DNA from: a virus
Length of the DNA: 42,890 bases
Virus record (IMG/VR): IMGVR_UViG_3300047440_000087
Span: 1 to 42,890 of that record
Direction: 5' to 3' (one strand)
Below are positions 1 to 42,890 of this stretch, piece after piece. Made by a program: the position numbers and the translations under genes. Each line of letters starts with the position of its first letter. Within the stretch, counting starts at the first letter, position 1. A model generated the notes under the pieces. The model was not told where the DNA came from, searched no databases, and saw only the letters and a list, made by a program, of their open reading frames with translations.

Positions 1-7
1 ATGGAGA

Positions 8-35
8 GGGGGGGTCTGTTTTGCGGGACCCCCTC
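8..35 (-). terminator. GC-rich hairpin after the last gene
   Basis: A seven-pair GC stem (GGGGGTC against GACCCCC, extendable by a G-U and a G-C pair) closes a 10-nt loop just downstream of the gene that stops at 56. It probably ends the polymerase transcript. No clear U-tract is visible before the window edge, so termination is inferred from the stem and its position. Confidence 0.5.
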
Positions 36-55
36 CCCCCTATCAGAATTTTCAA

Positions 56-295
56 TTATTCTTCGAACTTTCGATGCATTCCTGACACATTCTCTTGAAC
101 AATGTCATCAATTGCTTGCTCAATCGCAAGATCTTGATCAGTATCAGAGAGATCATCAGAAGTATTAACAATTCTACCAAGCAAGGCTAGCGTATGGTAC
201 CCGTGTCTTACATCCCATGCGTTCCAATCATCGAATTGTGTGCTAGGATTGTAAGGATTGTCAACAGTTGTTAGTAGATGTGTAGCCATAGTCAC
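56..295 (-). CDS. Small conserved phage protein, unknown function
   Basis: The product is 79 residues, acidic in its C-terminal half, with the pattern NPxxPSTQFDDWNAWDVRHGYHT followed by an SDDLSDTDQDLAIEQAIDDIV helix. I recognise this style of protein from phages with similar gene content, where it is uncharacterised. The GTG start overlaps the stop of the RNA polymerase gene (GTGA), so the two are translationally coupled. An ATG two codons later is an alternative start but lies farther from the weak GGA ribosome site. It is the last gene before a strong hairpin. No enzymatic motif is visible. Confidence 0.8.
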   Translation of the reverse strand: MTMATHLLTTVDNPYNPSTQFDDWNAWDVRHGYHTLALLGRIVNTSDDLSDTDQDLAIEQAIDDIVQENVSGMHRKFEE

Positions 296-3021
296 TCACT
301 AAGTCCTGTCTTGAGTGTAGTTAGGCTAACACCAAGAGCATCTGCTATCTCTGATTGTGTGTAGCCTGATGCAATCATTGACTTAGCTCTCTGTGTCTTA
401 GCTGATGACATTAGTACAGCAGTGCGTGGCATAGCTAACTCTTTGACACGTTCAGTATCTGAGTTCCTTAGAATCTCTGCTAGTTTGCTAGGTGCTATAG
501 CACCAGCCTGTATAGCAGCCCATTCATTATCAGTGATGATAATGTCTTGTTTGCTAGCCTTAGTCCTTACTCTAGCTTCAGCAAGTGCTTGACTCTTGAC
601 CCTCTTTAGCTCATCTGGGGGCATGTCGGGGTTAGATTGGCGCTTTGCTGAGATGACGGTGTTTGCTATCAGCTGTGCTTGTCTCTCACGGGGCTTGTTC
701 TTAATAGCTATGTTGAGCTTAGCATTGAGAGACTGTACCTCTGTAGCATAGGCCTTCTTAGCAGAGGGGGAGTAAGGATTGTCCTTGGTATTGACCATCT
801 CTTTACGTGCCTGGTTACCAAGGGCCTTTAGCCTATTGGAGTGGTTAGCATAGACGGTCTCTATAGCACTACCTGAGGACAGGGAGTGTGCATCTTCGGC
901 TTCTGCCAGCTTGGTAGACTTAGTAGTCTTGATAACTATATTTCCATTACGGTCTGTATAAGATTCGCCAGTGTTTACAAAGACCTTTTTCCCAGTAGCC
1001 TTATCAATAGCGCCACCTTGAGAAGCAGGCCGAGCCTTTCTTTCAAGAACTCGTTCTTCAGACTTAGCTCTAGAAATAAGGGTCGAAGCTCCAGCTTTTC
1101 CAGAACCATCAGGAGTTTTATCAATCTGATATTTCTGTTGAAGCTGACGAATGTTATTATCGATAGCAGATTGCTTGAAATCTAGAACATGCTTCTCTGA
1201 ATCAATAACGACCATTGAATGCCGAATTGCACGAGCCATTTCTTCGTTGGAAGCACCATGAATAGTCATATCGGTGATCAGATTTGATGCAACACCCATT
1301 TGTGTTTGCTTGTTCTTACCAGAAGGTCTCTTATCACCATAGTCAACCTTCTTAGTGGCGGCAACATAATGTCCACCATCAATTGTACGCATTCCATCGT
1401 ATGGAGGATAAGAAGCTTTAGGATCAAAGTTCTTAAGACCTTCCAATGGAGGTGAAGTTTTGACGTGTCCACCACCATTTGGAATAACTAGAACAGTATC
1501 ACCATCGAAATCAGCACCAGAAAGGCGTTCGGCAACCTTACTGTTAATACCAATTGCATCGGGAGCAGATCCAAGAAGCTTCTTTGCCTCTGGATTCTTG
1601 TTATTCACGACCAATTGAGGAATTTCGAATGTTCCACCATGAGGATGACGAATCAGAACAACAGACTCACCATTACGGAAGGTGGGGGCATAAACTTCCG
1701 TATCCTTTAGTGAATTAACAGGCAGAATAACGTGATTGCTTTGACGAGGAAGAGAAGCGGCCTTCATATGAACAGCAGAGGAATCAGCGCCATCTGCAAA
1801 CTCTTCAAGAAGCTTCTTCTTAACTGTAGGATTCGTCAACGACATGATCTCATTGAAATCTCGAACCTTTGAGTCATATGTCATTGCCAATTGAGAAATA
1901 GCAAGCCTAGGACTTTGCTTGGAAAGCATCTGTGTAGACAGAGACTTCGACCAAGTGTCCCAGTTTCCTTCTTCATTGACAATATTCATTGCTGAAGTGA
2001 CGACATCTTTCCCATTTGCATCTTTCTTGATGATCTGTCGAACGACAGCACCAAACGGGTTATCAGGATCGTCCTTCATTTCCTTCAAAGCATCGAGCTT
2101 GTTGCCTGAGTTACTCTTGTTGGTGTTGAACATAAGATCGACCCCACGCGGTAGGTCGTCTTTGTACATCGCCATACCTTTGAGATAATGAGTTCCGTCA
2201 ACAGCAACTCTAACTTGAGCATATCTCGAATTACCAAGGGAGACATCAGATACTCCAGGTCTAACGTAGATGACCCCATCAGCAGTAGCGCCTCCCTCAT
2301 CAGCATAACGAATCGCTACACGCTTTGAATCGATAGACAAAGGAGTCTGCAACCCAAAGAATGATCGTCCACCATCGTCAGAGAAATCAGTAATCTGCTT
2401 AACATCTGCTTTGTTCTTCAATAGCTCAGAATAAGAAACGTCTGGGCCTGTAAGAACCTTCATAGTGGTGAAGTTACCTGCAGCCCCAACTTGTGGGATC
2501 TTAAGGTATTGAATCTTATAGCCTTCTTCTTGCAGAATTGCTACAGCATTGTTAAGACGAGTACCTGATACACCAATCGAGTTCTCGACACCAGTACCAA
2601 TATCAATGTACTTCTTCGTGGCAACCTGATCTCGAAGCATGTCCGATGTAGTGTGAAGAATATTCTCAGTGTCACGACGACCTGGCGCAAGAAGGGCACG
2701 AACAGAGGATTCGTTAATCCCCATCTTCTTACCGATTTCGGTAGGAGACATACCCTTATCACGAAGACGCTGAGCTTCGTTGAAACGAGCCTGCTTTTGC
2801 TCATTCTTAGCAATAGACTTAGCAGCACGCAGTTCTGTCGTAGTGAGACCTTGACCAGCAGCAATCTCAACCTCTGAGAGTCCCTGCTTCTTCAGACCAT
2901 CAACATAATCCAGGAAAGACTTATTACGCTGACCTTGTGTATCACCAGAACCCCAAGGGTATCGTCCAGACTTACGGAGGATACCGTAGTGTGCTAGATA
3001 GTTTTCCTCATCCATCAACAC
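292..3021 (-). CDS. Double-psi beta-barrel RNA polymerase (YonO/QDE-1-like), putative virion protein
   Basis: The product is 909 residues. D504-F-D506-G-D508 in the context SGADFDGDTVLV matches the metal-binding DFDGD loop of RNA polymerase beta-prime, YonO of SPbeta, QDE-1-type polymerases and crAss-like phage polymerases. An upstream RHPHGGTFEIP segment (458-468) sits where beta-prime has its conserved R-x-P segment. LKGMAM (280-285) resembles the CKGML-type lysine motif of the first barrel in eukaryotic RdRP-like enzymes, making K281 the candidate catalytic lysine. Helix-turn-helix-like repeats lie at about 43-70, 81-111 and 880-909. Residues 9-25 form an HYG...SGRYPWGSG tag related to the tags on two terminase-flanking proteins, suggesting packaging into the virion. 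The GTG at 3021 is chosen because GGAGG lies six bases upstream; an ATG follows two codons later. The last 200 codons use ATA for isoleucine, unlike the rest. The polymerase fold is well supported by motifs; promoter use and packaging are inference. Confidence 0.85.
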   Translation of the reverse strand: MLMDEENYLAHYGILRKSGRYPWGSGDTQGQRNKSFLDYVDGLKKQGLSEVEIAAGQGLTTTELRAAKSIAKNEQKQARFNEAQRLRDKGMSPTEIGKKMGINESSVRALLAPGRRDTENILHTTSDMLRDQVATKKYIDIGTGVENSIGVSGTRLNNAVAILQEEGYKIQYLKIPQVGAAGNFTTMKVLTGPDVSYSELLKNKADVKQITDFSDDGGRSFFGLQTPLSIDSKRVAIRYADEGGATADGVIYVRPGVSDVSLGNSRYAQVRVAVDGTHYLKGMAMYKDDLPRGVDLMFNTNKSNSGNKLDALKEMKDDPDNPFGAVVRQIIKKDANGKDVVTSAMNIVNEEGNWDTWSKSLSTQMLSKQSPRLAISQLAMTYDSKVRDFNEIMSLTNPTVKKKLLEEFADGADSSAVHMKAASLPRQSNHVILPVNSLKDTEVYAPTFRNGESVVLIRHPHGGTFEIPQLVVNNKNPEAKKLLGSAPDAIGINSKVAERLSGADFDGDTVLVIPNGGGHVKTSPPLEGLKNFDPKASYPPYDGMRTIDGGHYVAATKKVDYGDKRPSGKNKQTQMGVASNLITDMTIHGASNEEMARAIRHSMVVIDSEKHVLDFKQSAIDNNIRQLQQKYQIDKTPDGSGKAGASTLISRAKSEERVLERKARPASQGGAIDKATGKKVFVNTGESYTDRNGNIVIKTTKSTKLAEAEDAHSLSSGSAIETVYANHSNRLKALGNQARKEMVNTKDNPYSPSAKKAYATEVQSLNAKLNIAIKNKPRERQAQLIANTVISAKRQSNPDMPPDELKRVKSQALAEARVRTKASKQDIIITDNEWAAIQAGAIAPSKLAEILRNSDTERVKELAMPRTAVLMSSAKTQRAKSMIASGYTQSEIADALGVSLTTLKTGLSE

Positions 3022-3032
3022 GACAAACCTCC

Positions 3033-3593
3033 TTAAGACTGGATCTCTCTCTTCATAGCATCGATTCTCTTATCAAAAGTAATAATGCGATCCATAATAT
3101 GAATGATCGAATCCTTATCACCATCATACACACGAATCTCATCGTTCTGATAAATGCGAAGCTCTATCTCGATTTCGAAAGGTTTGACACGATACTCAAG
3201 ACAGAATAAGGCTGCGTACACCTCGAGTTGTCTGACTGAGGTAGGTGTGACTCCAGTCTTCAAATCATGGATTCGCAGAAAGTTCTGTCGAAACCCAATA
3301 ACGTCACATGTACCAAAACAGTTGTCAGAATAATAAAGGATCTGTTCGGGAGTCATACGGAAACCAACAGCATCGTTGATGTACATGTTGAGCGTCTTCT
3401 GGCTATCAGGAAGCTTGATGCCTAAACGAATTGCGTTGTGAGCAAAGGCGTGTAGTTCATCTCCACGTTTCGCAGCAAGCGATGCAAGAAACACACGATC
3501 TAGCTTATCCTCATCATAGTTGGTCCAGTGATATGAGCTAGCGCTTAGAAACGCGTGTTGGTTCGCCAGCCGAGAATGCGGATTGAAGAGCAC
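3033..3593 (-). CDS. RecB/Cas4-like PD-(D/E)XK exonuclease
   Basis: The product is 186 residues. It shows the RecB/Cas4 order: ELHAFAH (His48), CDVIGF (Asp97), HDLKTG (Asp110-x-Lys112) and RQLEVYAAL (Gln122, Tyr126). The opening FLSASSYHW is typical of phage nucleases of this family. I chose the GTG at 3593 because GGAGGTG lies six bases upstream; the longer reading from 3659 has no ribosome site and lies inside the preceding gene. It overlaps that upstream nuclease gene by 56 bases in another frame and precedes the RNA polymerase. Likely role: processing DNA ends during recombination or replication. No cysteine cluster for an Fe-S site is evident, so it is closer to a phage RecB-like nuclease than to true Cas4. 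Confidence 0.82.
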   Translation of the reverse strand: MLFNPHSRLANQHAFLSASSYHWTNYDEDKLDRVFLASLAAKRGDELHAFAHNAIRLGIKLPDSQKTLNMYINDAVGFRMTPEQILYYSDNCFGTCDVIGFRQNFLRIHDLKTGVTPTSVRQLEVYAALFCLEYRVKPFEIEIELRIYQNDEIRVYDGDKDSIIHIMDRIITFDKRIDAMKREIQS

Positions 3594-3855
3594 TAAGCAC
3601 CTCCAACTCATTCTCAGGATTGATGAATGCTGCAAATGACATCTCGCCCAGTCGATCAATGTAGTACTCTTGATTAGGGCTTCGTCTAGCTTCAGGGTTG
3701 GGCTTAACTTCTAGGACTGCCCACTTGTCTTGGAACAGAATTGTAAGATCAGGGATGCCTTGAATATAACCAGCATCATTCTTCATGATCAAACACTCTG
3801 GAAACAGACCCCTTAGCTTTCTGATAAGATAGGCTTGATACTCATTTTCTCTCAT
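3538..3855 (-). CDS. VRR-NUC family nuclease
   Basis: The product is 105 residues, the usual size of stand-alone phage VRR-NUC domains. E5 in the first helix, GIPD (D36), VLEVK (E49-x-K51) and Q62 form the PD-(D/E)XK active site in the VRR-NUC arrangement. These proteins are thought to cut branched DNA such as Holliday junctions or flaps. I chose ATG at 3855 over the TTG just before it because the ribosome site GGAGG lies too close to the TTG. The 3-prime end overlaps the next nuclease gene, so the two nucleases are probably co-translated. A promoter-like element lies about 50 bases upstream. Confidence 0.82.
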   Translation of the reverse strand: MRENEYQAYLIRKLRGLFPECLIMKNDAGYIQGIPDLTILFQDKWAVLEVKPNPEARRSPNQEYYIDRLGEMSFAAFINPENELEVLSALQSAFSAGEPTRVSKR

Positions 3856-3906
3856 CAATCCTCCATCTAAAACTAAAGGACGTGAAAATCATGCCCGTTC
3901 CACTCC

Positions 3907-3933
3907 TTCTATTATACCCCCTGTTTTTGCGCG
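3907..3933 (-). promoter_or_regulatory. Variant of the phage promoter element before the nuclease-RNA polymerase operon
   Basis: On the minus strand this reads CGCG, five bases, ACA, GGGGG, TATAATAG. It differs from the nine canonical copies by one base less between CGCG and ACA and by TAGAA in place of TGAGA. The TATAAT hexamer is perfect. It would drive the two nucleases, the RNA polymerase and the last gene. It could be a host-type promoter with chance similarity to the canonical element, or a weaker member of the family. Confidence 0.45.
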
Positions 3934-3948
3934 GGGTTATGTATAGTT

Positions 3949-4467
3949 TTATACGAACGAGAACGTATAACCTCCAGGGAAGACAAACCCTTTATGATGA
4001 AGAGCCAAGGCAATGTCTTTTTGAAGAAGCCCGTATTTCATAGCACAATCTTTTGGATGATAGAATACATCTCCTGTTTCTTCCAAGACAAACGTTTTAC
4101 CCCAACGAGGAAAGAGATCTATGTGTATCTCCTTATGGTATGCAATTGCGAACCATCGTGGACGAAGAACTAAATTATCAAGTCTGCAATTAAGCCTGTC
4201 TCCATCAAGATGTGTCGGTGTATCAAAATGGTCAAACTCAGGTGCAGGAAGCCATGATTCAATCATTAGTGTGCATACTTGTTTAGACTGATATCTAGTC
4301 CCGTTGTTAAGCTGAACACAAGGAACGCCATTCTTCATAGTCCAACGAAGGAGTCTGCCAGTTACTTCGTTCTTTACCAAACCGTCTTCATTGATGTCAT
4401 ATATTGGAAATCCAGAAACCTGAACCCACTCCGTACTTGTTGATGGATCGATCGACGAACCCTGCAT
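3949..4467 (-). CDS. HNH homing-type endonuclease
   Basis: The product is 172 residues. The N-terminal WVQVSGFPIYDINEDGLV segment is typical of NUMOD4-like DNA-contacting modules. THLDGDRLNCRLDNL (His86, Asp90, Asn93, Asn98) is the HNH core of the family that cuts at free-standing homing sites. AGGAGGAACA precedes the ATG. It sits alone between the helicase and the nuclease operon, with an inverted repeat upstream, as expected for a mobile free-standing gene. No intron or split gene is evident beside it. It could alternatively act in host DNA breakdown. Confidence 0.85.
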   Translation of the reverse strand: MQGSSIDPSTSTEWVQVSGFPIYDINEDGLVKNEVTGRLLRWTMKNGVPCVQLNNGTRYQSKQVCTLMIESWLPAPEFDHFDTPTHLDGDRLNCRLDNLVLRPRWFAIAYHKEIHIDLFPRWGKTFVLEETGDVFYHPKDCAMKYGLLQKDIALALHHKGFVFPGGYTFSFV

Positions 4468-4502
4468 TGTTCCTCCTATTTTTTTGCCAAGAAAAACACA
4501 CT

Positions 4503-4556
4503 AAGAAACTTTATATGAGAGATATATCAAGAACGTATACTGTATAAAAGTTTCTT
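4503..4556 (-). repeat. Imperfect 13/14-bp inverted repeat, possible terminator or HNH insertion border
   Basis: AAGAAACTTTATA (4503-4515) faces TATAAAAGTTTCTT (4543-4556) with one extra A in the second arm and a 27-base loop that contains the palindrome GATATATC. It starts at the helicase stop codon and lies 35 bases before the HNH start. It may be a long-stem terminator of the helicase operon, since a TTTTT run follows about 10 bases after the stem on the minus strand, or a remnant of HNH gene insertion. Confidence 0.55.
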
Positions 4557-5734
4557 TACTCAAAATTCTTGGCAAGAAAAGTGCGTGCTGTTTTGGCCTC
4601 GTTGAAGCTCTTTTTGTGCTCAAGAGCCCTCAAAATAGCCTTGTCAATGAACGAATTACTTGCCAAGATAAAATATTGGCAATCCGTAAAAGGGGTGTTT
4701 AGACGGTCAATCCGACCGTGTGCTTGATGGAAATTCTTGTAAGAATAGGTCAAACTGTAGAATGCCAAGCTATTTGCCAAGATGCAATTCCACCCTTCCG
4801 ACCCCGCAGAATACTGCACAAGGTAGACCCAACGCTCCGTATCAGGGATCTCTTCATGCTTATGACCGTTCCATTCGGCCACCGGAATCTCGTCACTCAG
4901 GGTCCTCAAGGACTCTAGCTCGTAGTCGAAATTGTAGAAGACAATCAGTCTCTGACGAGAATTCATTAAGCCACGTATGGCTGCTAAACGCGAAGAGTCG
5001 GAGTTCACAATCTTCCTCATCACATGAAACAATTCCCCAGCGTCCCTTAGGGGGCGATTCTCGTAGACATGCCATCTGTCATTCATCGCCTTATCCATCA
5101 AGTCCTTGTCGTATTCGACCGGGATCTTAGTCGTATGTCTTGTGGTGTGCATCTTGTACGGCATCTCTACCAAGATCTCATTACGCATTCTAATGAGTTT
5201 GCTCACCCCAACATAACGCTCTACTTTTGGGTAACGTCCGTAATGACTGTAAATGACGTGCTCTCGTTTGAACTCTGTTCGATTTCGGTAAAACCCGTTT
5301 GCAACAAAGACTGGGATGTAGTCAAGCCAAATATCGCCAGGAGTAGCAGAAAGCATGATCCAACGGTTCCTTTGCGCAATGCGTAGAAAAGCGCCCACCC
5401 AAGCACCACTACCCACAAGACGCTGTTCATCAAAAATAAAGAATGCATTCTCAACCTCCACGTACTTTCCAATGTTGTTCCACGAGTCAACGGTAAGCAC
5501 TCCCGCCACGGTCGCGTCAGGGGCCTTTCCAACGCCGTAGGCGGCCGCCTCAGCCTCCCAATCGAGAGAGTCACGTTTCTTTGCGGTTGTGATTACGTAG
5601 ACGTTCCTAGGGGCCTCCTGGGCCGTGTAATAGGCCATAGCGACCCGGGTCTTTCCTGTACCTACACCTCCCCACAAAATACACCCATTATGTATCCTCT
5701 CAAGGGCATCTAATTGGTGCGGTCGCAAGTCCAT
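4556..5734 (-). CDS. Superfamily 2 DEAD/SNF2-like helicase
   Basis: The product is 392 residues. It opens with LRPHQLDAL (Q-motif-like), followed by Walker A GGVGTGKT (22-29), the motif II variant DEQR (102-105) instead of DEAH, SAT (129-131), and the C-terminal pair YSAGSEGWN and QAHGRIDRL, the latter being motif VI. Phage enzymes of this layout unwind or translocate on DNA, often during recombination-dependent replication. The ATG follows AGGAG, which overlaps the stop of the small gene upstream. It sits next to two nucleases and downstream of the replication module. DEQR rather than DEAH is unusual but keeps the two acidic-metal positions. Confidence 0.85.
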
Positions 5735-5741
5735 TATTCTC

Positions 5742-5915
5742 CTAATTTATATACGGTAGACGTGTGTTCGGACGAAGCGGAATAGGGATCTTGACCTTGT
5801 AAATACCAATCGACTCGTATTCATCAAGGACCTCAAGCAGACTTTCTTTGGTTCTACCTGTCTTCTCCATGACGTGCTGGATTGTATCGCGAGTCAAGAC
5901 TACGAACGGTCCCAT
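5742..5915 (-). CDS. 57-residue protein of unknown function, coupled to the helicase
   Basis: An ATG at 5915 follows AGGAGAG six bases upstream and opens 57 codons ending in TAG, which forms part of the helicase ribosome site (TAGGAG). The product begins [20 protein letters not shown], contains a helix rich in Glu ([11 protein letters not shown]) and ends in a basic, proline-containing tail ([11 protein letters not shown]). The strong ribosome site and tight spacing to the helicase support a real gene. The first 35 residues could form a small helix-turn-helix, but I cannot assign a family. It lies just downstream of a terminator, so some readthrough or an unseen promoter is needed. Confidence 0.75.
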
Positions 5916-5932
5916 AAACTCTCCTAAAATGG

Positions 5933-5964
5933 AAAAAACTAAACCACTTGTATGTGGTCTAGTT
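5933..5964 (-). terminator. Intrinsic terminator of the 5970-6206 unit
   Basis: An 11-pair stem (one G-U pair) formed by AACTAGACCAC and GTGGTTTAGTT closes a 6-base loop and runs into six T on the minus strand. It stands five bases after the stop of the upstream gene. Unlike the other terminators in this genome, its stem does not use the TATACCC sequence. Confidence 0.85.
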
Positions 5965-5969
5965 CTGAC

Positions 5970-6206
5970 TTACTTCTCGGGGTCGTAGATGTAGGTGGTG
6001 ACGAGGTCGTTCTCGTTGTGGGTGATTTCAATTAGCGGCATACTAATCGGCTTCGTCAAATGCTGGAGGGTGAGGGTGACTTTGTCATTGTGGTGCTTGG
6101 TAGCGAACACAACGTACATGTCTCCTTCAACCTTCACATAGGTACGATTGGGATTAATCTCGGTAGCGAAATCAACGCAACGCAGAAACTTGTCGATGTT
6201 GTACAT
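5970..6206 (-). CDS. 78-residue protein of unknown function in its own transcription unit
   Basis: The product begins MYNIDKFLRCVDFA and is largely beta-strand-like (TYVKVEGDMYVVFATKHH, KVTLTLQHL), with no membrane segment. I chose the ATG at 6206 because AAGGAGAAACC precedes it; a longer reading to 6233 would start inside the promoter element. It forms a complete single-gene unit: promoter element at 6228-6255 and terminator at 5933-5964. Such a compact unit suggests strong, independent expression. No family recognised. Confidence 0.8.
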   Translation of the reverse strand: MYNIDKFLRCVDFATEINPNRTYVKVEGDMYVVFATKHHNDKVTLTLQHLTKPISMPLIEITHNENDLVTTYIYDPEK

Positions 6207-6227
6207 GGTTTCTCCTTGGGTAGTGGG

Positions 6228-6255
6228 TCTCATTATTACCCATGTAAACCATGCG
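6228..6255 (-). promoter_or_regulatory. Phage promoter element, copy A
   Basis: Minus strand: CGCA, six bases, ACA, five bases, AATAATGAGA, followed by the leader CCCACTACCC and the ribosome site of the 78-residue gene. It starts directly after the U-tract of the preceding terminator. The spacing matches the other eight copies exactly. Confidence 0.8.
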
Positions 6256-6284
6256 AAAACTTATACCCTGTGTAGGGTATAAGT
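6256..6284 (-). terminator. Intrinsic terminator, TATACCC-type stem
   Basis: A perfect 11-pair stem, ACTTATACCCT with AGGGTATAAGT and a 4-base loop, ends in TTT(T) that merges into the CGCA of promoter copy A. It terminates the 6293-6571 gene. Confidence 0.85.
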
Positions 6285-6292
6285 CTTTGAAA

Positions 6293-6571
6293 TCAGTCGG
6301 TCTCGATGAGGGGCTTGGTGGGGTCAAACGACCATGGGGTTCCATTGGGCAAGTACGTGACAAGGCGCCCGTGTGACAGCTCGTTCACGGTCCACTCTTC
6401 CTGCTCAGCGACAGCCTTGTTGTATGCATCGATCTCTTTGTTCGTCTCTTTGACGATGTAGATGTATGCACCAACAAAGATTGCGGTGGCAGCAATGGTG
6501 GTACCGTAGAAGATGGTGTCTTCGGGGTTGTCCTTGATCTTGTTCTTGATCTTGGTCCAGGTGTTCTTCAT
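6293..6571 (-). CDS. Small single-pass membrane protein
   Basis: The product is 92 residues: a lysine-rich N-terminus (KIKNKIKDNPEDT), one membrane segment at about 22-40 (IFYGTTIAATAIFVGAYIY), a charged helix and a C-terminal soluble part. The topology is probably N-in, judging by the positive N-terminus. AAGGAACTGAA precedes the ATG. It forms a closed single-gene unit between promoter copy B and the terminator at 6256-6284. It resembles the other small membrane proteins at 15694-18900 in gene design but not in sequence. Function unknown; a role in remodelling the host membrane or excluding other phages is conceivable. Confidence 0.82.
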   Translation of the reverse strand: MKNTWTKIKNKIKDNPEDTIFYGTTIAATAIFVGAYIYIVKETNKEIDAYNKAVAEQEEWTVNELSHGRLVTYLPNGTPWSFDPTKPLIETD

Positions 6572-6600
6572 TTCAGTTCCTTCTGTTCGGGGTGAATGGG

Positions 6601-6628
6601 TCTCATTATTACCCCTGTAAAATACGCG
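6601..6628 (-). promoter_or_regulatory. Phage promoter element, copy B
   Basis: Minus strand: CGCG, six bases, ACA, five bases, AATAATGAGA. It directly follows the terminator of the upstream gene, so terminator and promoter form one compact boundary. The leader GAGACCCATTCACCCC leads to the ribosome site of the 92-residue membrane protein. Confidence 0.82.
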
Positions 6629-6660
6629 AAAACTTATACCCGATGTATATGGGTATAAGT
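6629..6660 (-). terminator. Intrinsic terminator, TATACCC-type stem
   Basis: A ten-pair stem, ACTTATACCC with GGGTATAAGT, a 9-base loop and a TTTT tract that becomes the upstream flank of promoter copy B. It ends the 6669-6887 gene. Confidence 0.82.
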
Positions 6661-6668
6661 CTTGGTGG

Positions 6669-6887
6669 CTACTCTGGGGTGTGAACGGTGACTAGGGCAT
6701 CGTTGGTCAGCGACAGAATGACAGACGGCTTGCTCGAGTCGTTGACATCAACAAGGATGAATTGCGTGGATCGGGTTAGATCGAGTTGCTTGTACTCGCG
6801 AATCCGAAACAGCGTATCTCCAATGCGGATGCAGTCTCTCGGCATGATGCCTGCCACTCTGATGGTGGTCTTACGATAACCTTTCAA
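6669..6887 (-). CDS. 72-residue protein of unknown function in its own transcription unit
   Basis: The product begins MKGYRKTTIRVAG and is mostly beta-strand (DTLFRIREYKQLD, STQFILVDVND, PSVILSLTNDALVTVHT), possibly a small barrel. The TTG at 6887 is the start, with GAAAGGAAG seven bases upstream; the only internal ATG would remove the basic N-terminus. Promoter copy C stands 20 bases upstream and a terminator lies eight bases after the stop, so it is a closed unit. No family recognised; there is no membrane segment. Confidence 0.78.
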   Translation of the reverse strand: MKGYRKTTIRVAGIMPRDCIRIGDTLFRIREYKQLDLTRSTQFILVDVNDSSKPSVILSLTNDALVTVHTPE

Positions 6888-6907
6888 GGGTCTTCCTTTC
6901 GGTAGGG

Positions 6908-6935
6908 TCTCACTATAACCCTTGTTTTACCTGCG
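6908..6935 (-). promoter_or_regulatory. Phage promoter element, copy C
   Basis: Minus strand: CGCA, six bases, ACA, five bases, TATAGTGAGA, followed by the CCCTACC leader and the TTG gene at 6887. Spacing matches the consensus. Confidence 0.8.
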
Positions 6936-6972
6936 AATAGGGGCACCTTTACATTTATTGGCGGTCGTTTAA

Positions 6973-7024
6973 GATATCCCTCCGGCCGACTCTCACAGAG
7001 AGCCCTCGAATGCACTAGGATATC
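6973..7024 (-). other. Structured intergenic segment
   Basis: The roughly 100-base gap 6936-7039 has no gene. Within it GATATCC (6973-6979) pairs with GGATATC (7018-7024), enclosing a small CTCTC/GAGAG hairpin (6990-7002) and a GC-rich flank. It may be the folded 3-prime end of the transcript that carries the 46-residue gene, or a regulatory RNA element just before promoter copy C. No U-tract follows. Confidence 0.4.
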
Positions 7025-7039
7025 CCCCATTCGCTAACC

Positions 7040-7180
7040 TCAGACCAACTCAGCGGTCTTGAAGTACGCCTTCTCCTCGTCGGAGAGGCTCTTCCAGAAC
7101 TCCATCATCTCGCTGGTGCCGACAGGCCTCTCAGCGGTGCTGAAGAAGTCCTTGAGCGCCTTGACGGTGTTCTCAGCCAA
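7040..7180 (-). CDS. 46-residue conserved phage protein
   Basis: The TTG at 7180 opens 46 codons beginning MAENTVKALKDFFSTAERPV and containing the helical pattern SEMMEFWKSLSDEEKAYF. This pattern is familiar from many actinobacteriophages, where it is uncharacterised. GAGAGGGG, shared with the stop of the upstream gene, serves as ribosome site about nine bases before the TTG; a GTG three codons earlier lies too close to it. It is coupled to the zinc-ribbon gene upstream. Probably soluble and helical. Confidence 0.78.
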   Translation of the reverse strand: MAENTVKALKDFFSTAERPVGTSEMMEFWKSLSDEEKAYFKTAELV

Positions 7181-7195
7181 TATTGTCACCCCCTC

Positions 7196-7342
7196 TCAGT
7201 CTCGTGGTGGTTGTGGCGGAAGGTACTGCTTGAGAAGTCGGCCACAACGAAGACACCAGATAACATAGTCATCATGGTCCTCCTTATGACCAAACCAACT
7301 GCAATAACGAATCTTGATTCGCATCCACAGAGGTTCTCTCAT
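7196..7342 (-). CDS. Small DUF1660-like zinc-binding protein
   Basis: An ATG at 7342 overlaps the stop of the 161-residue gene (ATGA) and opens 48 codons. RYCSWFGHK, a His/Asp stretch and WCLRCGRLL give the C-x4-GHK-...-C-x2-CG pattern of the DUF1660 prophage family, probably one zinc site (Cys14, His19, Cys30, Cys33). The tail is proline-rich. Its function is not known; zinc proteins of this size often bind nucleic acid or a host protein. An ATG in another frame at the same place gives a 29-codon reading without motif, which I rejected. Confidence 0.78.
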   Translation of the reverse strand: MREPLWMRIKIRYCSWFGHKEDHDDYVIWCLRCGRLLKQYLPPQPPRD

Positions 7343-7824
7343 GAGCGCTCGAAAGTGCGATGGAACGTGCGGTCCGCATAGCTCGAGAAGTGACCCTCAC
7401 GACCAGTCACAACCCAAGATCCCACGAACGCACGACTATGCATCTGGTTCTTGGCGTTGTTGTTCGGCACATCGATGAACGGAACATCCAACTTGGTCGA
7501 GGAAACAGTCCCTCCACACCACTTCGCCACCTGCTCCATGTTGGTCTCATCGACCTTGATGGCCTGGACTTCGAAGACCTTCCGGGTGTAGGTCTCCACG
7601 ACAAGGGACTTCTCTTCGACAGGCATGACGTCCTCCAGATTGAAATTCACGGTTAGACCGTATTCGGGATTACAGTTTACGTTGTGCCACTTGATTGCGC
7701 CTTCAAGTGATCGGAATGTCAGAACTTTCAATTGAGCTACACCGAGCTCTGACATCCCAAACTCTGTACTATGAACATACCCATTCACAGTCTTGACGAT
7801 CGTGCATCGCAGGTTTGAACTCAT
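7339..7824 (-). CDS. 161-residue protein of unknown function
   Basis: The first half (RCTIVKTVNGYVHS, LKVLTFRSLEGAIKW) looks like a small beta-alpha domain. The second half (YTRKVFEVQAIKVDETNMEQVAKWCGG ... WVVTGREGHFSSYADRTFHRTFE) matches a common phage domain that begins with FxVxAxxxxxxNxxxxAxWCGG and ends with GdWvv...g.f..y....F...F. Many phages carry that domain without known function. ATG at 7824 overlaps the previous stop (ATGA). It may be a fusion of two small phage domains. Confidence 0.75.
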   Translation of the reverse strand: MSSNLRCTIVKTVNGYVHSTEFGMSELGVAQLKVLTFRSLEGAIKWHNVNCNPEYGLTVNFNLEDVMPVEEKSLVVETYTRKVFEVQAIKVDETNMEQVAKWCGGTVSSTKLDVPFIDVPNNNAKNQMHSRAFVGSWVVTGREGHFSSYADRTFHRTFERS

Positions 7825-8015
7825 CCGGCATCAGGAATATTCATGAGACGATCGATCGTGAGCAGGACTTCTGCTGCCGCATCACCGGTGAACATCTTGA
7901 TACCTCCACCAGTGACATGAGGAATGTTCTTCGCATCAATGGCCTCGACCGCCGCTACTGTGTCCGCGAAACCATCCGTCTCGATCTCGAAAACAATCAA
8001 AAGCTTAGTTGTCAT
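7821..8015 (-). CDS. 64-residue protein of unknown function
   Basis: The product begins MTTKLLIVFEIETDGFADT and continues with AVEAIDAKNIPHVTGGGIKMFTG and a helical end; it looks like a small alpha/beta domain. The ATG at 8015 follows AGGGGACG and lies inside the end of the SSB-like gene (11-base overlap). A longer reading to 8051 has no ribosome site. It is coupled at both ends, so it belongs to the replication operon. No family recognised. Confidence 0.72.
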   Translation of the reverse strand: MTTKLLIVFEIETDGFADTVAAVEAIDAKNIPHVTGGGIKMFTGDAAAEVLLTIDRLMNIPDAG

Positions 8016-8490
8016 CTCGTCCCCTAGGAGTAGCATCCTCAAGATCCGCATACTTCAGCTCGAGCGGATCCTCAATGATTGTGATGAACAGGCTCTGCAG
8101 ATATGCCTTGATGCCCGACTTGTCCCCGATTTCCCACTCGTATGGGTTGAGGATAAGGTCCACCTTCCGGATATCAGCCCAATCCAGAATCTCGACCTCC
8201 CTCTCAGTAAGAGGGGTCCTTCCACGAGACGTGATCATGACGATACGAGGGGGTCGGCCACGGAAGTTCACCGAGACCTGGATGTACGGCTGGTCTGCCT
8301 CGTCCTCTTCGCGAGCCTTCAGGAACTTCACATTCCATCCGTCATCGAGCATCTGCTTGGCGACCTCGTCGGTCAGGATAACCGCGAAATTACGATCACC
8401 CTCACGGTTGAACTTGCCCTCCTTCCCCGCAAAGTTGCGGAAGAGGATCCGTGCATCCTCAATGACGACGGTGTTGTCGTGCCTAGACAT
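8005..8490 (-). CDS. Putative single-stranded DNA-binding protein
   Basis: The product is 161 residues, beginning MSRHDNTVVIEDARILFRNFAG. The pattern NREGDRNFAVILTDEVA, then PYIQVSVNFRGRPPRIVMIT and a closing ILNPYEWEIGDKSGIKAYLQSL strand-helix stretch, resembles the OB-fold SSB-like proteins of Gram-positive phages. Ribosome site GGAGAG precedes the ATG at 8490; the longer frame runs into the previous gene. It stands between small genes directly downstream of the polymerase fusion, the expected place for an SSB. The acidic tail typical of SSB is short here (DLEDATPRGRDDN). The family call is by pattern, not by search. Confidence 0.65.
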   Translation of the reverse strand: MSRHDNTVVIEDARILFRNFAGKEGKFNREGDRNFAVILTDEVAKQMLDDGWNVKFLKAREEDEADQPYIQVSVNFRGRPPRIVMITSRGRTPLTEREVEILDWADIRKVDLILNPYEWEIGDKSGIKAYLQSLFITIIEDPLELKYADLEDATPRGRDDN

Positions 8491-8719
8491 CTGAATCCTC
8501 TCCAAGACCCTGAGTTTGTTCGACGGTCTCGCCCCGCCATTCACCTCGCATAACCACGGCTGTGTTCCAGACCTCAAGACATGCGAGGAGATACCAGGCA
8601 AGAATATAGTCTGGGGTTCCAGACTTGTTCTCTTGTGAAAATCGGTTCAACAAAAGAGTGAGATCTACCTCAAGATCATGCGGTGCCTCGAAATCACCAT
8701 CTGAATCAGGCACACTCAT
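8483..8719 (-). CDS. 78-residue conserved phage protein
   Basis: The product begins MSVPDSDGDFEAPHDLEVDL and has the signature ENKSGTPDYILAWYLLACLEVWNTAVVMRGEW, a pattern (NTPD-ILA-YL-CL-AF-x-AV-R-W) shared by small proteins of many actinobacteriophages. Function unknown. ATG at 8719 overlaps the previous stop (ATGA), and its end overlaps the SSB-like start by eight bases, so it belongs to one coupled replication operon. Confidence 0.78.
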   Translation of the reverse strand: MSVPDSDGDFEAPHDLEVDLTLLLNRFSQENKSGTPDYILAWYLLACLEVWNTAVVMRGEWRGETVEQTQGLGEDSDV

Positions 8720-8976
8720 TCGTCTTCTCCTGTAATAGGGCTTCCGTAGTGAACACTCATACCCATTCGGGTTCCTCGGACTGCAGTGACCAAGTCAACA
8801 ATCTGTGAAGCATCATCACTGCTGACATCATCGAACGACAGCGTTAGGTAGTATCGAATGGGCTTGTATTCGTTGAGATCTGCGGGCACAGTCTCATCCT
8901 TATGACAGCCTACCTCCCGACACTTCTGGCTACCACATCGAAACCCTGGATGCTCACGTGTTTCACAATCACACAT
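8716..8976 (-). CDS. 86-residue cysteine-rich protein
   Basis: The product begins MCDCETREHPGFRCGSQKCREVGCHKDE: six cysteines and two histidines in the first 27 residues suggest one or two zinc sites. The rest is a small alpha/beta domain (IRYYLTLSFDDVSSDDASQIVDLVT). I chose ATG at 8976 over the TTG just before it; GAGGAG lies seven bases upstream. It overlaps the end of the polymerase fusion by eight bases. A DNA- or protein-binding accessory to replication is possible but not shown. Confidence 0.75.
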   Translation of the reverse strand: MCDCETREHPGFRCGSQKCREVGCHKDETVPADLNEYKPIRYYLTLSFDDVSSDDASQIVDLVTAVRGTRMGMSVHYGSPITGEDE

Positions 8977-11900
8977 CAACTAACTCCTCAATAGATCCGA
9001 ACTTACTGATTGTCTTCATTGCTTCATCTGCAATGTGCTCGAAATAACTCATATCAATTTCCAACTCATCGCCAAGGGCCTTAGCTGCATCTGCTTCGAG
9101 CCACAGATATCCCTTAGTTCCTGTAACGGCGTAATACTTATCGTCCTTGACCCGATATAGCATCGCTCCGTGGTTGTTCTCTTTCACAGGCACAAACCGA
9201 CCAGTACGGCCAACAAATCGCATACGACCATCAGACAGGACCATCGGAGTATCGTAGTCAAAGTCAAGGTACATAGCTCCTTGTGTGACTTGCTTGGTCT
9301 CACACAAGTCATCGAACGTAACCTCTTCGTTGCTGAATAAGGTCTTGTAGACGTACGGATGCTGGAACTGTGCACCAACCGCAGTCCACTTATCTCCTTG
9401 TCGAGCAATATAGACCGCATCATTCACAAGACAGAACTTGTCGTATGTGGCCTCATGCTCGAATTCGTATCCGTACTGCCGACCGAAAGCAATAATACCC
9501 TCAATCAAGTCTGGCGTAGCATTGGCAATCTTGATCGAGTCGGTCTTAATATGGATCACATTCGTCCACTGCTGAACGTATTCCTGCAAATCGATCATGA
9601 ACAAGGCACCGCGCTTAGCTACGATGTTGTCCTTGTTACGAATATCCCGAAATGCATTGTCGAACTTAGCCGAGGTCAGTCCATATACGATATTGATTAC
9701 GATTTTGAGAGCGTATGCAAGACTCTCAGCGCGTACATCAATCCCGTCATCGCTACCCAGAAACTTGGCGAGACGACCGTCAAAATACGATCGGGCAGCC
9801 TTGTAGTCCTTACGCTTAATCGCCATTCGCGCTTCTTTAAGGGCTGAGAATCTCTGAGTGTACTCTGTTCCAAAGAGGTTAAGCTGTTCAATGGATGTCG
9901 GATGCATAGACGCCACGTCCAAAAGCGCCACGTTAGTGTAGAGGCCAGGCTCCGCATATACATACCCACCTTCGCCAGGAGAATAACCACGATAACTACT
10001 AACGCCACTATCGTAGACGTATCCATCGAACTCCTTACTTAGGTCGGTATAGACAAATTGCTTCTGCGGGTTCCGATCATTCCCGAATATGATCTTGGCT
10101 GTGTGCTTCTGCGTGGTGTCATTGACAGTCAAACCAGAAAGTTCTGCCAGAATTTCCCTCGCGGTAAAATCTGACTTTCGAGAATTGAAAACCGCCTCAG
10201 TTGCCATGACATCGTTGGCACAGTAATCCACGACGTTCGGCCAGTTTTCTTCCGGAACGGGCTCATCCCAAGGGTAATCAAGCTCCTTGTGAGGGATGCC
10301 AAGGTCGATCTGGAACTTCTTGAGGCCCTGCTTCTTCGAGGAGAAGTCCCAAATGTCCGTATATGAGAGGTTGTAAGCCTCTCCGAACATGGCCCCGACA
10401 TTGTTCGATATGATCTTCTGGCTCAACTTGTACAAAGCCTCATTGTCATAACCGAGATACCGAGCGTAGAGGATATGGTTGTCATACCGTCGGTTGTTGA
10501 AACCGATCAACTTCATATGGAACAACTGCTCGACATCGGTGGGCCCTGGATTGATCATACGAACTACGGGCTTGTCTCCCTCATATTTCCAGCAGACAAC
10601 GAACAGATTCGGGTAGACTTCCACATCGAAGAAGACCAGAGGGCCTGTCTCTTCAGTAATATCCGTCTTAGCCGTCTCTGACTTCCACTTCATCTGCTGG
10701 ACGATCTTCAAAGACACCAGCGCCTGGTTCGTACTGTTGTTTGCGAACGCAACAATACGAGGACGCATGTCCGTTATGTCGTATACGATACCGCTAGCAT
10801 AGGCATCCTCAAGGATCTTGTGGATGAAATCGATCGAGGGCTTCGTTCCGGGATGGATTCCCTTCTGCAAATTCCTCTCAATAAGGTCCCGTAGCCCTTT
10901 CTCGCTCTGGATAGTTGTTGCTTTCAGCATCTTTCGCTCCTTCAGAGGCAGACCGTTCTTGAGAGTGGCAATCGAAACCGCATTGCACTTAGTGAGCCGT
11001 CTCCGAAGGGCGCCATTACCGAGCAAAGTCTTGATCTCGATACCATTCGAGTACTCGGTTGATAGTTCGGTGACATTTCCATCGTAGATATAGTGCAGAT
11101 GTACGCCAGATCCTCCTTGGCTTAGCTCTGCGTATGTGGGCGGCCAGGCACTAGCAGCCGACAGGTTCATCTCGAGCGACTTCTTGCCCTCAGCGTCCTT
11201 CAGGTCGAAGTCAATCACAATATGGTTGTCAGGAACCTGGACATAATGCAGTTGTGAAGTGTCCAACTCAGACAAAGTGGTCTTGACATTGTCCCACCTG
11301 TGAGCCGGCCTTCCCTCCTTAGTATACTGAGCAGGCCAATCCTCACCCTCACGATCGAAGAGGGACACGGTCTCATCCATCACAAGTGAAAACGTTTTGT
11401 CCTGCTTTGACTCAGTTTTGAACAAGTTGGCGTTGAAACCTGAGTAATATGCCCTCACAATGTGGTCCCCAACTGTCTTGCGATCCTTGAATTCATTGAA
11501 ATAGTTCTTCAATTCCTCTCGGATCTTGTACTGAGGTAGGACTCGATCAATACCTGTCTCTGAGCAGTACTCTTTGTACAAGGAATACGCCTGCTTCAGA
11601 GTGGTTCCGTCCTGGCTACTGAAGACATCGTAGTTAGCCTCGATGAAGTTGAAGAATATGTCAGTCTTGAACATCATCGTTAGGGGACGATACCCATTGT
11701 AGTAGTTCTTGCCCATCTCCTGGTAAACTGACAGGCATCGGTGAGCGATAGCACCTAACTCAAAGTCGATTTGTCCCAATAGTGTCATGTAATGGTTGAC
11801 TGGGATCGACACTCCGGTCGGATGGACGTCAATCAGACGCCGAATAATGCCCGAATTGGAGTCAGAGATACGCACAGGCTGATTTGTACCCATGAATAAG

Positions 11901-12706
11901 AAGGCATTGATGCTCGCCGAGTAGCTGGACTTGTACTTCTCGTTGATTACCATGTCTTCGTGGGCAATAATCGAGTTCAACTTTGTGTTGTCCTCAATAC
12001 GAGACAGATCACCGTCGTGTTGTACAGCCACGAGAGGGTTAGTCCTGAATACTTCTGTCGCAAATGCCCCATTATTACTAGCCAAGGCCTTGGCTTCGAA
12101 TGAGGCGACATACCCTTCGAACAACTTCTCGATAATATGAAGGACGGTTGACTTACCTGAGGCAGGTGGGCCATACAGAACTAGGAACTTCTGGATCTTC
12201 TTCGCATCCCCAGCGATAATCGCTCCGATAGCCCACTCAATCTTTGCCCGTTCTTCCACAGAATACAACGTCCCCACAAGCTCATCCCAGGCGTTGCAAT
12301 CGCCCGGAGCAAGATCATAGGGAAGCCTACGACTAACATGGTCTCGCTTTGTGACAGGAGTATTCGCGAAGGTGACTTTACTATCAAGATCATGGCTGTT
12401 GTTACTGACAAGGCCCATGAACTTCCGGAAGCGTTCCCAGACATTGCTGTTAAAGGATTCGAGGCTCTTTACAGTTACCTTGCCGCCGTACTGATCGGCA
12501 TTAACCTTGGCGTATTCGTGAAGGTCCTGATCTACGAGACGCGGAACGTCGTACTCATCCGTAGACCACAGCCCTTTCTCCTCGTCCCATACAGCATAGA
12601 AAGACTTCCCGCGAACCATGAGATCTGTAGCCCGACTAACCGTGAAGTCAGGATATATCTCGTATCCGTTCCTGGTCTCCTTGACCCCGATCTTATAGAA
12701 GTCCAT
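8969..12706 (-). CDS. Helicase-primase-DNA polymerase fusion
   Basis: The product is 1245 residues and holds three replication enzymes. Residues about 130-400 form a D5-type SF3 helicase with Walker A GPPASGKS (179-186) and FMGTNQPVR near 271. Residues about 460-600 resemble an archaeo-eukaryotic primase: IDFDLKD (D499, D501), GSGVHLHY (H536, H538) and IEIKT. Residues about 690-1245 are a family B polymerase with 3-5 exonuclease: FFDVEVYPN (D694, E696), RRYDN (D742), YCANDVMAT (Y828, D832), LLDVASMHPTSI (motif A, D930), KIVINIVYG (motif B, 1001-1009) and HIKTDSIKI (motif C, D1056; KTDS instead of DTDS). The usual AEP-then-helicase order is reversed. I found no stop or frameshift between parts. 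AGGAGGTGAGG precedes the ATG. One chain could thus unwind, prime and copy the genome. Confidence 0.88.
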   Translation of the reverse strand: MDFYKIGVKETRNGYEIYPDFTVSRATDLMVRGKSFYAVWDEEKGLWSTDEYDVPRLVDQDLHEYAKVNADQYGGKVTVKSLESFNSNVWERFRKFMGLVSNNSHDLDSKVTFANTPVTKRDHVSRRLPYDLAPGDCNAWDELVGTLYSVEERAKIEWAIGAIIAGDAKKIQKFLVLYGPPASGKSTVLHIIEKLFEGYVASFEAKALASNNGAFATEVFRTNPLVAVQHDGDLSRIEDNTKLNSIIAHEDMVINEKYKSSYSASINAFLFMGTNQPVRISDSNSGIIRRLIDVHPTGVSIPVNHYMTLLGQIDFELGAIAHRCLSVYQEMGKNYYNGYRPLTMMFKTDIFFNFIEANYDVFSSQDGTTLKQAYSLYKEYCSETGIDRVLPQYKIREELKNYFNEFKDRKTVGDHIVRAYYSGFNANLFKTESKQDKTFSLVMDETVSLFDREGEDWPAQYTKEGRPAHRWDNVKTTLSELDTSQLHYVQVPDNHIVIDFDLKDAEGKKSLEMNLSAASAWPPTYAELSQGGSGVHLHYIYDGNVTELSTEYSNGIEIKTLLGNGALRRRLTKCNAVSIATLKNGLPLKERKMLKATTIQSEKGLRDLIERNLQKGIHPGTKPSIDFIHKILEDAYASGIVYDITDMRPRIVAFANNSTNQALVSLKIVQQMKWKSETAKTDITEETGPLVFFDVEVYPNLFVVCWKYEGDKPVVRMINPGPTDVEQLFHMKLIGFNNRRYDNHILYARYLGYDNEALYKLSQKIISNNVGAMFGEAYNLSYTDIWDFSSKKQGLKKFQIDLGIPHKELDYPWDEPVPEENWPNVVDYCANDVMATEAVFNSRKSDFTAREILAELSGLTVNDTTQKHTAKIIFGNDRNPQKQFVYTDLSKEFDGYVYDSGVSSYRGYSPGEGGYVYAEPGLYTNVALLDVASMHPTSIEQLNLFGTEYTQRFSALKEARMAIKRKDYKAARSYFDGRLAKFLGSDDGIDVRAESLAYALKIVINIVYGLTSAKFDNAFRDIRNKDNIVAKRGALFMIDLQEYVQQWTNVIHIKTDSIKIANATPDLIEGIIAFGRQYGYEFEHEATYDKFCLVNDAVYIARQGDKWTAVGAQFQHPYVYKTLFSNEEVTFDDLCETKQVTQGAMYLDFDYDTPMVLSDGRMRFVGRTGRFVPVKENNHGAMLYRVKDDKYYAVTGTKGYLWLEADAAKALGDELEIDMSYFEHIADEAMKTISKFGSIEELVDV

Positions 12707-12720
12707 ATCCTCACCTCCTG

Positions 12721-13257
12721 TCAGTACGTGCTAATGATGTATGCATTCATCTGGTACCAGATTTCGACACGTCGTTGGTCTTCTTTCGGGTCGGAGAGAG
12801 GAAACAAACCCCCATCTCCAGAATAATCGTAGTTCCTCCAAATAAGAGTCTCCAAGGTCTGATCAATTACCTTGATTGTCGTAGGCTTTGCGTTATAACG
12901 ATCATCTGAGATATGATCGAGACCCAGGTTGGCCATAAGATGCCAAAACCATGTCCGTACTTCTCCGTCTGCTTGAAACGTGAGTCGCTTGGACAAGGCT
13001 ATGATCATTTCCAACACTGATACAGGGAAGCTATGCCACTCCGGAGTTAGCCTTCGCTTCGTATCATAGGAAAATTCATACCTGAGTTCTCGACCATCCT
13101 CAACTCGGTTGTCATCATTTGCAATGAGCCAAACGAACTCCTTCTGGTGTAGTTGTCTCAGTAGAGACCAGTGGGTGTACCTTGGATCGGATACTTCAGG
13201 GTCTTCGGTTTGGGCTACTAGCCACTCGAAGTAGGAGTTCTCAAGAGTTACATCCAT
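12721..13257 (-). CDS. 178-residue phage protein of unknown function
   Basis: The product begins MDVTLENSYFEWLVAQTED and is rich in Trp and Tyr (THWSLLRQLHQKEFVWLIAND, WHSFPVSVLEMIIALSKRL, TWFWHLMANLGL). Recurring small aromatic-rich helices suggest an all-alpha soluble protein. I have seen similar sequences next to phage replication genes but know no function. ATG at 13257 overlaps the stop of the membrane protein gene (TGATG). It lies 14 bases before the polymerase fusion, so it may be a replication accessory protein. Confidence 0.75.
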   Translation of the reverse strand: MDVTLENSYFEWLVAQTEDPEVSDPRYTHWSLLRQLHQKEFVWLIANDDNRVEDGRELRYEFSYDTKRRLTPEWHSFPVSVLEMIIALSKRLTFQADGEVRTWFWHLMANLGLDHISDDRYNAKPTTIKVIDQTLETLIWRNYDYSGDGGLFPLSDPKEDQRRVEIWYQMNAYIISTY

Positions 13258-13967
13258 CAGTCATCGTCGATCCTGAATTTCCGAGGTCGTCTCCGATCGG
13301 AAGAATGCTTCATAGATCCCAGGACTGTCTCCTCATAACTCTCCCTTTCCCTGATGATCTCGAACCCCATGGCTGCCCACTCGTTCACGACGTAGACAAT
13401 GTTCGGATCATTGGAGCCGTTCCCGAACTGATCCAACGCTTCCAGCCCAATCGTCAGATCAATATCGTCGATGGGTGTGTCCCGTTCGTCAACGAGGACA
13501 TCATCCTTCTCATAATATGTGAGCGTCCGCTGGTCGTAGTCCTTCGGGTTCTCCTTGAACTCATCAAAGGAGACTACGAACGCTTTCTTGCCTGCGCGCT
13601 TAGGAATCTCACGGCGATAATCGAAAACAGAATGACGAGCAGAGTCATCATCAAGTTCTTCGTCTTCTTCGACGGCTTCTTCTTCCGCTGACGGGTCACT
13701 CGGGAACGCGACATATCGTTCTTCCTCCAGAATCTCAGAATTAATTTGAGGGGCAACCTTCTCAAGAACATCAGAAGGAGTTGCATAGTCTTCCTTCTTT
13801 GTCAGCCTTGTGTAGTACTCCTTTGACTTGATCAGTTCAGCCTTCAGACGGACTTCGTACTCATCATCGAGGCGCTTCTGCGTGAAATAAGCCCCGACAA
13901 AGATGCCGGAGCCCATTGCGACCATAGAAGTACCTGCGACGGTAAGATATAGAACCTTCCCGTGCAC
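13257..13967 (-). CDS. Single-pass membrane protein with long cytoplasmic domain
   Basis: The product is 236 residues. An N-terminal membrane segment (about 5-27, VLYLTVAGTSMVAMGSGIFVG) is followed by a charged coiled stretch, a strongly acidic linker (EEEAVEEDEELDDDS, about 94-108) and a soluble domain ending in basic RRRPRKFRIDDD. GTG at 13967 is the start, with AGGAGGAATT in front. It belongs to a set of membrane proteins (13257-18900) that also occurs in some Firmicutes phages. A role in tethering replication to the membrane would fit its place just before the polymerase, but this is inference. Confidence 0.78.
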   Translation of the reverse strand: MHGKVLYLTVAGTSMVAMGSGIFVGAYFTQKRLDDEYEVRLKAELIKSKEYYTRLTKKEDYATPSDVLEKVAPQINSEILEEERYVAFPSDPSAEEEAVEEDEELDDDSARHSVFDYRREIPKRAGKKAFVVSFDEFKENPKDYDQRTLTYYEKDDVLVDERDTPIDDIDLTIGLEALDQFGNGSNDPNIVYVVNEWAAMGFEIIRERESYEETVLGSMKHSSDRRRPRKFRIDDD

Positions 13968-13975
13968 AATTCCTC

Positions 13976-14869
13976 CTAGATCTTGTCGTAGATAAGACCA
14001 TCAACATTGAAGTCCAGCAAGATCGAACCCTCTCGACCATTCACGAAATCCCTTGCACGAGGACGATCCCCGTTGAAGATCCCGAAATCGATGAAGTTGT
14101 CGCTATCCTTGCTGAGGACCCATCCCACCACAGCTCCAGCCTTAGACCTATCCATGCTCAGCATGTCGTAGACCTCGTTCAGGAACACGTGTCCACGGGA
14201 GTGTAGGAGATCATTGGCATAATTCTGCTGGCATCGTAGGAACAGATTGTTATACTCGGGCTCACGCTGCCAGGCTGAGCACAACTCGTCGAAGAACCGC
14301 GCATAGATTGAAAAGCTATTGGGATCCATGTGCTTGACGGTTACCTCCTTACCGTCTTCGTTCTTCTTCGCAACCGTCTCTGTGGAATATCGGAACTTCC
14401 GGTCCGTTTCCTCCCCGAACTCATCCACGACACGTTCCCGATACTCTCGGAATCCCTTGTCGAGGGCAGCATAAGCAGCCGTGACTGCCGCATACCGACG
14501 GTTCAGGATGACGTGACTACCCGTGAGTGCAGCGATGGAGGCTGACCCGACCAGAATTGCAGGACCGTAAGCCTTAGCAATATCCACAACCGTGCGGGTG
14601 TAGATGATCGCCATGTCCTTCTGGTAATCATTGGCGCTGTAGACGTCCGGACCAACTCGAAGAGCCTCCTTGGCCTTGAGTGAGTCCTGCTCGTTCTTCT
14701 CGAGAATATCCTCAAGCTTCAGAGTTGCCCGAGATGCCAGAACTGCAGTGGAAACGACGCCAACCACCCCTCCTGCGAAGAGAACGGTTGGCGAAACGTT
14801 CTGGGCCTTAAGAAGCTGACGGCCGAATCTGGACGTTATTGCTGTCGGTACTAGTTTGGTGAGATTCAT
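13976..14869 (-). CDS. DUF6353-like membrane protein 1
   Basis: The product is 297 residues. Two N-terminal hydrophobic helices (VSPTVLFAGGVVGVVSTAVLAS at about 26-47 and a second at about 100-120, AYGPAILVGSASIAALTG) frame a charged helix with LKLEDIL. A long soluble part (ALDKGFREYRERVVDEFGEE ...) ends in DFNVDGLIYDKI. The plan and key words (SPT-hydrophobic, RAT/KAS..., AYGP..., RYAA..AAY..L...F.EYR) are shared with the second copy at 17161. AGGAGAGGG precedes the ATG. Function unknown; membrane location is secure. Confidence 0.8.
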   Translation of the reverse strand: MNLTKLVPTAITSRFGRQLLKAQNVSPTVLFAGGVVGVVSTAVLASRATLKLEDILEKNEQDSLKAKEALRVGPDVYSANDYQKDMAIIYTRTVVDIAKAYGPAILVGSASIAALTGSHVILNRRYAAVTAAYAALDKGFREYRERVVDEFGEETDRKFRYSTETVAKKNEDGKEVTVKHMDPNSFSIYARFFDELCSAWQREPEYNNLFLRCQQNYANDLLHSRGHVFLNEVYDMLSMDRSKAGAVVGWVLSKDSDNFIDFGIFNGDRPRARDFVNGREGSILLDFNVDGLIYDKI

Positions 14870-15008
14870 TCCCTCTCCTAAAAGTGCTCTTGTAATATAA
14901 AACCATCATGGCTTCGATTTGCTTGTCGGACATTCTGTTGACCTCTAGCGCAAACTCCCTTCCCGGGTACATCCGTTTCAAGAGAGTGCGCTCATACTGC
15001 AGGCCCAT
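14808..15008 (-). CDS. 66-residue protein of unknown function
   Basis: The product begins MGLQYERTLLKRMYPGREF and continues ALEVNRMSDKQIEAMMVLYYKS, a helical, basic pattern seen in small proteins next to DUF6353 genes. The ATG at 15008 shares a base with the previous stop (TGATG). Its last 62 bases overlap the start of the DUF6353-like gene, which is long for an overlap and makes the C-terminal tail (HQTSTDSNNVQIRPSAS) less certain. Possibly an adaptor for the membrane proteins around it. Confidence 0.65.
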   Translation of the reverse strand: MGLQYERTLLKRMYPGREFALEVNRMSDKQIEAMMVLYYKSTFRRGNESHQTSTDSNNVQIRPSAS

Positions 15009-15640
15009 CAGTCGAGAGGCTCTGGGCGTGGAAGATCCAGCAAGTATCCGTTCCTGACTCGAGTCACACCTGCTCCTCTGATATCGGACCATCCCCACTT
15101 GTCGTCGGTGTAGTCTCCGGTGACTCCGACAAGCTCGTATAGATCAGCGACGCTAGCTGTGTTATATCGAGAGACCAAGTCGAAGAGCCGATCAATAACC
15201 TCTTCCGCCTCAATACGCGTGGCAAGAATGATCTCGTCGAAATTATGAGTTGCACGTGCCCGTCGACTGGGGAAGTCACGATCTCGGTTGCGACCACCTC
15301 GGTCTCGATCTGAAGAGAATCGATTGTATTGGACATGCCCGCTTCCTCCAGGACGCACTCCCGTACGACGACTCGTGGATCGAGCCTCTCCGAACAACAT
15401 TCGCTCGACACCCTGACTGGTAATATCAGCGATGGTGTCTTTCATTGCGGGGAGAAGGACTTCGAACGTCACATACTGCCCCACACTCTTCATGTCGCTC
15501 CCGATGAATGTCTCCTGAATACGCTTTCCAAGGGGCTTCTTGCGACGAACCACAGCGCCCTCGACAACCCGCTCGATCTTCTTGGGCTCGTCGGGCTCTG
15601 TCTCAGGAACCTTGTGCCTGTTGCTGGGGTAATTGTCCAT
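15008..15640 (-). CDS. Conserved phage protein with basic middle region
   Basis: The product is 210 residues. NYPSNRHKVPE...EPKKIERVVEGAVVRRKKPLGKRIQETFIGSDMKSVGQYVTFEVLLPAMKDTI is the pattern of a family I associate with gut Firmicutes phages that also carry DUF6353 genes. The middle is Arg/Gly/Asp-rich and disordered-looking (residues about 90-130, SSDRDRGGRNRDRD). The C-terminal domain (IEAEEVIDRLFDLVSRYNTASVADLYELVG) looks helical. AGAAGG precedes the ATG. No membrane segment; the basic RG-rich part may bind nucleic acid. Confidence 0.78.
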   Translation of the reverse strand: MDNYPSNRHKVPETEPDEPKKIERVVEGAVVRRKKPLGKRIQETFIGSDMKSVGQYVTFEVLLPAMKDTIADITSQGVERMLFGEARSTSRRTGVRPGGSGHVQYNRFSSDRDRGGRNRDRDFPSRRARATHNFDEIILATRIEAEEVIDRLFDLVSRYNTASVADLYELVGVTGDYTDDKWGWSDIRGAGVTRVRNGYLLDLPRPEPLD

Positions 15641-15654
15641 AATATCCTTCTGAG

Positions 15655-15683
15655 AAAAAACCTATACCCTGGGTAGGGTATAG
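15655..15683 (-). terminator. Intrinsic terminator, TATACCC-type stem
   Basis: A nine-pair stem, CTATACCCT with AGGGTATAG, and a 4-base loop, followed by six T on the minus strand. It ends the 15694-15948 unit and lies 15 bases before the next ATG. Confidence 0.88.
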
Positions 15684-15693
15684 ATCTGTGGGA

Positions 15694-15948
15694 CTAGTGC
15701 ACGACGATGAGGGGGTTTTCCTTCTTGCCTTCGAAGATGTCGAAGATGGTGTCAACGTACTTGTCGGTGGACTTCTGAGTCATGTCTGCAACCAGCAGGC
15801 CTGTAGCGGTCGATCCAATCCAGACTTCAGCTTCTTGGAGCTTGCTCTTGGGTTGGACGTTATTCTTCAGGACACTGGCAACAGTGAATGAGGTCGAAAA
15901 TCCGACGATAGTACTGACAACCAACTTGGTGGTCTCTCGGGTAGACAT
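15694..15948 (-). CDS. Small two-helix membrane protein
   Basis: The product is 84 residues, with two hydrophobic segments at about 8-26 (KLVVSTIVGFSTSFTVASVL) and 42-56 (VWIGSTATGLLVADM), separated by a short basic loop, then a polar tail with FEGKKENPLIVVH. AAAGGAAAG precedes the ATG. It is a closed unit between promoter copy D and the terminator at 15655-15683. It might be holin-like by size, but it lies far from the lysin genes, so I would not call it a holin. Confidence 0.8.
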   Translation of the reverse strand: MSTRETTKLVVSTIVGFSTSFTVASVLKNNVQPKSKLQEAEVWIGSTATGLLVADMTQKSTDKYVDTIFDIFEGKKENPLIVVH

Positions 15949-15979
15949 GGGGTCTTTCCTTTCGTGGGGGGTGAATAGG

Positions 15980-16007
15980 TCTCACTATTACCCATGTAAA
16001 TTACGCG
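15980..16007 (-). promoter_or_regulatory. Phage promoter element, copy D, overlapping a stop codon
   Basis: Minus strand: CGCG, six bases, ACA, five bases, AATAGTGAGA. The upstream gene ends inside it: its TAA stop (16001-16003) is part of the N6 stretch. No terminator precedes it, so read-through from the upstream operon is expected. Confidence 0.8.
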
Positions 16008-16480
16008 ACCTCACCCTTCTTCTGGTAAGCCTCGAGCAACTCCTCACGAGTCATCTGAGTAGGATCCTTGATCGCAGGGGCCTCGTCAGAATCTGCAACA
16101 GACCGAGCAACCTCCTGCGAGAGGGAAGCAGGGACGACACCGGAAATAAACTCCACCGCAGCCGAGTTGACCGTAGCCAGTTCAATGAACAGCTCAGAAT
16201 ATGCCTCCATCTGCGAGAACTCATCACGAAGTTCCTGGGTCTTGATGAAGCGGCGACCGTCCTCAGACTTCACACCATACGAAGCCAGGATGATCCTCTT
16301 GAAATGCTCGATGATCTCGTGGTTGTCACCCGAATCGATGATCGCCTGCAGGGATTCAGCGAGACCTCCCTTGGTGCCAGCCTCCAACTCCACCAATTCA
16401 GCCTTGGTGAGGTTGAAGTAGAAGTCCTCCTGGACATCCTTGCCGTTGTAATCGGTGTAACGGATCGTCTTCTTAAGCAT
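16001..16480 (-). CDS. Conserved phage protein, tail-chaperone-like family
   Basis: The product is 159 residues, beginning MLKKTIRYTDYNGKDVQEDF. YFNLTKAELVELEAGTKGGL, IIDSGDNHEIIEHFKRIILASYG, SEDGRRFIKT and FSQMEAYSELFIELAT follow the pattern of a widespread phage family, sometimes annotated as tail assembly chaperone. Here it lies in the membrane-protein region, and a better chaperone candidate exists at 28070, so the role is unclear. ATG at 16480 follows GAGGAAC and overlaps the previous gene by eight bases. The C-terminal helix DPTQMTREELLEAYQKKGE resembles short protein-binding tails. Confidence 0.72.
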   Translation of the reverse strand: MLKKTIRYTDYNGKDVQEDFYFNLTKAELVELEAGTKGGLAESLQAIIDSGDNHEIIEHFKRIILASYGVKSEDGRRFIKTQELRDEFSQMEAYSELFIELATVNSAAVEFISGVVPASLSQEVARSVADSDEAPAIKDPTQMTREELLEAYQKKGEVA

Positions 16481-16835
16481 GAGTTCCTCGCTTGTATTCG
16501 TCAGGGGTGACATAGCCTGCAACGGTAGTGTCCATCTCATCAAGCAACGCGGCCTTGAGGAGGACTAGATAATTGATATGATCTGTGATCTTCTCATTCC
16601 AGATCATCAAACTGTAGCTGTACGCATTCGGGACCATGTCGTAAATCGACACGGTATGCTTTGCCATCATTCCAGCAATAGCCTGAGCAACAGTGATACC
16701 TTCAAGTGCTCCCGCCACCTTGAAGTTGTGAAGCTTGTCCTCAGCAGTCGAGTACTCAATACCCTTGGCTGCGAGAGTGTCTGCACACAGAGCAAACTGC
16801 TCTCGCATAGCGTCTTCAAATCGATCTTGTCGCAT
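16473..16835 (-). CDS. DUF1599-like (nucleotide modification associated) protein
   Basis: The product is 120 residues. FEDAMREQFALCADTLAAKGIEYST, a KLHNFK motif, MMAKHTVSIYDM and WNEKITDHINYLVLLKAAL match the DUF1599/Nmad1 helical family that is common in phages. Members are thought to act near nucleotide metabolism or DNA modification, possibly with a MazG-like fold; the exact reaction is not known. AGGAGAGA precedes the ATG. It starts right after a terminator, so an unseen promoter or read-through feeds it. Confidence 0.8.
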   Translation of the reverse strand: MRQDRFEDAMREQFALCADTLAAKGIEYSTAEDKLHNFKVAGALEGITVAQAIAGMMAKHTVSIYDMVPNAYSYSLMIWNEKITDHINYLVLLKAALLDEMDTTVAGYVTPDEYKRGTHA

Positions 16836-16847
16836 TTCTCTCCTAAG

Positions 16848-16876
16848 AAAAAACCTATACCCGGTGTGGGTATAGG
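16848..16876 (-). terminator. Intrinsic terminator, TATACCC-type stem
   Basis: A nine-pair stem, CCTATACCC with GGGTATAGG, a 5-base loop and six T on the minus strand. It ends the 16887-17105 gene. Confidence 0.88.
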
Positions 16877-16886
16877 AGTTGGGGGA

Positions 16887-17105
16887 TTACTCTGAGGGGG
16901 TAACGGGCTCGGGGTCGTCAGCAACAACCTCGGTCCAACCGTCCTCGACCTCCTCCAGGTTATCAAGCTTCTTCACGACGAATCCGGCAACGATCGCGGC
17001 GACTGCGGTTGCAGCGGCGAAAGTGACGAACGTCTTCGTGGGGAAGCCCTTCTTCTTGGTGGTGGTCTCGGGCAGGTCGGTAACGACGGTGATGGGCTCG
17101 GACAT
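16887..17105 (-). CDS. Small single-pass membrane protein
   Basis: The product is 72 residues: a polar N-terminus, a basic KKKGFPTK patch, an alanine-rich membrane helix at about 27-45 (TFVTFAAATAVAAIVAGFVV) and an acidic tail (EEVEDGWTEVVADDPEP). The basic patch before the helix suggests N-in topology with the acidic tail outside. AAGGAAC precedes the ATG. It is a closed unit between promoter copy E and the terminator at 16848-16876. Function unknown. Confidence 0.8.
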   Translation of the reverse strand: MSEPITVVTDLPETTTKKKGFPTKTFVTFAAATAVAAIVAGFVVKKLDNLEEVEDGWTEVVADDPEPVTPSE

Positions 17106-17130
17106 GATTGTTCCTTCTGTAGGGGTGATC

Positions 17131-17158
17131 TCTCACTATAGGGTGTGTTTTCTGTGCG
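17131..17158 (-). promoter_or_regulatory. Phage promoter element, copy E
   Basis: Minus strand: CGCA, six bases, ACA, five bases, TATAGTGAGA. It begins three bases after the TAA stop of the upstream DUF6353-like gene, with no terminator between. Confidence 0.8.
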
Positions 17159-17160
17159 AA

Positions 17161-17928
17161 TTAGCGGAGGCGATGGTAGTCGCGGATAGGGTTGATCACG
17201 TAGTCCAGGGAAATGCAGGGTCGTCCGTCATCAGACAAGACCGTTGAGAACTTGATGTCAAGCAACTCGTCTGCGTTCCAACCCATCTCGGTAGAATATG
17301 GAGTGGAAGGAAGCCCGATCTTGGAGTAAAACTCGCTGAGAGTTGCATACAGATCATGAATGATGTCATGGTTAATATCATTCTGAGCACTGCGGATCTT
17401 CTCGACTGTGCTTGTGAAATATCGACCGGTGATTGAGTCGTAGCAGAGAACCTCTCCGGCACCAGTGACAATAACCTCACGACTAGTGACTGGATTTGCA
17501 TTGACCCGGTCTTGTGCAATATCATCACGAACACGCTGCTCACGGTTCGCACCGATGTGCTCCTGGACCTTGTCCTTGTATTCCTCAAAGGCCTTCTCGG
17601 TCAGAGAATATGCAGCGGCCAGAGCTGCCGTCCGACGGGATCCGATCCGGTTCGCTCCGATGATGCAGGCGATCGTAAGAGTTCCAACAGCGACCGGAGG
17701 GATGAACTCCTTCCAGACAAGCTTGATCTTGGTCTTGTCATCAAACTCAAAATCTGGGTCTTTGATGAGATGCTCTGCTGTTTCAAACTCAACAATCTTG
17801 TACGCCTTGATAGAAGCCTTACCAGTCAAGAACGCAGTGACGACAGTACCGGTGACCCCGATCGTAGTAAGGATCGTAGGCGAATTGTCAGCGATGAGCT
17901 TAGCTGCCTTCGCGAGAAGATGGTTCAT
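17161..17928 (-). CDS. DUF6353-like membrane protein 2
   Basis: The product is 255 residues. Two hydrophobic segments (about 15-33, PTILTTIGVTGTVVTAFLTG, and about 73-92, FIPPVAVGTLTIACIIGANRI), the words KASIKAYKI and RTAALAAAYSLTEKAFEEYKDKV, and a beta-rich C-terminal domain ending SLDYVINPI match the first copy at 13976 in plan. GGAGGAAAT precedes the ATG. The second copy is shorter and has diverged well, so duplication was not recent. It follows the terminator of the 17979 unit. Confidence 0.8.
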   Translation of the reverse strand: MNHLLAKAAKLIADNSPTILTTIGVTGTVVTAFLTGKASIKAYKIVEFETAEHLIKDPDFEFDDKTKIKLVWKEFIPPVAVGTLTIACIIGANRIGSRRTAALAAAYSLTEKAFEEYKDKVQEHIGANREQRVRDDIAQDRVNANPVTSREVIVTGAGEVLCYDSITGRYFTSTVEKIRSAQNDINHDIIHDLYATLSEFYSKIGLPSTPYSTEMGWNADELLDIKFSTVLSDDGRPCISLDYVINPIRDYHRLR

Positions 17929-17943
17929 AGATTTCCTCCTGAT

Positions 17944-17973
17944 AAAACTTATACCCTGGGTTAGGGTATAAGT
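17944..17973 (-). terminator. Intrinsic terminator, TATACCC-type stem
   Basis: An 11-pair stem, ACTTATACCCT with AGGGTATAAGT, a 5-base loop and TTTT on the minus strand. It ends the 17979-18206 gene and closely matches the terminator at 6256-6284. Confidence 0.88.
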
Positions 17974-17978
17974 GTGGA

Positions 17979-18206
17979 CTACTTGATCTTGGTCTTGGCG
18001 GTGTGAACGGCAACGTCCTTGACAGCGCCGCCAAGAAGTCCGACGAGGAGGACAGCACCAACGCTGACAGCAATGTTCTGAATCTGGTCCTTAGCGATCT
18101 TGTTGATCTCTTCAGGAGTTACATTCGGAACAGCGGTCTGCGAGGTGGCAGTCGATCCTTCGGTCTTCTTGACGACCTGTACCTGGATAGCGTGCTTCTT
18201 AAACAT
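17979..18206 (-). CDS. Small C-terminally anchored membrane protein
   Basis: The product is 75 residues, beginning MFKKHAIQVQVVKKTEGST. A polar, Thr-rich N-terminal half and the helix PEEINKIAKDQIQ lead to one membrane helix at about 46-63 (IAVSVGAVLLVGLLGGAV), then a short basic end (HTAKTKIK). I chose ATG at 18206, with AAGGAATT in front; the longer reading starts inside the noncoding RNA region. It is a closed unit between promoter copy F and the terminator at 17944. Confidence 0.82.
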   Translation of the reverse strand: MFKKHAIQVQVVKKTEGSTATSQTAVPNVTPEEINKIAKDQIQNIAVSVGAVLLVGLLGGAVKDVAVHTAKTKIK

Positions 18207-18235
18207 GGCAATTCCTTCTGTGGATGTGGGTAGGG

Positions 18236-18263
18236 TCTCACTATAAGCCATGTTCTGCACGCG
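18236..18263 (-). promoter_or_regulatory. Phage promoter element, copy F
   Basis: Minus strand: CGCG, six bases, ACA, five bases, TATAGTGAGA, then the leader CCCTACCCACATCC and the 75-residue membrane gene. It follows the terminator-like hairpin of the C-loop RNA by nine bases. Confidence 0.82.
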
Positions 18264-18272
18264 ACAGAGAAA

Positions 18273-18344
18273 CCTATAACCCATGAACTCGGGGGGGAGC
18301 GTTATGGGTTATAGGCCTGAGGAAGGACGGGGGGTACTTCTCTC
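18273..18344 (-). ncRNA. 6C-like small RNA with two C-loop hairpins
   Basis: On the minus strand, downstream of promoter copy G, two hairpins follow each other. Hairpin 1 (18319-18344) pairs GAAG-T-AC with GT-C-CTTC, extendable by three outer pairs past a bulged A; a run of six C (18329-18334) forms its loop apart from one C that closes the stem. Hairpin 2 (18273-18315) has a 12-pair stem, CCTATAACCCAT with ATGGGTTATAGG, an imperfect inner stem and a loop of seven C (18291-18297), then TTT. Two hairpins, each with about six or more C in the loop, is the defining layout of actinobacterial 6C RNA. No start codon with a ribosome site lies inside. 6C RNAs are reported to pair with G-rich ribosome sites. 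The match is by architecture; I cannot run the covariance model. Confidence 0.7.
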
Positions 18345-18368
18345 ATTATAAGACGTGTTTTCTACGCG
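18341..18368 (-). promoter_or_regulatory. Phage promoter element, copy G, before the C-loop RNA
   Basis: Minus strand: CGCG, six bases, ACA, five bases, TATAATGAGA. The six-base core is a perfect TATAAT. No gene follows for about 135 bases; the first structure is the C-loop hairpin, so this copy should drive a noncoding RNA. Confidence 0.82.
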
Positions 18369-18371
18369 AAA

Positions 18372-18480
18372 AAATATAAGAGAAGTCTAGGGTTCATATG
18401 CCAACGAAACATATGATTTAGCAGCTTTGCTTCTGCACCAGATAGGTTGGTCTTTCACCAACACATTCGTGTCTTATCTT
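18372..18480 (-). ncRNA. Structured RNA candidate with four hairpins
   Basis: Between promoter copies H and G lie about 110 bases with no usable reading frame. On the minus strand four hairpins follow: ACAC/GTGT with a 4-base loop (18461-18472), GTTGGT/ACCAAC with a 5-base loop (18446-18462, sharing two bases with the first), GCAG/CTGC (18421-18436) and CATATG/CATATG with a 9-base loop (18395-18415). It ends in an A/T-rich stretch that runs into copy G. The density of perfect stems argues for a functional RNA. It does not fold as a tRNA. Confidence 0.55.
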
Positions 18481-18482
18481 CT

Positions 18483-18510
18483 TCTCATTATAGGGCATGT
18501 TTTTTACGCG
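18483..18510 (-). promoter_or_regulatory. Phage promoter element, copy H, before a noncoding unit
   Basis: Minus strand: CGCG, six bases, ACA, five bases, TATAATGAGA, again with a perfect TATAAT. The sequence after it holds no gene until 18206, so it drives the four-hairpin RNA, possibly continuing into the C-loop RNA. Confidence 0.82.
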
Positions 18511-18548
18511 ACTGATCAAAGTTGCAAAATTCATAGCACTTGCAAACG

Positions 18549-18590
18549 TTAGAGGGCGTGTAGAATTGTTAGTTCTAACACGCCCTCTAA
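18549..18590 (-). terminator. Long hairpin after the 18619-18900 gene
   Basis: TTAGAGGGCGTG pairs with CACGCCCTCTAA, and TAGAA with TTCTA after one bulged A: about 17 pairs around a 7-base loop. It follows the stop of the small membrane gene by 28 bases. No U-tract follows (CGTTTGC), so it may be a processing or stabilising hairpin rather than a classical terminator. Confidence 0.75.
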
Positions 18591-18618
18591 GTCTGATACC
18601 AGGTGTGAAACGGATCGT

Positions 18619-18900
18619 TTACCGGAGCTTCGACACGAACGACATCGCTTTGCTAGTGATGACATTCATTCTTTCGAATTCCAGGATCAGGACGATTCCG
18701 AAGATATTCCCGACGATCAAAGCAAGTGTGTCTGGGTTCACGTTTGAAGGCTTTTCAGCTACCTTCATGGCGTGAAGCTTACACAGTTGATCGATCATCG
18801 TGGCGTACTCGTCGGTCTCGGCGGTGAATCCTTTCATCTCAGATAGAATATCTTCAATGGCAGAGTCAATGCCAGTTGGTGTCTGGGTCTTACGGAACAC
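18619..18900 (-). CDS. Small C-terminally anchored membrane protein, conserved in actinophages
   Basis: The product is 93 residues. A helical N-terminal part (IDSAIEDILSEMKGFTAETDEYATMIDQLCKLHAMK) is followed by one membrane helix at about 58-75 (TLALIVGNIFGIVLILEFE) and the words ERMNVITSKAMSFVSK. This combination, a coiled N-terminus plus an NVITSKAL-like end, is frequent in actinobacteriophages without known function. GTG at 18900 follows GGAGATCT. It is the first gene after the tail operon and has promoter copy I, which lies inside the end of the tail gene. Confidence 0.83.
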   Translation of the reverse strand: MFRKTQTPTGIDSAIEDILSEMKGFTAETDEYATMIDQLCKLHAMKVAEKPSNVNPDTLALIVGNIFGIVLILEFERMNVITSKAMSFVSKLR

Positions 18901-18919
18901 AGATCTCCTTTCGTAGTGG

Positions 18920-18947
18920 TCTCACTATAGCCGTTGTAGGCCACGCG
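18920..18947 (-). promoter_or_regulatory. Phage promoter element, copy I, embedded in the tail gene end
   Basis: Minus strand: CGCG, six bases, ACA, five bases, TATAGTGAGA. The last codons and TAG stop of the ReqiPepy6 Gp37-like gene lie within it. The element keeps exact spacing even while coding, which argues for selection on the DNA sequence itself. Confidence 0.78.
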
Positions 18948-20145
18948 TTGCACTACTAGGGGTCGTTGCCAACGTAGGATATGACCTCTCGCCGTCCTTG
19001 TCCTCGGCCCGAGTGTATTCACTGACCCAAACGGTGCGAGTTAGGTTGTTGTATTGGAGCGTAACTGCATCTCCAAGGAAATAATCGACGCCGTACTTGT
19101 ATGGTGCAGAGTCTGAAATATCACCATCAAGCAAAGCTCGGCCGGCATGCTCGATCCAGAAGCTACTTGTGAAGAGAGATATGATTGTGCTGATGTCAAC
19201 GCCAGTTAGACCGGTAATAAGCTGCGTTCCATCAACGTATCGGATCTTTGTGGAGAATCCCTGCGATGGATGGTTATAAGGAGTTGTGTATCCGTACTGA
19301 CCAGGCTCTGGAGTAGTAATAAAGAGCGTCGTTACGAAGTCCTTATCGGACTCGAGGGTCTCGGTGTTAACAAGATGCCCTGCCGAAGCGACAAAGGTCA
19401 CCGGAGGAACGGCAATCTGACCTTGAGTTCTGTCGGTCCCATTGAAAACATCCAGACGAAGACTGGCAAAGGAACTTGTCGGTGTCTTTGTGATGATCCC
19501 TCGTGAGGCTGGAGGAGATGTTGCAACACTAACAAGCTTCGAAGTGTCTTTTGAGGTAGGGCGAATTGTCCGAATCCCTAGACTGTTGTTCGCTAGGAAC
19601 TGCCTGATCACTCCACCTGCTTGTCCCAGATTAAGCGAAAAATTCGAGGCTGTCCCTGGAGTAACCGTTGTGCTATCAGTAACGGATACGTTCGGGATAG
19701 GACTGTCTTGGACGATTACGGCCGGACGTCCTCCTGCTCCTCCGTACAAGGCATCATCAATAGTCGTATTACACAGAGCATTCCAGATGCACACAAGAGC
19801 AATATCGAGGTTTGTGTACTTCCTCGGAGTGATTAGTGCGGCTCCATGCGGTCCAAGAATAAGCCTCTCATCAAGGATAGCGTCTACTGACCGTCCAGTA
19901 ATGACGGACTCAGGATATCCCTCTGGGTTTTGACGACGATTGCGCGTTTCGACCATCATGACTTCGGTAGACTCTTCAATGCAGAGCAGCGTACCTGGCG
20001 GAATGCTATCGGCCACGGGACCCTGAGCAGTAACAAGCTCAAACTCCCCGACCAGAAGGTACTTCTCACCCCAAATAAGAGATGAGTACCCTTCTATAAG
20101 AAACTTTGGAGTGAATGCAGGGACACTAAGGGCATACAACTGCAT
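18925..20145 (-). CDS. Tail tip protein, Siphovirus ReqiPepy6 Gp37-like
   Basis: The product is 406 residues, beginning MQLYALSVPAFTPKFLIEGY. LLVGEFELVTAQGP, IEESTEVMMVETRNRRQNPEG, ITGRSVDAILDERLI and the internal TNLDIALVCIWNALC follow the Gp37-like family named after Rhodococcus phage ReqiPepy6; the family occupies the Tal/baseplate-hub place after the distal tail gene. ATG at 20145 lies just after the previous stop (TGATATG) with GGGGGG upstream. It probably forms the tail tip that first meets the cell. Promoter copy I sits inside its last codons. It lacks an obvious peptidase domain. Confidence 0.82.
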   Translation of the reverse strand: MQLYALSVPAFTPKFLIEGYSSLIWGEKYLLVGEFELVTAQGPVADSIPPGTLLCIEESTEVMMVETRNRRQNPEGYPESVITGRSVDAILDERLILGPHGAALITPRKYTNLDIALVCIWNALCNTTIDDALYGGAGGRPAVIVQDSPIPNVSVTDSTTVTPGTASNFSLNLGQAGGVIRQFLANNSLGIRTIRPTSKDTSKLVSVATSPPASRGIITKTPTSSFASLRLDVFNGTDRTQGQIAVPPVTFVASAGHLVNTETLESDKDFVTTLFITTPEPGQYGYTTPYNHPSQGFSTKIRYVDGTQLITGLTGVDISTIISLFTSSFWIEHAGRALLDGDISDSAPYKYGVDYFLGDAVTLQYNNLTRTVWVSEYTRAEDKDGERSYPTLATTPSSATRGLQRL

Positions 20146-20146
20146 A

Positions 20147-21010
20147 TCAAACCCCCCAGTACTGCTTGCGATATATGAACGTACGTTCCGTCTTCGCCAT
20201 GGGGGCATCCCACATGGTCTCATAGACAAATATGCGGTTCGACCCCGGCCTCAAGGAAGGCCAGATGTTGTTGTCAATAATCGAGAACCCTGTAATATCA
20301 ATGGGATTGTTCGCAGCTCGGATAAGCTTCACGCTGCGATTTCCAGGACGAGAGTCGAACTCGATAATATCGTTAGGGAGGAACGGATAAGTCAATGCCA
20401 TCACTTCATACGTGACACTATTGCTCTCTGCCTGAATATGAAGTGCGGCTGCTTGCTGAAGGATCTGGAAGTGATAGATGAATCCGGTTGGTGCTGACGC
20501 GTTATAGATGAAACTGGATGGAAGAGGGAGATCCTGGCTTGAATCGTTTGCTCCAAGGAACCAGGCAAGAGGACAGCTCATAGTAATCTGTACTATCGAA
20601 TCCTTTGCGAAAGGAGCAATCTCAATTCGCTTGACATAGCCATCCACGTACATCTCGCTAGGCAGATATTTGGTCTCGTCATCCGTACTGTTCGTATAGA
20701 TTGTCAGCCTTGTTGAGAACTGACCGGCTAGCATACTATACAACTCAGACCGAAGCCTAGCCGGAGATACAAATTCTCCACCGAACGTTGGGTTTAGACT
20801 AAGCTGAATAACAACTTCACGATCGTTTGGCTGACTACCCTGGTAAACTCCACCCTGGTAGAGAGCCTGTCCCATCGAAATGTTGATCTCAGGAGGGCCA
20901 AGCCCGTCGACCCCCCTGAGAATATAATGGTCATCTGGCTCAGCGTCAGCTACCGGCAAGGTAATGGTCGTTAGTGGACTCTTAAGTGTTATCGATTTGA
21001 TTACGCTCAT
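20147..21010 (-). CDS. Distal tail (Dit-like) protein
   Basis: The product is 287 residues. The opening pattern (SITLKSPLTTITLPVADAEPDDHYILRGVDGLGPPEINIS), the GGVYQGSQPNDREVVIQLSL strand, and a C-terminal beta domain (FSIIDNNIWPSLRPGSNRI) match siphovirus distal tail proteins, which form a hexameric ring between tube and tip. It lies in the standard place between tape measure and tail tip genes. ATG at 21010 overlaps the tape measure stop (ATGA). The late NIWPSLRPGSN motif is typical of this family in Gram-positive phages. Confidence 0.85.
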   Translation of the reverse strand: MSVIKSITLKSPLTTITLPVADAEPDDHYILRGVDGLGPPEINISMGQALYQGGVYQGSQPNDREVVIQLSLNPTFGGEFVSPARLRSELYSMLAGQFSTRLTIYTNSTDDETKYLPSEMYVDGYVKRIEIAPFAKDSIVQITMSCPLAWFLGANDSSQDLPLPSSFIYNASAPTGFIYHFQILQQAAALHIQAESNSVTYEVMALTYPFLPNDIIEFDSRPGNRSVKLIRAANNPIDITGFSIIDNNIWPSLRPGSNRIFVYETMWDAPMAKTERTFIYRKQYWGV

Positions 21011-24000
21011 CCTGCCAACGCCTCCTTTGCCAGTGAAATCTGACTTCTCGTATTCCGATAGATCTCGAGCGGGCTTAGAGCCTTGGGCGAGTAGTTGTTC
21101 TGCTCAAAGACGATCTGTGGATTCTCACTCGTACTGGCGGCGGTCTCGGAAACGGGCTGACGTATTGCCGAGATAGAAGCGGCTTGACTGAATGAGACGT
21201 CCGTAGTAAGAGGTTTAGCCGCGAGCATCGAAGACATCTTGTCCGCTCCGGCCTTTACCGCAGTCAGATCGATCACAGGAGCGATTACTGGATTGAACTC
21301 CATCTCGCCACTAACAAGGTCGGAAAGTCGACTCATAGTAGTCTGCATCGTGGTGACTGCAGAATCACCCATATCCTCGAACGACTTATCGACCTGGTTT
21401 GAGTGCTTATCAATTCCACCAGCGAAGCCTAGATCAACCCACTTACCCAGTTCTTCCATGAGCTTTGAGGGTGATCCAACATGGAAGAAGTCCTTGGCTG
21501 CCTGGAAGGCATCCTTGGCTACGCCGAGTAATGCATCACGTACACCACTGCCCAAGCCCGTGATACCCGAAACAAGACCTTCAATGATAGCTTCGGCCAG
21601 GTCATGACCAACATCGTGGAAGCGCTGCTTATTGTCTTGGACCCATTTGGATAGACCTTCCAAGAACTTCAATAGGGTATCTCCTGCAGCCTTGATAATC
21701 TTCAGGTCTTGTTCACCAATACCCTTGATAAGGGCGGCAATCAAGTCTCCACCAGCATCAACAATATCAGGTATACGCTTCTTCGCAGCCTTGAGGAACT
21801 CAAATATAAGGTCGAATACAACCTTATAGAGCTTAGGTGCGTAGGTCACAATAAACGCTAGGATTGCATCCAGCATAACGCCAAATGCAGCGAGAATCTT
21901 TGGTGTGTTCTCTGCAATAGTAACAACGAATGCAACAATACCGAGGGCTACCTGGGCCATGATTGCAGGAATAAGTGCAGCTAGTTGCAGGATGGCTGCA
22001 GATATGATTACGAGCGCTGCCGCACCTAGTGTTGCTAGGAGTGTAAGAGCTGCAGCGAAGGCTAGAATGCCAACTCCAGCAGCCAAAGCACCCAGACCAA
22101 GGAGGGCAACAGCAATACCAAGCCCGATAATAACGACGACCACGGGAGCAAGAAGGTATCCTGCCGCACCTAGAACCACAAATATAGCAACGAGGCCCAA
22201 GAGAGCCATACCCAGTTGAGCCCACGACAGATTAGCGAGAACCAACAAAGGCGGAATAAGCATGTTCAGAGCCGCTGCAAATACGAGGATTGCGGCGGCA
22301 CCCACAATGGCCCCGTCCATAGCAATTAGCGCAACAGCAATGATCAGCAGCGAAGCACCAAGCATCCCCAGTGACTTTGCCATCTCTCCGCCAGACATTG
22401 AGCCCATAATCTTCAAGGCTCCGGCGAGGATAGTTAACGCAGTTGCTACGACAATCAGTCCTGCAGCCGTAACGAGCATGTTCTTAGGCATGAGACGCAT
22501 CATGATATTGACAGCGAGCAATGCGCCAGCAATCTTAGCTCCACCAGAGACCAGCGTTCCGGTGTCGATCATCGCAAAGAGCTTGATTGCGCCTGCAAGA
22601 ACGATCAGAGAACCAGACAAAGCTGCAATTGCCACCGCAGTAGCGATCATCTTAGCTTGTCCGCCGGTCTTATCCAGCAGAGCCGTTGCCGCAATGATTA
22701 CCCCGAGAACCGCAGCGATAGCAGTGATTCCCTTAACCAGGGTGCTAGTCTCCATATTTCCGAGAATAGCAATAGCAACGGACATCAAGACTAGAGCAGC
22801 AGCGAGCCCAATCAATGCTGTGGATATGACAGCTAGTTTGACCGATCCGAAGAGCGATGATTGCTTCTCGAGAACCTTAAGTGCTCCGGCAAGAAGACCC
22901 AACATGACGGTTACGGCGACCAACGACTTTGCTAGGTCACCAGCGTCAACCCTCGAGAGAAGCCAGATAGCGGCTGCAAGCAGAGCAAGGGCACCAGCGA
23001 TCTTGAGGATGATGTTTGCTTTAACATCGGCCTGCATGGTCTTGAGGTTGGACGTGACCTGCTCCAAGATTCCGGACGCAGACTCGAATGTTCCAGAGAT
23101 ATTCTTGAAGACACCGCTGATACTGCCAACCGAGTCAGTTAGACCCTTGATGAACTGCCTAATAGCCAAGAGGATCGCAGCAAATATACCGCCCGAGACC
23201 AACTTCGTAGCTCCCCCAGCATCGAATCCGCTAAACAGATCACTGATGTTGAATGAGGTAGAGAAGTTCTTAAGAGCATTGACGAACTGAGAGATCTTCT
23301 CCTTGACGAAGTTGATGATCGGAGAGAGTGTACTGAACTTCTGAATAAGTCCATCGAGCAGAGCCGAACCTCCACCCGCCGCCATAGTGGCAACGCCCTC
23401 TACAAACTGCTTGATTGCTCCTGCAGCCTTACCGATCGCAGTTCCGATGTTCCCAAAGAAAGTCTTTAGCGCTCCACCCTTCTTGAGGAGGGAGTCGATC
23501 TTGACTAGGAAATCACCGATATTTGCAGTAACTCCAAGGATTCCATCGCCAGCACCACCTGTAGAGGCAAAGAGGCCCTTGAATATGTTGATAACTCCGC
23601 CAATGACAGAGGTAACAACGGTCTTGAAGATGGAGAAGACCGCAAATATACCTCGGAACGTACGCCTTAGGTTGTCAATCGTTGTTTGGCCAAGGCGTAG
23701 ACCCTCAGTAAACGTCCGGAAATTCTTAGTCATCTCAGCGAGACGCTTACCAGTCATTGCTGGAAATATGTCTCGGAAAGCTTCTTTGATTGGCTTTATA
23801 ATGTTTGCAAGAGCACTGAAGACGTTCTTGATACCCTCGATGAGGTCAGTTCGACCTCCAAGATCTTTCCAGTCCTTCAGAATCTTGTTTCGAGCATTAG
23901 CCGATCTGGTGATGAATCCACCGAAGAAGTTGTTCAGACCAGTCCAGAGCTTCTTGCCTTCTTCAAAATTACCAAATAAGAGTTCCCAGGTCGTAGCCCA

Positions 24001-24960
24001 ACCGGATCCAGCGGACTCCTTGAGAGTATCAAGCATCTGGCTGAAGGTCTTGACGTCCTGAGCCGCAGCCGTGGCTCTCTTACCGACGTCAGTGTTCTCA
24101 TCGGCGTACTTACCGAGGGTTGTCGTTAGCGCCTCTGTGGTCAACCAGCCCTCAGACAAGCTCTCGTTGAAACCTTTGAGGGCCGTAAGGTCCATCTTCT
24201 TCTTACCCACCGTGGTGAATACGCCATCGACACCCTTAGTTAGGGTACCGGCTGCCACAGCAGAGTCAATCAGTTGTTGCTTGAACTCCTTTGTACCCAT
24301 ATTTGCAAGCTCAATAGACTTCCAGTCCTGCAATCGAACGGAGCCCTGTGAGAGCGCCTGGGCGAAGTTGTACATTGCTCGAGACGCTTCGTCCGCATTG
24401 GCTCCAGATAGAGCCGCAACGTTCGCCACACCCTTGATAGAGGCAACCGAATCCTTCAGGCTGATTCCCGCATTGGTGAACTTCCCAATGTTAGAAGTCA
24501 TATCCTTGAAGGAGTAGATTGTCTTGTCAGAATATGTGTTGAGTTCCTGCAGATACTTGTTTACTGTAGATAGATTCTCACCAGAACCAGCCATGATGGT
24601 CTGGATGGCACCCATCTTTAGCTCGAACTCATCGAAGCCGGCCTTGATTGGGTCGATAGTGAGAGACTTAGCTAGCTGAGTTCCAGCATCGATAGCCTTG
24701 GTAGTGATATTCGACAGAGCAGTGATCGCGATGGTGGAAAGCGCCAGGAACTTGCCGGATATCCCTGTGACGGCGGCTTCCATCGTTCCGCCCTGGAAAT
24801 TGTTGACCTTCCCCTGAACCTCGTCAAGGCCCTTGGCAGAGCCGCTGAAATTAAGACTCTGCTTCAGCTTATCGAGGGTGCCCAGAGTTACGCTGACGCC
24901 CTTCTCAAAAGCGGCGTTGTCGAACTTCATTGCGACAATTCTGTTATCAACGCTACTCAT
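21007..24960 (-). CDS. Tape measure protein
   Basis: The product is 1317 residues, the longest gene of the window, predicting a tail near 200 nm at about 1.5 angstrom per residue. It opens with NRIVAMKFDNAAFEKGVSVTLGTLDKLKQSL, a standard tape measure start, followed by TKAIDAGTQLAKSLTIDPIKAGFDEFELKMGAIQTIMAGSGE, also typical. Residues about 640-1020 are strongly hydrophobic (repeated Ala/Leu/Ile helices) and may insert into the membrane during DNA entry. A GSPSKLMEELGKWVDLGFAGGI motif near 1150 is common near the end. ATG overlaps the previous stop. No peptidase or transglycosylase motif is clear. Confidence 0.93.
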   Translation of the reverse strand: MSSVDNRIVAMKFDNAAFEKGVSVTLGTLDKLKQSLNFSGSAKGLDEVQGKVNNFQGGTMEAAVTGISGKFLALSTIAITALSNITTKAIDAGTQLAKSLTIDPIKAGFDEFELKMGAIQTIMAGSGENLSTVNKYLQELNTYSDKTIYSFKDMTSNIGKFTNAGISLKDSVASIKGVANVAALSGANADEASRAMYNFAQALSQGSVRLQDWKSIELANMGTKEFKQQLIDSAVAAGTLTKGVDGVFTTVGKKKMDLTALKGFNESLSEGWLTTEALTTTLGKYADENTDVGKRATAAAQDVKTFSQMLDTLKESAGSGWATTWELLFGNFEEGKKLWTGLNNFFGGFITRSANARNKILKDWKDLGGRTDLIEGIKNVFSALANIIKPIKEAFRDIFPAMTGKRLAEMTKNFRTFTEGLRLGQTTIDNLRRTFRGIFAVFSIFKTVVTSVIGGVINIFKGLFASTGGAGDGILGVTANIGDFLVKIDSLLKKGGALKTFFGNIGTAIGKAAGAIKQFVEGVATMAAGGGSALLDGLIQKFSTLSPIINFVKEKISQFVNALKNFSTSFNISDLFSGFDAGGATKLVSGGIFAAILLAIRQFIKGLTDSVGSISGVFKNISGTFESASGILEQVTSNLKTMQADVKANIILKIAGALALLAAAIWLLSRVDAGDLAKSLVAVTVMLGLLAGALKVLEKQSSLFGSVKLAVISTALIGLAAALVLMSVAIAILGNMETSTLVKGITAIAAVLGVIIAATALLDKTGGQAKMIATAVAIAALSGSLIVLAGAIKLFAMIDTGTLVSGGAKIAGALLAVNIMMRLMPKNMLVTAAGLIVVATALTILAGALKIMGSMSGGEMAKSLGMLGASLLIIAVALIAMDGAIVGAAAILVFAAALNMLIPPLLVLANLSWAQLGMALLGLVAIFVVLGAAGYLLAPVVVVIIGLGIAVALLGLGALAAGVGILAFAAALTLLATLGAAALVIISAAILQLAALIPAIMAQVALGIVAFVVTIAENTPKILAAFGVMLDAILAFIVTYAPKLYKVVFDLIFEFLKAAKKRIPDIVDAGGDLIAALIKGIGEQDLKIIKAAGDTLLKFLEGLSKWVQDNKQRFHDVGHDLAEAIIEGLVSGITGLGSGVRDALLGVAKDAFQAAKDFFHVGSPSKLMEELGKWVDLGFAGGIDKHSNQVDKSFEDMGDSAVTTMQTTMSRLSDLVSGEMEFNPVIAPVIDLTAVKAGADKMSSMLAAKPLTTDVSFSQAASISAIRQPVSETAASTSENPQIVFEQNNYSPKALSPLEIYRNTRSQISLAKEALAG

Positions 24961-25334
24961 GAAGTAGTCACCACCTTCCAGACGTCATTAGCGATTCGGT
25001 CAAATATAGGTTGGATTGCTGGGTTGATGTAGTCTCGTCCCTGCACATACCCTCCGGTACCCGTTCCGTGCCCATACTGAATAAGAACGGCAACGGATAC
25101 TCCAGAGTGAACGTTTGTGTTGATCCACACAATGGTGTAGTTCCCATTTTGCTTGAGGATCTCATAAGACCAAGACGAAGCAGTCAACCCACTATCCTGC
25201 GGCGTTGCTTGAGAGAGTGCTTGGACCCCTTCCACTCCATATTTGCCCAGAGCAGTCATCAGATCAGAGTCCTTCATCCTGTGAAGGAATTTCTCCGTGT
25301 TCTGGAATGATCCTGACGATTCGATAGTGATCAT
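24957..25334 (-). CDS. HK97 gp10-like tail completion protein
   Basis: The product is 125 residues. GVEGVQALSQATPQDSGLTASSWSYEI and VAVLIQYGHGTGTGGYVQGRDYINPAIQPIFD match the HK97 gp10-like family, whose members take part in joining head and tail. The family normally sits between head and tail-tube genes; here it lies just before the tape measure, so the order is unusual. ATG at 25334 follows the fibre-like gene by 15 bases, and the end overlaps the tape measure start. Confidence 0.82.
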   Translation of the reverse strand: MITIESSGSFQNTEKFLHRMKDSDLMTALGKYGVEGVQALSQATPQDSGLTASSWSYEILKQNGNYTIVWINTNVHSGVSVAVLIQYGHGTGTGGYVQGRDYINPAIQPIFDRIANDVWKVVTTS

Positions 25335-25349
25335 TAGACGACCCTATCT

Positions 25350-26507
25350 TTAGAGTTCAGCAGTGAAATTCAGGTATCCAGCAACACCGACGGCTTGTCC
25401 AATGACTAGGCCAGAAGCGCCATTCCCTCGAAGTCCGAGACCTACGAAGTCGTTCGTGTAGGAGAGAGATACGGTATCCAGCATAGGAGTTAGACTACTG
25501 AACGGATTCAGAGTGCTTCCGTCTGAGGGCTTTACGTAATATAGAGTCCCTGTGATCGTAGGCATACCTCGCATTGCAACAGGGAACGGGACGTAGAATC
25601 GAACCTGCCCCGTTGACTCTGCGCAAGCTCCAATCCATGCACCTTGCGGTTGATCGGCGGGAAGGAAGTTGGACCAGTAATATCTCTGACAGGATGCAAG
25701 ATCCTCGGTGTAGGGAGCCATATACAGATCAGTGGCCTCGAGGCCCGCTTCTAGTTGAACCCCCCAGAAATCAAACTGGTCAATCTGCATTCCAACGCCA
25801 ACCTGAGGATTACCAGAACCACCCAGAACATACAGCCTCAGACTTAGATAGCTGTTGGCATCATTGATGGTTTTGCCTGCCAAGGACGGAACGTTGACCG
25901 TTACGCTATAACGAGCCCAAGTATTCGTGACCGTTACAACACCAGCAGGAATCGTGACGGCAGGAGAGCCCGAGGTTCCGAAGACCTGAATCAAGAAGAC
26001 TGAGATATCCTGACTTGCTGCTGTGTTGATCTTGGCCCAGAAGGAAACAACGGCCGTAGTCCCAGAAAGAGACCGAACGCTCTCAATCCTTTGCTCGAGA
26101 TATACATGCGAGAGCGGATCGGCATGGTGAAGTGCAGTATCAACCCGAACATACTTGCTCCCAGATTCTGGAAGAGCCCCGGGGACCTCGTCCTTAAGGC
26201 TGTACCAGGCAGGAGTCCACCCAGCTAGACCAATTGCATCAACTCGCCAACGGTCTGGTCCGAATATAGCATTGGAATTGCTCATCGACTGGTTGTCGAA
26301 CCACCGTTGATTGACGAGGAACCTGCTGTTCTTAATAAGGTTCCTTGTCTGGGGCTTACCTGCAGGGCCTCGCACATTACCTGCGTCAAACTGAGAACCG
26401 TCGTGCCTCGTTAGGAAGAGATGGTCTCCCGTAACTACACCTGCCACTACCGATGCAGCTTCGATAGCCAACATACGAGCGGCAGTCAAACTCTGAACAA
26501 CTCCCAT
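25350..26507 (-). CDS. Fibre-like protein with carbohydrate-binding-type domain
   Basis: The product is 385 residues, beginning MGVVQSLTAARMLAIEAASV, a short helical region of the type that attaches fibres, then HDGSQFDAGNVRGPAGKPQTRNLI. A jelly-roll-like middle (VRVDTALHHADPLSHVYLEQRI ... AVVSFWAKINTAASQDISVFLI ... DQFDFWGVQLEAG, LASCQRYYW) is typical of phage fibre and carbohydrate-binding proteins. ATG at 26507 follows AAGGAGGTCAAA. It lies between tail-tube genes and the tape measure, which is uncommon for a fibre gene; it may decorate the tail tube or carry a receptor-binding role. Confidence 0.78.
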   Translation of the reverse strand: MGVVQSLTAARMLAIEAASVVAGVVTGDHLFLTRHDGSQFDAGNVRGPAGKPQTRNLIKNSRFLVNQRWFDNQSMSNSNAIFGPDRWRVDAIGLAGWTPAWYSLKDEVPGALPESGSKYVRVDTALHHADPLSHVYLEQRIESVRSLSGTTAVVSFWAKINTAASQDISVFLIQVFGTSGSPAVTIPAGVVTVTNTWARYSVTVNVPSLAGKTINDANSYLSLRLYVLGGSGNPQVGVGMQIDQFDFWGVQLEAGLEATDLYMAPYTEDLASCQRYYWSNFLPADQPQGAWIGACAESTGQVRFYVPFPVAMRGMPTITGTLYYVKPSDGSTLNPFSSLTPMLDTVSLSYTNDFVGLGLRGNGASGLVIGQAVGVAGYLNFTAEL

Positions 26508-26517
26508 TTTGACCTCC

Positions 26518-27306
26518 TTAACCAGGGATTGTGGATACTTGATAGGTAACGTCATCCAACATAACCACTGTCGGAGCATCAATCTGGAACGTTGTAGCAT
26601 CGATCATAGTAATATACTGACCGTCATCTGTAGCAGTCCACGTCCCGTCACCGTTATTGGTGATCGTGAGCAGACCCCACTCATTTGCCCATCCAATGAA
26701 GTAATCAATGGGAGGAATGGTCGGATCGCGGAATTTAGATCCATACAGAATATCTTCGAGACCTTCTACCATCTCATCAGTTAGGAAACGCGTGTCGAAT
26801 ATAATGTGAGCTGTTGGACGGTAACCAGTAACTCTCTGAGGAACTCCAGCCAGATTCCACCCGAATTCGGTAGGCTCTGGGCTCAAAGACAGAGTCTGGT
26901 ATGTCGTTGTGTCAGGAATCGCCGTGAGATTGTAGACAAGGTGGATCCGATGCCCGGCTTCAACGCCCTCTACATCATTTCCGACACGAGTTCGGTAGGA
27001 AAGACTGAATACCTCCGGGAGTTGCCCATCTACCAGAACGTTGTTTATCTCACGGATGCCTTCACAAACCAGAAATTCGTCAGGATATGTGTAGGCCTTT
27101 AAATCAGCCTCAAAGTTGCCAATCTTAGGAATGTCCCTGACCTTGAGGTTGTCAATATAAACCGGAACATTCTCCTCGTCGGTGGTGTTCTCATCTACCG
27201 AAGTTAGACCATTCCAAACGTATCCGGTACCATCCAAATATAGCACTCCTCGATCGAGTCCAGACTCATAAGCCCGTTCTCCTACAGAGTCCCATACGAG
27301 TCTCAT
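26518..27306 (-). CDS. Tail tube paralogue 3, with C-terminal extension
   Basis: The product is 262 residues. WDSVGERAYESGLDRGVLYLDG, YVWNGLTSVDEN, AYTYPDEFLVCEGI, FSLSYRTRVGNDVEG, HRIHLVYN and GYRPTAHIIFDTRFL align with the major tail protein at 28632. About 50 residues at the end (LTITNNGDGTWTATDDGQYITMID ...) form an added Ig-like or beta domain. ATG at 27306 overlaps the previous stop (TAATG). Probably a minor tube or tube-tip ring component, or a decorated tube subunit. Confidence 0.83.
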   Translation of the reverse strand: MRLVWDSVGERAYESGLDRGVLYLDGTGYVWNGLTSVDENTTDEENVPVYIDNLKVRDIPKIGNFEADLKAYTYPDEFLVCEGIREINNVLVDGQLPEVFSLSYRTRVGNDVEGVEAGHRIHLVYNLTAIPDTTTYQTLSLSPEPTEFGWNLAGVPQRVTGYRPTAHIIFDTRFLTDEMVEGLEDILYGSKFRDPTIPPIDYFIGWANEWGLLTITNNGDGTWTATDDGQYITMIDATTFQIDAPTVVMLDDVTYQVSTIPG

Positions 27307-28055
27307 TAGACCCCCTCAAGGATTGACATAACCTGACCTGGGGGAGGAAGAGTGGGGTATGCATAACTGTTAGTGTTAGGCGTTCCTCCATTGATCACAA
27401 CATCCCATGGGTACAGATTCGGATCTCCGCCAGATATAACTTCGGGACCAGTCTTAGTCGGAGTTCCTCCGTCAATAATCAGAAGTCCTGATGATCCATA
27501 CAGAATTCCTTCGAGAATATCGAGGCTCTCAGGAGTGACTTTGCCCGAGTCCACCACGAAATGCGAAGAAGGTCGATAGTCTTCCTCGTATGAAGGACGA
27601 GTGTCAATCGTCCACTTGAAATCCTTGGGCTCTGTATTTTCCTGAGCCGTCTCGCTAGAACTCGAGGAGGGAGCGACCGTGGCATTGTAGACCAAATGAA
27701 TCTTGTAAGTTCCATCGCTCTTCTGAGTACGATAAGACAGACCGAAACTAGTCCGTCGTTGTCGTGTCAGATAGAATCCAGGAACCACTTCGGGATTGCC
27801 GAGACACGACATGAATTCGATTGGCATCGAGAAGGCCGAAAGGACAAGCTGGAAGTCACTTGTTGTCACCGTGTCCAGGTATTTGATGTCGTCATAGGAT
27901 AGTGACTCGAAATCACCGCCTACCCGGGCCTCGTCAACTGAAACAAGGCCATTCCATACTACTCCCTTGGTGTGTTCCACATCATAAAGGACGCCTCGAT
28001 CAATACCGAATTCGTAGTGACGCTCATCAATCTTGTCCCAGACAAGAGCAGTCAT
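27306..28055 (-). CDS. Tail tube paralogue 2, with proline/glycine-rich tail
   Basis: The product is 249 residues. WDKIDERHYEFGIDRGVLYDVE, GVVWNGLVSVDEA, AFSMPIEFMSCLG, FGLSYRTQKSDGTYKIHLVYN and DYRPSSHFVVDSG align with the other two paralogues. A 60-residue tail rich in Gly, Pro, Thr and Asn (DGGTPTKTGPEVISGGDP ...) is unique. ATG at 28055 follows GGGAGGTC. It follows the chaperone gene rather than preceding it, so it may cap or adorn the tube instead of building it. Confidence 0.83.
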   Translation of the reverse strand: MTALVWDKIDERHYEFGIDRGVLYDVEHTKGVVWNGLVSVDEARVGGDFESLSYDDIKYLDTVTTSDFQLVLSAFSMPIEFMSCLGNPEVVPGFYLTRQRRTSFGLSYRTQKSDGTYKIHLVYNATVAPSSSSSETAQENTEPKDFKWTIDTRPSYEEDYRPSSHFVVDSGKVTPESLDILEGILYGSSGLLIIDGGTPTKTGPEVISGGDPNLYPWDVVINGGTPNTNSYAYPTLPPPGQVMSILEGV

Positions 28056-28069
28056 TCGTGACCTCCCTT

Positions 28070-28612
28070 CTATCCTCGAGTGCCCAGTTGAGCCCGTCGC
28101 TGTTCATTCAACTGACGATTCTGTGCCAGGATCTCCGAACGAGACATCTTCTTAGGCTTCTGCTGCTTGAGGTTGCAGATCTTGATCAGAGTGAAGAGCC
28201 GATTCAGATGCCAATGCTCGAACTCGATGGGGATGTTGAAAGCAATCATCCAATAGTAAATCAGCTCTGCCGTGATGATCTCTCTGCTACGAGAAGTAGT
28301 CTTTGGCTCGTTGAACCAAGTAGCAGACATCTTCGCATCGATGTATCTATTGACATCATCGAAGTTCTTTTGGGAAAGTCTGTGGAAAATTTCCTCCGGG
28401 GGATTTTTTGAGGTGACCATTGCCTTTATGTAGGAAATGACCTCTTCTGAGGTTTTTGTCTCAGATCCCAGGAAGGGCTTTTCGAAGATTGCCTCCCATT
28501 TTGACAGGGAGACCAGAGAATGCTCTAACTCGAGGGTAACATCCCCAGTTGTGGTGAACTCTTCCGTAACCTCGTCATAGAGTTCAGTTCCAGGAATAGT
28601 AATAGTGAGCAC
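28070..28612 (-). CDS. Tail assembly chaperone
   Basis: The product is 180 residues from a GTG at 28612 with AAAGGGGG ahead of it. LTITIPGTELYDEVTEEFTTTG, LEHSLVSLSKWEAIFEKPFLG, PEEIFHRLSQKNFDDVNRYID and a basic QRRAQLGTRG end fit the chaperone family that follows the major tail protein in many Gram-positive phages. It binds the tape measure while the tail is built. I saw no slippery site or second frame leading to a longer GT-type product; the next gene is another tube paralogue. The longer reading up to 28756 runs into the tail gene and has no ribosome site. Confidence 0.8.
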   Translation of the reverse strand: MLTITIPGTELYDEVTEEFTTTGDVTLELEHSLVSLSKWEAIFEKPFLGSETKTSEEVISYIKAMVTSKNPPEEIFHRLSQKNFDDVNRYIDAKMSATWFNEPKTTSRSREIITAELIYYWMIAFNIPIEFEHWHLNRLFTLIKICNLKQQKPKKMSRSEILAQNRQLNEQRRAQLGTRG

Positions 28613-28631
28613 TCTCTGGCCCCCTTTCAAA

Positions 28632-29288
28632 TTACGGAGTTCCGAACAGAGCGATGACCTCGTCCGGGGTCGGCAGCGTCGGCTCCCCTGCAGCCCCACC
28701 ATAGAGAAGCGCCTCGAGCGCCGTAAGATCTGCCGGATCGACAATCGTCGAGTCAACAGTGATCAGCGCAGTCGGCTTGTGCCCCGTGACAGGAGCCGGA
28801 GAGGTAGTGACCTCCCAGCTGAAGGTGACCGGCTCCGGGGAGTCGTTCACGGTGGCGTAGGCCTTCTCCGAGGGAGCGGCGAGGCAGCCATAGACGAGAT
28901 GCAAGCGGTAACCGTGGTCGTTACCCTCCACATCGTTGCCGATCTTCGTCCGGAAGCTGAACCCGAAACTCTTCCGAGACTGCTGGCCGATAGTCAGACC
29001 ATCTGACGGCGAGACTGATCCGTCGCACTCGCCGAACTCCGGCGGGTAGGTGAAGGCCTCGATGGTAATCCCGAAGTCCTCTGCCGAGAGGAGGTTCAGG
29101 TACTTGATGTTGTCAGCGAACTGAGGATTCGACTCAGCCCCGCTGGGCTTCTCGGTGACGGTCGTGAGACCGTTCCACGCGACACCCGTTGAGTACTCTC
29201 CCGCAGCATCCGGGATGTACAGCACGCCGTGATCAACACCGGTTTCGAACAGACGTTCGCCGGTCTGATCCCAGGTGAGAGCAACCAT
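28632..29288 (-). CDS. Major tail protein
   Basis: The product is 218 residues. TWDQTGERLFETGVDHGVLYIPD, VAWNGLTTVTEKPSGAE, AFTYPPEFGECDGSV, FGFSFRTKIGNDVEGNDHGYRLHLVYG and GHKPTALITVDSTIV define a tube-subunit family. Its third codon positions are clearly richer in G and C (GTC, CTC, GCC, AAG) than those of its two paralogues, a sign of high expression, so I take this copy as the main tube subunit. It directly precedes the chaperone gene, the standard order. ATG at 29288 follows AGGAA. Confidence 0.88.
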   Translation of the reverse strand: MVALTWDQTGERLFETGVDHGVLYIPDAAGEYSTGVAWNGLTTVTEKPSGAESNPQFADNIKYLNLLSAEDFGITIEAFTYPPEFGECDGSVSPSDGLTIGQQSRKSFGFSFRTKIGNDVEGNDHGYRLHLVYGCLAAPSEKAYATVNDSPEPVTFSWEVTTSPAPVTGHKPTALITVDSTIVDPADLTALEALLYGGAAGEPTLPTPDEVIALFGTP

Positions 29289-29300
29289 GACTATTCCTTC

Positions 29301-29606
29301 CTAAAAGAACAGGTTGAAGACGTTGTGATTCAGATTGTCTGCTACAAAGAATCGCTCAAATGAGCATAGGGGCAGATCGGCGACCACGTCTGGGATCCCA
29401 CTATCAGGATCTCGATCGATAACAGTCACCTGATAGCGAGTTTGCCTACGATAATTCTTATTATCTGCATGACGAACATCGTATTGGTCGATCTGGTATA
29501 CGACAGCCGGATATTTCATCTGCACATTGTTAGGAGGCTGGAAATATACATTAGGACTCCCCAGAATCAGCTCCAGGATAGCCTGAAGCTCAAGCCGTTG
29601 GGCCAT
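29301..29606 (-). CDS. Tail terminator or head-tail completion protein
   Basis: The product is 101 residues, beginning MAQRLELQAILELILGSPN. VYFQPPNNVQMKYPAVVYQI and YRRQTRYQVTVIDRDPDSGI...LPLCSFERFFVADNLNHNVF match the small terminator-type proteins that precede the major tail gene. ATG at 29606 follows GGAGGAG within the end of the joining gene; the longer reading to 29729 lies inside that gene. It probably caps the tube where the head docks. Confidence 0.8.
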   Translation of the reverse strand: MAQRLELQAILELILGSPNVYFQPPNNVQMKYPAVVYQIDQYDVRHADNKNYRRQTRYQVTVIDRDPDSGIPDVVADLPLCSFERFFVADNLNHNVFNLFF

Positions 29607-29913
29607 TGTAGACTCCTCCCAATCGCAGCAGGAGACGGGGACTCTGTACTTCGACGTCTGAGACGACCCATAGAGTCCCCGCCCACTGAATATACCGAAT
29701 GGCGAAGAAATGTTCGTTAGCATAGGCATCAGCGACTATACTGATCGAATTCCCCACAGAGAGATCATTATTGACCTTCTCATCACTTTGGAGAGTTCTG
29801 GCATTTCTGACAACATCGCCATAATATGGATATTCAACGATGATGTCCTGCCATACCCCAGGCGCAGTTTCTACGGATTCTCCATAACCGATTCGGCCGT
29901 AGAACCTTGCCAT
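29590..29913 (-). CDS. Head-tail joining protein
   Basis: The product is 107 residues. MARFYGRIGYGESVETAPGVW, IVEYPYYGDVVRNARTLQSD, LSVGNSISIVADAYANEHFFAIRYIQWAGTLWVVSDVEVQSPRL fits the phage head-tail joining (stopper) family. Place and size fit: it directly follows the capsid gene. ATG at 29913 has AAGGAGCAAAC in front. Confidence 0.82.
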   Translation of the reverse strand: MARFYGRIGYGESVETAPGVWQDIIVEYPYYGDVVRNARTLQSDEKVNNDLSVGNSISIVADAYANEHFFAIRYIQWAGTLWVVSDVEVQSPRLLLRLGGVYNGPTA

Positions 29914-29925
29914 GTTTGCTCCTTG

Positions 29926-31659
29926 TTAGACCTTCTTGCGACCGATGATCTGAGCAGACTTGAACTTCGTCAGAGCGCCCGACAGCCTGGTCTCGATCAG
30001 GTACTTGTACTGGTTGTAGTCGATGTCGAAGTCGTCGAACATCGCAACCGCGCCACCCTTGTCGGCACCCAGCGTGTAGTCGGACAGGTTGACAAGGATC
30101 GCGAGGAGGTCATGGACCGTGGTGCCGTCACCAACGTCAATGATCTCGGCATCCTCCATGACCGGAACGGCAACAATCTTCGACACGCGAAGCGCCGCAG
30201 CCAGCTCTGCCTCCGTCGCGTAAAGACGCCGGCCCGTGGTGTCCTTGACGACCAGCAGCTCAGTGAGAGCCCGCTCCGTGGTGTACATCGCCGGATTACC
30301 CGACCCGCGGTAGAACTCACGCTGCAGGATGACCGCATCGACGAGTGCATCCCCGACCACAGACTTGTTCACGATCGTCTGGTGAGAGTAGAACTCGTCA
30401 TCGGTTGCGATCGGACGAATATGATCCTCCTGGATCTTGTCCGGGTCAGCAACGTCACGACCATCGCCGACGAGAACAGCGCGAGCGATCTCCTCGTCAA
30501 GCATGACCCTCATCTCAGCCTTGAGCCAGGCCACCACGTCGAGATCCGTGATGTCGATGATGTCGTCGCGGTCGAGCTTCTGCTTCTTGTAGATGGTCTG
30601 AGGGGTCGTCACTCGCTGCTCGAGCTTGAACCACTCCTCCTTCTTCAGACTGCCCTTGACGTAACCCTTGGCACGAGCCTCAGGGTGCGTGATATCCGCA
30701 GACTGCGACTTGATGCGGGAGAACGGCGAGTGACGAGTTCCCGTGAGGACCCCATCAACCCAATCCATCCGACGCGCGACGAACTCCGGGGAATTCGCGA
30801 TGGTGCGAGCATCCGGGAACAGGTAGTCGATGTTCTCGATACCGTACGTCACCGCATGGGCCAGGACAGACTCCTTCATGGAGCCGGTCTTCTTGGCGTC
30901 CTCGATGATGGAGCGGACCTGATCGTGGGTGAGCGTCTGACGAGGAGTCTTGGGGGTTTCCTCGTTCTGCTCGAAGACGTTACGCGGCATTTCAGTACCT
31001 TCCTGGTGCGTGAGGGATTCCTCGGGCGTATCATTGGACTTGTCGTCAGACTTCTCATCGGAATGCGCGGCAGTGCCGTCGGCAGCCTCAAGAGCCGCAC
31101 CGATCATAAAGTGAACTAGATCCTTCTGCTCGGCAGTAAGGGATTCGTACACATCCTGCAGAGTCTGGTCTGCTGCAGCATGAACAACCGGCTTATCCTC
31201 GTGCTCCAGAGTGAGACCGGTGTAGATGATGGCCTCATCCTCGAGAGTCTCAACTTCGCCATCGGAATGCGCCAGATTGACATTGTCGATGAGAGCCCCG
31301 GGATTTGCGCCTGAAAGGACGAGACTCACCTCGATGATGGACCCATGGATGACGCTCTTACCCTTCTCGAGGAGCTTGTTCGCATAGATCGAGAGAGCAG
31401 TGATGTCCTTGTGTCGAACGAGGGTCTTTGCGCTCTTTCCGCTCTCAGTCTCATTGAAGTACGCGTAGGTGTAAACACCATCGGTACGATTCTCAAGAAC
31501 GGCGTGGCCGAGGACGTTACCCGGTTCCTTGTGACCGTGCTGCCAGACCAGAGGAACAGTCATACCGTCCATGTGCTTGAAAGCATCGGGCATGATCGTT
31601 CGACCGTCGGAGCACTTGAGACCGGCCTTCGTGGCGTAGCCGCTGAAATCAGCTTCCAT
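29926..31659 (-). CDS. Prohead protease-major capsid protein fusion
   Basis: The product is 577 residues. Residues 1-about 135 form an S78-type prohead protease: LVWQHGHKEPGNVLGHA (H41/H43) and SIIEVSLVLSGANPGA (Ser112). A charged linker (about 140-220) resembles a scaffolding delta region. From Met224 (MPRNVFEQNEETPKTPRQTL) the major capsid protein follows, with EFVARRMDWVDGVLTGTRHSPF and ARAVLVGDGRDVADPDKI. HK97-type capsids usually use separate genes or this fusion in part of the Gram-positive phages. Third codon positions are GC-rich, as for a highly expressed gene. AAGGAGCCAGTCAAA precedes the ATG. An internal ribosome site can make the capsid part alone. Confidence 0.92.
   Translation of the reverse strand: MEADFSGYATKAGLKCSDGRTIMPDAFKHMDGMTVPLVWQHGHKEPGNVLGHAVLENRTDGVYTYAYFNETESGKSAKTLVRHKDITALSIYANKLLEKGKSVIHGSIIEVSLVLSGANPGALIDNVNLAHSDGEVETLEDEAIIYTGLTLEHEDKPVVHAAADQTLQDVYESLTAEQKDLVHFMIGAALEAADGTAAHSDEKSDDKSNDTPEESLTHQEGTEMPRNVFEQNEETPKTPRQTLTHDQVRSIIEDAKKTGSMKESVLAHAVTYGIENIDYLFPDARTIANSPEFVARRMDWVDGVLTGTRHSPFSRIKSQSADITHPEARAKGYVKGSLKKEEWFKLEQRVTTPQTIYKKQKLDRDDIIDITDLDVVAWLKAEMRVMLDEEIARAVLVGDGRDVADPDKIQEDHIRPIATDDEFYSHQTIVNKSVVGDALVDAVILQREFYRGSGNPAMYTTERALTELLVVKDTTGRRLYATEAELAAALRVSKIVAVPVMEDAEIIDVGDGTTVHDLLAILVNLSDYTLGADKGGAVAMFDDFDIDYNQYKYLIETRLSGALTKFKSAQIIGRKKV
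30988..31005 (-). promoter_or_regulatory. Internal ribosome site and start for the free capsid protein
   Basis: Within the fusion gene, GGAAGG stands about seven bases before the ATG at 30990 (Met224), where the capsid domain begins. The same spacing and nearly the same bases (GAAGGAACTGAA-ATG) serve the gene starting at 6571. A separate 354-residue capsid protein would give excess capsid over protease. Confidence 0.6.
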
Positions 31660-32935
31660 TTTGACTGGCTCCTTCCTTAATTGTTGGTGTAGTTCCGGCC
31701 CCGACGGTGTCAGGGATCAAAGCTTTACTTCCGGGCACAGGAGCACCCAATTCAGACTGAGGCATGTTGCTATTACGAAGCTCGTCTGCCTTTGGTTCCT
31801 TCGAGGGCTTCATGCCAACGATCTGACGAATCTCATTCGAGGAAACAATCTCATTACGAGTGAACTTGTCAGCGATATCAGCAATCTCACTGATGGGGAC
31901 CAGCTTGAAGGGATCAGAGAAGTACATAATCGACTGCATCTGCGAACGAGCAGTCTTCGTGAGGAAAGAACGCTTCATAGCCTCAGAGATGGCCCCAAGG
32001 ATCGGAGCGATAGAGCGATTCTGGTAATTCAGCATTGACTTCTCATCAGCCGTACCATTCATGACATCTTCAGTAAGACCAAGCTGACTATAGAGCATTC
32101 CCGTAAGATACTCGACCTGCTTGAGAAGGTTGTTCTCTGTTGGGCGATTGAGCTGAGTGATCTTCTCGGTTCCATCTGTATAGGCAATTCCGTACTTGCT
32201 ACCCTGCAGTTGCTGTTCAATGTCCTTACGTCGCATTTCAGCTTGTGCGCGGCGGGCATCAGACTTAATAACGTATGGGAGCTGAATAATGAGGTCAAGC
32301 TTTCCGGAGCTGGACTGCTCGTCTACAACATCCAGAAGACCCAACTTTCGAATCAACCGCTGAAGGGTTGAGTTAGGCTCATTCATGACATTGTAAAGCG
32401 GATTCTCAACCAAAGCCACAGTCGACTTCGGAAGCGTGACTTCTTCTCGACGACCAGTCTTCTGGTTGTAGAGGTTGATTCGGACATGTTCGGGGTACCA
32501 CTGAACGACCGTTCCGACACGAAGTGTCTTGATGTCGTATCCGCCAGTAGTAGTTGGATTAATCGTCGTATCGACAGGAACAATAGCGGCGATACCATGC
32601 TCGAACATCGTCATGACAATATCTTGACGGAATGCAGTAGCTGCCTGATCTAGGTTTGCCTCAACTAGAAGACACTCATTCAGTCCACTCTCAATATCAT
32701 CTACGTATCGTCCAGCATCATCGAGTCGAACGTGTCGAATAACATTAGAGGCGACGTCAATACTTAGACGCGTGTAAATAGACGAGATAATGGTTCGTTC
32801 GTTGATAATAGGCATACTGCTACGACTTGGTTGAACCCCATAGCCACCGCCAATATCAAACGATCCAAATTGGAGACGATCATTATCGCTGAATACGTTC
32901 CATGCGTGCCTTAGTCTAGCTCCAAAGCTTGCCAT
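31649..32935 (-). CDS. Portal protein
   Basis: The product is 428 residues. RTIISSIYTRLSIDVASNVIRHV, YNVMNEPNSTLQRLIRKLGLLD, IEQQLQGSKYGIAYTDGTEKI, LLKQVEYLTGMLYSQLGLTEDVMNGTADEKSMLNYQNR and a TEIADKFTRNEIVSSNEIRQIVG-like segment match the HK97-type portal. It follows the large terminase and one small tagged gene, as expected. The end overlaps the capsid-fusion start by 11 bases. It forms the 12-fold ring for DNA entry. AGAGGAGGTGAC precedes the ATG. Confidence 0.9.
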   Translation of the reverse strand: MASFGARLRHAWNVFSDNDRLQFGSFDIGGGYGVQPSRSSMPIINERTIISSIYTRLSIDVASNVIRHVRLDDAGRYVDDIESGLNECLLVEANLDQAATAFRQDIVMTMFEHGIAAIVPVDTTINPTTTGGYDIKTLRVGTVVQWYPEHVRINLYNQKTGRREEVTLPKSTVALVENPLYNVMNEPNSTLQRLIRKLGLLDVVDEQSSSGKLDLIIQLPYVIKSDARRAQAEMRRKDIEQQLQGSKYGIAYTDGTEKITQLNRPTENNLLKQVEYLTGMLYSQLGLTEDVMNGTADEKSMLNYQNRSIAPILGAISEAMKRSFLTKTARSQMQSIMYFSDPFKLVPISEIADIADKFTRNEIVSSNEIRQIVGMKPSKEPKADELRNSNMPQSELGAPVPGSKALIPDTVGAGTTPTIKEGASQNGS

Positions 32936-32967
32936 ATGTCACCTCCTCTGCGCAGACGATTGTGCGG

Positions 32968-33318
32968 CTACTTCTTCTTTTCCTTGGTATACTGCGGACC
33001 GAACAGAATCGTAGTCGCAACCAATTCTCCCTTGGCAATGCGCTCAACAGAACGCTCTAGCTCAGAGATCTTCTTGTTGTGATAACCCTCGAATCGTCCG
33101 CCACCACCCCAAGTATATTTGTCTGCCTTCGCGAGAAAGCCTTCGATTCCTCGGCCCTCAAGAGCCTTCTTGTGCGACTCAATCATATCCTGGGTCTGAT
33201 ATGTAGCGACTTTCCTGGCCGTACGACCGATTGGTCCTGGGTTTGCCTTCCTTGTACCCCAGTGCATTCCCTTGACACCGAAATGTTCTAGTGCTTGTTC
33301 CCTCGTCATCTCACTCAT
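32968..33318 (-). CDS. Small head-associated protein with HFG-GMHWG tag
   Basis: The product is 116 residues. Its N-terminus reads EQALEHFGVKGMHWGTRKA (8-26), a tag that occurs in many phage head or virion proteins. The rest is basic and helical (RTARKVATYQTQDMIESHKKALEGRG, KISELERSVERIAKGEL) and ends in KEKKK. ATG overlaps the terminase stop (ATGA). It lies between terminase and portal, so an internal capsid protein, carried with the DNA, is plausible. No enzyme motif visible. Confidence 0.78.
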   Translation of the reverse strand: MSEMTREQALEHFGVKGMHWGTRKANPGPIGRTARKVATYQTQDMIESHKKALEGRGIEGFLAKADKYTWGGGGRFEGYHNKKISELERSVERIAKGELVATTILFGPQYTKEKKK

Positions 33319-35060
33319 TCAAAGGCCTCCTTATTCGCCTTGTAAGCCACGTAAGCATCAAGAAGTGCAGAAACGTTGTCAATCTTCTCCTCCTGACGCC
33401 GCTTAAGAAGCTTTCGGTTGCCGTTTGTATCTTCGAGAGTGATAGCATTACCCATCGCGAACTGCATCAGGTCTTGATCGAATATAAGCATTCGCTCTTC
33501 GCTAAGGATCTTGATCTCACCAAGGGGAACGGATTCAGTACGAGCACCCTGAATGACCTTCTCAATACCGTAAGGACCGTTCTCTTGTTCCCAACGACTA
33601 ACAAATTCCTTTGCGTTGTATGGGTCGAAGCCGAGAGTCCTAACGTCATACTCAGAATCCTCTACGAACCGCTCCAAGTCCTCGTACACTTCGATCATGT
33701 CTAGAACAGTGCATTCTAGAACGTGCAGACTTCCCTCTCGAAGAAATTGCTCATACTTTTGACGCATAGCACCGGGCAGCTTAGCAAGGGTCAAAGACGA
33801 GATGTAACTCCTGGTTTTAACCCCAAATTTCCCGCTTGGAAGAGGGAATAGGAAGGTAAAAGCACAGAAGTCGTCACCTTGTGAAAGGTCAGCTCCAAGA
33901 GCACACGGCATCTTCCAGAACTCACGAGGACGATGGGGAAGAGTTTCCTCGTAGGTGAAGAAGTAGGTGTAACCCTCCATAGGAATTCCGAAGCGCTTTG
34001 CAAGGATGTCGTTACGAGAAGCAGGAGCCTTCTCTGCTCGTTCAACATCCAATTGGTAGGTCTCATATGAGATTGTCAAACCGAGGTTGGGGTTTGCCTT
34101 CAACCACATCTCTGGTTGAGCAACTTCCTCCAAATCGTCTAGCTTATAGTGCCAGATAGAAATGTGAGGAGCTAGATACTCTCCCTTAAGAATGTCAGCT
34201 AGTTCCATTTTGATGGTGTCGCCAGAACCATTACGAACGGTTCCCTCAGAACTGATAGCGACGATCAAATAGTCTTCAAGCTTGGATGCTCCTTGCTCAA
34301 CAGCACCAACAACGTCTTCTCGAATGTCACCAGACAGCCACTCATCAATCGTAGAGACCTTAGGACGCAGACCCTGGAGCTTGTTGATGGTCATCGGTCG
34401 AACTTCAAGGAGGGAGCCGGTTAGAAAGTTCTCGACGCCCTTCTTGGTCGGTGCCAGCTTCATTCTATTGGCCCGACTGCCTGTTGTGTTCTGCATCGAT
34501 CCCTCAGTGAGGAACTTAAACAGAGGCCCTCGACTTCTAGTGATCGCTGTTCGAATAGGAGACATTACTTCGTCAGCCTGTTTCATTGTAGGCGACGTGG
34601 TAATCTGGTGCGTCGTTGATGTGTCGACATTCAGAAAGTAACTCTGCAGACATGAGGCATACATTGACTTAGCTGCGCCTCGGGCTACGATCAGATATTG
34701 CTTGGTCGTTAACCTCTTCTTGATGACCTTCGAGACGTAGCGCCCACCGTGGTTGTCCGGGGAAGGTTGGTAGACGCTACGCTCGACGAAGTAGTACCAT
34801 CCGAAGATCTGTTCGGCCCATAGTTTGAACGAGGGGAGGAGATGGAGGTCGCTTCCGTCGGTTAGAGTTAGTTCATTCTCGCAGTAGCGAACGAATCCCT
34901 CAACAGTTTCATCATCGTAATAGAATTTTGAGTTGGCAATAAGCGCATCAATTCGATTCATCTCCATAGAGATCTCTCGATTGACAGGAATCTCCCCCCT
35001 CAGTACGGCATCCCTGAACTGGCCATAGTAAAAGGGCACCGCCTTATTGGAGAGAGTCAT
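33315..35060 (-). CDS. Terminase large subunit
   Basis: The product is 581 residues. Walker A-type ARGAAKS (126-132), TTSPTMKQADEV, Walker B STIDEW (236-241) and the nuclease segment LGADLSQGDDF (D391) with a later GFDPYNAKEFVSRWE match the Terminase_1 family. It cuts and pumps DNA into the head at the portal. The small subunit lies about 7.4 kb upstream, with fibre and lysis genes between, which is unusual. It starts 11 bases after a tagged gene and overlaps the next one. Confidence 0.94.
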   Translation of the reverse strand: MTLSNKAVPFYYGQFRDAVLRGEIPVNREISMEMNRIDALIANSKFYYDDETVEGFVRYCENELTLTDGSDLHLLPSFKLWAEQIFGWYYFVERSVYQPSPDNHGGRYVSKVIKKRLTTKQYLIVARGAAKSMYASCLQSYFLNVDTSTTHQITTSPTMKQADEVMSPIRTAITRSRGPLFKFLTEGSMQNTTGSRANRMKLAPTKKGVENFLTGSLLEVRPMTINKLQGLRPKVSTIDEWLSGDIREDVVGAVEQGASKLEDYLIVAISSEGTVRNGSGDTIKMELADILKGEYLAPHISIWHYKLDDLEEVAQPEMWLKANPNLGLTISYETYQLDVERAEKAPASRNDILAKRFGIPMEGYTYFFTYEETLPHRPREFWKMPCALGADLSQGDDFCAFTFLFPLPSGKFGVKTRSYISSLTLAKLPGAMRQKYEQFLREGSLHVLECTVLDMIEVYEDLERFVEDSEYDVRTLGFDPYNAKEFVSRWEQENGPYGIEKVIQGARTESVPLGEIKILSEERMLIFDQDLMQFAMGNAITLEDTNGNRKLLKRRQEEKIDNVSALLDAYVAYKANKEAFE

Positions 35061-35071
35061 ATCACCAACCC

Positions 35072-35539
35072 CTACTTCTTCTTCTTTGCTACTGCCTTGG
35101 CTACTGAAGCGCCAAGCTCCATAGCAGATTTCATTCGCTCATCTCGAGACTGTGGCTTCCACAGCCCATACGACTTCTGAAGGATCTCTGGATTCTGAAG
35201 AGCAAACTTTACAAAGTCTTGCCCAGTACTCTTCTGCTTCGTGTTCAACTTAGAGAACTGTTGCTCAAGATTCATCCGTTCTACGACAGCTCGCATCTCG
35301 GCATTGGTAAGAGAGTTGGGCCCACTCTCCTTCGCCTTTCGACGACCTTCAGCAGCCTTTCTTGCATCCTCAGAGACAGGATGACCTGCTCCTCCAGAAG
35401 TCTTGATCATCCCACGCTTAGTCTTGACGACAACGGGTTCGGGTGATCCGGAAGGAGCAGAAGCCGTCTTTCGAACACCCCAGTGCATTCCCTTGATGCC
35501 GTAGTGTTCCAGAACTTCATCAATTGTCTGGGACTTCAT
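35072..35539 (-). CDS. Small virion-type protein with HYG-GMHWG tag
   Basis: The product is 155 residues, beginning MKSQTIDEVLEHYGIKGMHW, followed by GVRKT. The tag is nearly the same as that of the 33318 gene. A Lys/Ser/Gly-rich region (KTKRGMIKTSGGAGHPVSEDARKAAEGRRKAKESG) and a helical end (AMELGASVAKAVAKKKK) follow. I chose the ATG at 35539 with GGGAGGAG seven bases upstream; earlier starts lie inside the lysin gene end. Likely a DNA-binding internal head protein, given its basic composition and place next to the terminase. Confidence 0.78.
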   Translation of the reverse strand: MKSQTIDEVLEHYGIKGMHWGVRKTASAPSGSPEPVVVKTKRGMIKTSGGAGHPVSEDARKAAEGRRKAKESGPNSLTNAEMRAVVERMNLEQQFSKLNTKQKSTGQDFVKFALQNPEILQKSYGLWKPQSRDERMKSAMELGASVAKAVAKKKK

Positions 35540-35561
35540 GGAAACTCCTCCCATTTTGACG

Positions 35562-36854
35562 TTAGTCCACGAAGAGACTAAGGATGGACAAAGCCAGAAT
35601 GATGATAGCAATCGCCAGCATGACGGTAGGAGTCCAGTCGCGCTTTGGTGACAAAGTCTCAGTCGAGACTAGTTCCATCTGTTCCTGCCACTCGATCTCT
35701 GTCTTTGCATAGTTGGTCGTGATCTTGACTGGATCAGTACCACCAGTGACTCGGGCTTGCCACTTTCCACCAATACCACTACCTGCTTCGGTGTGATAGG
35801 AACCCCAACCATAGGAGTTCTTCTTCAGACCCATGTAACGATAATCGTAGGCAGTGGCATCGCCATCATCCCGAACCCAGCGGACTTCACCAACACGATC
35901 GGCAGACCTATTCGAAGGGAGTTCCCAACGTGTGTAAATAAAATGATGATCACGTGGATTACCCTCCTTCTTACCACTAGCAGGCTGCTTCAACCCCGGT
36001 AGATCAACCCATCCCGCACTCGGACTGATCGTGACAGGGCCAGACTTCTTGCCTGAGTACCAGTCCCATGTACCGTAGCCTTCGATCGTTCCTTCTGGCT
36101 CCGGCTCCGGAGATTCGGGATCAGGCGGATCGGGTGGTTCTGGCGGAACAATGTCTGGAAGATCATTGATGACATTATTACCCGTACCAGCAAAGAGATG
36201 GTCAGCTTGTGACGGCCCGACACTCGACGCTCCAACAGGGTCGTCGCCGAAGCCGTGCTGCTGCTGGCAAAGACGAACCTCATGATCAGTTTGGTCGAAA
36301 TAGTTGCCAGTAATGGGAAGATTTGAACCACCCTCCAATTTATGACCATTCAGGGCTACTTGCAGCCGAGAAACACTATCTGAGTCTTCCTGACCATAGA
36401 TCAGCTTTGACAGATAGACATCCCCTTCATCGACTCCGTCGCCAACCTCGAATCGAACCCCATTATACTGATCGGTCCAGACATCCCAGCCTGAGGCTCC
36501 CCACTTATTGGGGTAATCGAGGTCTTCAATCCCAACCATTGCTCCATTTCCAGGGTCAGTAGTAGCAATCCTGCCATCACCAAGTGAAAGGCAAGCATGA
36601 CCATTACTACCGTACTTATAGCCAAGCCAAGCTCCTTTAGGGGGCGGACCAGACCAAGTACTAGGAGTCCAGAACCGCCCGCTTGCCTTTACTTTGTCAA
36701 CGCACTCGTTGGCATCATCGCAGCTCCATGCCGCAGGGTTGCCGTAATCCCCGCCGAGACTCTGCCAAGTATGCTGTGCGCACATGCCTCGATCACTTGG
36801 ATTATGGCCAAGAAACCAATCGATGCGTTCCTCAATACCTCGTGGGGAACTCAT
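35562..36854 (-). CDS. CHAP-type lysin with C-terminal membrane anchor
   Basis: The product is 430 residues. Residues about 15-140 resemble a CHAP amidase/peptidase: GMCAQHTW (Cys25) and NGHACLSLGDG (His86). About 150-220 resembles a peptidoglycan-binding domain (VSRLQVALNGHKLEGGSNLPITGNYFDQTDHEVRLCQQQHG). A proline-glutamate hinge (PPEPPDPPDPESPEPEPE) leads to a beta-rich domain and a last membrane helix (about 410-430, PTVMLAIAIIILALSILSLFVD). A C-terminal anchor is rare in actinophage endolysins; it may restrain the enzyme until lysis, or mark a tail-linked enzyme. ATG at 36854 overlaps the previous stop (ATGA). Confidence 0.82.
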   Translation of the reverse strand: MSSPRGIEERIDWFLGHNPSDRGMCAQHTWQSLGGDYGNPAAWSCDDANECVDKVKASGRFWTPSTWSGPPPKGAWLGYKYGSNGHACLSLGDGRIATTDPGNGAMVGIEDLDYPNKWGASGWDVWTDQYNGVRFEVGDGVDEGDVYLSKLIYGQEDSDSVSRLQVALNGHKLEGGSNLPITGNYFDQTDHEVRLCQQQHGFGDDPVGASSVGPSQADHLFAGTGNNVINDLPDIVPPEPPDPPDPESPEPEPEGTIEGYGTWDWYSGKKSGPVTISPSAGWVDLPGLKQPASGKKEGNPRDHHFIYTRWELPSNRSADRVGEVRWVRDDGDATAYDYRYMGLKKNSYGWGSYHTEAGSGIGGKWQARVTGGTDPVKITTNYAKTEIEWQEQMELVSTETLSPKRDWTPTVMLAIAIIILALSILSLFVD

Positions 36855-36934
36855 ACCTGGTTCGCAATCCAGAAGCCAAGGGCAACAATCGCGAGGATGA
36901 GTGCAATGATAATCAGAACACGTTCTCCGGTCAT
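36851..36934 (-). CDS. 27-residue membrane peptide, holin-like
   Basis: An ATG at 36934 overlaps the stop of the preceding small gene (ATGA), and its stop overlaps the lysin start in the same way. The peptide MTGERVLIIIALILAIVALG continues FWIANQV: almost entirely one membrane helix after a charged start. Double coupling and place just before the lysin suggest a pinholin- or regulator-like role. Its size is at the lower limit for a gene, so I keep moderate confidence. Confidence 0.65.
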   Translation of the reverse strand: MTGERVLIIIALILAIVALGFWIANQV

Positions 36935-37095
36935 GCGGGGTCACTCCTTCCTTCTCCAGGTTCGGGCTCGAGATCCTTCTCGAGGATGATCATAATCCGT
37001 CTAGGATTAACAACTCTCCTAGTTCGGTGCCATCCAAGCTCTTGAGCACGTGATTCAAGAGCCCAGACCACCTCGTAGTCCTCTGTTTGGTCCAT
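36931..37095 (-). CDS. 54-residue basic protein between hydrolase and lysin
   Basis: An ATG at 37095 shares a base with the hydrolase stop (TAATG), with AGGAGGG in front, and opens 54 codons: MDQTEDYEVVWALESRAQEL, then GWHRTRRVVNPRRIMIILEKDLEPEP. A positive middle and an acidic end are visible. No membrane helix. Overlaps on both sides place it in the lysis operon. Function unknown. Confidence 0.72.
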   Translation of the reverse strand: MDQTEDYEVVWALESRAQELGWHRTRRVVNPRRIMIILEKDLEPEPGEGRSDPA

Positions 37096-38180
37096 TAGCC
37101 CTCCTGTCCTGTCAGAATATCGAGAATCATCTGAACTGGTTCAACTAGTCGATCGACAATATCCTCAAGAGCAGTCACACGAGCTTCCAAGTCATCTTCC
37201 GGAACTGGGGGAGGAAGTTCCGCGTCGAAGTACTTGACCAACGCATCGAGAACCGGCTTTGCTGAGGCATCAGTACGGAAAATACCGAAATTCCTCTCAT
37301 GCGGAGCTGAGGTCTGCGCCATGTCCATATCGGTGTAAATTGCTGCACCCTCAATACCCATGAGACTCAGCATTGCAAACTCAGCGACAGAATATGAAGC
37401 CTGCTGCTGTTCAGAAACACCTCGTGTATGGTTCTCCTCATCACCCTGATTCGAATGCGTACTCCATCCGAACTCAGTAACCCAGAGGGGACTCTCATCC
37501 CCGTGAGTCTTCCGAATCTCCTGAAGACGAGCAATTCCTCGGACCGACCAGTCACTGTCTGGAGCCCACGGAGGAAGATCTGAAGGAGACATGTACGGAT
37601 GCACAGCAACTGCGTCGAAAGAGACTCCTGGGCGGAAGCGGTCATCGTTGTAGCTGTTGGGGTACCACATATCAGGAGGAGCAAGCCCAATATACGTGGG
37701 TGCGCCCGCGATGAAGATGGTGTCTGGAGCAAGACTCTTAGCGACGGGATATGCTTCGGCGAGCATGGTCACAAACTGAGCGTTGGTACCTGCCCAGAAA
37801 CCAGGAAGATCCGGCTCGTTCCACATCTCGACAGCGATAAGAGCCTTGCCATATCGCTTACCGATCTGACCCAAAGCCTCGCCATACTTCTCTGCATCTT
37901 GTGGAACACCGGGCTTCCCACCATTACCTGTGGCCCAGGCAGGTGCCATGTAAAGCATGATCATAACCTGCAGATCGCGCTCTGCACACTCTCCGACGTA
38001 CTTGTCCAGCTCGGCCCAGTCCCACTGATCGGCATTGCTGGGCTGAATACTCGCCCAGGCATAGTCCAGACGAATGAAATCCGCTCCCCAGGTCTCAGCC
38101 TCGTCAAGAAGCTTGTGCCTGAGAGTATCATCTCGCTGGTAATCCCAGTCCATGTGCTCGTTTACACCAATATGCATCAT
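37095..38180 (-). CDS. Clan-A glycoside hydrolase (GH5/GH39-like) with coiled-coil end
   Basis: The product is 361 residues. A TIM-barrel hydrolase pattern is seen: WGADFIRLDYAWASIQP, VEMWNEPDLPGF (acid/base Glu122 in NEP), FDAVAVHPYM and LWVTEFGWST (nucleophile Glu236). The last 45 residues (LEARVTALEDIVDRLVEPVQMILDIL) form a coiled coil, which could trimerise it or attach it to a virion part. It stands in the lysis region. It may degrade a host surface polysaccharide at entry or release. GGAG precedes the first of two ATG codons. Confidence 0.85.
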   Translation of the reverse strand: MMHIGVNEHMDWDYQRDDTLRHKLLDEAETWGADFIRLDYAWASIQPSNADQWDWAELDKYVGECAERDLQVMIMLYMAPAWATGNGGKPGVPQDAEKYGEALGQIGKRYGKALIAVEMWNEPDLPGFWAGTNAQFVTMLAEAYPVAKSLAPDTIFIAGAPTYIGLAPPDMWYPNSYNDDRFRPGVSFDAVAVHPYMSPSDLPPWAPDSDWSVRGIARLQEIRKTHGDESPLWVTEFGWSTHSNQGDEENHTRGVSEQQQASYSVAEFAMLSLMGIEGAAIYTDMDMAQTSAPHERNFGIFRTDASAKPVLDALVKYFDAELPPPVPEDDLEARVTALEDIVDRLVEPVQMILDILTGQEG

Positions 38181-38181
38181 C

Positions 38182-38469
38182 TCAGCTCCATCTCTTCATC
38201 GATCGTCGCCCTCTTGAACGGTCGTGGTATACACCGGCCCACATGCCGTAAACTTCTTCTTCTTTCTCAGCATATAGACGGCAATCTGCAAGGATCGGAC
38301 AGTCCTCACATATCACACGAGCTTCTGCTACCATCTCGTAGTGCAGTTTACCGCGTCCAGAGCTATCATTGACCGACATAAATAGAGATCGATGTTCCTC
38401 TGTACCGCAACTACCCAACATCAAACCGGTTCTGTCTAGAATGGAGAATCCTGAGGCAGGTTCAGTCAT
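38182..38469 (-). CDS. WhiB-like Fe-S protein
   Basis: The product is 95 residues. Cys21, Cys54, Cys57 and Cys63 follow the C-xn-C-x2-C-x5-C pattern of a [4Fe-4S] cluster, and GMWAG (75-79) is the G-[VI]-W-G-G-type turn that contacts sigma factor; a basic RSRGRRSMKRW tail follows. WhiB proteins are limited to Actinobacteria and their phages, so this fixes the host phylum. It could bind host sigma A and redirect host polymerase. ATG overlaps the stop of the 2-TM gene (ATGA). Its place among lysis and tail genes is unusual for a regulator. Confidence 0.9.
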   Translation of the reverse strand: MTEPASGFSILDRTGLMLGSCGTEEHRSLFMSVNDSSGRGKLHYEMVAEARVICEDCPILADCRLYAEKEEEVYGMWAGVYHDRSRGRRSMKRWS

Positions 38470-38657
38470 TTGTCATCTTTCCTATCAGTCTCGATCCACT
38501 CTCGAGCAGCGAAACCGAGTAAGACCATCGATGCTCCCAGCAAAACGGCCGCGAACATCTCGCCTGCGGGGATACTCCAGACTCGAGCTGCAGATACCCC
38601 CAATAGAAAGCCAGAGATGAATAACAAACCGAATTTGTCCACGAGCCGACTCCACAT
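38466..38657 (-). CDS. Two-helix membrane protein, candidate holin
   Basis: The product is 63 residues with hydrophobic segments at about 9-24 (FGLLFISGFLLGVSAA) and 31-50 (AGEMFAAVLLGASMVLLGFA), and a charged end REWIETDRKDDK. Size, two helices and the basic/acidic C-terminus fit a class II-type holin. It lies upstream of WhiB, hydrolase and lysin. The start overlaps no other gene and follows the fibre-type gene stop directly. Confidence 0.72.
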   Translation of the reverse strand: MWSRLVDKFGLLFISGFLLGVSAARVWSIPAGEMFAAVLLGASMVLLGFAAREWIETDRKDDK

Positions 38658-39398
38658 TTAACTCACCGCCACCGTCCAGGATGTTCCGTTTGCCGAAGCG
38701 GCAGTACATACAGCGGTTGCAGTACCTGTAGCTCCTGCTGCAGCAATCGGTGCAGAGCATGTAAGAACGTGAGGAGCAGGTCCAGTCGTTCCGATAACCT
38801 TACCAATCTGGGTATGGCCAGCTGGAAGAGTAATGTTGGTTGAGATATTATCCTTGCGAAGGAACAGCCGAATCACAATTCCAACTGCTGTGGCAGTAAC
38901 TGAAGGAGCAACGAGATCCGTTCCCGATGCAGGAATATCAGTGGATCCGATAACTTGTCCTGCTGCCGGGCGTACGGCCACGCACGCGTAAGCGTTTCGA
39001 CGAGCTGCGGAAAGCACCCAGGACGGTGCAACTAGGCCCGCCGTATATGTGGCCGCAAGAAGAACCCTCTGACAAGTTCCCTGATTCGCAAGTGGTGTTT
39101 GAACAGTCCAACCAGCCGGAACTGTTGGCGTAATCGTAACTCCGGTAGAGTTGTCGGTACACATCATCGCGAGGATGATACGATCTCCTGCAACCAATCC
39201 GCTTGGAAGAGTCGGTTGGAATGTCGTAGCTCCAGCAGGAAGATCGATTCCCTCGGTGTGGCCAATGACGGTAGGAGTAGTCGGAGGACCGCTTGAACCC
39301 CAGGCTCCATCGTAAGAATATACCTGGTCCCACCTAGTCCCTGACCATCGCTTAACTGGGGCCCACTTTGTTCCGGTCCACTGCTTGAGCTTTCCCAT
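38658..39398 (-). CDS. Appendage or minor tail protein
   Basis: The product is 246 residues, beginning MGKLKQWTGTKWAPVKRWSG. WTGTKW and WSGTRW form two short tryptophan repeats like those that attach phage fibre proteins. The rest is a beta-rich Thr/Ala/Val domain (IDLPAGATTFQPTLPSGLVAGDRIILAMMCTDN) of the kind found in tail fibres. ATG at 39398 shares a base with the previous stop (TAATG). Probably a surface decoration or receptor contact; no catalytic motif. Confidence 0.75.
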   Translation of the reverse strand: MGKLKQWTGTKWAPVKRWSGTRWDQVYSYDGAWGSSGPPTTPTVIGHTEGIDLPAGATTFQPTLPSGLVAGDRIILAMMCTDNSTGVTITPTVPAGWTVQTPLANQGTCQRVLLAATYTAGLVAPSWVLSAARRNAYACVAVRPAAGQVIGSTDIPASGTDLVAPSVTATAVGIVIRLFLRKDNISTNITLPAGHTQIGKVIGTTGPAPHVLTCSAPIAAAGATGTATAVCTAASANGTSWTVAVS

Positions 39399-40123
39399 TA
39401 GTTCGGGTCCGCCCAGAGCTGTCCCACATATGGAGATGCAGGAGCTGCAACTCCTGTAGCACACGGAACGGGCTGCCAGGTAGCATTGCCAGAACCATCA
39501 CCAACAAGCACTCGTCCAAGGGCAGCACCGGCAACAAGCCTAAGACCCAGTTCTGCGATCGTAGTTCCATTCGGACCGACTCGGAAGACGATTGTTCCGT
39601 CCTGCTTTGTCGCTACGATCATGTTACCGGTAGCAGCTGTTGCACCAATAATCTTAAGAGCATCTTCGCCGGGAGCAGGAATGTTCGACGTGCGCCACTG
39701 ACCCCGCTCATTGGCCCAGGACCCTCGCTCATTGTCTGAGATTCCTGTACCATTGTAAATAGCAAAGATCTCTGGGTCGTTCGTGTCAACGGCGGGCTGT
39801 GTACGTCGAATCTGAACCCCGTACTGAGTACGATCGCCATTAAAGACAACCAGACCGTGAGTTGAAACCTTTCCCTCGTTCTCGATGTCTCCGCCGGCAT
39901 AATATCCGCCTGAGCTGAGAGTTCCCCAGATATCAAGATTGCTTTCAATCGTCTGATCGTCAGACCCAGTCTTGTTGACGTAGAGAGCGTCGGCAGTAGC
40001 CTGGTCAAGACCACCACCCCCGCCTCCACCATCAGAAGGACCGCCGATCGTGACCTGAATAACAGGATTATCGACTGAGACGACGATCGTAACATCATCT
40101 ACAACAACGTCGACGCTACTCAT
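39398..40123 (-). CDS. Tail fibre protein
   Basis: The product is 241 residues. A beta-type N-terminus (VDVVVDDVTIVVSVDNPVIQV) is followed by a glycine run (GGGGGGG, about 32-38) and LDQATADALYVNKTG, a frequent fibre segment. The end (RVLVGDGSGNATWQPV, SPYVGQLWADPN) recalls fibre tips. The start overlaps the previous stop (ATGA). It likely forms part of a side fibre with the neighbouring genes. Confidence 0.78.
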   Translation of the reverse strand: MSSVDVVVDDVTIVVSVDNPVIQVTIGGPSDGGGGGGGLDQATADALYVNKTGSDDQTIESNLDIWGTLSSGGYYAGGDIENEGKVSTHGLVVFNGDRTQYGVQIRRTQPAVDTNDPEIFAIYNGTGISDNERGSWANERGQWRTSNIPAPGEDALKIIGATAATGNMIVATKQDGTIVFRVGPNGTTIAELGLRLVAGAALGRVLVGDGSGNATWQPVPCATGVAAPASPYVGQLWADPN

Positions 40124-40518
40124 AGGGTCACATCCTGATCAATAGCGAGAGTTCCCTTCAGAAGAGTCCTCACAGGGTCGCTACCAGCGAGAGAGATCTG
40201 AACATCGAAGACCCCGGTGTATCGAATAACATCTACGACCTTGCCGGCTCGATTCTTCGCCCTGGTCTGAGTTCCCATAGAGGCCAGCAGCCTTGTGGTG
40301 GCAGAGTCCAAGGTAATAAAGGCGGGTCCTCCATTTGCAACGGGAGGAGTAATATCCCATGAGGCATCAATCGCGACAGCATCCGTCGTTGCCTTGACGT
40401 CAGCCTTCCAGGTCTTGCCGGTGACCAGGCTACCCGGAGCCACAACAGTAAGCTCAAGGGTATCCCCAGCATAAGCAAGAACGTCAACTGATTCTGGCCT
40501 CGTATCGAGAGTACTCAC
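40120..40518 (-). CDS. Beta-rich appendage protein
   Basis: The product is 132 residues. DVLAYAGDTLELTVVAPGSLVTGKTWKADVK, PAFITLDSATTRLLA and VIRYTGVFDVQISLAGSDPVRTLLKGTLAID form an Ig-like or BppU N-terminal-like beta domain, of a type seen in phage baseplate and fibre modules. It overlaps both neighbours by four bases. Possible linker between fibre and baseplate. Confidence 0.72.
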   Translation of the reverse strand: MSTLDTRPESVDVLAYAGDTLELTVVAPGSLVTGKTWKADVKATTDAVAIDASWDITPPVANGGPAFITLDSATTRLLASMGTQTRAKNRAGKVVDVIRYTGVFDVQISLAGSDPVRTLLKGTLAIDQDVTL

Positions 40519-40823
40519 GGAATAGCCTCCTCTTCTTCAGCCGGCGGAACGTACAGAGCAGCAGCAACGACAGGCCATACCGATTGGATAGCGCCAAGAA
40601 GAGCTGTGTCGTCATCGAGTGTATCGCCGTTGGGAGATGCGCAGGCACCTGCCGAAAGAGCTTGAAGTGCCAACGGATGACGTCCAATAACTGCCAGCCC
40701 AAGCCAAGCAATGTCCGGACGACCATCGTTGACATAGACATACGCTTGTTCAGTCGAGCAGATATCAATACGAGCACGAGTAGCTGGATCTGCGTATGCA
40801 TCTGCCTTAGTCTGGTATGACAT
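40515..40823 (-). CDS. 102-residue phage protein in the fibre cluster
   Basis: The product begins MSYQTKADAYADPATRARID and continues ICSTEQAYVYVNDGRPDIAWLGLAVI, a pattern present in small proteins of tail/fibre clusters. The end is acidic (PPAEEEEAIP). ATG at 40823 follows GAGGGGCGGCC. No enzymatic motif; it may be a chaperone or adaptor for fibre assembly. Confidence 0.72.
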   Translation of the reverse strand: MSYQTKADAYADPATRARIDICSTEQAYVYVNDGRPDIAWLGLAVIGRHPLALQALSAGACASPNGDTLDDDTALLGAIQSVWPVVAAALYVPPAEEEEAIP

Positions 40824-40834
40824 GGCCGCCCCTC

Positions 40835-41662
40835 TCAGGCTTTCTTAATCAGGTAAGTTAGAGCGTAATATGGTGGAAGACTAGATGCAGACCCGGTGTT
40901 GCCATCGACTGCTGTACCAGCTGCAACCGACCCAGAACCGGTAGTTCCTGACGCACCTGTGACTGTATGAGACATGTTCCAAGCCGGAGGAGTTGCACTT
41001 CGAAGTTGATTGATAACTGCGGCCGACGAGTAAATCTTTGCATACAGCGTACTACCATCATGGACGTGTGTGGTAGCACCGCCTGTCGAGGCTTGAGCGT
41101 AAGTCGATCCAGCACCAACGACAAATCGGTTACGTAGATCTGGAGTATTTGCGGAACCAATGATTGCTTGCAGAGCGGCGGAACCGTGAGCACTTCCATC
41201 ACACAAATGCCACTTACTATCTGGAGCAGTCGATCCGCCGTACATAATAATGGACCCGATTGGGAGAAACTGGATAGTCGGATCCGGCGGATGCCGATGA
41301 TCTCCTCTGGCCCAACGCTTACTCACCCCAGGAGTTGTTGCTGCTATGTCCGAACCCATAACACCGTCATATGCCTGACCAATAACAAAGGCACTTGTTG
41401 CAATACTTGTGTCATTGTCGTCAACGGGCGGAGTGGGAGCTGTCGGATTACCGACAAAGACCGGAGAGTTGATCGGAGCATAAGACACGTTGACGTTAGT
41501 ATAGGAAAGAGCGGTCCACGTCTTTGTTCCGTCACCAATCTTGATCAAACCCGTGTCAGTCTCGAAACCCGGCTCACCAGAACCAAGAACAGGATTGGCA
41601 GTAGTCCATTCTGCTGCAGTACCTCGCCGAAGCTGGATCTTGTACGTAGTCCCGGTGGCCAT
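40835..41662 (-). CDS. Collar-domain tail fibre protein
   Basis: The product is 275 residues. TYKIQLRRGTAAEWTTANPV ... EPGFETDTGLIKIGDGTKTW is the N-terminal domain shared with phage tropism and receptor proteins. FLPIGSIIMYGGSTAPDSKWHLCDG and TPDLRNRFVVGAGSTY are a tail-collar domain, and SLPPYYALTYLIKKA is its usual end. It likely binds the receptor. ATG shares a base with the previous stop (TGATG-type). Confidence 0.87.
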   Translation of the reverse strand: MATGTTYKIQLRRGTAAEWTTANPVLGSGEPGFETDTGLIKIGDGTKTWTALSYTNVNVSYAPINSPVFVGNPTAPTPPVDDNDTSIATSAFVIGQAYDGVMGSDIAATTPGVSKRWARGDHRHPPDPTIQFLPIGSIIMYGGSTAPDSKWHLCDGSAHGSAALQAIIGSANTPDLRNRFVVGAGSTYAQASTGGATTHVHDGSTLYAKIYSSAAVINQLRSATPPAWNMSHTVTGASGTTGSGSVAAGTAVDGNTGSASSLPPYYALTYLIKKA

Positions 41663-42045
41663 CAGTCCTCCACGATGATAACGAGAGGACCAGGAACGGG
41701 TCCTGAGTCAACCTGAACATTCAAGCGCCACTCGAGTTCCTGGATCTGCTTCTCCAAAGCGGCGATGTGGAACGATGTTGCCGGAGGATCGAAGAGAAGG
41801 CGAACCCGAAGATACATGTATGACTTGACAGCGTTCAGATTCATCCATGGAGTGAGATAGTCATCCCACGTTGCCAATGAGTCATCGATGTAGAACCCAG
41901 TAACAGGCCCAACACCCAGTTGTGTCAGCGTGGTGAACACAGAGTTGATGTGCGTGATGACATCGAGATCAAAGACGGTGTAATCGGCATCGATTCCGAG
42001 GATCTTCTTTGTGCTATCAAGGATGCTGTCGCTCACAATGATCAC
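41662..42045 (-). CDS. Head-tail connector-like (gp6-type) protein
   Basis: The product is 127 residues. SDSILDSTKKILGIDADYTVFDLDVITHINSVFTTLTQLGVG, FYIDDSLATWDD, AVKSYMYLRVRLLFDPP and LEKQIQELEWRLNVQ form an all-helical protein of the HK97 gp6-like connector type common in Gram-positive phages. It would normally follow the capsid gene; here it lies about 10 kb upstream. AGGAGGTGATC precedes the ATG. Confidence is moderate because the call rests on pattern. Confidence 0.72.
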   Translation of the reverse strand: MIIVSDSILDSTKKILGIDADYTVFDLDVITHINSVFTTLTQLGVGPVTGFYIDDSLATWDDYLTPWMNLNAVKSYMYLRVRLLFDPPATSFHIAALEKQIQELEWRLNVQVDSGPVPGPLVIIVED

Positions 42046-42050
42046 CTCCT

Positions 42051-42449
42051 CTACCAGAGTTTCGTGTCGCCCCTCATCCGAGTGATTGGAGGCTTGGGAA
42101 GTAGACTTTCGTCGCCGTAATGGATTGCATTGTGGGTTCTATGCGTGGTCGTAATAAGGAACTCAGGGTCTAGTGCATCCATAAACCCATCGCCTCTTTG
42201 CATGGGATTCATGTGATGGATCAGCAGCTTTGCATGAATCTCATGACCATCAATACCCAGATCGCACCCATTGTCACGTAATATGATGTGATTACGAAGA
42301 CGTCGCCACTCTGTGGACTGATAGAACTGCTGATTTAGGTACCGATCGAAACCGTAGGTAATATCACCAGGCTTTCCTCGCAAAGAGAGGTACTTGAATC
42401 GATCTAAGAATGTGTCAAAGCTCATTAACTCTGAATAAGTTCTAATCAT
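42051..42449 (-). CDS. HNH endonuclease of the terminase cluster
   Basis: The product is 132 residues. GFDRYLNQQFYQSTEWRRLRNHIILRDNGCDLG, AKLLIHHMNP (H78, H79, N81), and THRTHNAIH (N107, H110) form an HNH site. HNH proteins next to the terminase assist specific cutting of genomic DNA during packaging in many phages. ATG at 42449 is preferred to the TTG before it. It overlaps the small terminase gene end. Confidence 0.87.
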   Translation of the reverse strand: MIRTYSELMSFDTFLDRFKYLSLRGKPGDITYGFDRYLNQQFYQSTEWRRLRNHIILRDNGCDLGIDGHEIHAKLLIHHMNPMQRGDGFMDALDPEFLITTTHRTHNAIHYGDESLLPKPPITRMRGDTKLW

Positions 42450-42783
42450 CAAGGATCTCTGGCTCTTCGAGACCTGCGTAGGACCTCATGGCATTCAGAG
42501 CCTGTGCATACAACTCTTCGACCTTCTTTGCCGAAGCCATAGCATCAACACGGGCCTTGAGCAGTTCATTCTCTTGCTCTAGACGGTCCTGCTCCAATCT
42601 TTCCCGGGTTGACCCAAGCTTCAGGTAATGACTGATAACCTGAGCCGACGCAGTTCCCTCCATCAGCTGCTTCTCGGCAAGATCCACAGCCAAAGAGACC
42701 ATCTGGTTCTCTCTGCCTTCCAGAGTTGTCGCCGGAGGTCTCTGAGATCGGCCTTGCTGAGAAGGCTTGGCTCTAGATGCCAT
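42442..42783 (-). CDS. Terminase small subunit
   Basis: The product is 113 residues. MVSLAVDLAEKQLMEGTASAQVISHYLKLGSTRERLEQ, LEQENELLKARVDAMASAKKVEELYAQALNAMRSYAG match the small-terminase-like family of Gram-positive phages, which binds the packaging site. The basic N-terminus (ASRAKPSQQGRSQRPP) could contact DNA. AAGGAGGAGTC precedes the ATG at 42783. It is the first gene of the late order. Confidence 0.8.
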   Translation of the reverse strand: MASRAKPSQQGRSQRPPATTLEGRENQMVSLAVDLAEKQLMEGTASAQVISHYLKLGSTRERLEQDRLEQENELLKARVDAMASAKKVEELYAQALNAMRSYAGLEEPEILDD

Positions 42784-42890
42784 GACTCCTCCTTAGGTTC
42801 TGTATGACTTGATAACTACTCCCACCTACTTTACCCCAGGTTCCAGACCAGAAACATCCTACCTTTTGTCCCTCCGGGGCTATTTTTAGG
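42784..42890. other. Gene-free right end of the window
   Basis: These 107 bases precede the small terminase gene. A strong ribosome site (AAGGAGGAG) is visible. There is no copy of the phage promoter element and no clear -35/-10 pair, so late transcription either starts outside the window or uses an unrecognised promoter. A packaging site may lie here but cannot be shown. Confidence 0.5.

Follow-up and report, generated by a model that had tools for sequence, protein, structure and literature searches.

A rigid 28-bp element, the probable promoter of a phage-encoded single-chain RNA polymerase, recurs across related viruses

The minus strand of the window, the whole 42,890-nt stretch of viral DNA analysed here, carries the features collected in Table 1. 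The pattern CGCR-N6-ACA-N5-WATARTGAGA matches this sequence exactly nine times, each with 0 mismatches and on the minus strand only, so that the copies described in an earlier note are real in position, identical spacing and strand. That note had named an equal frequency at random places as a finding that would undo its reading; in 100 dinucleotide-preserving shuffles, even with 3 mismatches allowed, matches average 0.75 and never exceed 3, against the nine found. A short gene or a non-coding unit lies 3′ of each copy, again as claimed: seven copies stand 19-31 nt from the start of an ORF of 72-93 aa, and those at 18341 and 18483 lead into non-coding units. The overlap of two copies with coding ends is likewise confirmed, at 15980 (ORF 16001-16543) and 18920 (ORF 18925-20229). 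Genes 5970-6233 and 17979-18284 are likely called too early in the ORF lists, because an ATG within TAATAATGAGA, or an in-frame start further upstream, is taken; their likely starts are 6206 and 18206. The tenth, variant copy, upstream of the RNA polymerase (RNAP) operon, has a CGC-ACA spacing one base shorter than that of the nine standard copies and is the counterpart of a site with conserved position in relatives.

Table 1. Elements, genes, predicted transcription units and hairpins of the locus
Feature	Positions	Strand	Context or predicted role	Remarks
Element 1, CGCATGGTTTACATGGGTAATAATGAGA	6228..6255	-	would drive ORF 5970-6206 (78 aa)	exact match
Element 2, CGCGTATTTTACAGGGGTAATAATGAGA	6601..6628	-	would drive ORF 6293-6571 (92 aa)	exact match
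Element 3, CGCAGGTAAAACAAGGGTTATAGTGAGA	6908..6935	-	would drive ORF 6669-6887 (72 aa, TTG start)	exact match
Element 4, CGCGTAATTTACATGGGTAATAGTGAGA	15980..16007	-	over stop codon of ORF 16001-16543; would drive ORF 15694-15948 (84 aa)	exact match
Element 5, CGCACAGAAAACACACCCTATAGTGAGA	17131..17158	-	would drive ORF 16887-17105 (72 aa)	exact match
Element 6, CGCGTGCAGAACATGGCTTATAGTGAGA	18236..18263	-	would drive ORF 17979-18206 (75 aa)	exact match
Element 7, CGCGTAGAAAACACGTCTTATAATGAGA	18341..18368	-	would drive short non-coding unit with hairpin end	exact match
Element 8, CGCGTAAAAAACATGCCCTATAATGAGA	18483..18510	-	would drive structured non-coding RNA	exact match
Element 9, CGCGTGGCCTACAACGGCTATAGTGAGA	18920..18947	-	over end of ORF 18925-20229; would drive ORF 18619-18900 (93 aa, phrog_5818)	exact match
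Element 10, variant, CGCGCAAAAACAGGGGGTATAATAGAAGG	3905..3933	-	~0.9 kb upstream of RNAP gene	chance 0.02
Single-chain two-barrel (QDE-1/YonO-like) RNAP, 909 residues	292..3021	-	proposed reader	phrog_4291, E=0
Conserved 79-aa companion gene	56..295	-	directly downstream of RNAP	phrog_4303
Non-coding RNA	18368..18486	-	closing helix GAGAAG:CUUCUC, then T-run	MFE z = -2.74
Short non-coding unit	18264..18344	-	ends in CCTATAACCCAT...ATGGGTTATAGG hairpin and T-rich stretch	
Terminator-like hairpin and T-run	6629..6660	-	abuts element 2	9-bp stem
Terminator-like hairpin and T-run	6256..6284	-	abuts element 1	10-bp stem
Terminator-like hairpin	16854..16876	-	after ORF 16887-17105	

By its DxDGD motif and predicted fold, the 909-residue protein is a two-barrel (double-psi beta-barrel) single-chain RNAP. 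The motif, ADFDGD at residues 503-508, is invariant in 30 homologues. A sequence search of the PDB with the RNAP profile returned only HTH-like and repeat proteins, so a fold search was needed; with an AlphaFold model of moderate quality only (pLDDT 73.8, pTM 0.50), Foldseek matched QDE-1 (7y7r, probability 1.00) and, locally, the AR9 nvRNAP (probability 1.00, rmsd 3.9 over 149 columns). HTH-like segments are located near residues 79-140 and 874-904. The homologues in 250 phage records are labelled ‘HTH DNA-binding protein’, ‘RNA-dependent RNA polymerase’ or ‘hypothetical’. The polymerase-like proteins encountered in the genome are this RNAP and a primase-polymerase.

The earlier note had considered the element unique to this phage, which is wrong: it is found in hundreds of related viruses with the same unusual RNAP. 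It is present in 30 of 32 RNAP-bearing records and, conversely, 50 contigs chosen by the motif alone comprise 41 with a full-length RNAP gene, 8 that are truncated contigs from the same phage family and 1 unrelated. The reversed motif yielded only 14 such stretches, versus at least 119 for the true motif, and full-length RNAP in 0 of the 14. Among 23 isolates, in all of which the copies are confined to the coding strand, 19 carry 4-15 standard copies each and the remaining four (Curtobacterium, Faecalibacterium and Lactococcus phages) carry lineage-specific versions. At 70 RNAP loci in bacterial genomes, mostly Firmicutes, at least 3 forward sites scored above any reverse site in 40 cases, and the opposite occurred in 0. 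The copy upstream of the RNAP gene keeps its place as well: a site lies ~907 bp before the RNAP start in 56% of 72 viral contigs and ~951 bp before it in 89% of 75 genome loci (1% expected), the copy falling under threshold in 44% of the viral-contig loci. Other core genes (helicase, primase-polymerase, exonuclease and phrog_4303) accompany the element just as faithfully as the RNAP gene does, so that a phage cofactor may be required; the 79-aa phrog_4303 protein is a possible one.

Across relatives the elements stand ahead of structured non-coding RNAs, tRNAs and small genes, and avoid the structural operon. A start codon follows within 90 nt at 210 of 259 sites, compared with 41% of random points, and a terminator-like hairpin lies upstream at 24% of sites, compared with 2%. 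Phages of Arthrobacter, Gordonia and Rhodococcus likewise have RNAs resembling that at 18368..18486 after the element; for eight non-coding RNAs RNAalifold supported one small hairpin and nothing more, because two RNA subtypes were mixed, and an Rfam scan of the window gave one sub-threshold match only, located elsewhere.

The element also drifts with lineage. Its hexamer is TATAAT in actinophages and TTTTAT in Firmicutes prophages, whose version is CGCGAAAAAAACATnCCCTTTTATGAAGAGA, with a hexamer that is no sigma-A -10 box; whole lineages have shifted to TTTTAT, CTTTAT or TATTAT. Versions were found in P078 (TTTA..ACA..TATAATGA), CHPC971 (CACA..TATAGTAGA), oengus (CGCG..CTTTATGGAA) and AddiRose (TATAATAGA), and element identity is higher within than between genomes, beyond all 300 permutations. 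At higher thresholds the native spacing was the clear winner in phages (161 matches versus a mean of 3.1 for shifted spacings), while at prophage loci it tied (56 matches) with one variant that matches many of the same sites through GAAGAGA. At low threshold the spacing-shift control is uninformative, because the shifted matrices re-score the same sites.

The position at which RNA would start is suggested by the ends of the downstream units. RNA 3′ ends complementary over at least 7 bp to the GAGA just after the hexamer were observed 17 times, against 3.9 in swaps (maximum 9), and the tRNA 5′ ends given by ARAGORN lie 9 nt after the hexamer in Pepy6 and 2 nt in oengus (anticodon not resolved). 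From this end-pairing of non-coding transcripts and from the tRNA 5′ end we infer that RNA starts roughly at the base directly following the hexamer, unlike at a sigma-70 promoter; the start 4-8 bases after TATAAT envisaged earlier is probably wrong.

A rigid motif on one strand before transcription units, co-occurring and drifting with the RNAP gene, is what a phage-RNAP promoter should look like. Since it recurs in hundreds of viruses carrying the same RNAP, the element is very probably the start signal of that enzyme, and the comparative evidence of co-occurrence, drift and location strongly supports both the promoter reading and the phage RNAP as reader, which the earlier note had listed among its candidates. 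Recognition by host RNAP with its housekeeping sigma factor, TATAAT and GAGA serving as -10 and discriminator and a phage activator at CGCR...ACA replacing the -35 contact, would need no further phage polymerase, and the actinophage hexamer is indeed a perfect -10 followed by a discriminator-like GAGA. However, in none of the nine copies does a -35 hexamer stand 16-18 nt before the -10, the layout that defines a sigma-70/sigma-A promoter; as the earlier note had observed, a TTGACA box is absent, the sigma-70 scan of positions 3000-20000 pairing TTGACA with a -10 at none of the copies and giving promoter-like sites no commoner than in shuffles. Moreover, the activator site would fall within the spacer, the start suggested here lies 1-2 nt after the hexamer instead of ~7, and entire lineages have a changed hexamer although the sigma specificity of their hosts should be the usual one; this explanation is unlikely. 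Still less probable is a repressor-binding repeat (stoperator) or translation-associated repeat without promoter function. Stoperators of Cluster A/CA phages are likewise repeats that share one orientation and lie mostly between genes (PMC13313380), but the element is twice their length, stands at a fixed short distance from genes, tRNAs and non-coding RNAs with terminators preceding it, and heads units that can pair with GAGA at their 3′ ends, and the gene set conserved family-wide has no annotated repressor. Host polymerase redirected by a phage WhiB protein, also put forward earlier, is rejected as having practically no chance, because a WhiB-family protein, although encoded in the window (38182-38469), was found in just 1 of the 40 genomes with the element and whole lineages have drifted from TATAAT, and the element is also present in Firmicutes prophages and Lactococcus phages.

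We propose a model in which the phage RNAP reads its promoter, perhaps with its own helix-turn-helix segments doing the work of a sigma factor. The parts read would be the (T)CGCR upstream box, the A/T-rich 6-mer, the ACA five bases before the A/T hexamer and the initially transcribed GAGA; the enzyme would melt the hexamer and then begin RNA at about the first base beyond it. Each copy would give rise to a short unit with its own hairpin terminator, encoding a structured non-coding RNA, a tRNA or one small protein, which often has just one hydrophobic segment. The variant copy ahead of the operon for exonuclease and RNAP would make RNAP expression self-reinforcing. Packaging of the RNAP in the virion is plausible but unproven. 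Hints at it are that the RNAP operon has its own element, so that the question arises of how the first RNAP gets made, that LxHYGxxRxSGRYPWGSG at the N-terminus of the RNAP is similar to the leaders LxHYGVKGMKWGVR of proteins from the 5′ (structural) part of the same genomes, and that the ReqiPepy6 record labels the homologue ‘similar to Lactococcus phage 1706_gp75, structural protein’. Rather tentatively, ordinary siphophages of Actinobacteria and Firmicutes might thus inject the enzyme with their DNA and start transcription without host polymerase; a promoter preserved over a very long time in two phyla would then be recognised by sigma-like HTH modules of the enzyme itself.

The literature searched describes no promoter for this RNAP clade, nor the element itself in Arthrobacter, Rhodococcus or Streptomyces phages; as far as these papers go, start signals of this enzyme were not known previously. 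A conserved promoter with lineage-specific versions would give the RNAP homologues a function and make their regulon predictable by a simple motif scan. Its natural specificity variants could serve the study of sigma-free promoter recognition by a single-chain relative of cellular RNAP, and orthogonal expression pairs may be possible for Streptomyces, Arthrobacter, Gordonia and Lactococcus.

T7-like promoters are rigid sequences of 20-30 bp with a TATA-like melting box beside the start and a GGGAGA-like initial sequence, present in many one-strand copies; the T7 RNAP is a right-hand polymerase unrelated to two-barrel RNAPs, and among the polymerase-like proteins encountered in the present genome there is no homologue of it. 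The present element shares with them the rigid layout, melting box, GAGA-like start and strand bias, the sequence being otherwise different. YonO of SPbeta, also a single-chain two-barrel phage RNAP, is a very distant relative: an alignment is detectable in the catalytic region (BLASTP E 0.034, residues 434-515 alone aligned) and similarity beyond it is almost nil. YonO transcribes late genes from one start, the promoter being left open in that paper (PMC5467207), whereas the present element avoids the structural operon; no match was found in 35 kb surrounding yonO, a region that takes in the DNA upstream of yonK with the mapped start, a B. subtilis coordinate placed only inexactly on the SPBc2 record. 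The virion RNAP of the crAss-like phage phi14:2 is a two-barrel single chain for which early transcription by virion cargo is modelled (cited in PMC10770324 and PMC10172136); it is a much larger protein than the present RNAP, whose packaging is a candidate idea. The gp96 vRNAP and gp64 nvRNAP of Thermus phage P23-45 also have promoter motifs of their own, which lie upstream of genes in the early region; the motif is confined to those relatives in whose genomes the matching RNAP is encoded (PMC10770324). These are likewise single-chain two-barrel phage enzymes but belong to different RNAP families; here one 28-bp tripartite element, paired with an RNAP that has terminal HTH segments, is common to phages of two bacterial phyla.

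Exactly nine matches to CGCR-N6-ACA-N5-WATARTGAGA were found in the window, identically spaced, all on the minus (coding) strand and where the earlier note had placed them, against 0.75 in shuffles even with three mismatches permitted. The other features that had been ascribed to the copies also held: seven precede short genes (ORFs of 72-93 amino acids, start codon 19-31 nt downstream) and two non-coding units, two reach into the stop end of the preceding gene, and all nine lack a TTGACA-like box at 16-18 nt upstream. An ATG within the element (TAATAATGAGA), or an in-frame start upstream, makes ORF callers stretch genes into the putative promoter (window 6233 and 18284); the true starts are likely 6206 and 18206.

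The element is, with high probability, the promoter of the phage RNA polymerase (RNAP), the 909-residue protein favoured here among the readers first suggested. The element is not unique to this phage, as had been supposed: a motif scan of IMG/VR returned at least 119 stretches (14 with the reversed pattern), and matches, nearly all on the coding strand, occur in 30 of 32 records picked for encoding a relative of the 909-residue protein. Conversely, the full-length RNAP gene (phrog_4291) is present in 41 of 50 large contigs picked by motif and in none of 14 picked by the reversed pattern. Eight of the remaining nine contigs have head, tail and replication genes in common with the window and end before the RNAP gene (one, G071, with a weak, partial phrog match); the ninth, G073, is unrelated. 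Standard copies occur in 19 of 23 RNAP-bearing isolates (4-15 each), and opposite-strand copies in none of the 23.

The matrix from 176 sites reads T-CGCA-(A/T-rich 6)-ACA-n-G-S-C-Y-TATAAT-GAGA-CCC. The four apparently negative isolates have lineage versions, 10-15 copies each, a few low-scoring members of which may be chance: CGCA..CA..TATAATAGA in AddiRose, CGCGAAAAA..CA..CTTTATGGAA in oengus, and, in the Lactococcus phages, CACA..TTTTACA..CTATAGTAGA (CHPC971) and TTTAagTTTTACATACCCTATAATGA (P078). Sites are more alike within than between genomes, beyond all 300 permutations, in core and spacers, the pattern that co-evolution of all the sites in a phage with a single trans-acting reader would produce; common descent also contributes to this likeness. 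In CHPC971 (MK779875.1), near-identical units of element and tiny gene stand in tandem near 25746 and 25889, an arrangement suggesting that promoter and gene were recently duplicated as a unit.

Scanning GTDB with an alignment of the RNAP gave 139 relatives, chiefly on Firmicutes contigs. Of 70 loci spanning 10 kb or more, 40 had three or more forward sites above any reverse site and none the opposite pattern. Since this control leaves some coding-strand effect, position was also tested, 550-1250 bp before the RNAP start, with the 99th percentile of same-length stretches within the RNAP gene as threshold. Of 72 loci on viral contigs, 56% had such an upstream site, at a median distance of 907 bp; of 75 genome loci, 89% did, at a median of 951 bp. 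In Firmicutes the element reads CGCGAAAAAAACATnCCCTTTTATGAAGAGA, whose TTTTAT is no sigma-A -10 hexamer.

A plausible start codon lies within 90 nt of 210 of 259 refined sites, versus 41% at random points, at a median of 26 nt past the hexamer, the TATAAT-like box. For 221 elements in 23 genomes, the first gene downstream encodes a median of 79 amino acids, and 55% of these genes encode a strong, single-TM-like hydrophobic segment, versus 16-18% of other genes; they look like a family of small membrane proteins. Sites concentrate at 40-70% of the genome and, at its right end, around the RNAP operon, avoiding the structural operon (positions in oengus differ only because its record starts elsewhere), and 24% versus 2% have a terminator-like hairpin upstream. 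Non-coding units include tRNA-Ala in ReqiPepy6, a tRNA-like gene in oengus and, in the window and phages of three genera (Arthrobacter, Gordonia, Rhodococcus), a structured RNA of 90-125 nt with a GACAC-GAAT-GTGT-like hairpin and a 5'-3' closing helix. The window copy has no Rfam match, and the RNA looks like an undescribed phage family.

Coordinates of features in the window and in element-bearing phage records
Feature	Record	Position	Strand
Element copy, leads into non-coding unit	window	18341	-
Element copy, leads into non-coding unit	window	18483	-
Tenth element copy, variant	window	3905-3933	
79-aa protein (phrog_4303), adjoins RNAP	window	56-295	-
WhiB-family gene	window	38182-38469	-
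DUF6353 (phrog_2152) protein, one of two paralogues	window	13976-14869	-
DUF6353 (phrog_2152) protein, second paralogue	window	17161-17928	-
Structured non-coding RNA	window	18368-18486	-
Same-type structured RNA	L254	11594-11686	
Same-type structured RNA	L263	11537-11645	
Same-type structured RNA	L281	1321-1446	
Same-type structured RNA	L318	9527-9652	
Same-type structured RNA	L313	11387-11475	
Same-type structured RNA	L315	8475-8563	

Several predicted element-driven transcripts terminate in CCTTCTC/CTCTC-T-run, complementary to the GAGAAGG that directly follows the hexamer. Seventeen stems of 7 bp or more began at -2 to +2, against a mean of 3.9 and a maximum of 9 when downstream stretches were exchanged between genomes. 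The tRNAs of oengus and ReqiPepy6 start 2 and 9 nt past the hexamer, respectively. Judged from these stems and tRNA 5' ends, transcription probably begins no more than about 2 nt from the hexamer, close to the box as in T7-type promoters, rather than at about 7 nt as with sigma-70; the 4-8 bases proposed earlier are probably wrong.

The 909-residue protein is a single-chain two-barrel RNAP: it matches phrog_4291 end to end, its ADFDGD is invariant among 30 homologues, and its AlphaFold model (pLDDT 73.8, pTM 0.50) matches QDE-1 (probability 1.00) and many beta-prime subunits. RNAP, alone or with a phage cofactor, would read the element, which its HTH-like segments (near residues 79-140 and 874-904) may contact. 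Such a cofactor is possible; the proteins common even to the Lactococcus phages (exonuclease, helicase, primase-polymerase, DUF6353 protein, tail assembly chaperone and the 79-aa RNAP neighbour) include no annotated transcription factor. A possible partner is that neighbour, phrog_4303, homologues of which turned up in nearly every relative tested, even the Lactococcus phages. WhiB, earlier suggested as a factor for host polymerase, is ruled out as reader by its absence from 39 related genomes tested, being present in the window only.

RNAP may be virion cargo for early transcription, or alternatively newly made. Two hints point to cargo: (i) the N-terminal leader, LxHYGxxRxSGRYPWGSG, resembles the LxHYGVKGMKWGVR leaders of proteins of the 5' (structural) region in the same genomes (seven in ReqiPepy6; also in Secretariat, Rima and others), and (ii) the ReqiPepy6 record calls its RNAP homologue 'similar to Lactococcus phage 1706_gp75, structural protein'. 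The leader is a possible virion-targeting signal. The current label of 1706 gp75 is RNA-dependent RNA polymerase.

No published description of the element was found in the literature searched, the coverage of which is incomplete. YonO, whose promoter remained to be determined according to its own paper (PMC5467207), is a very distant relative of this RNAP. The closest precedent comes from Thermus phage P23-45, whose two single-chain RNAPs each have motifs of their own: there too the presence of an RNAP-specific motif tracks that of the RNAP gene (PMC10770324).
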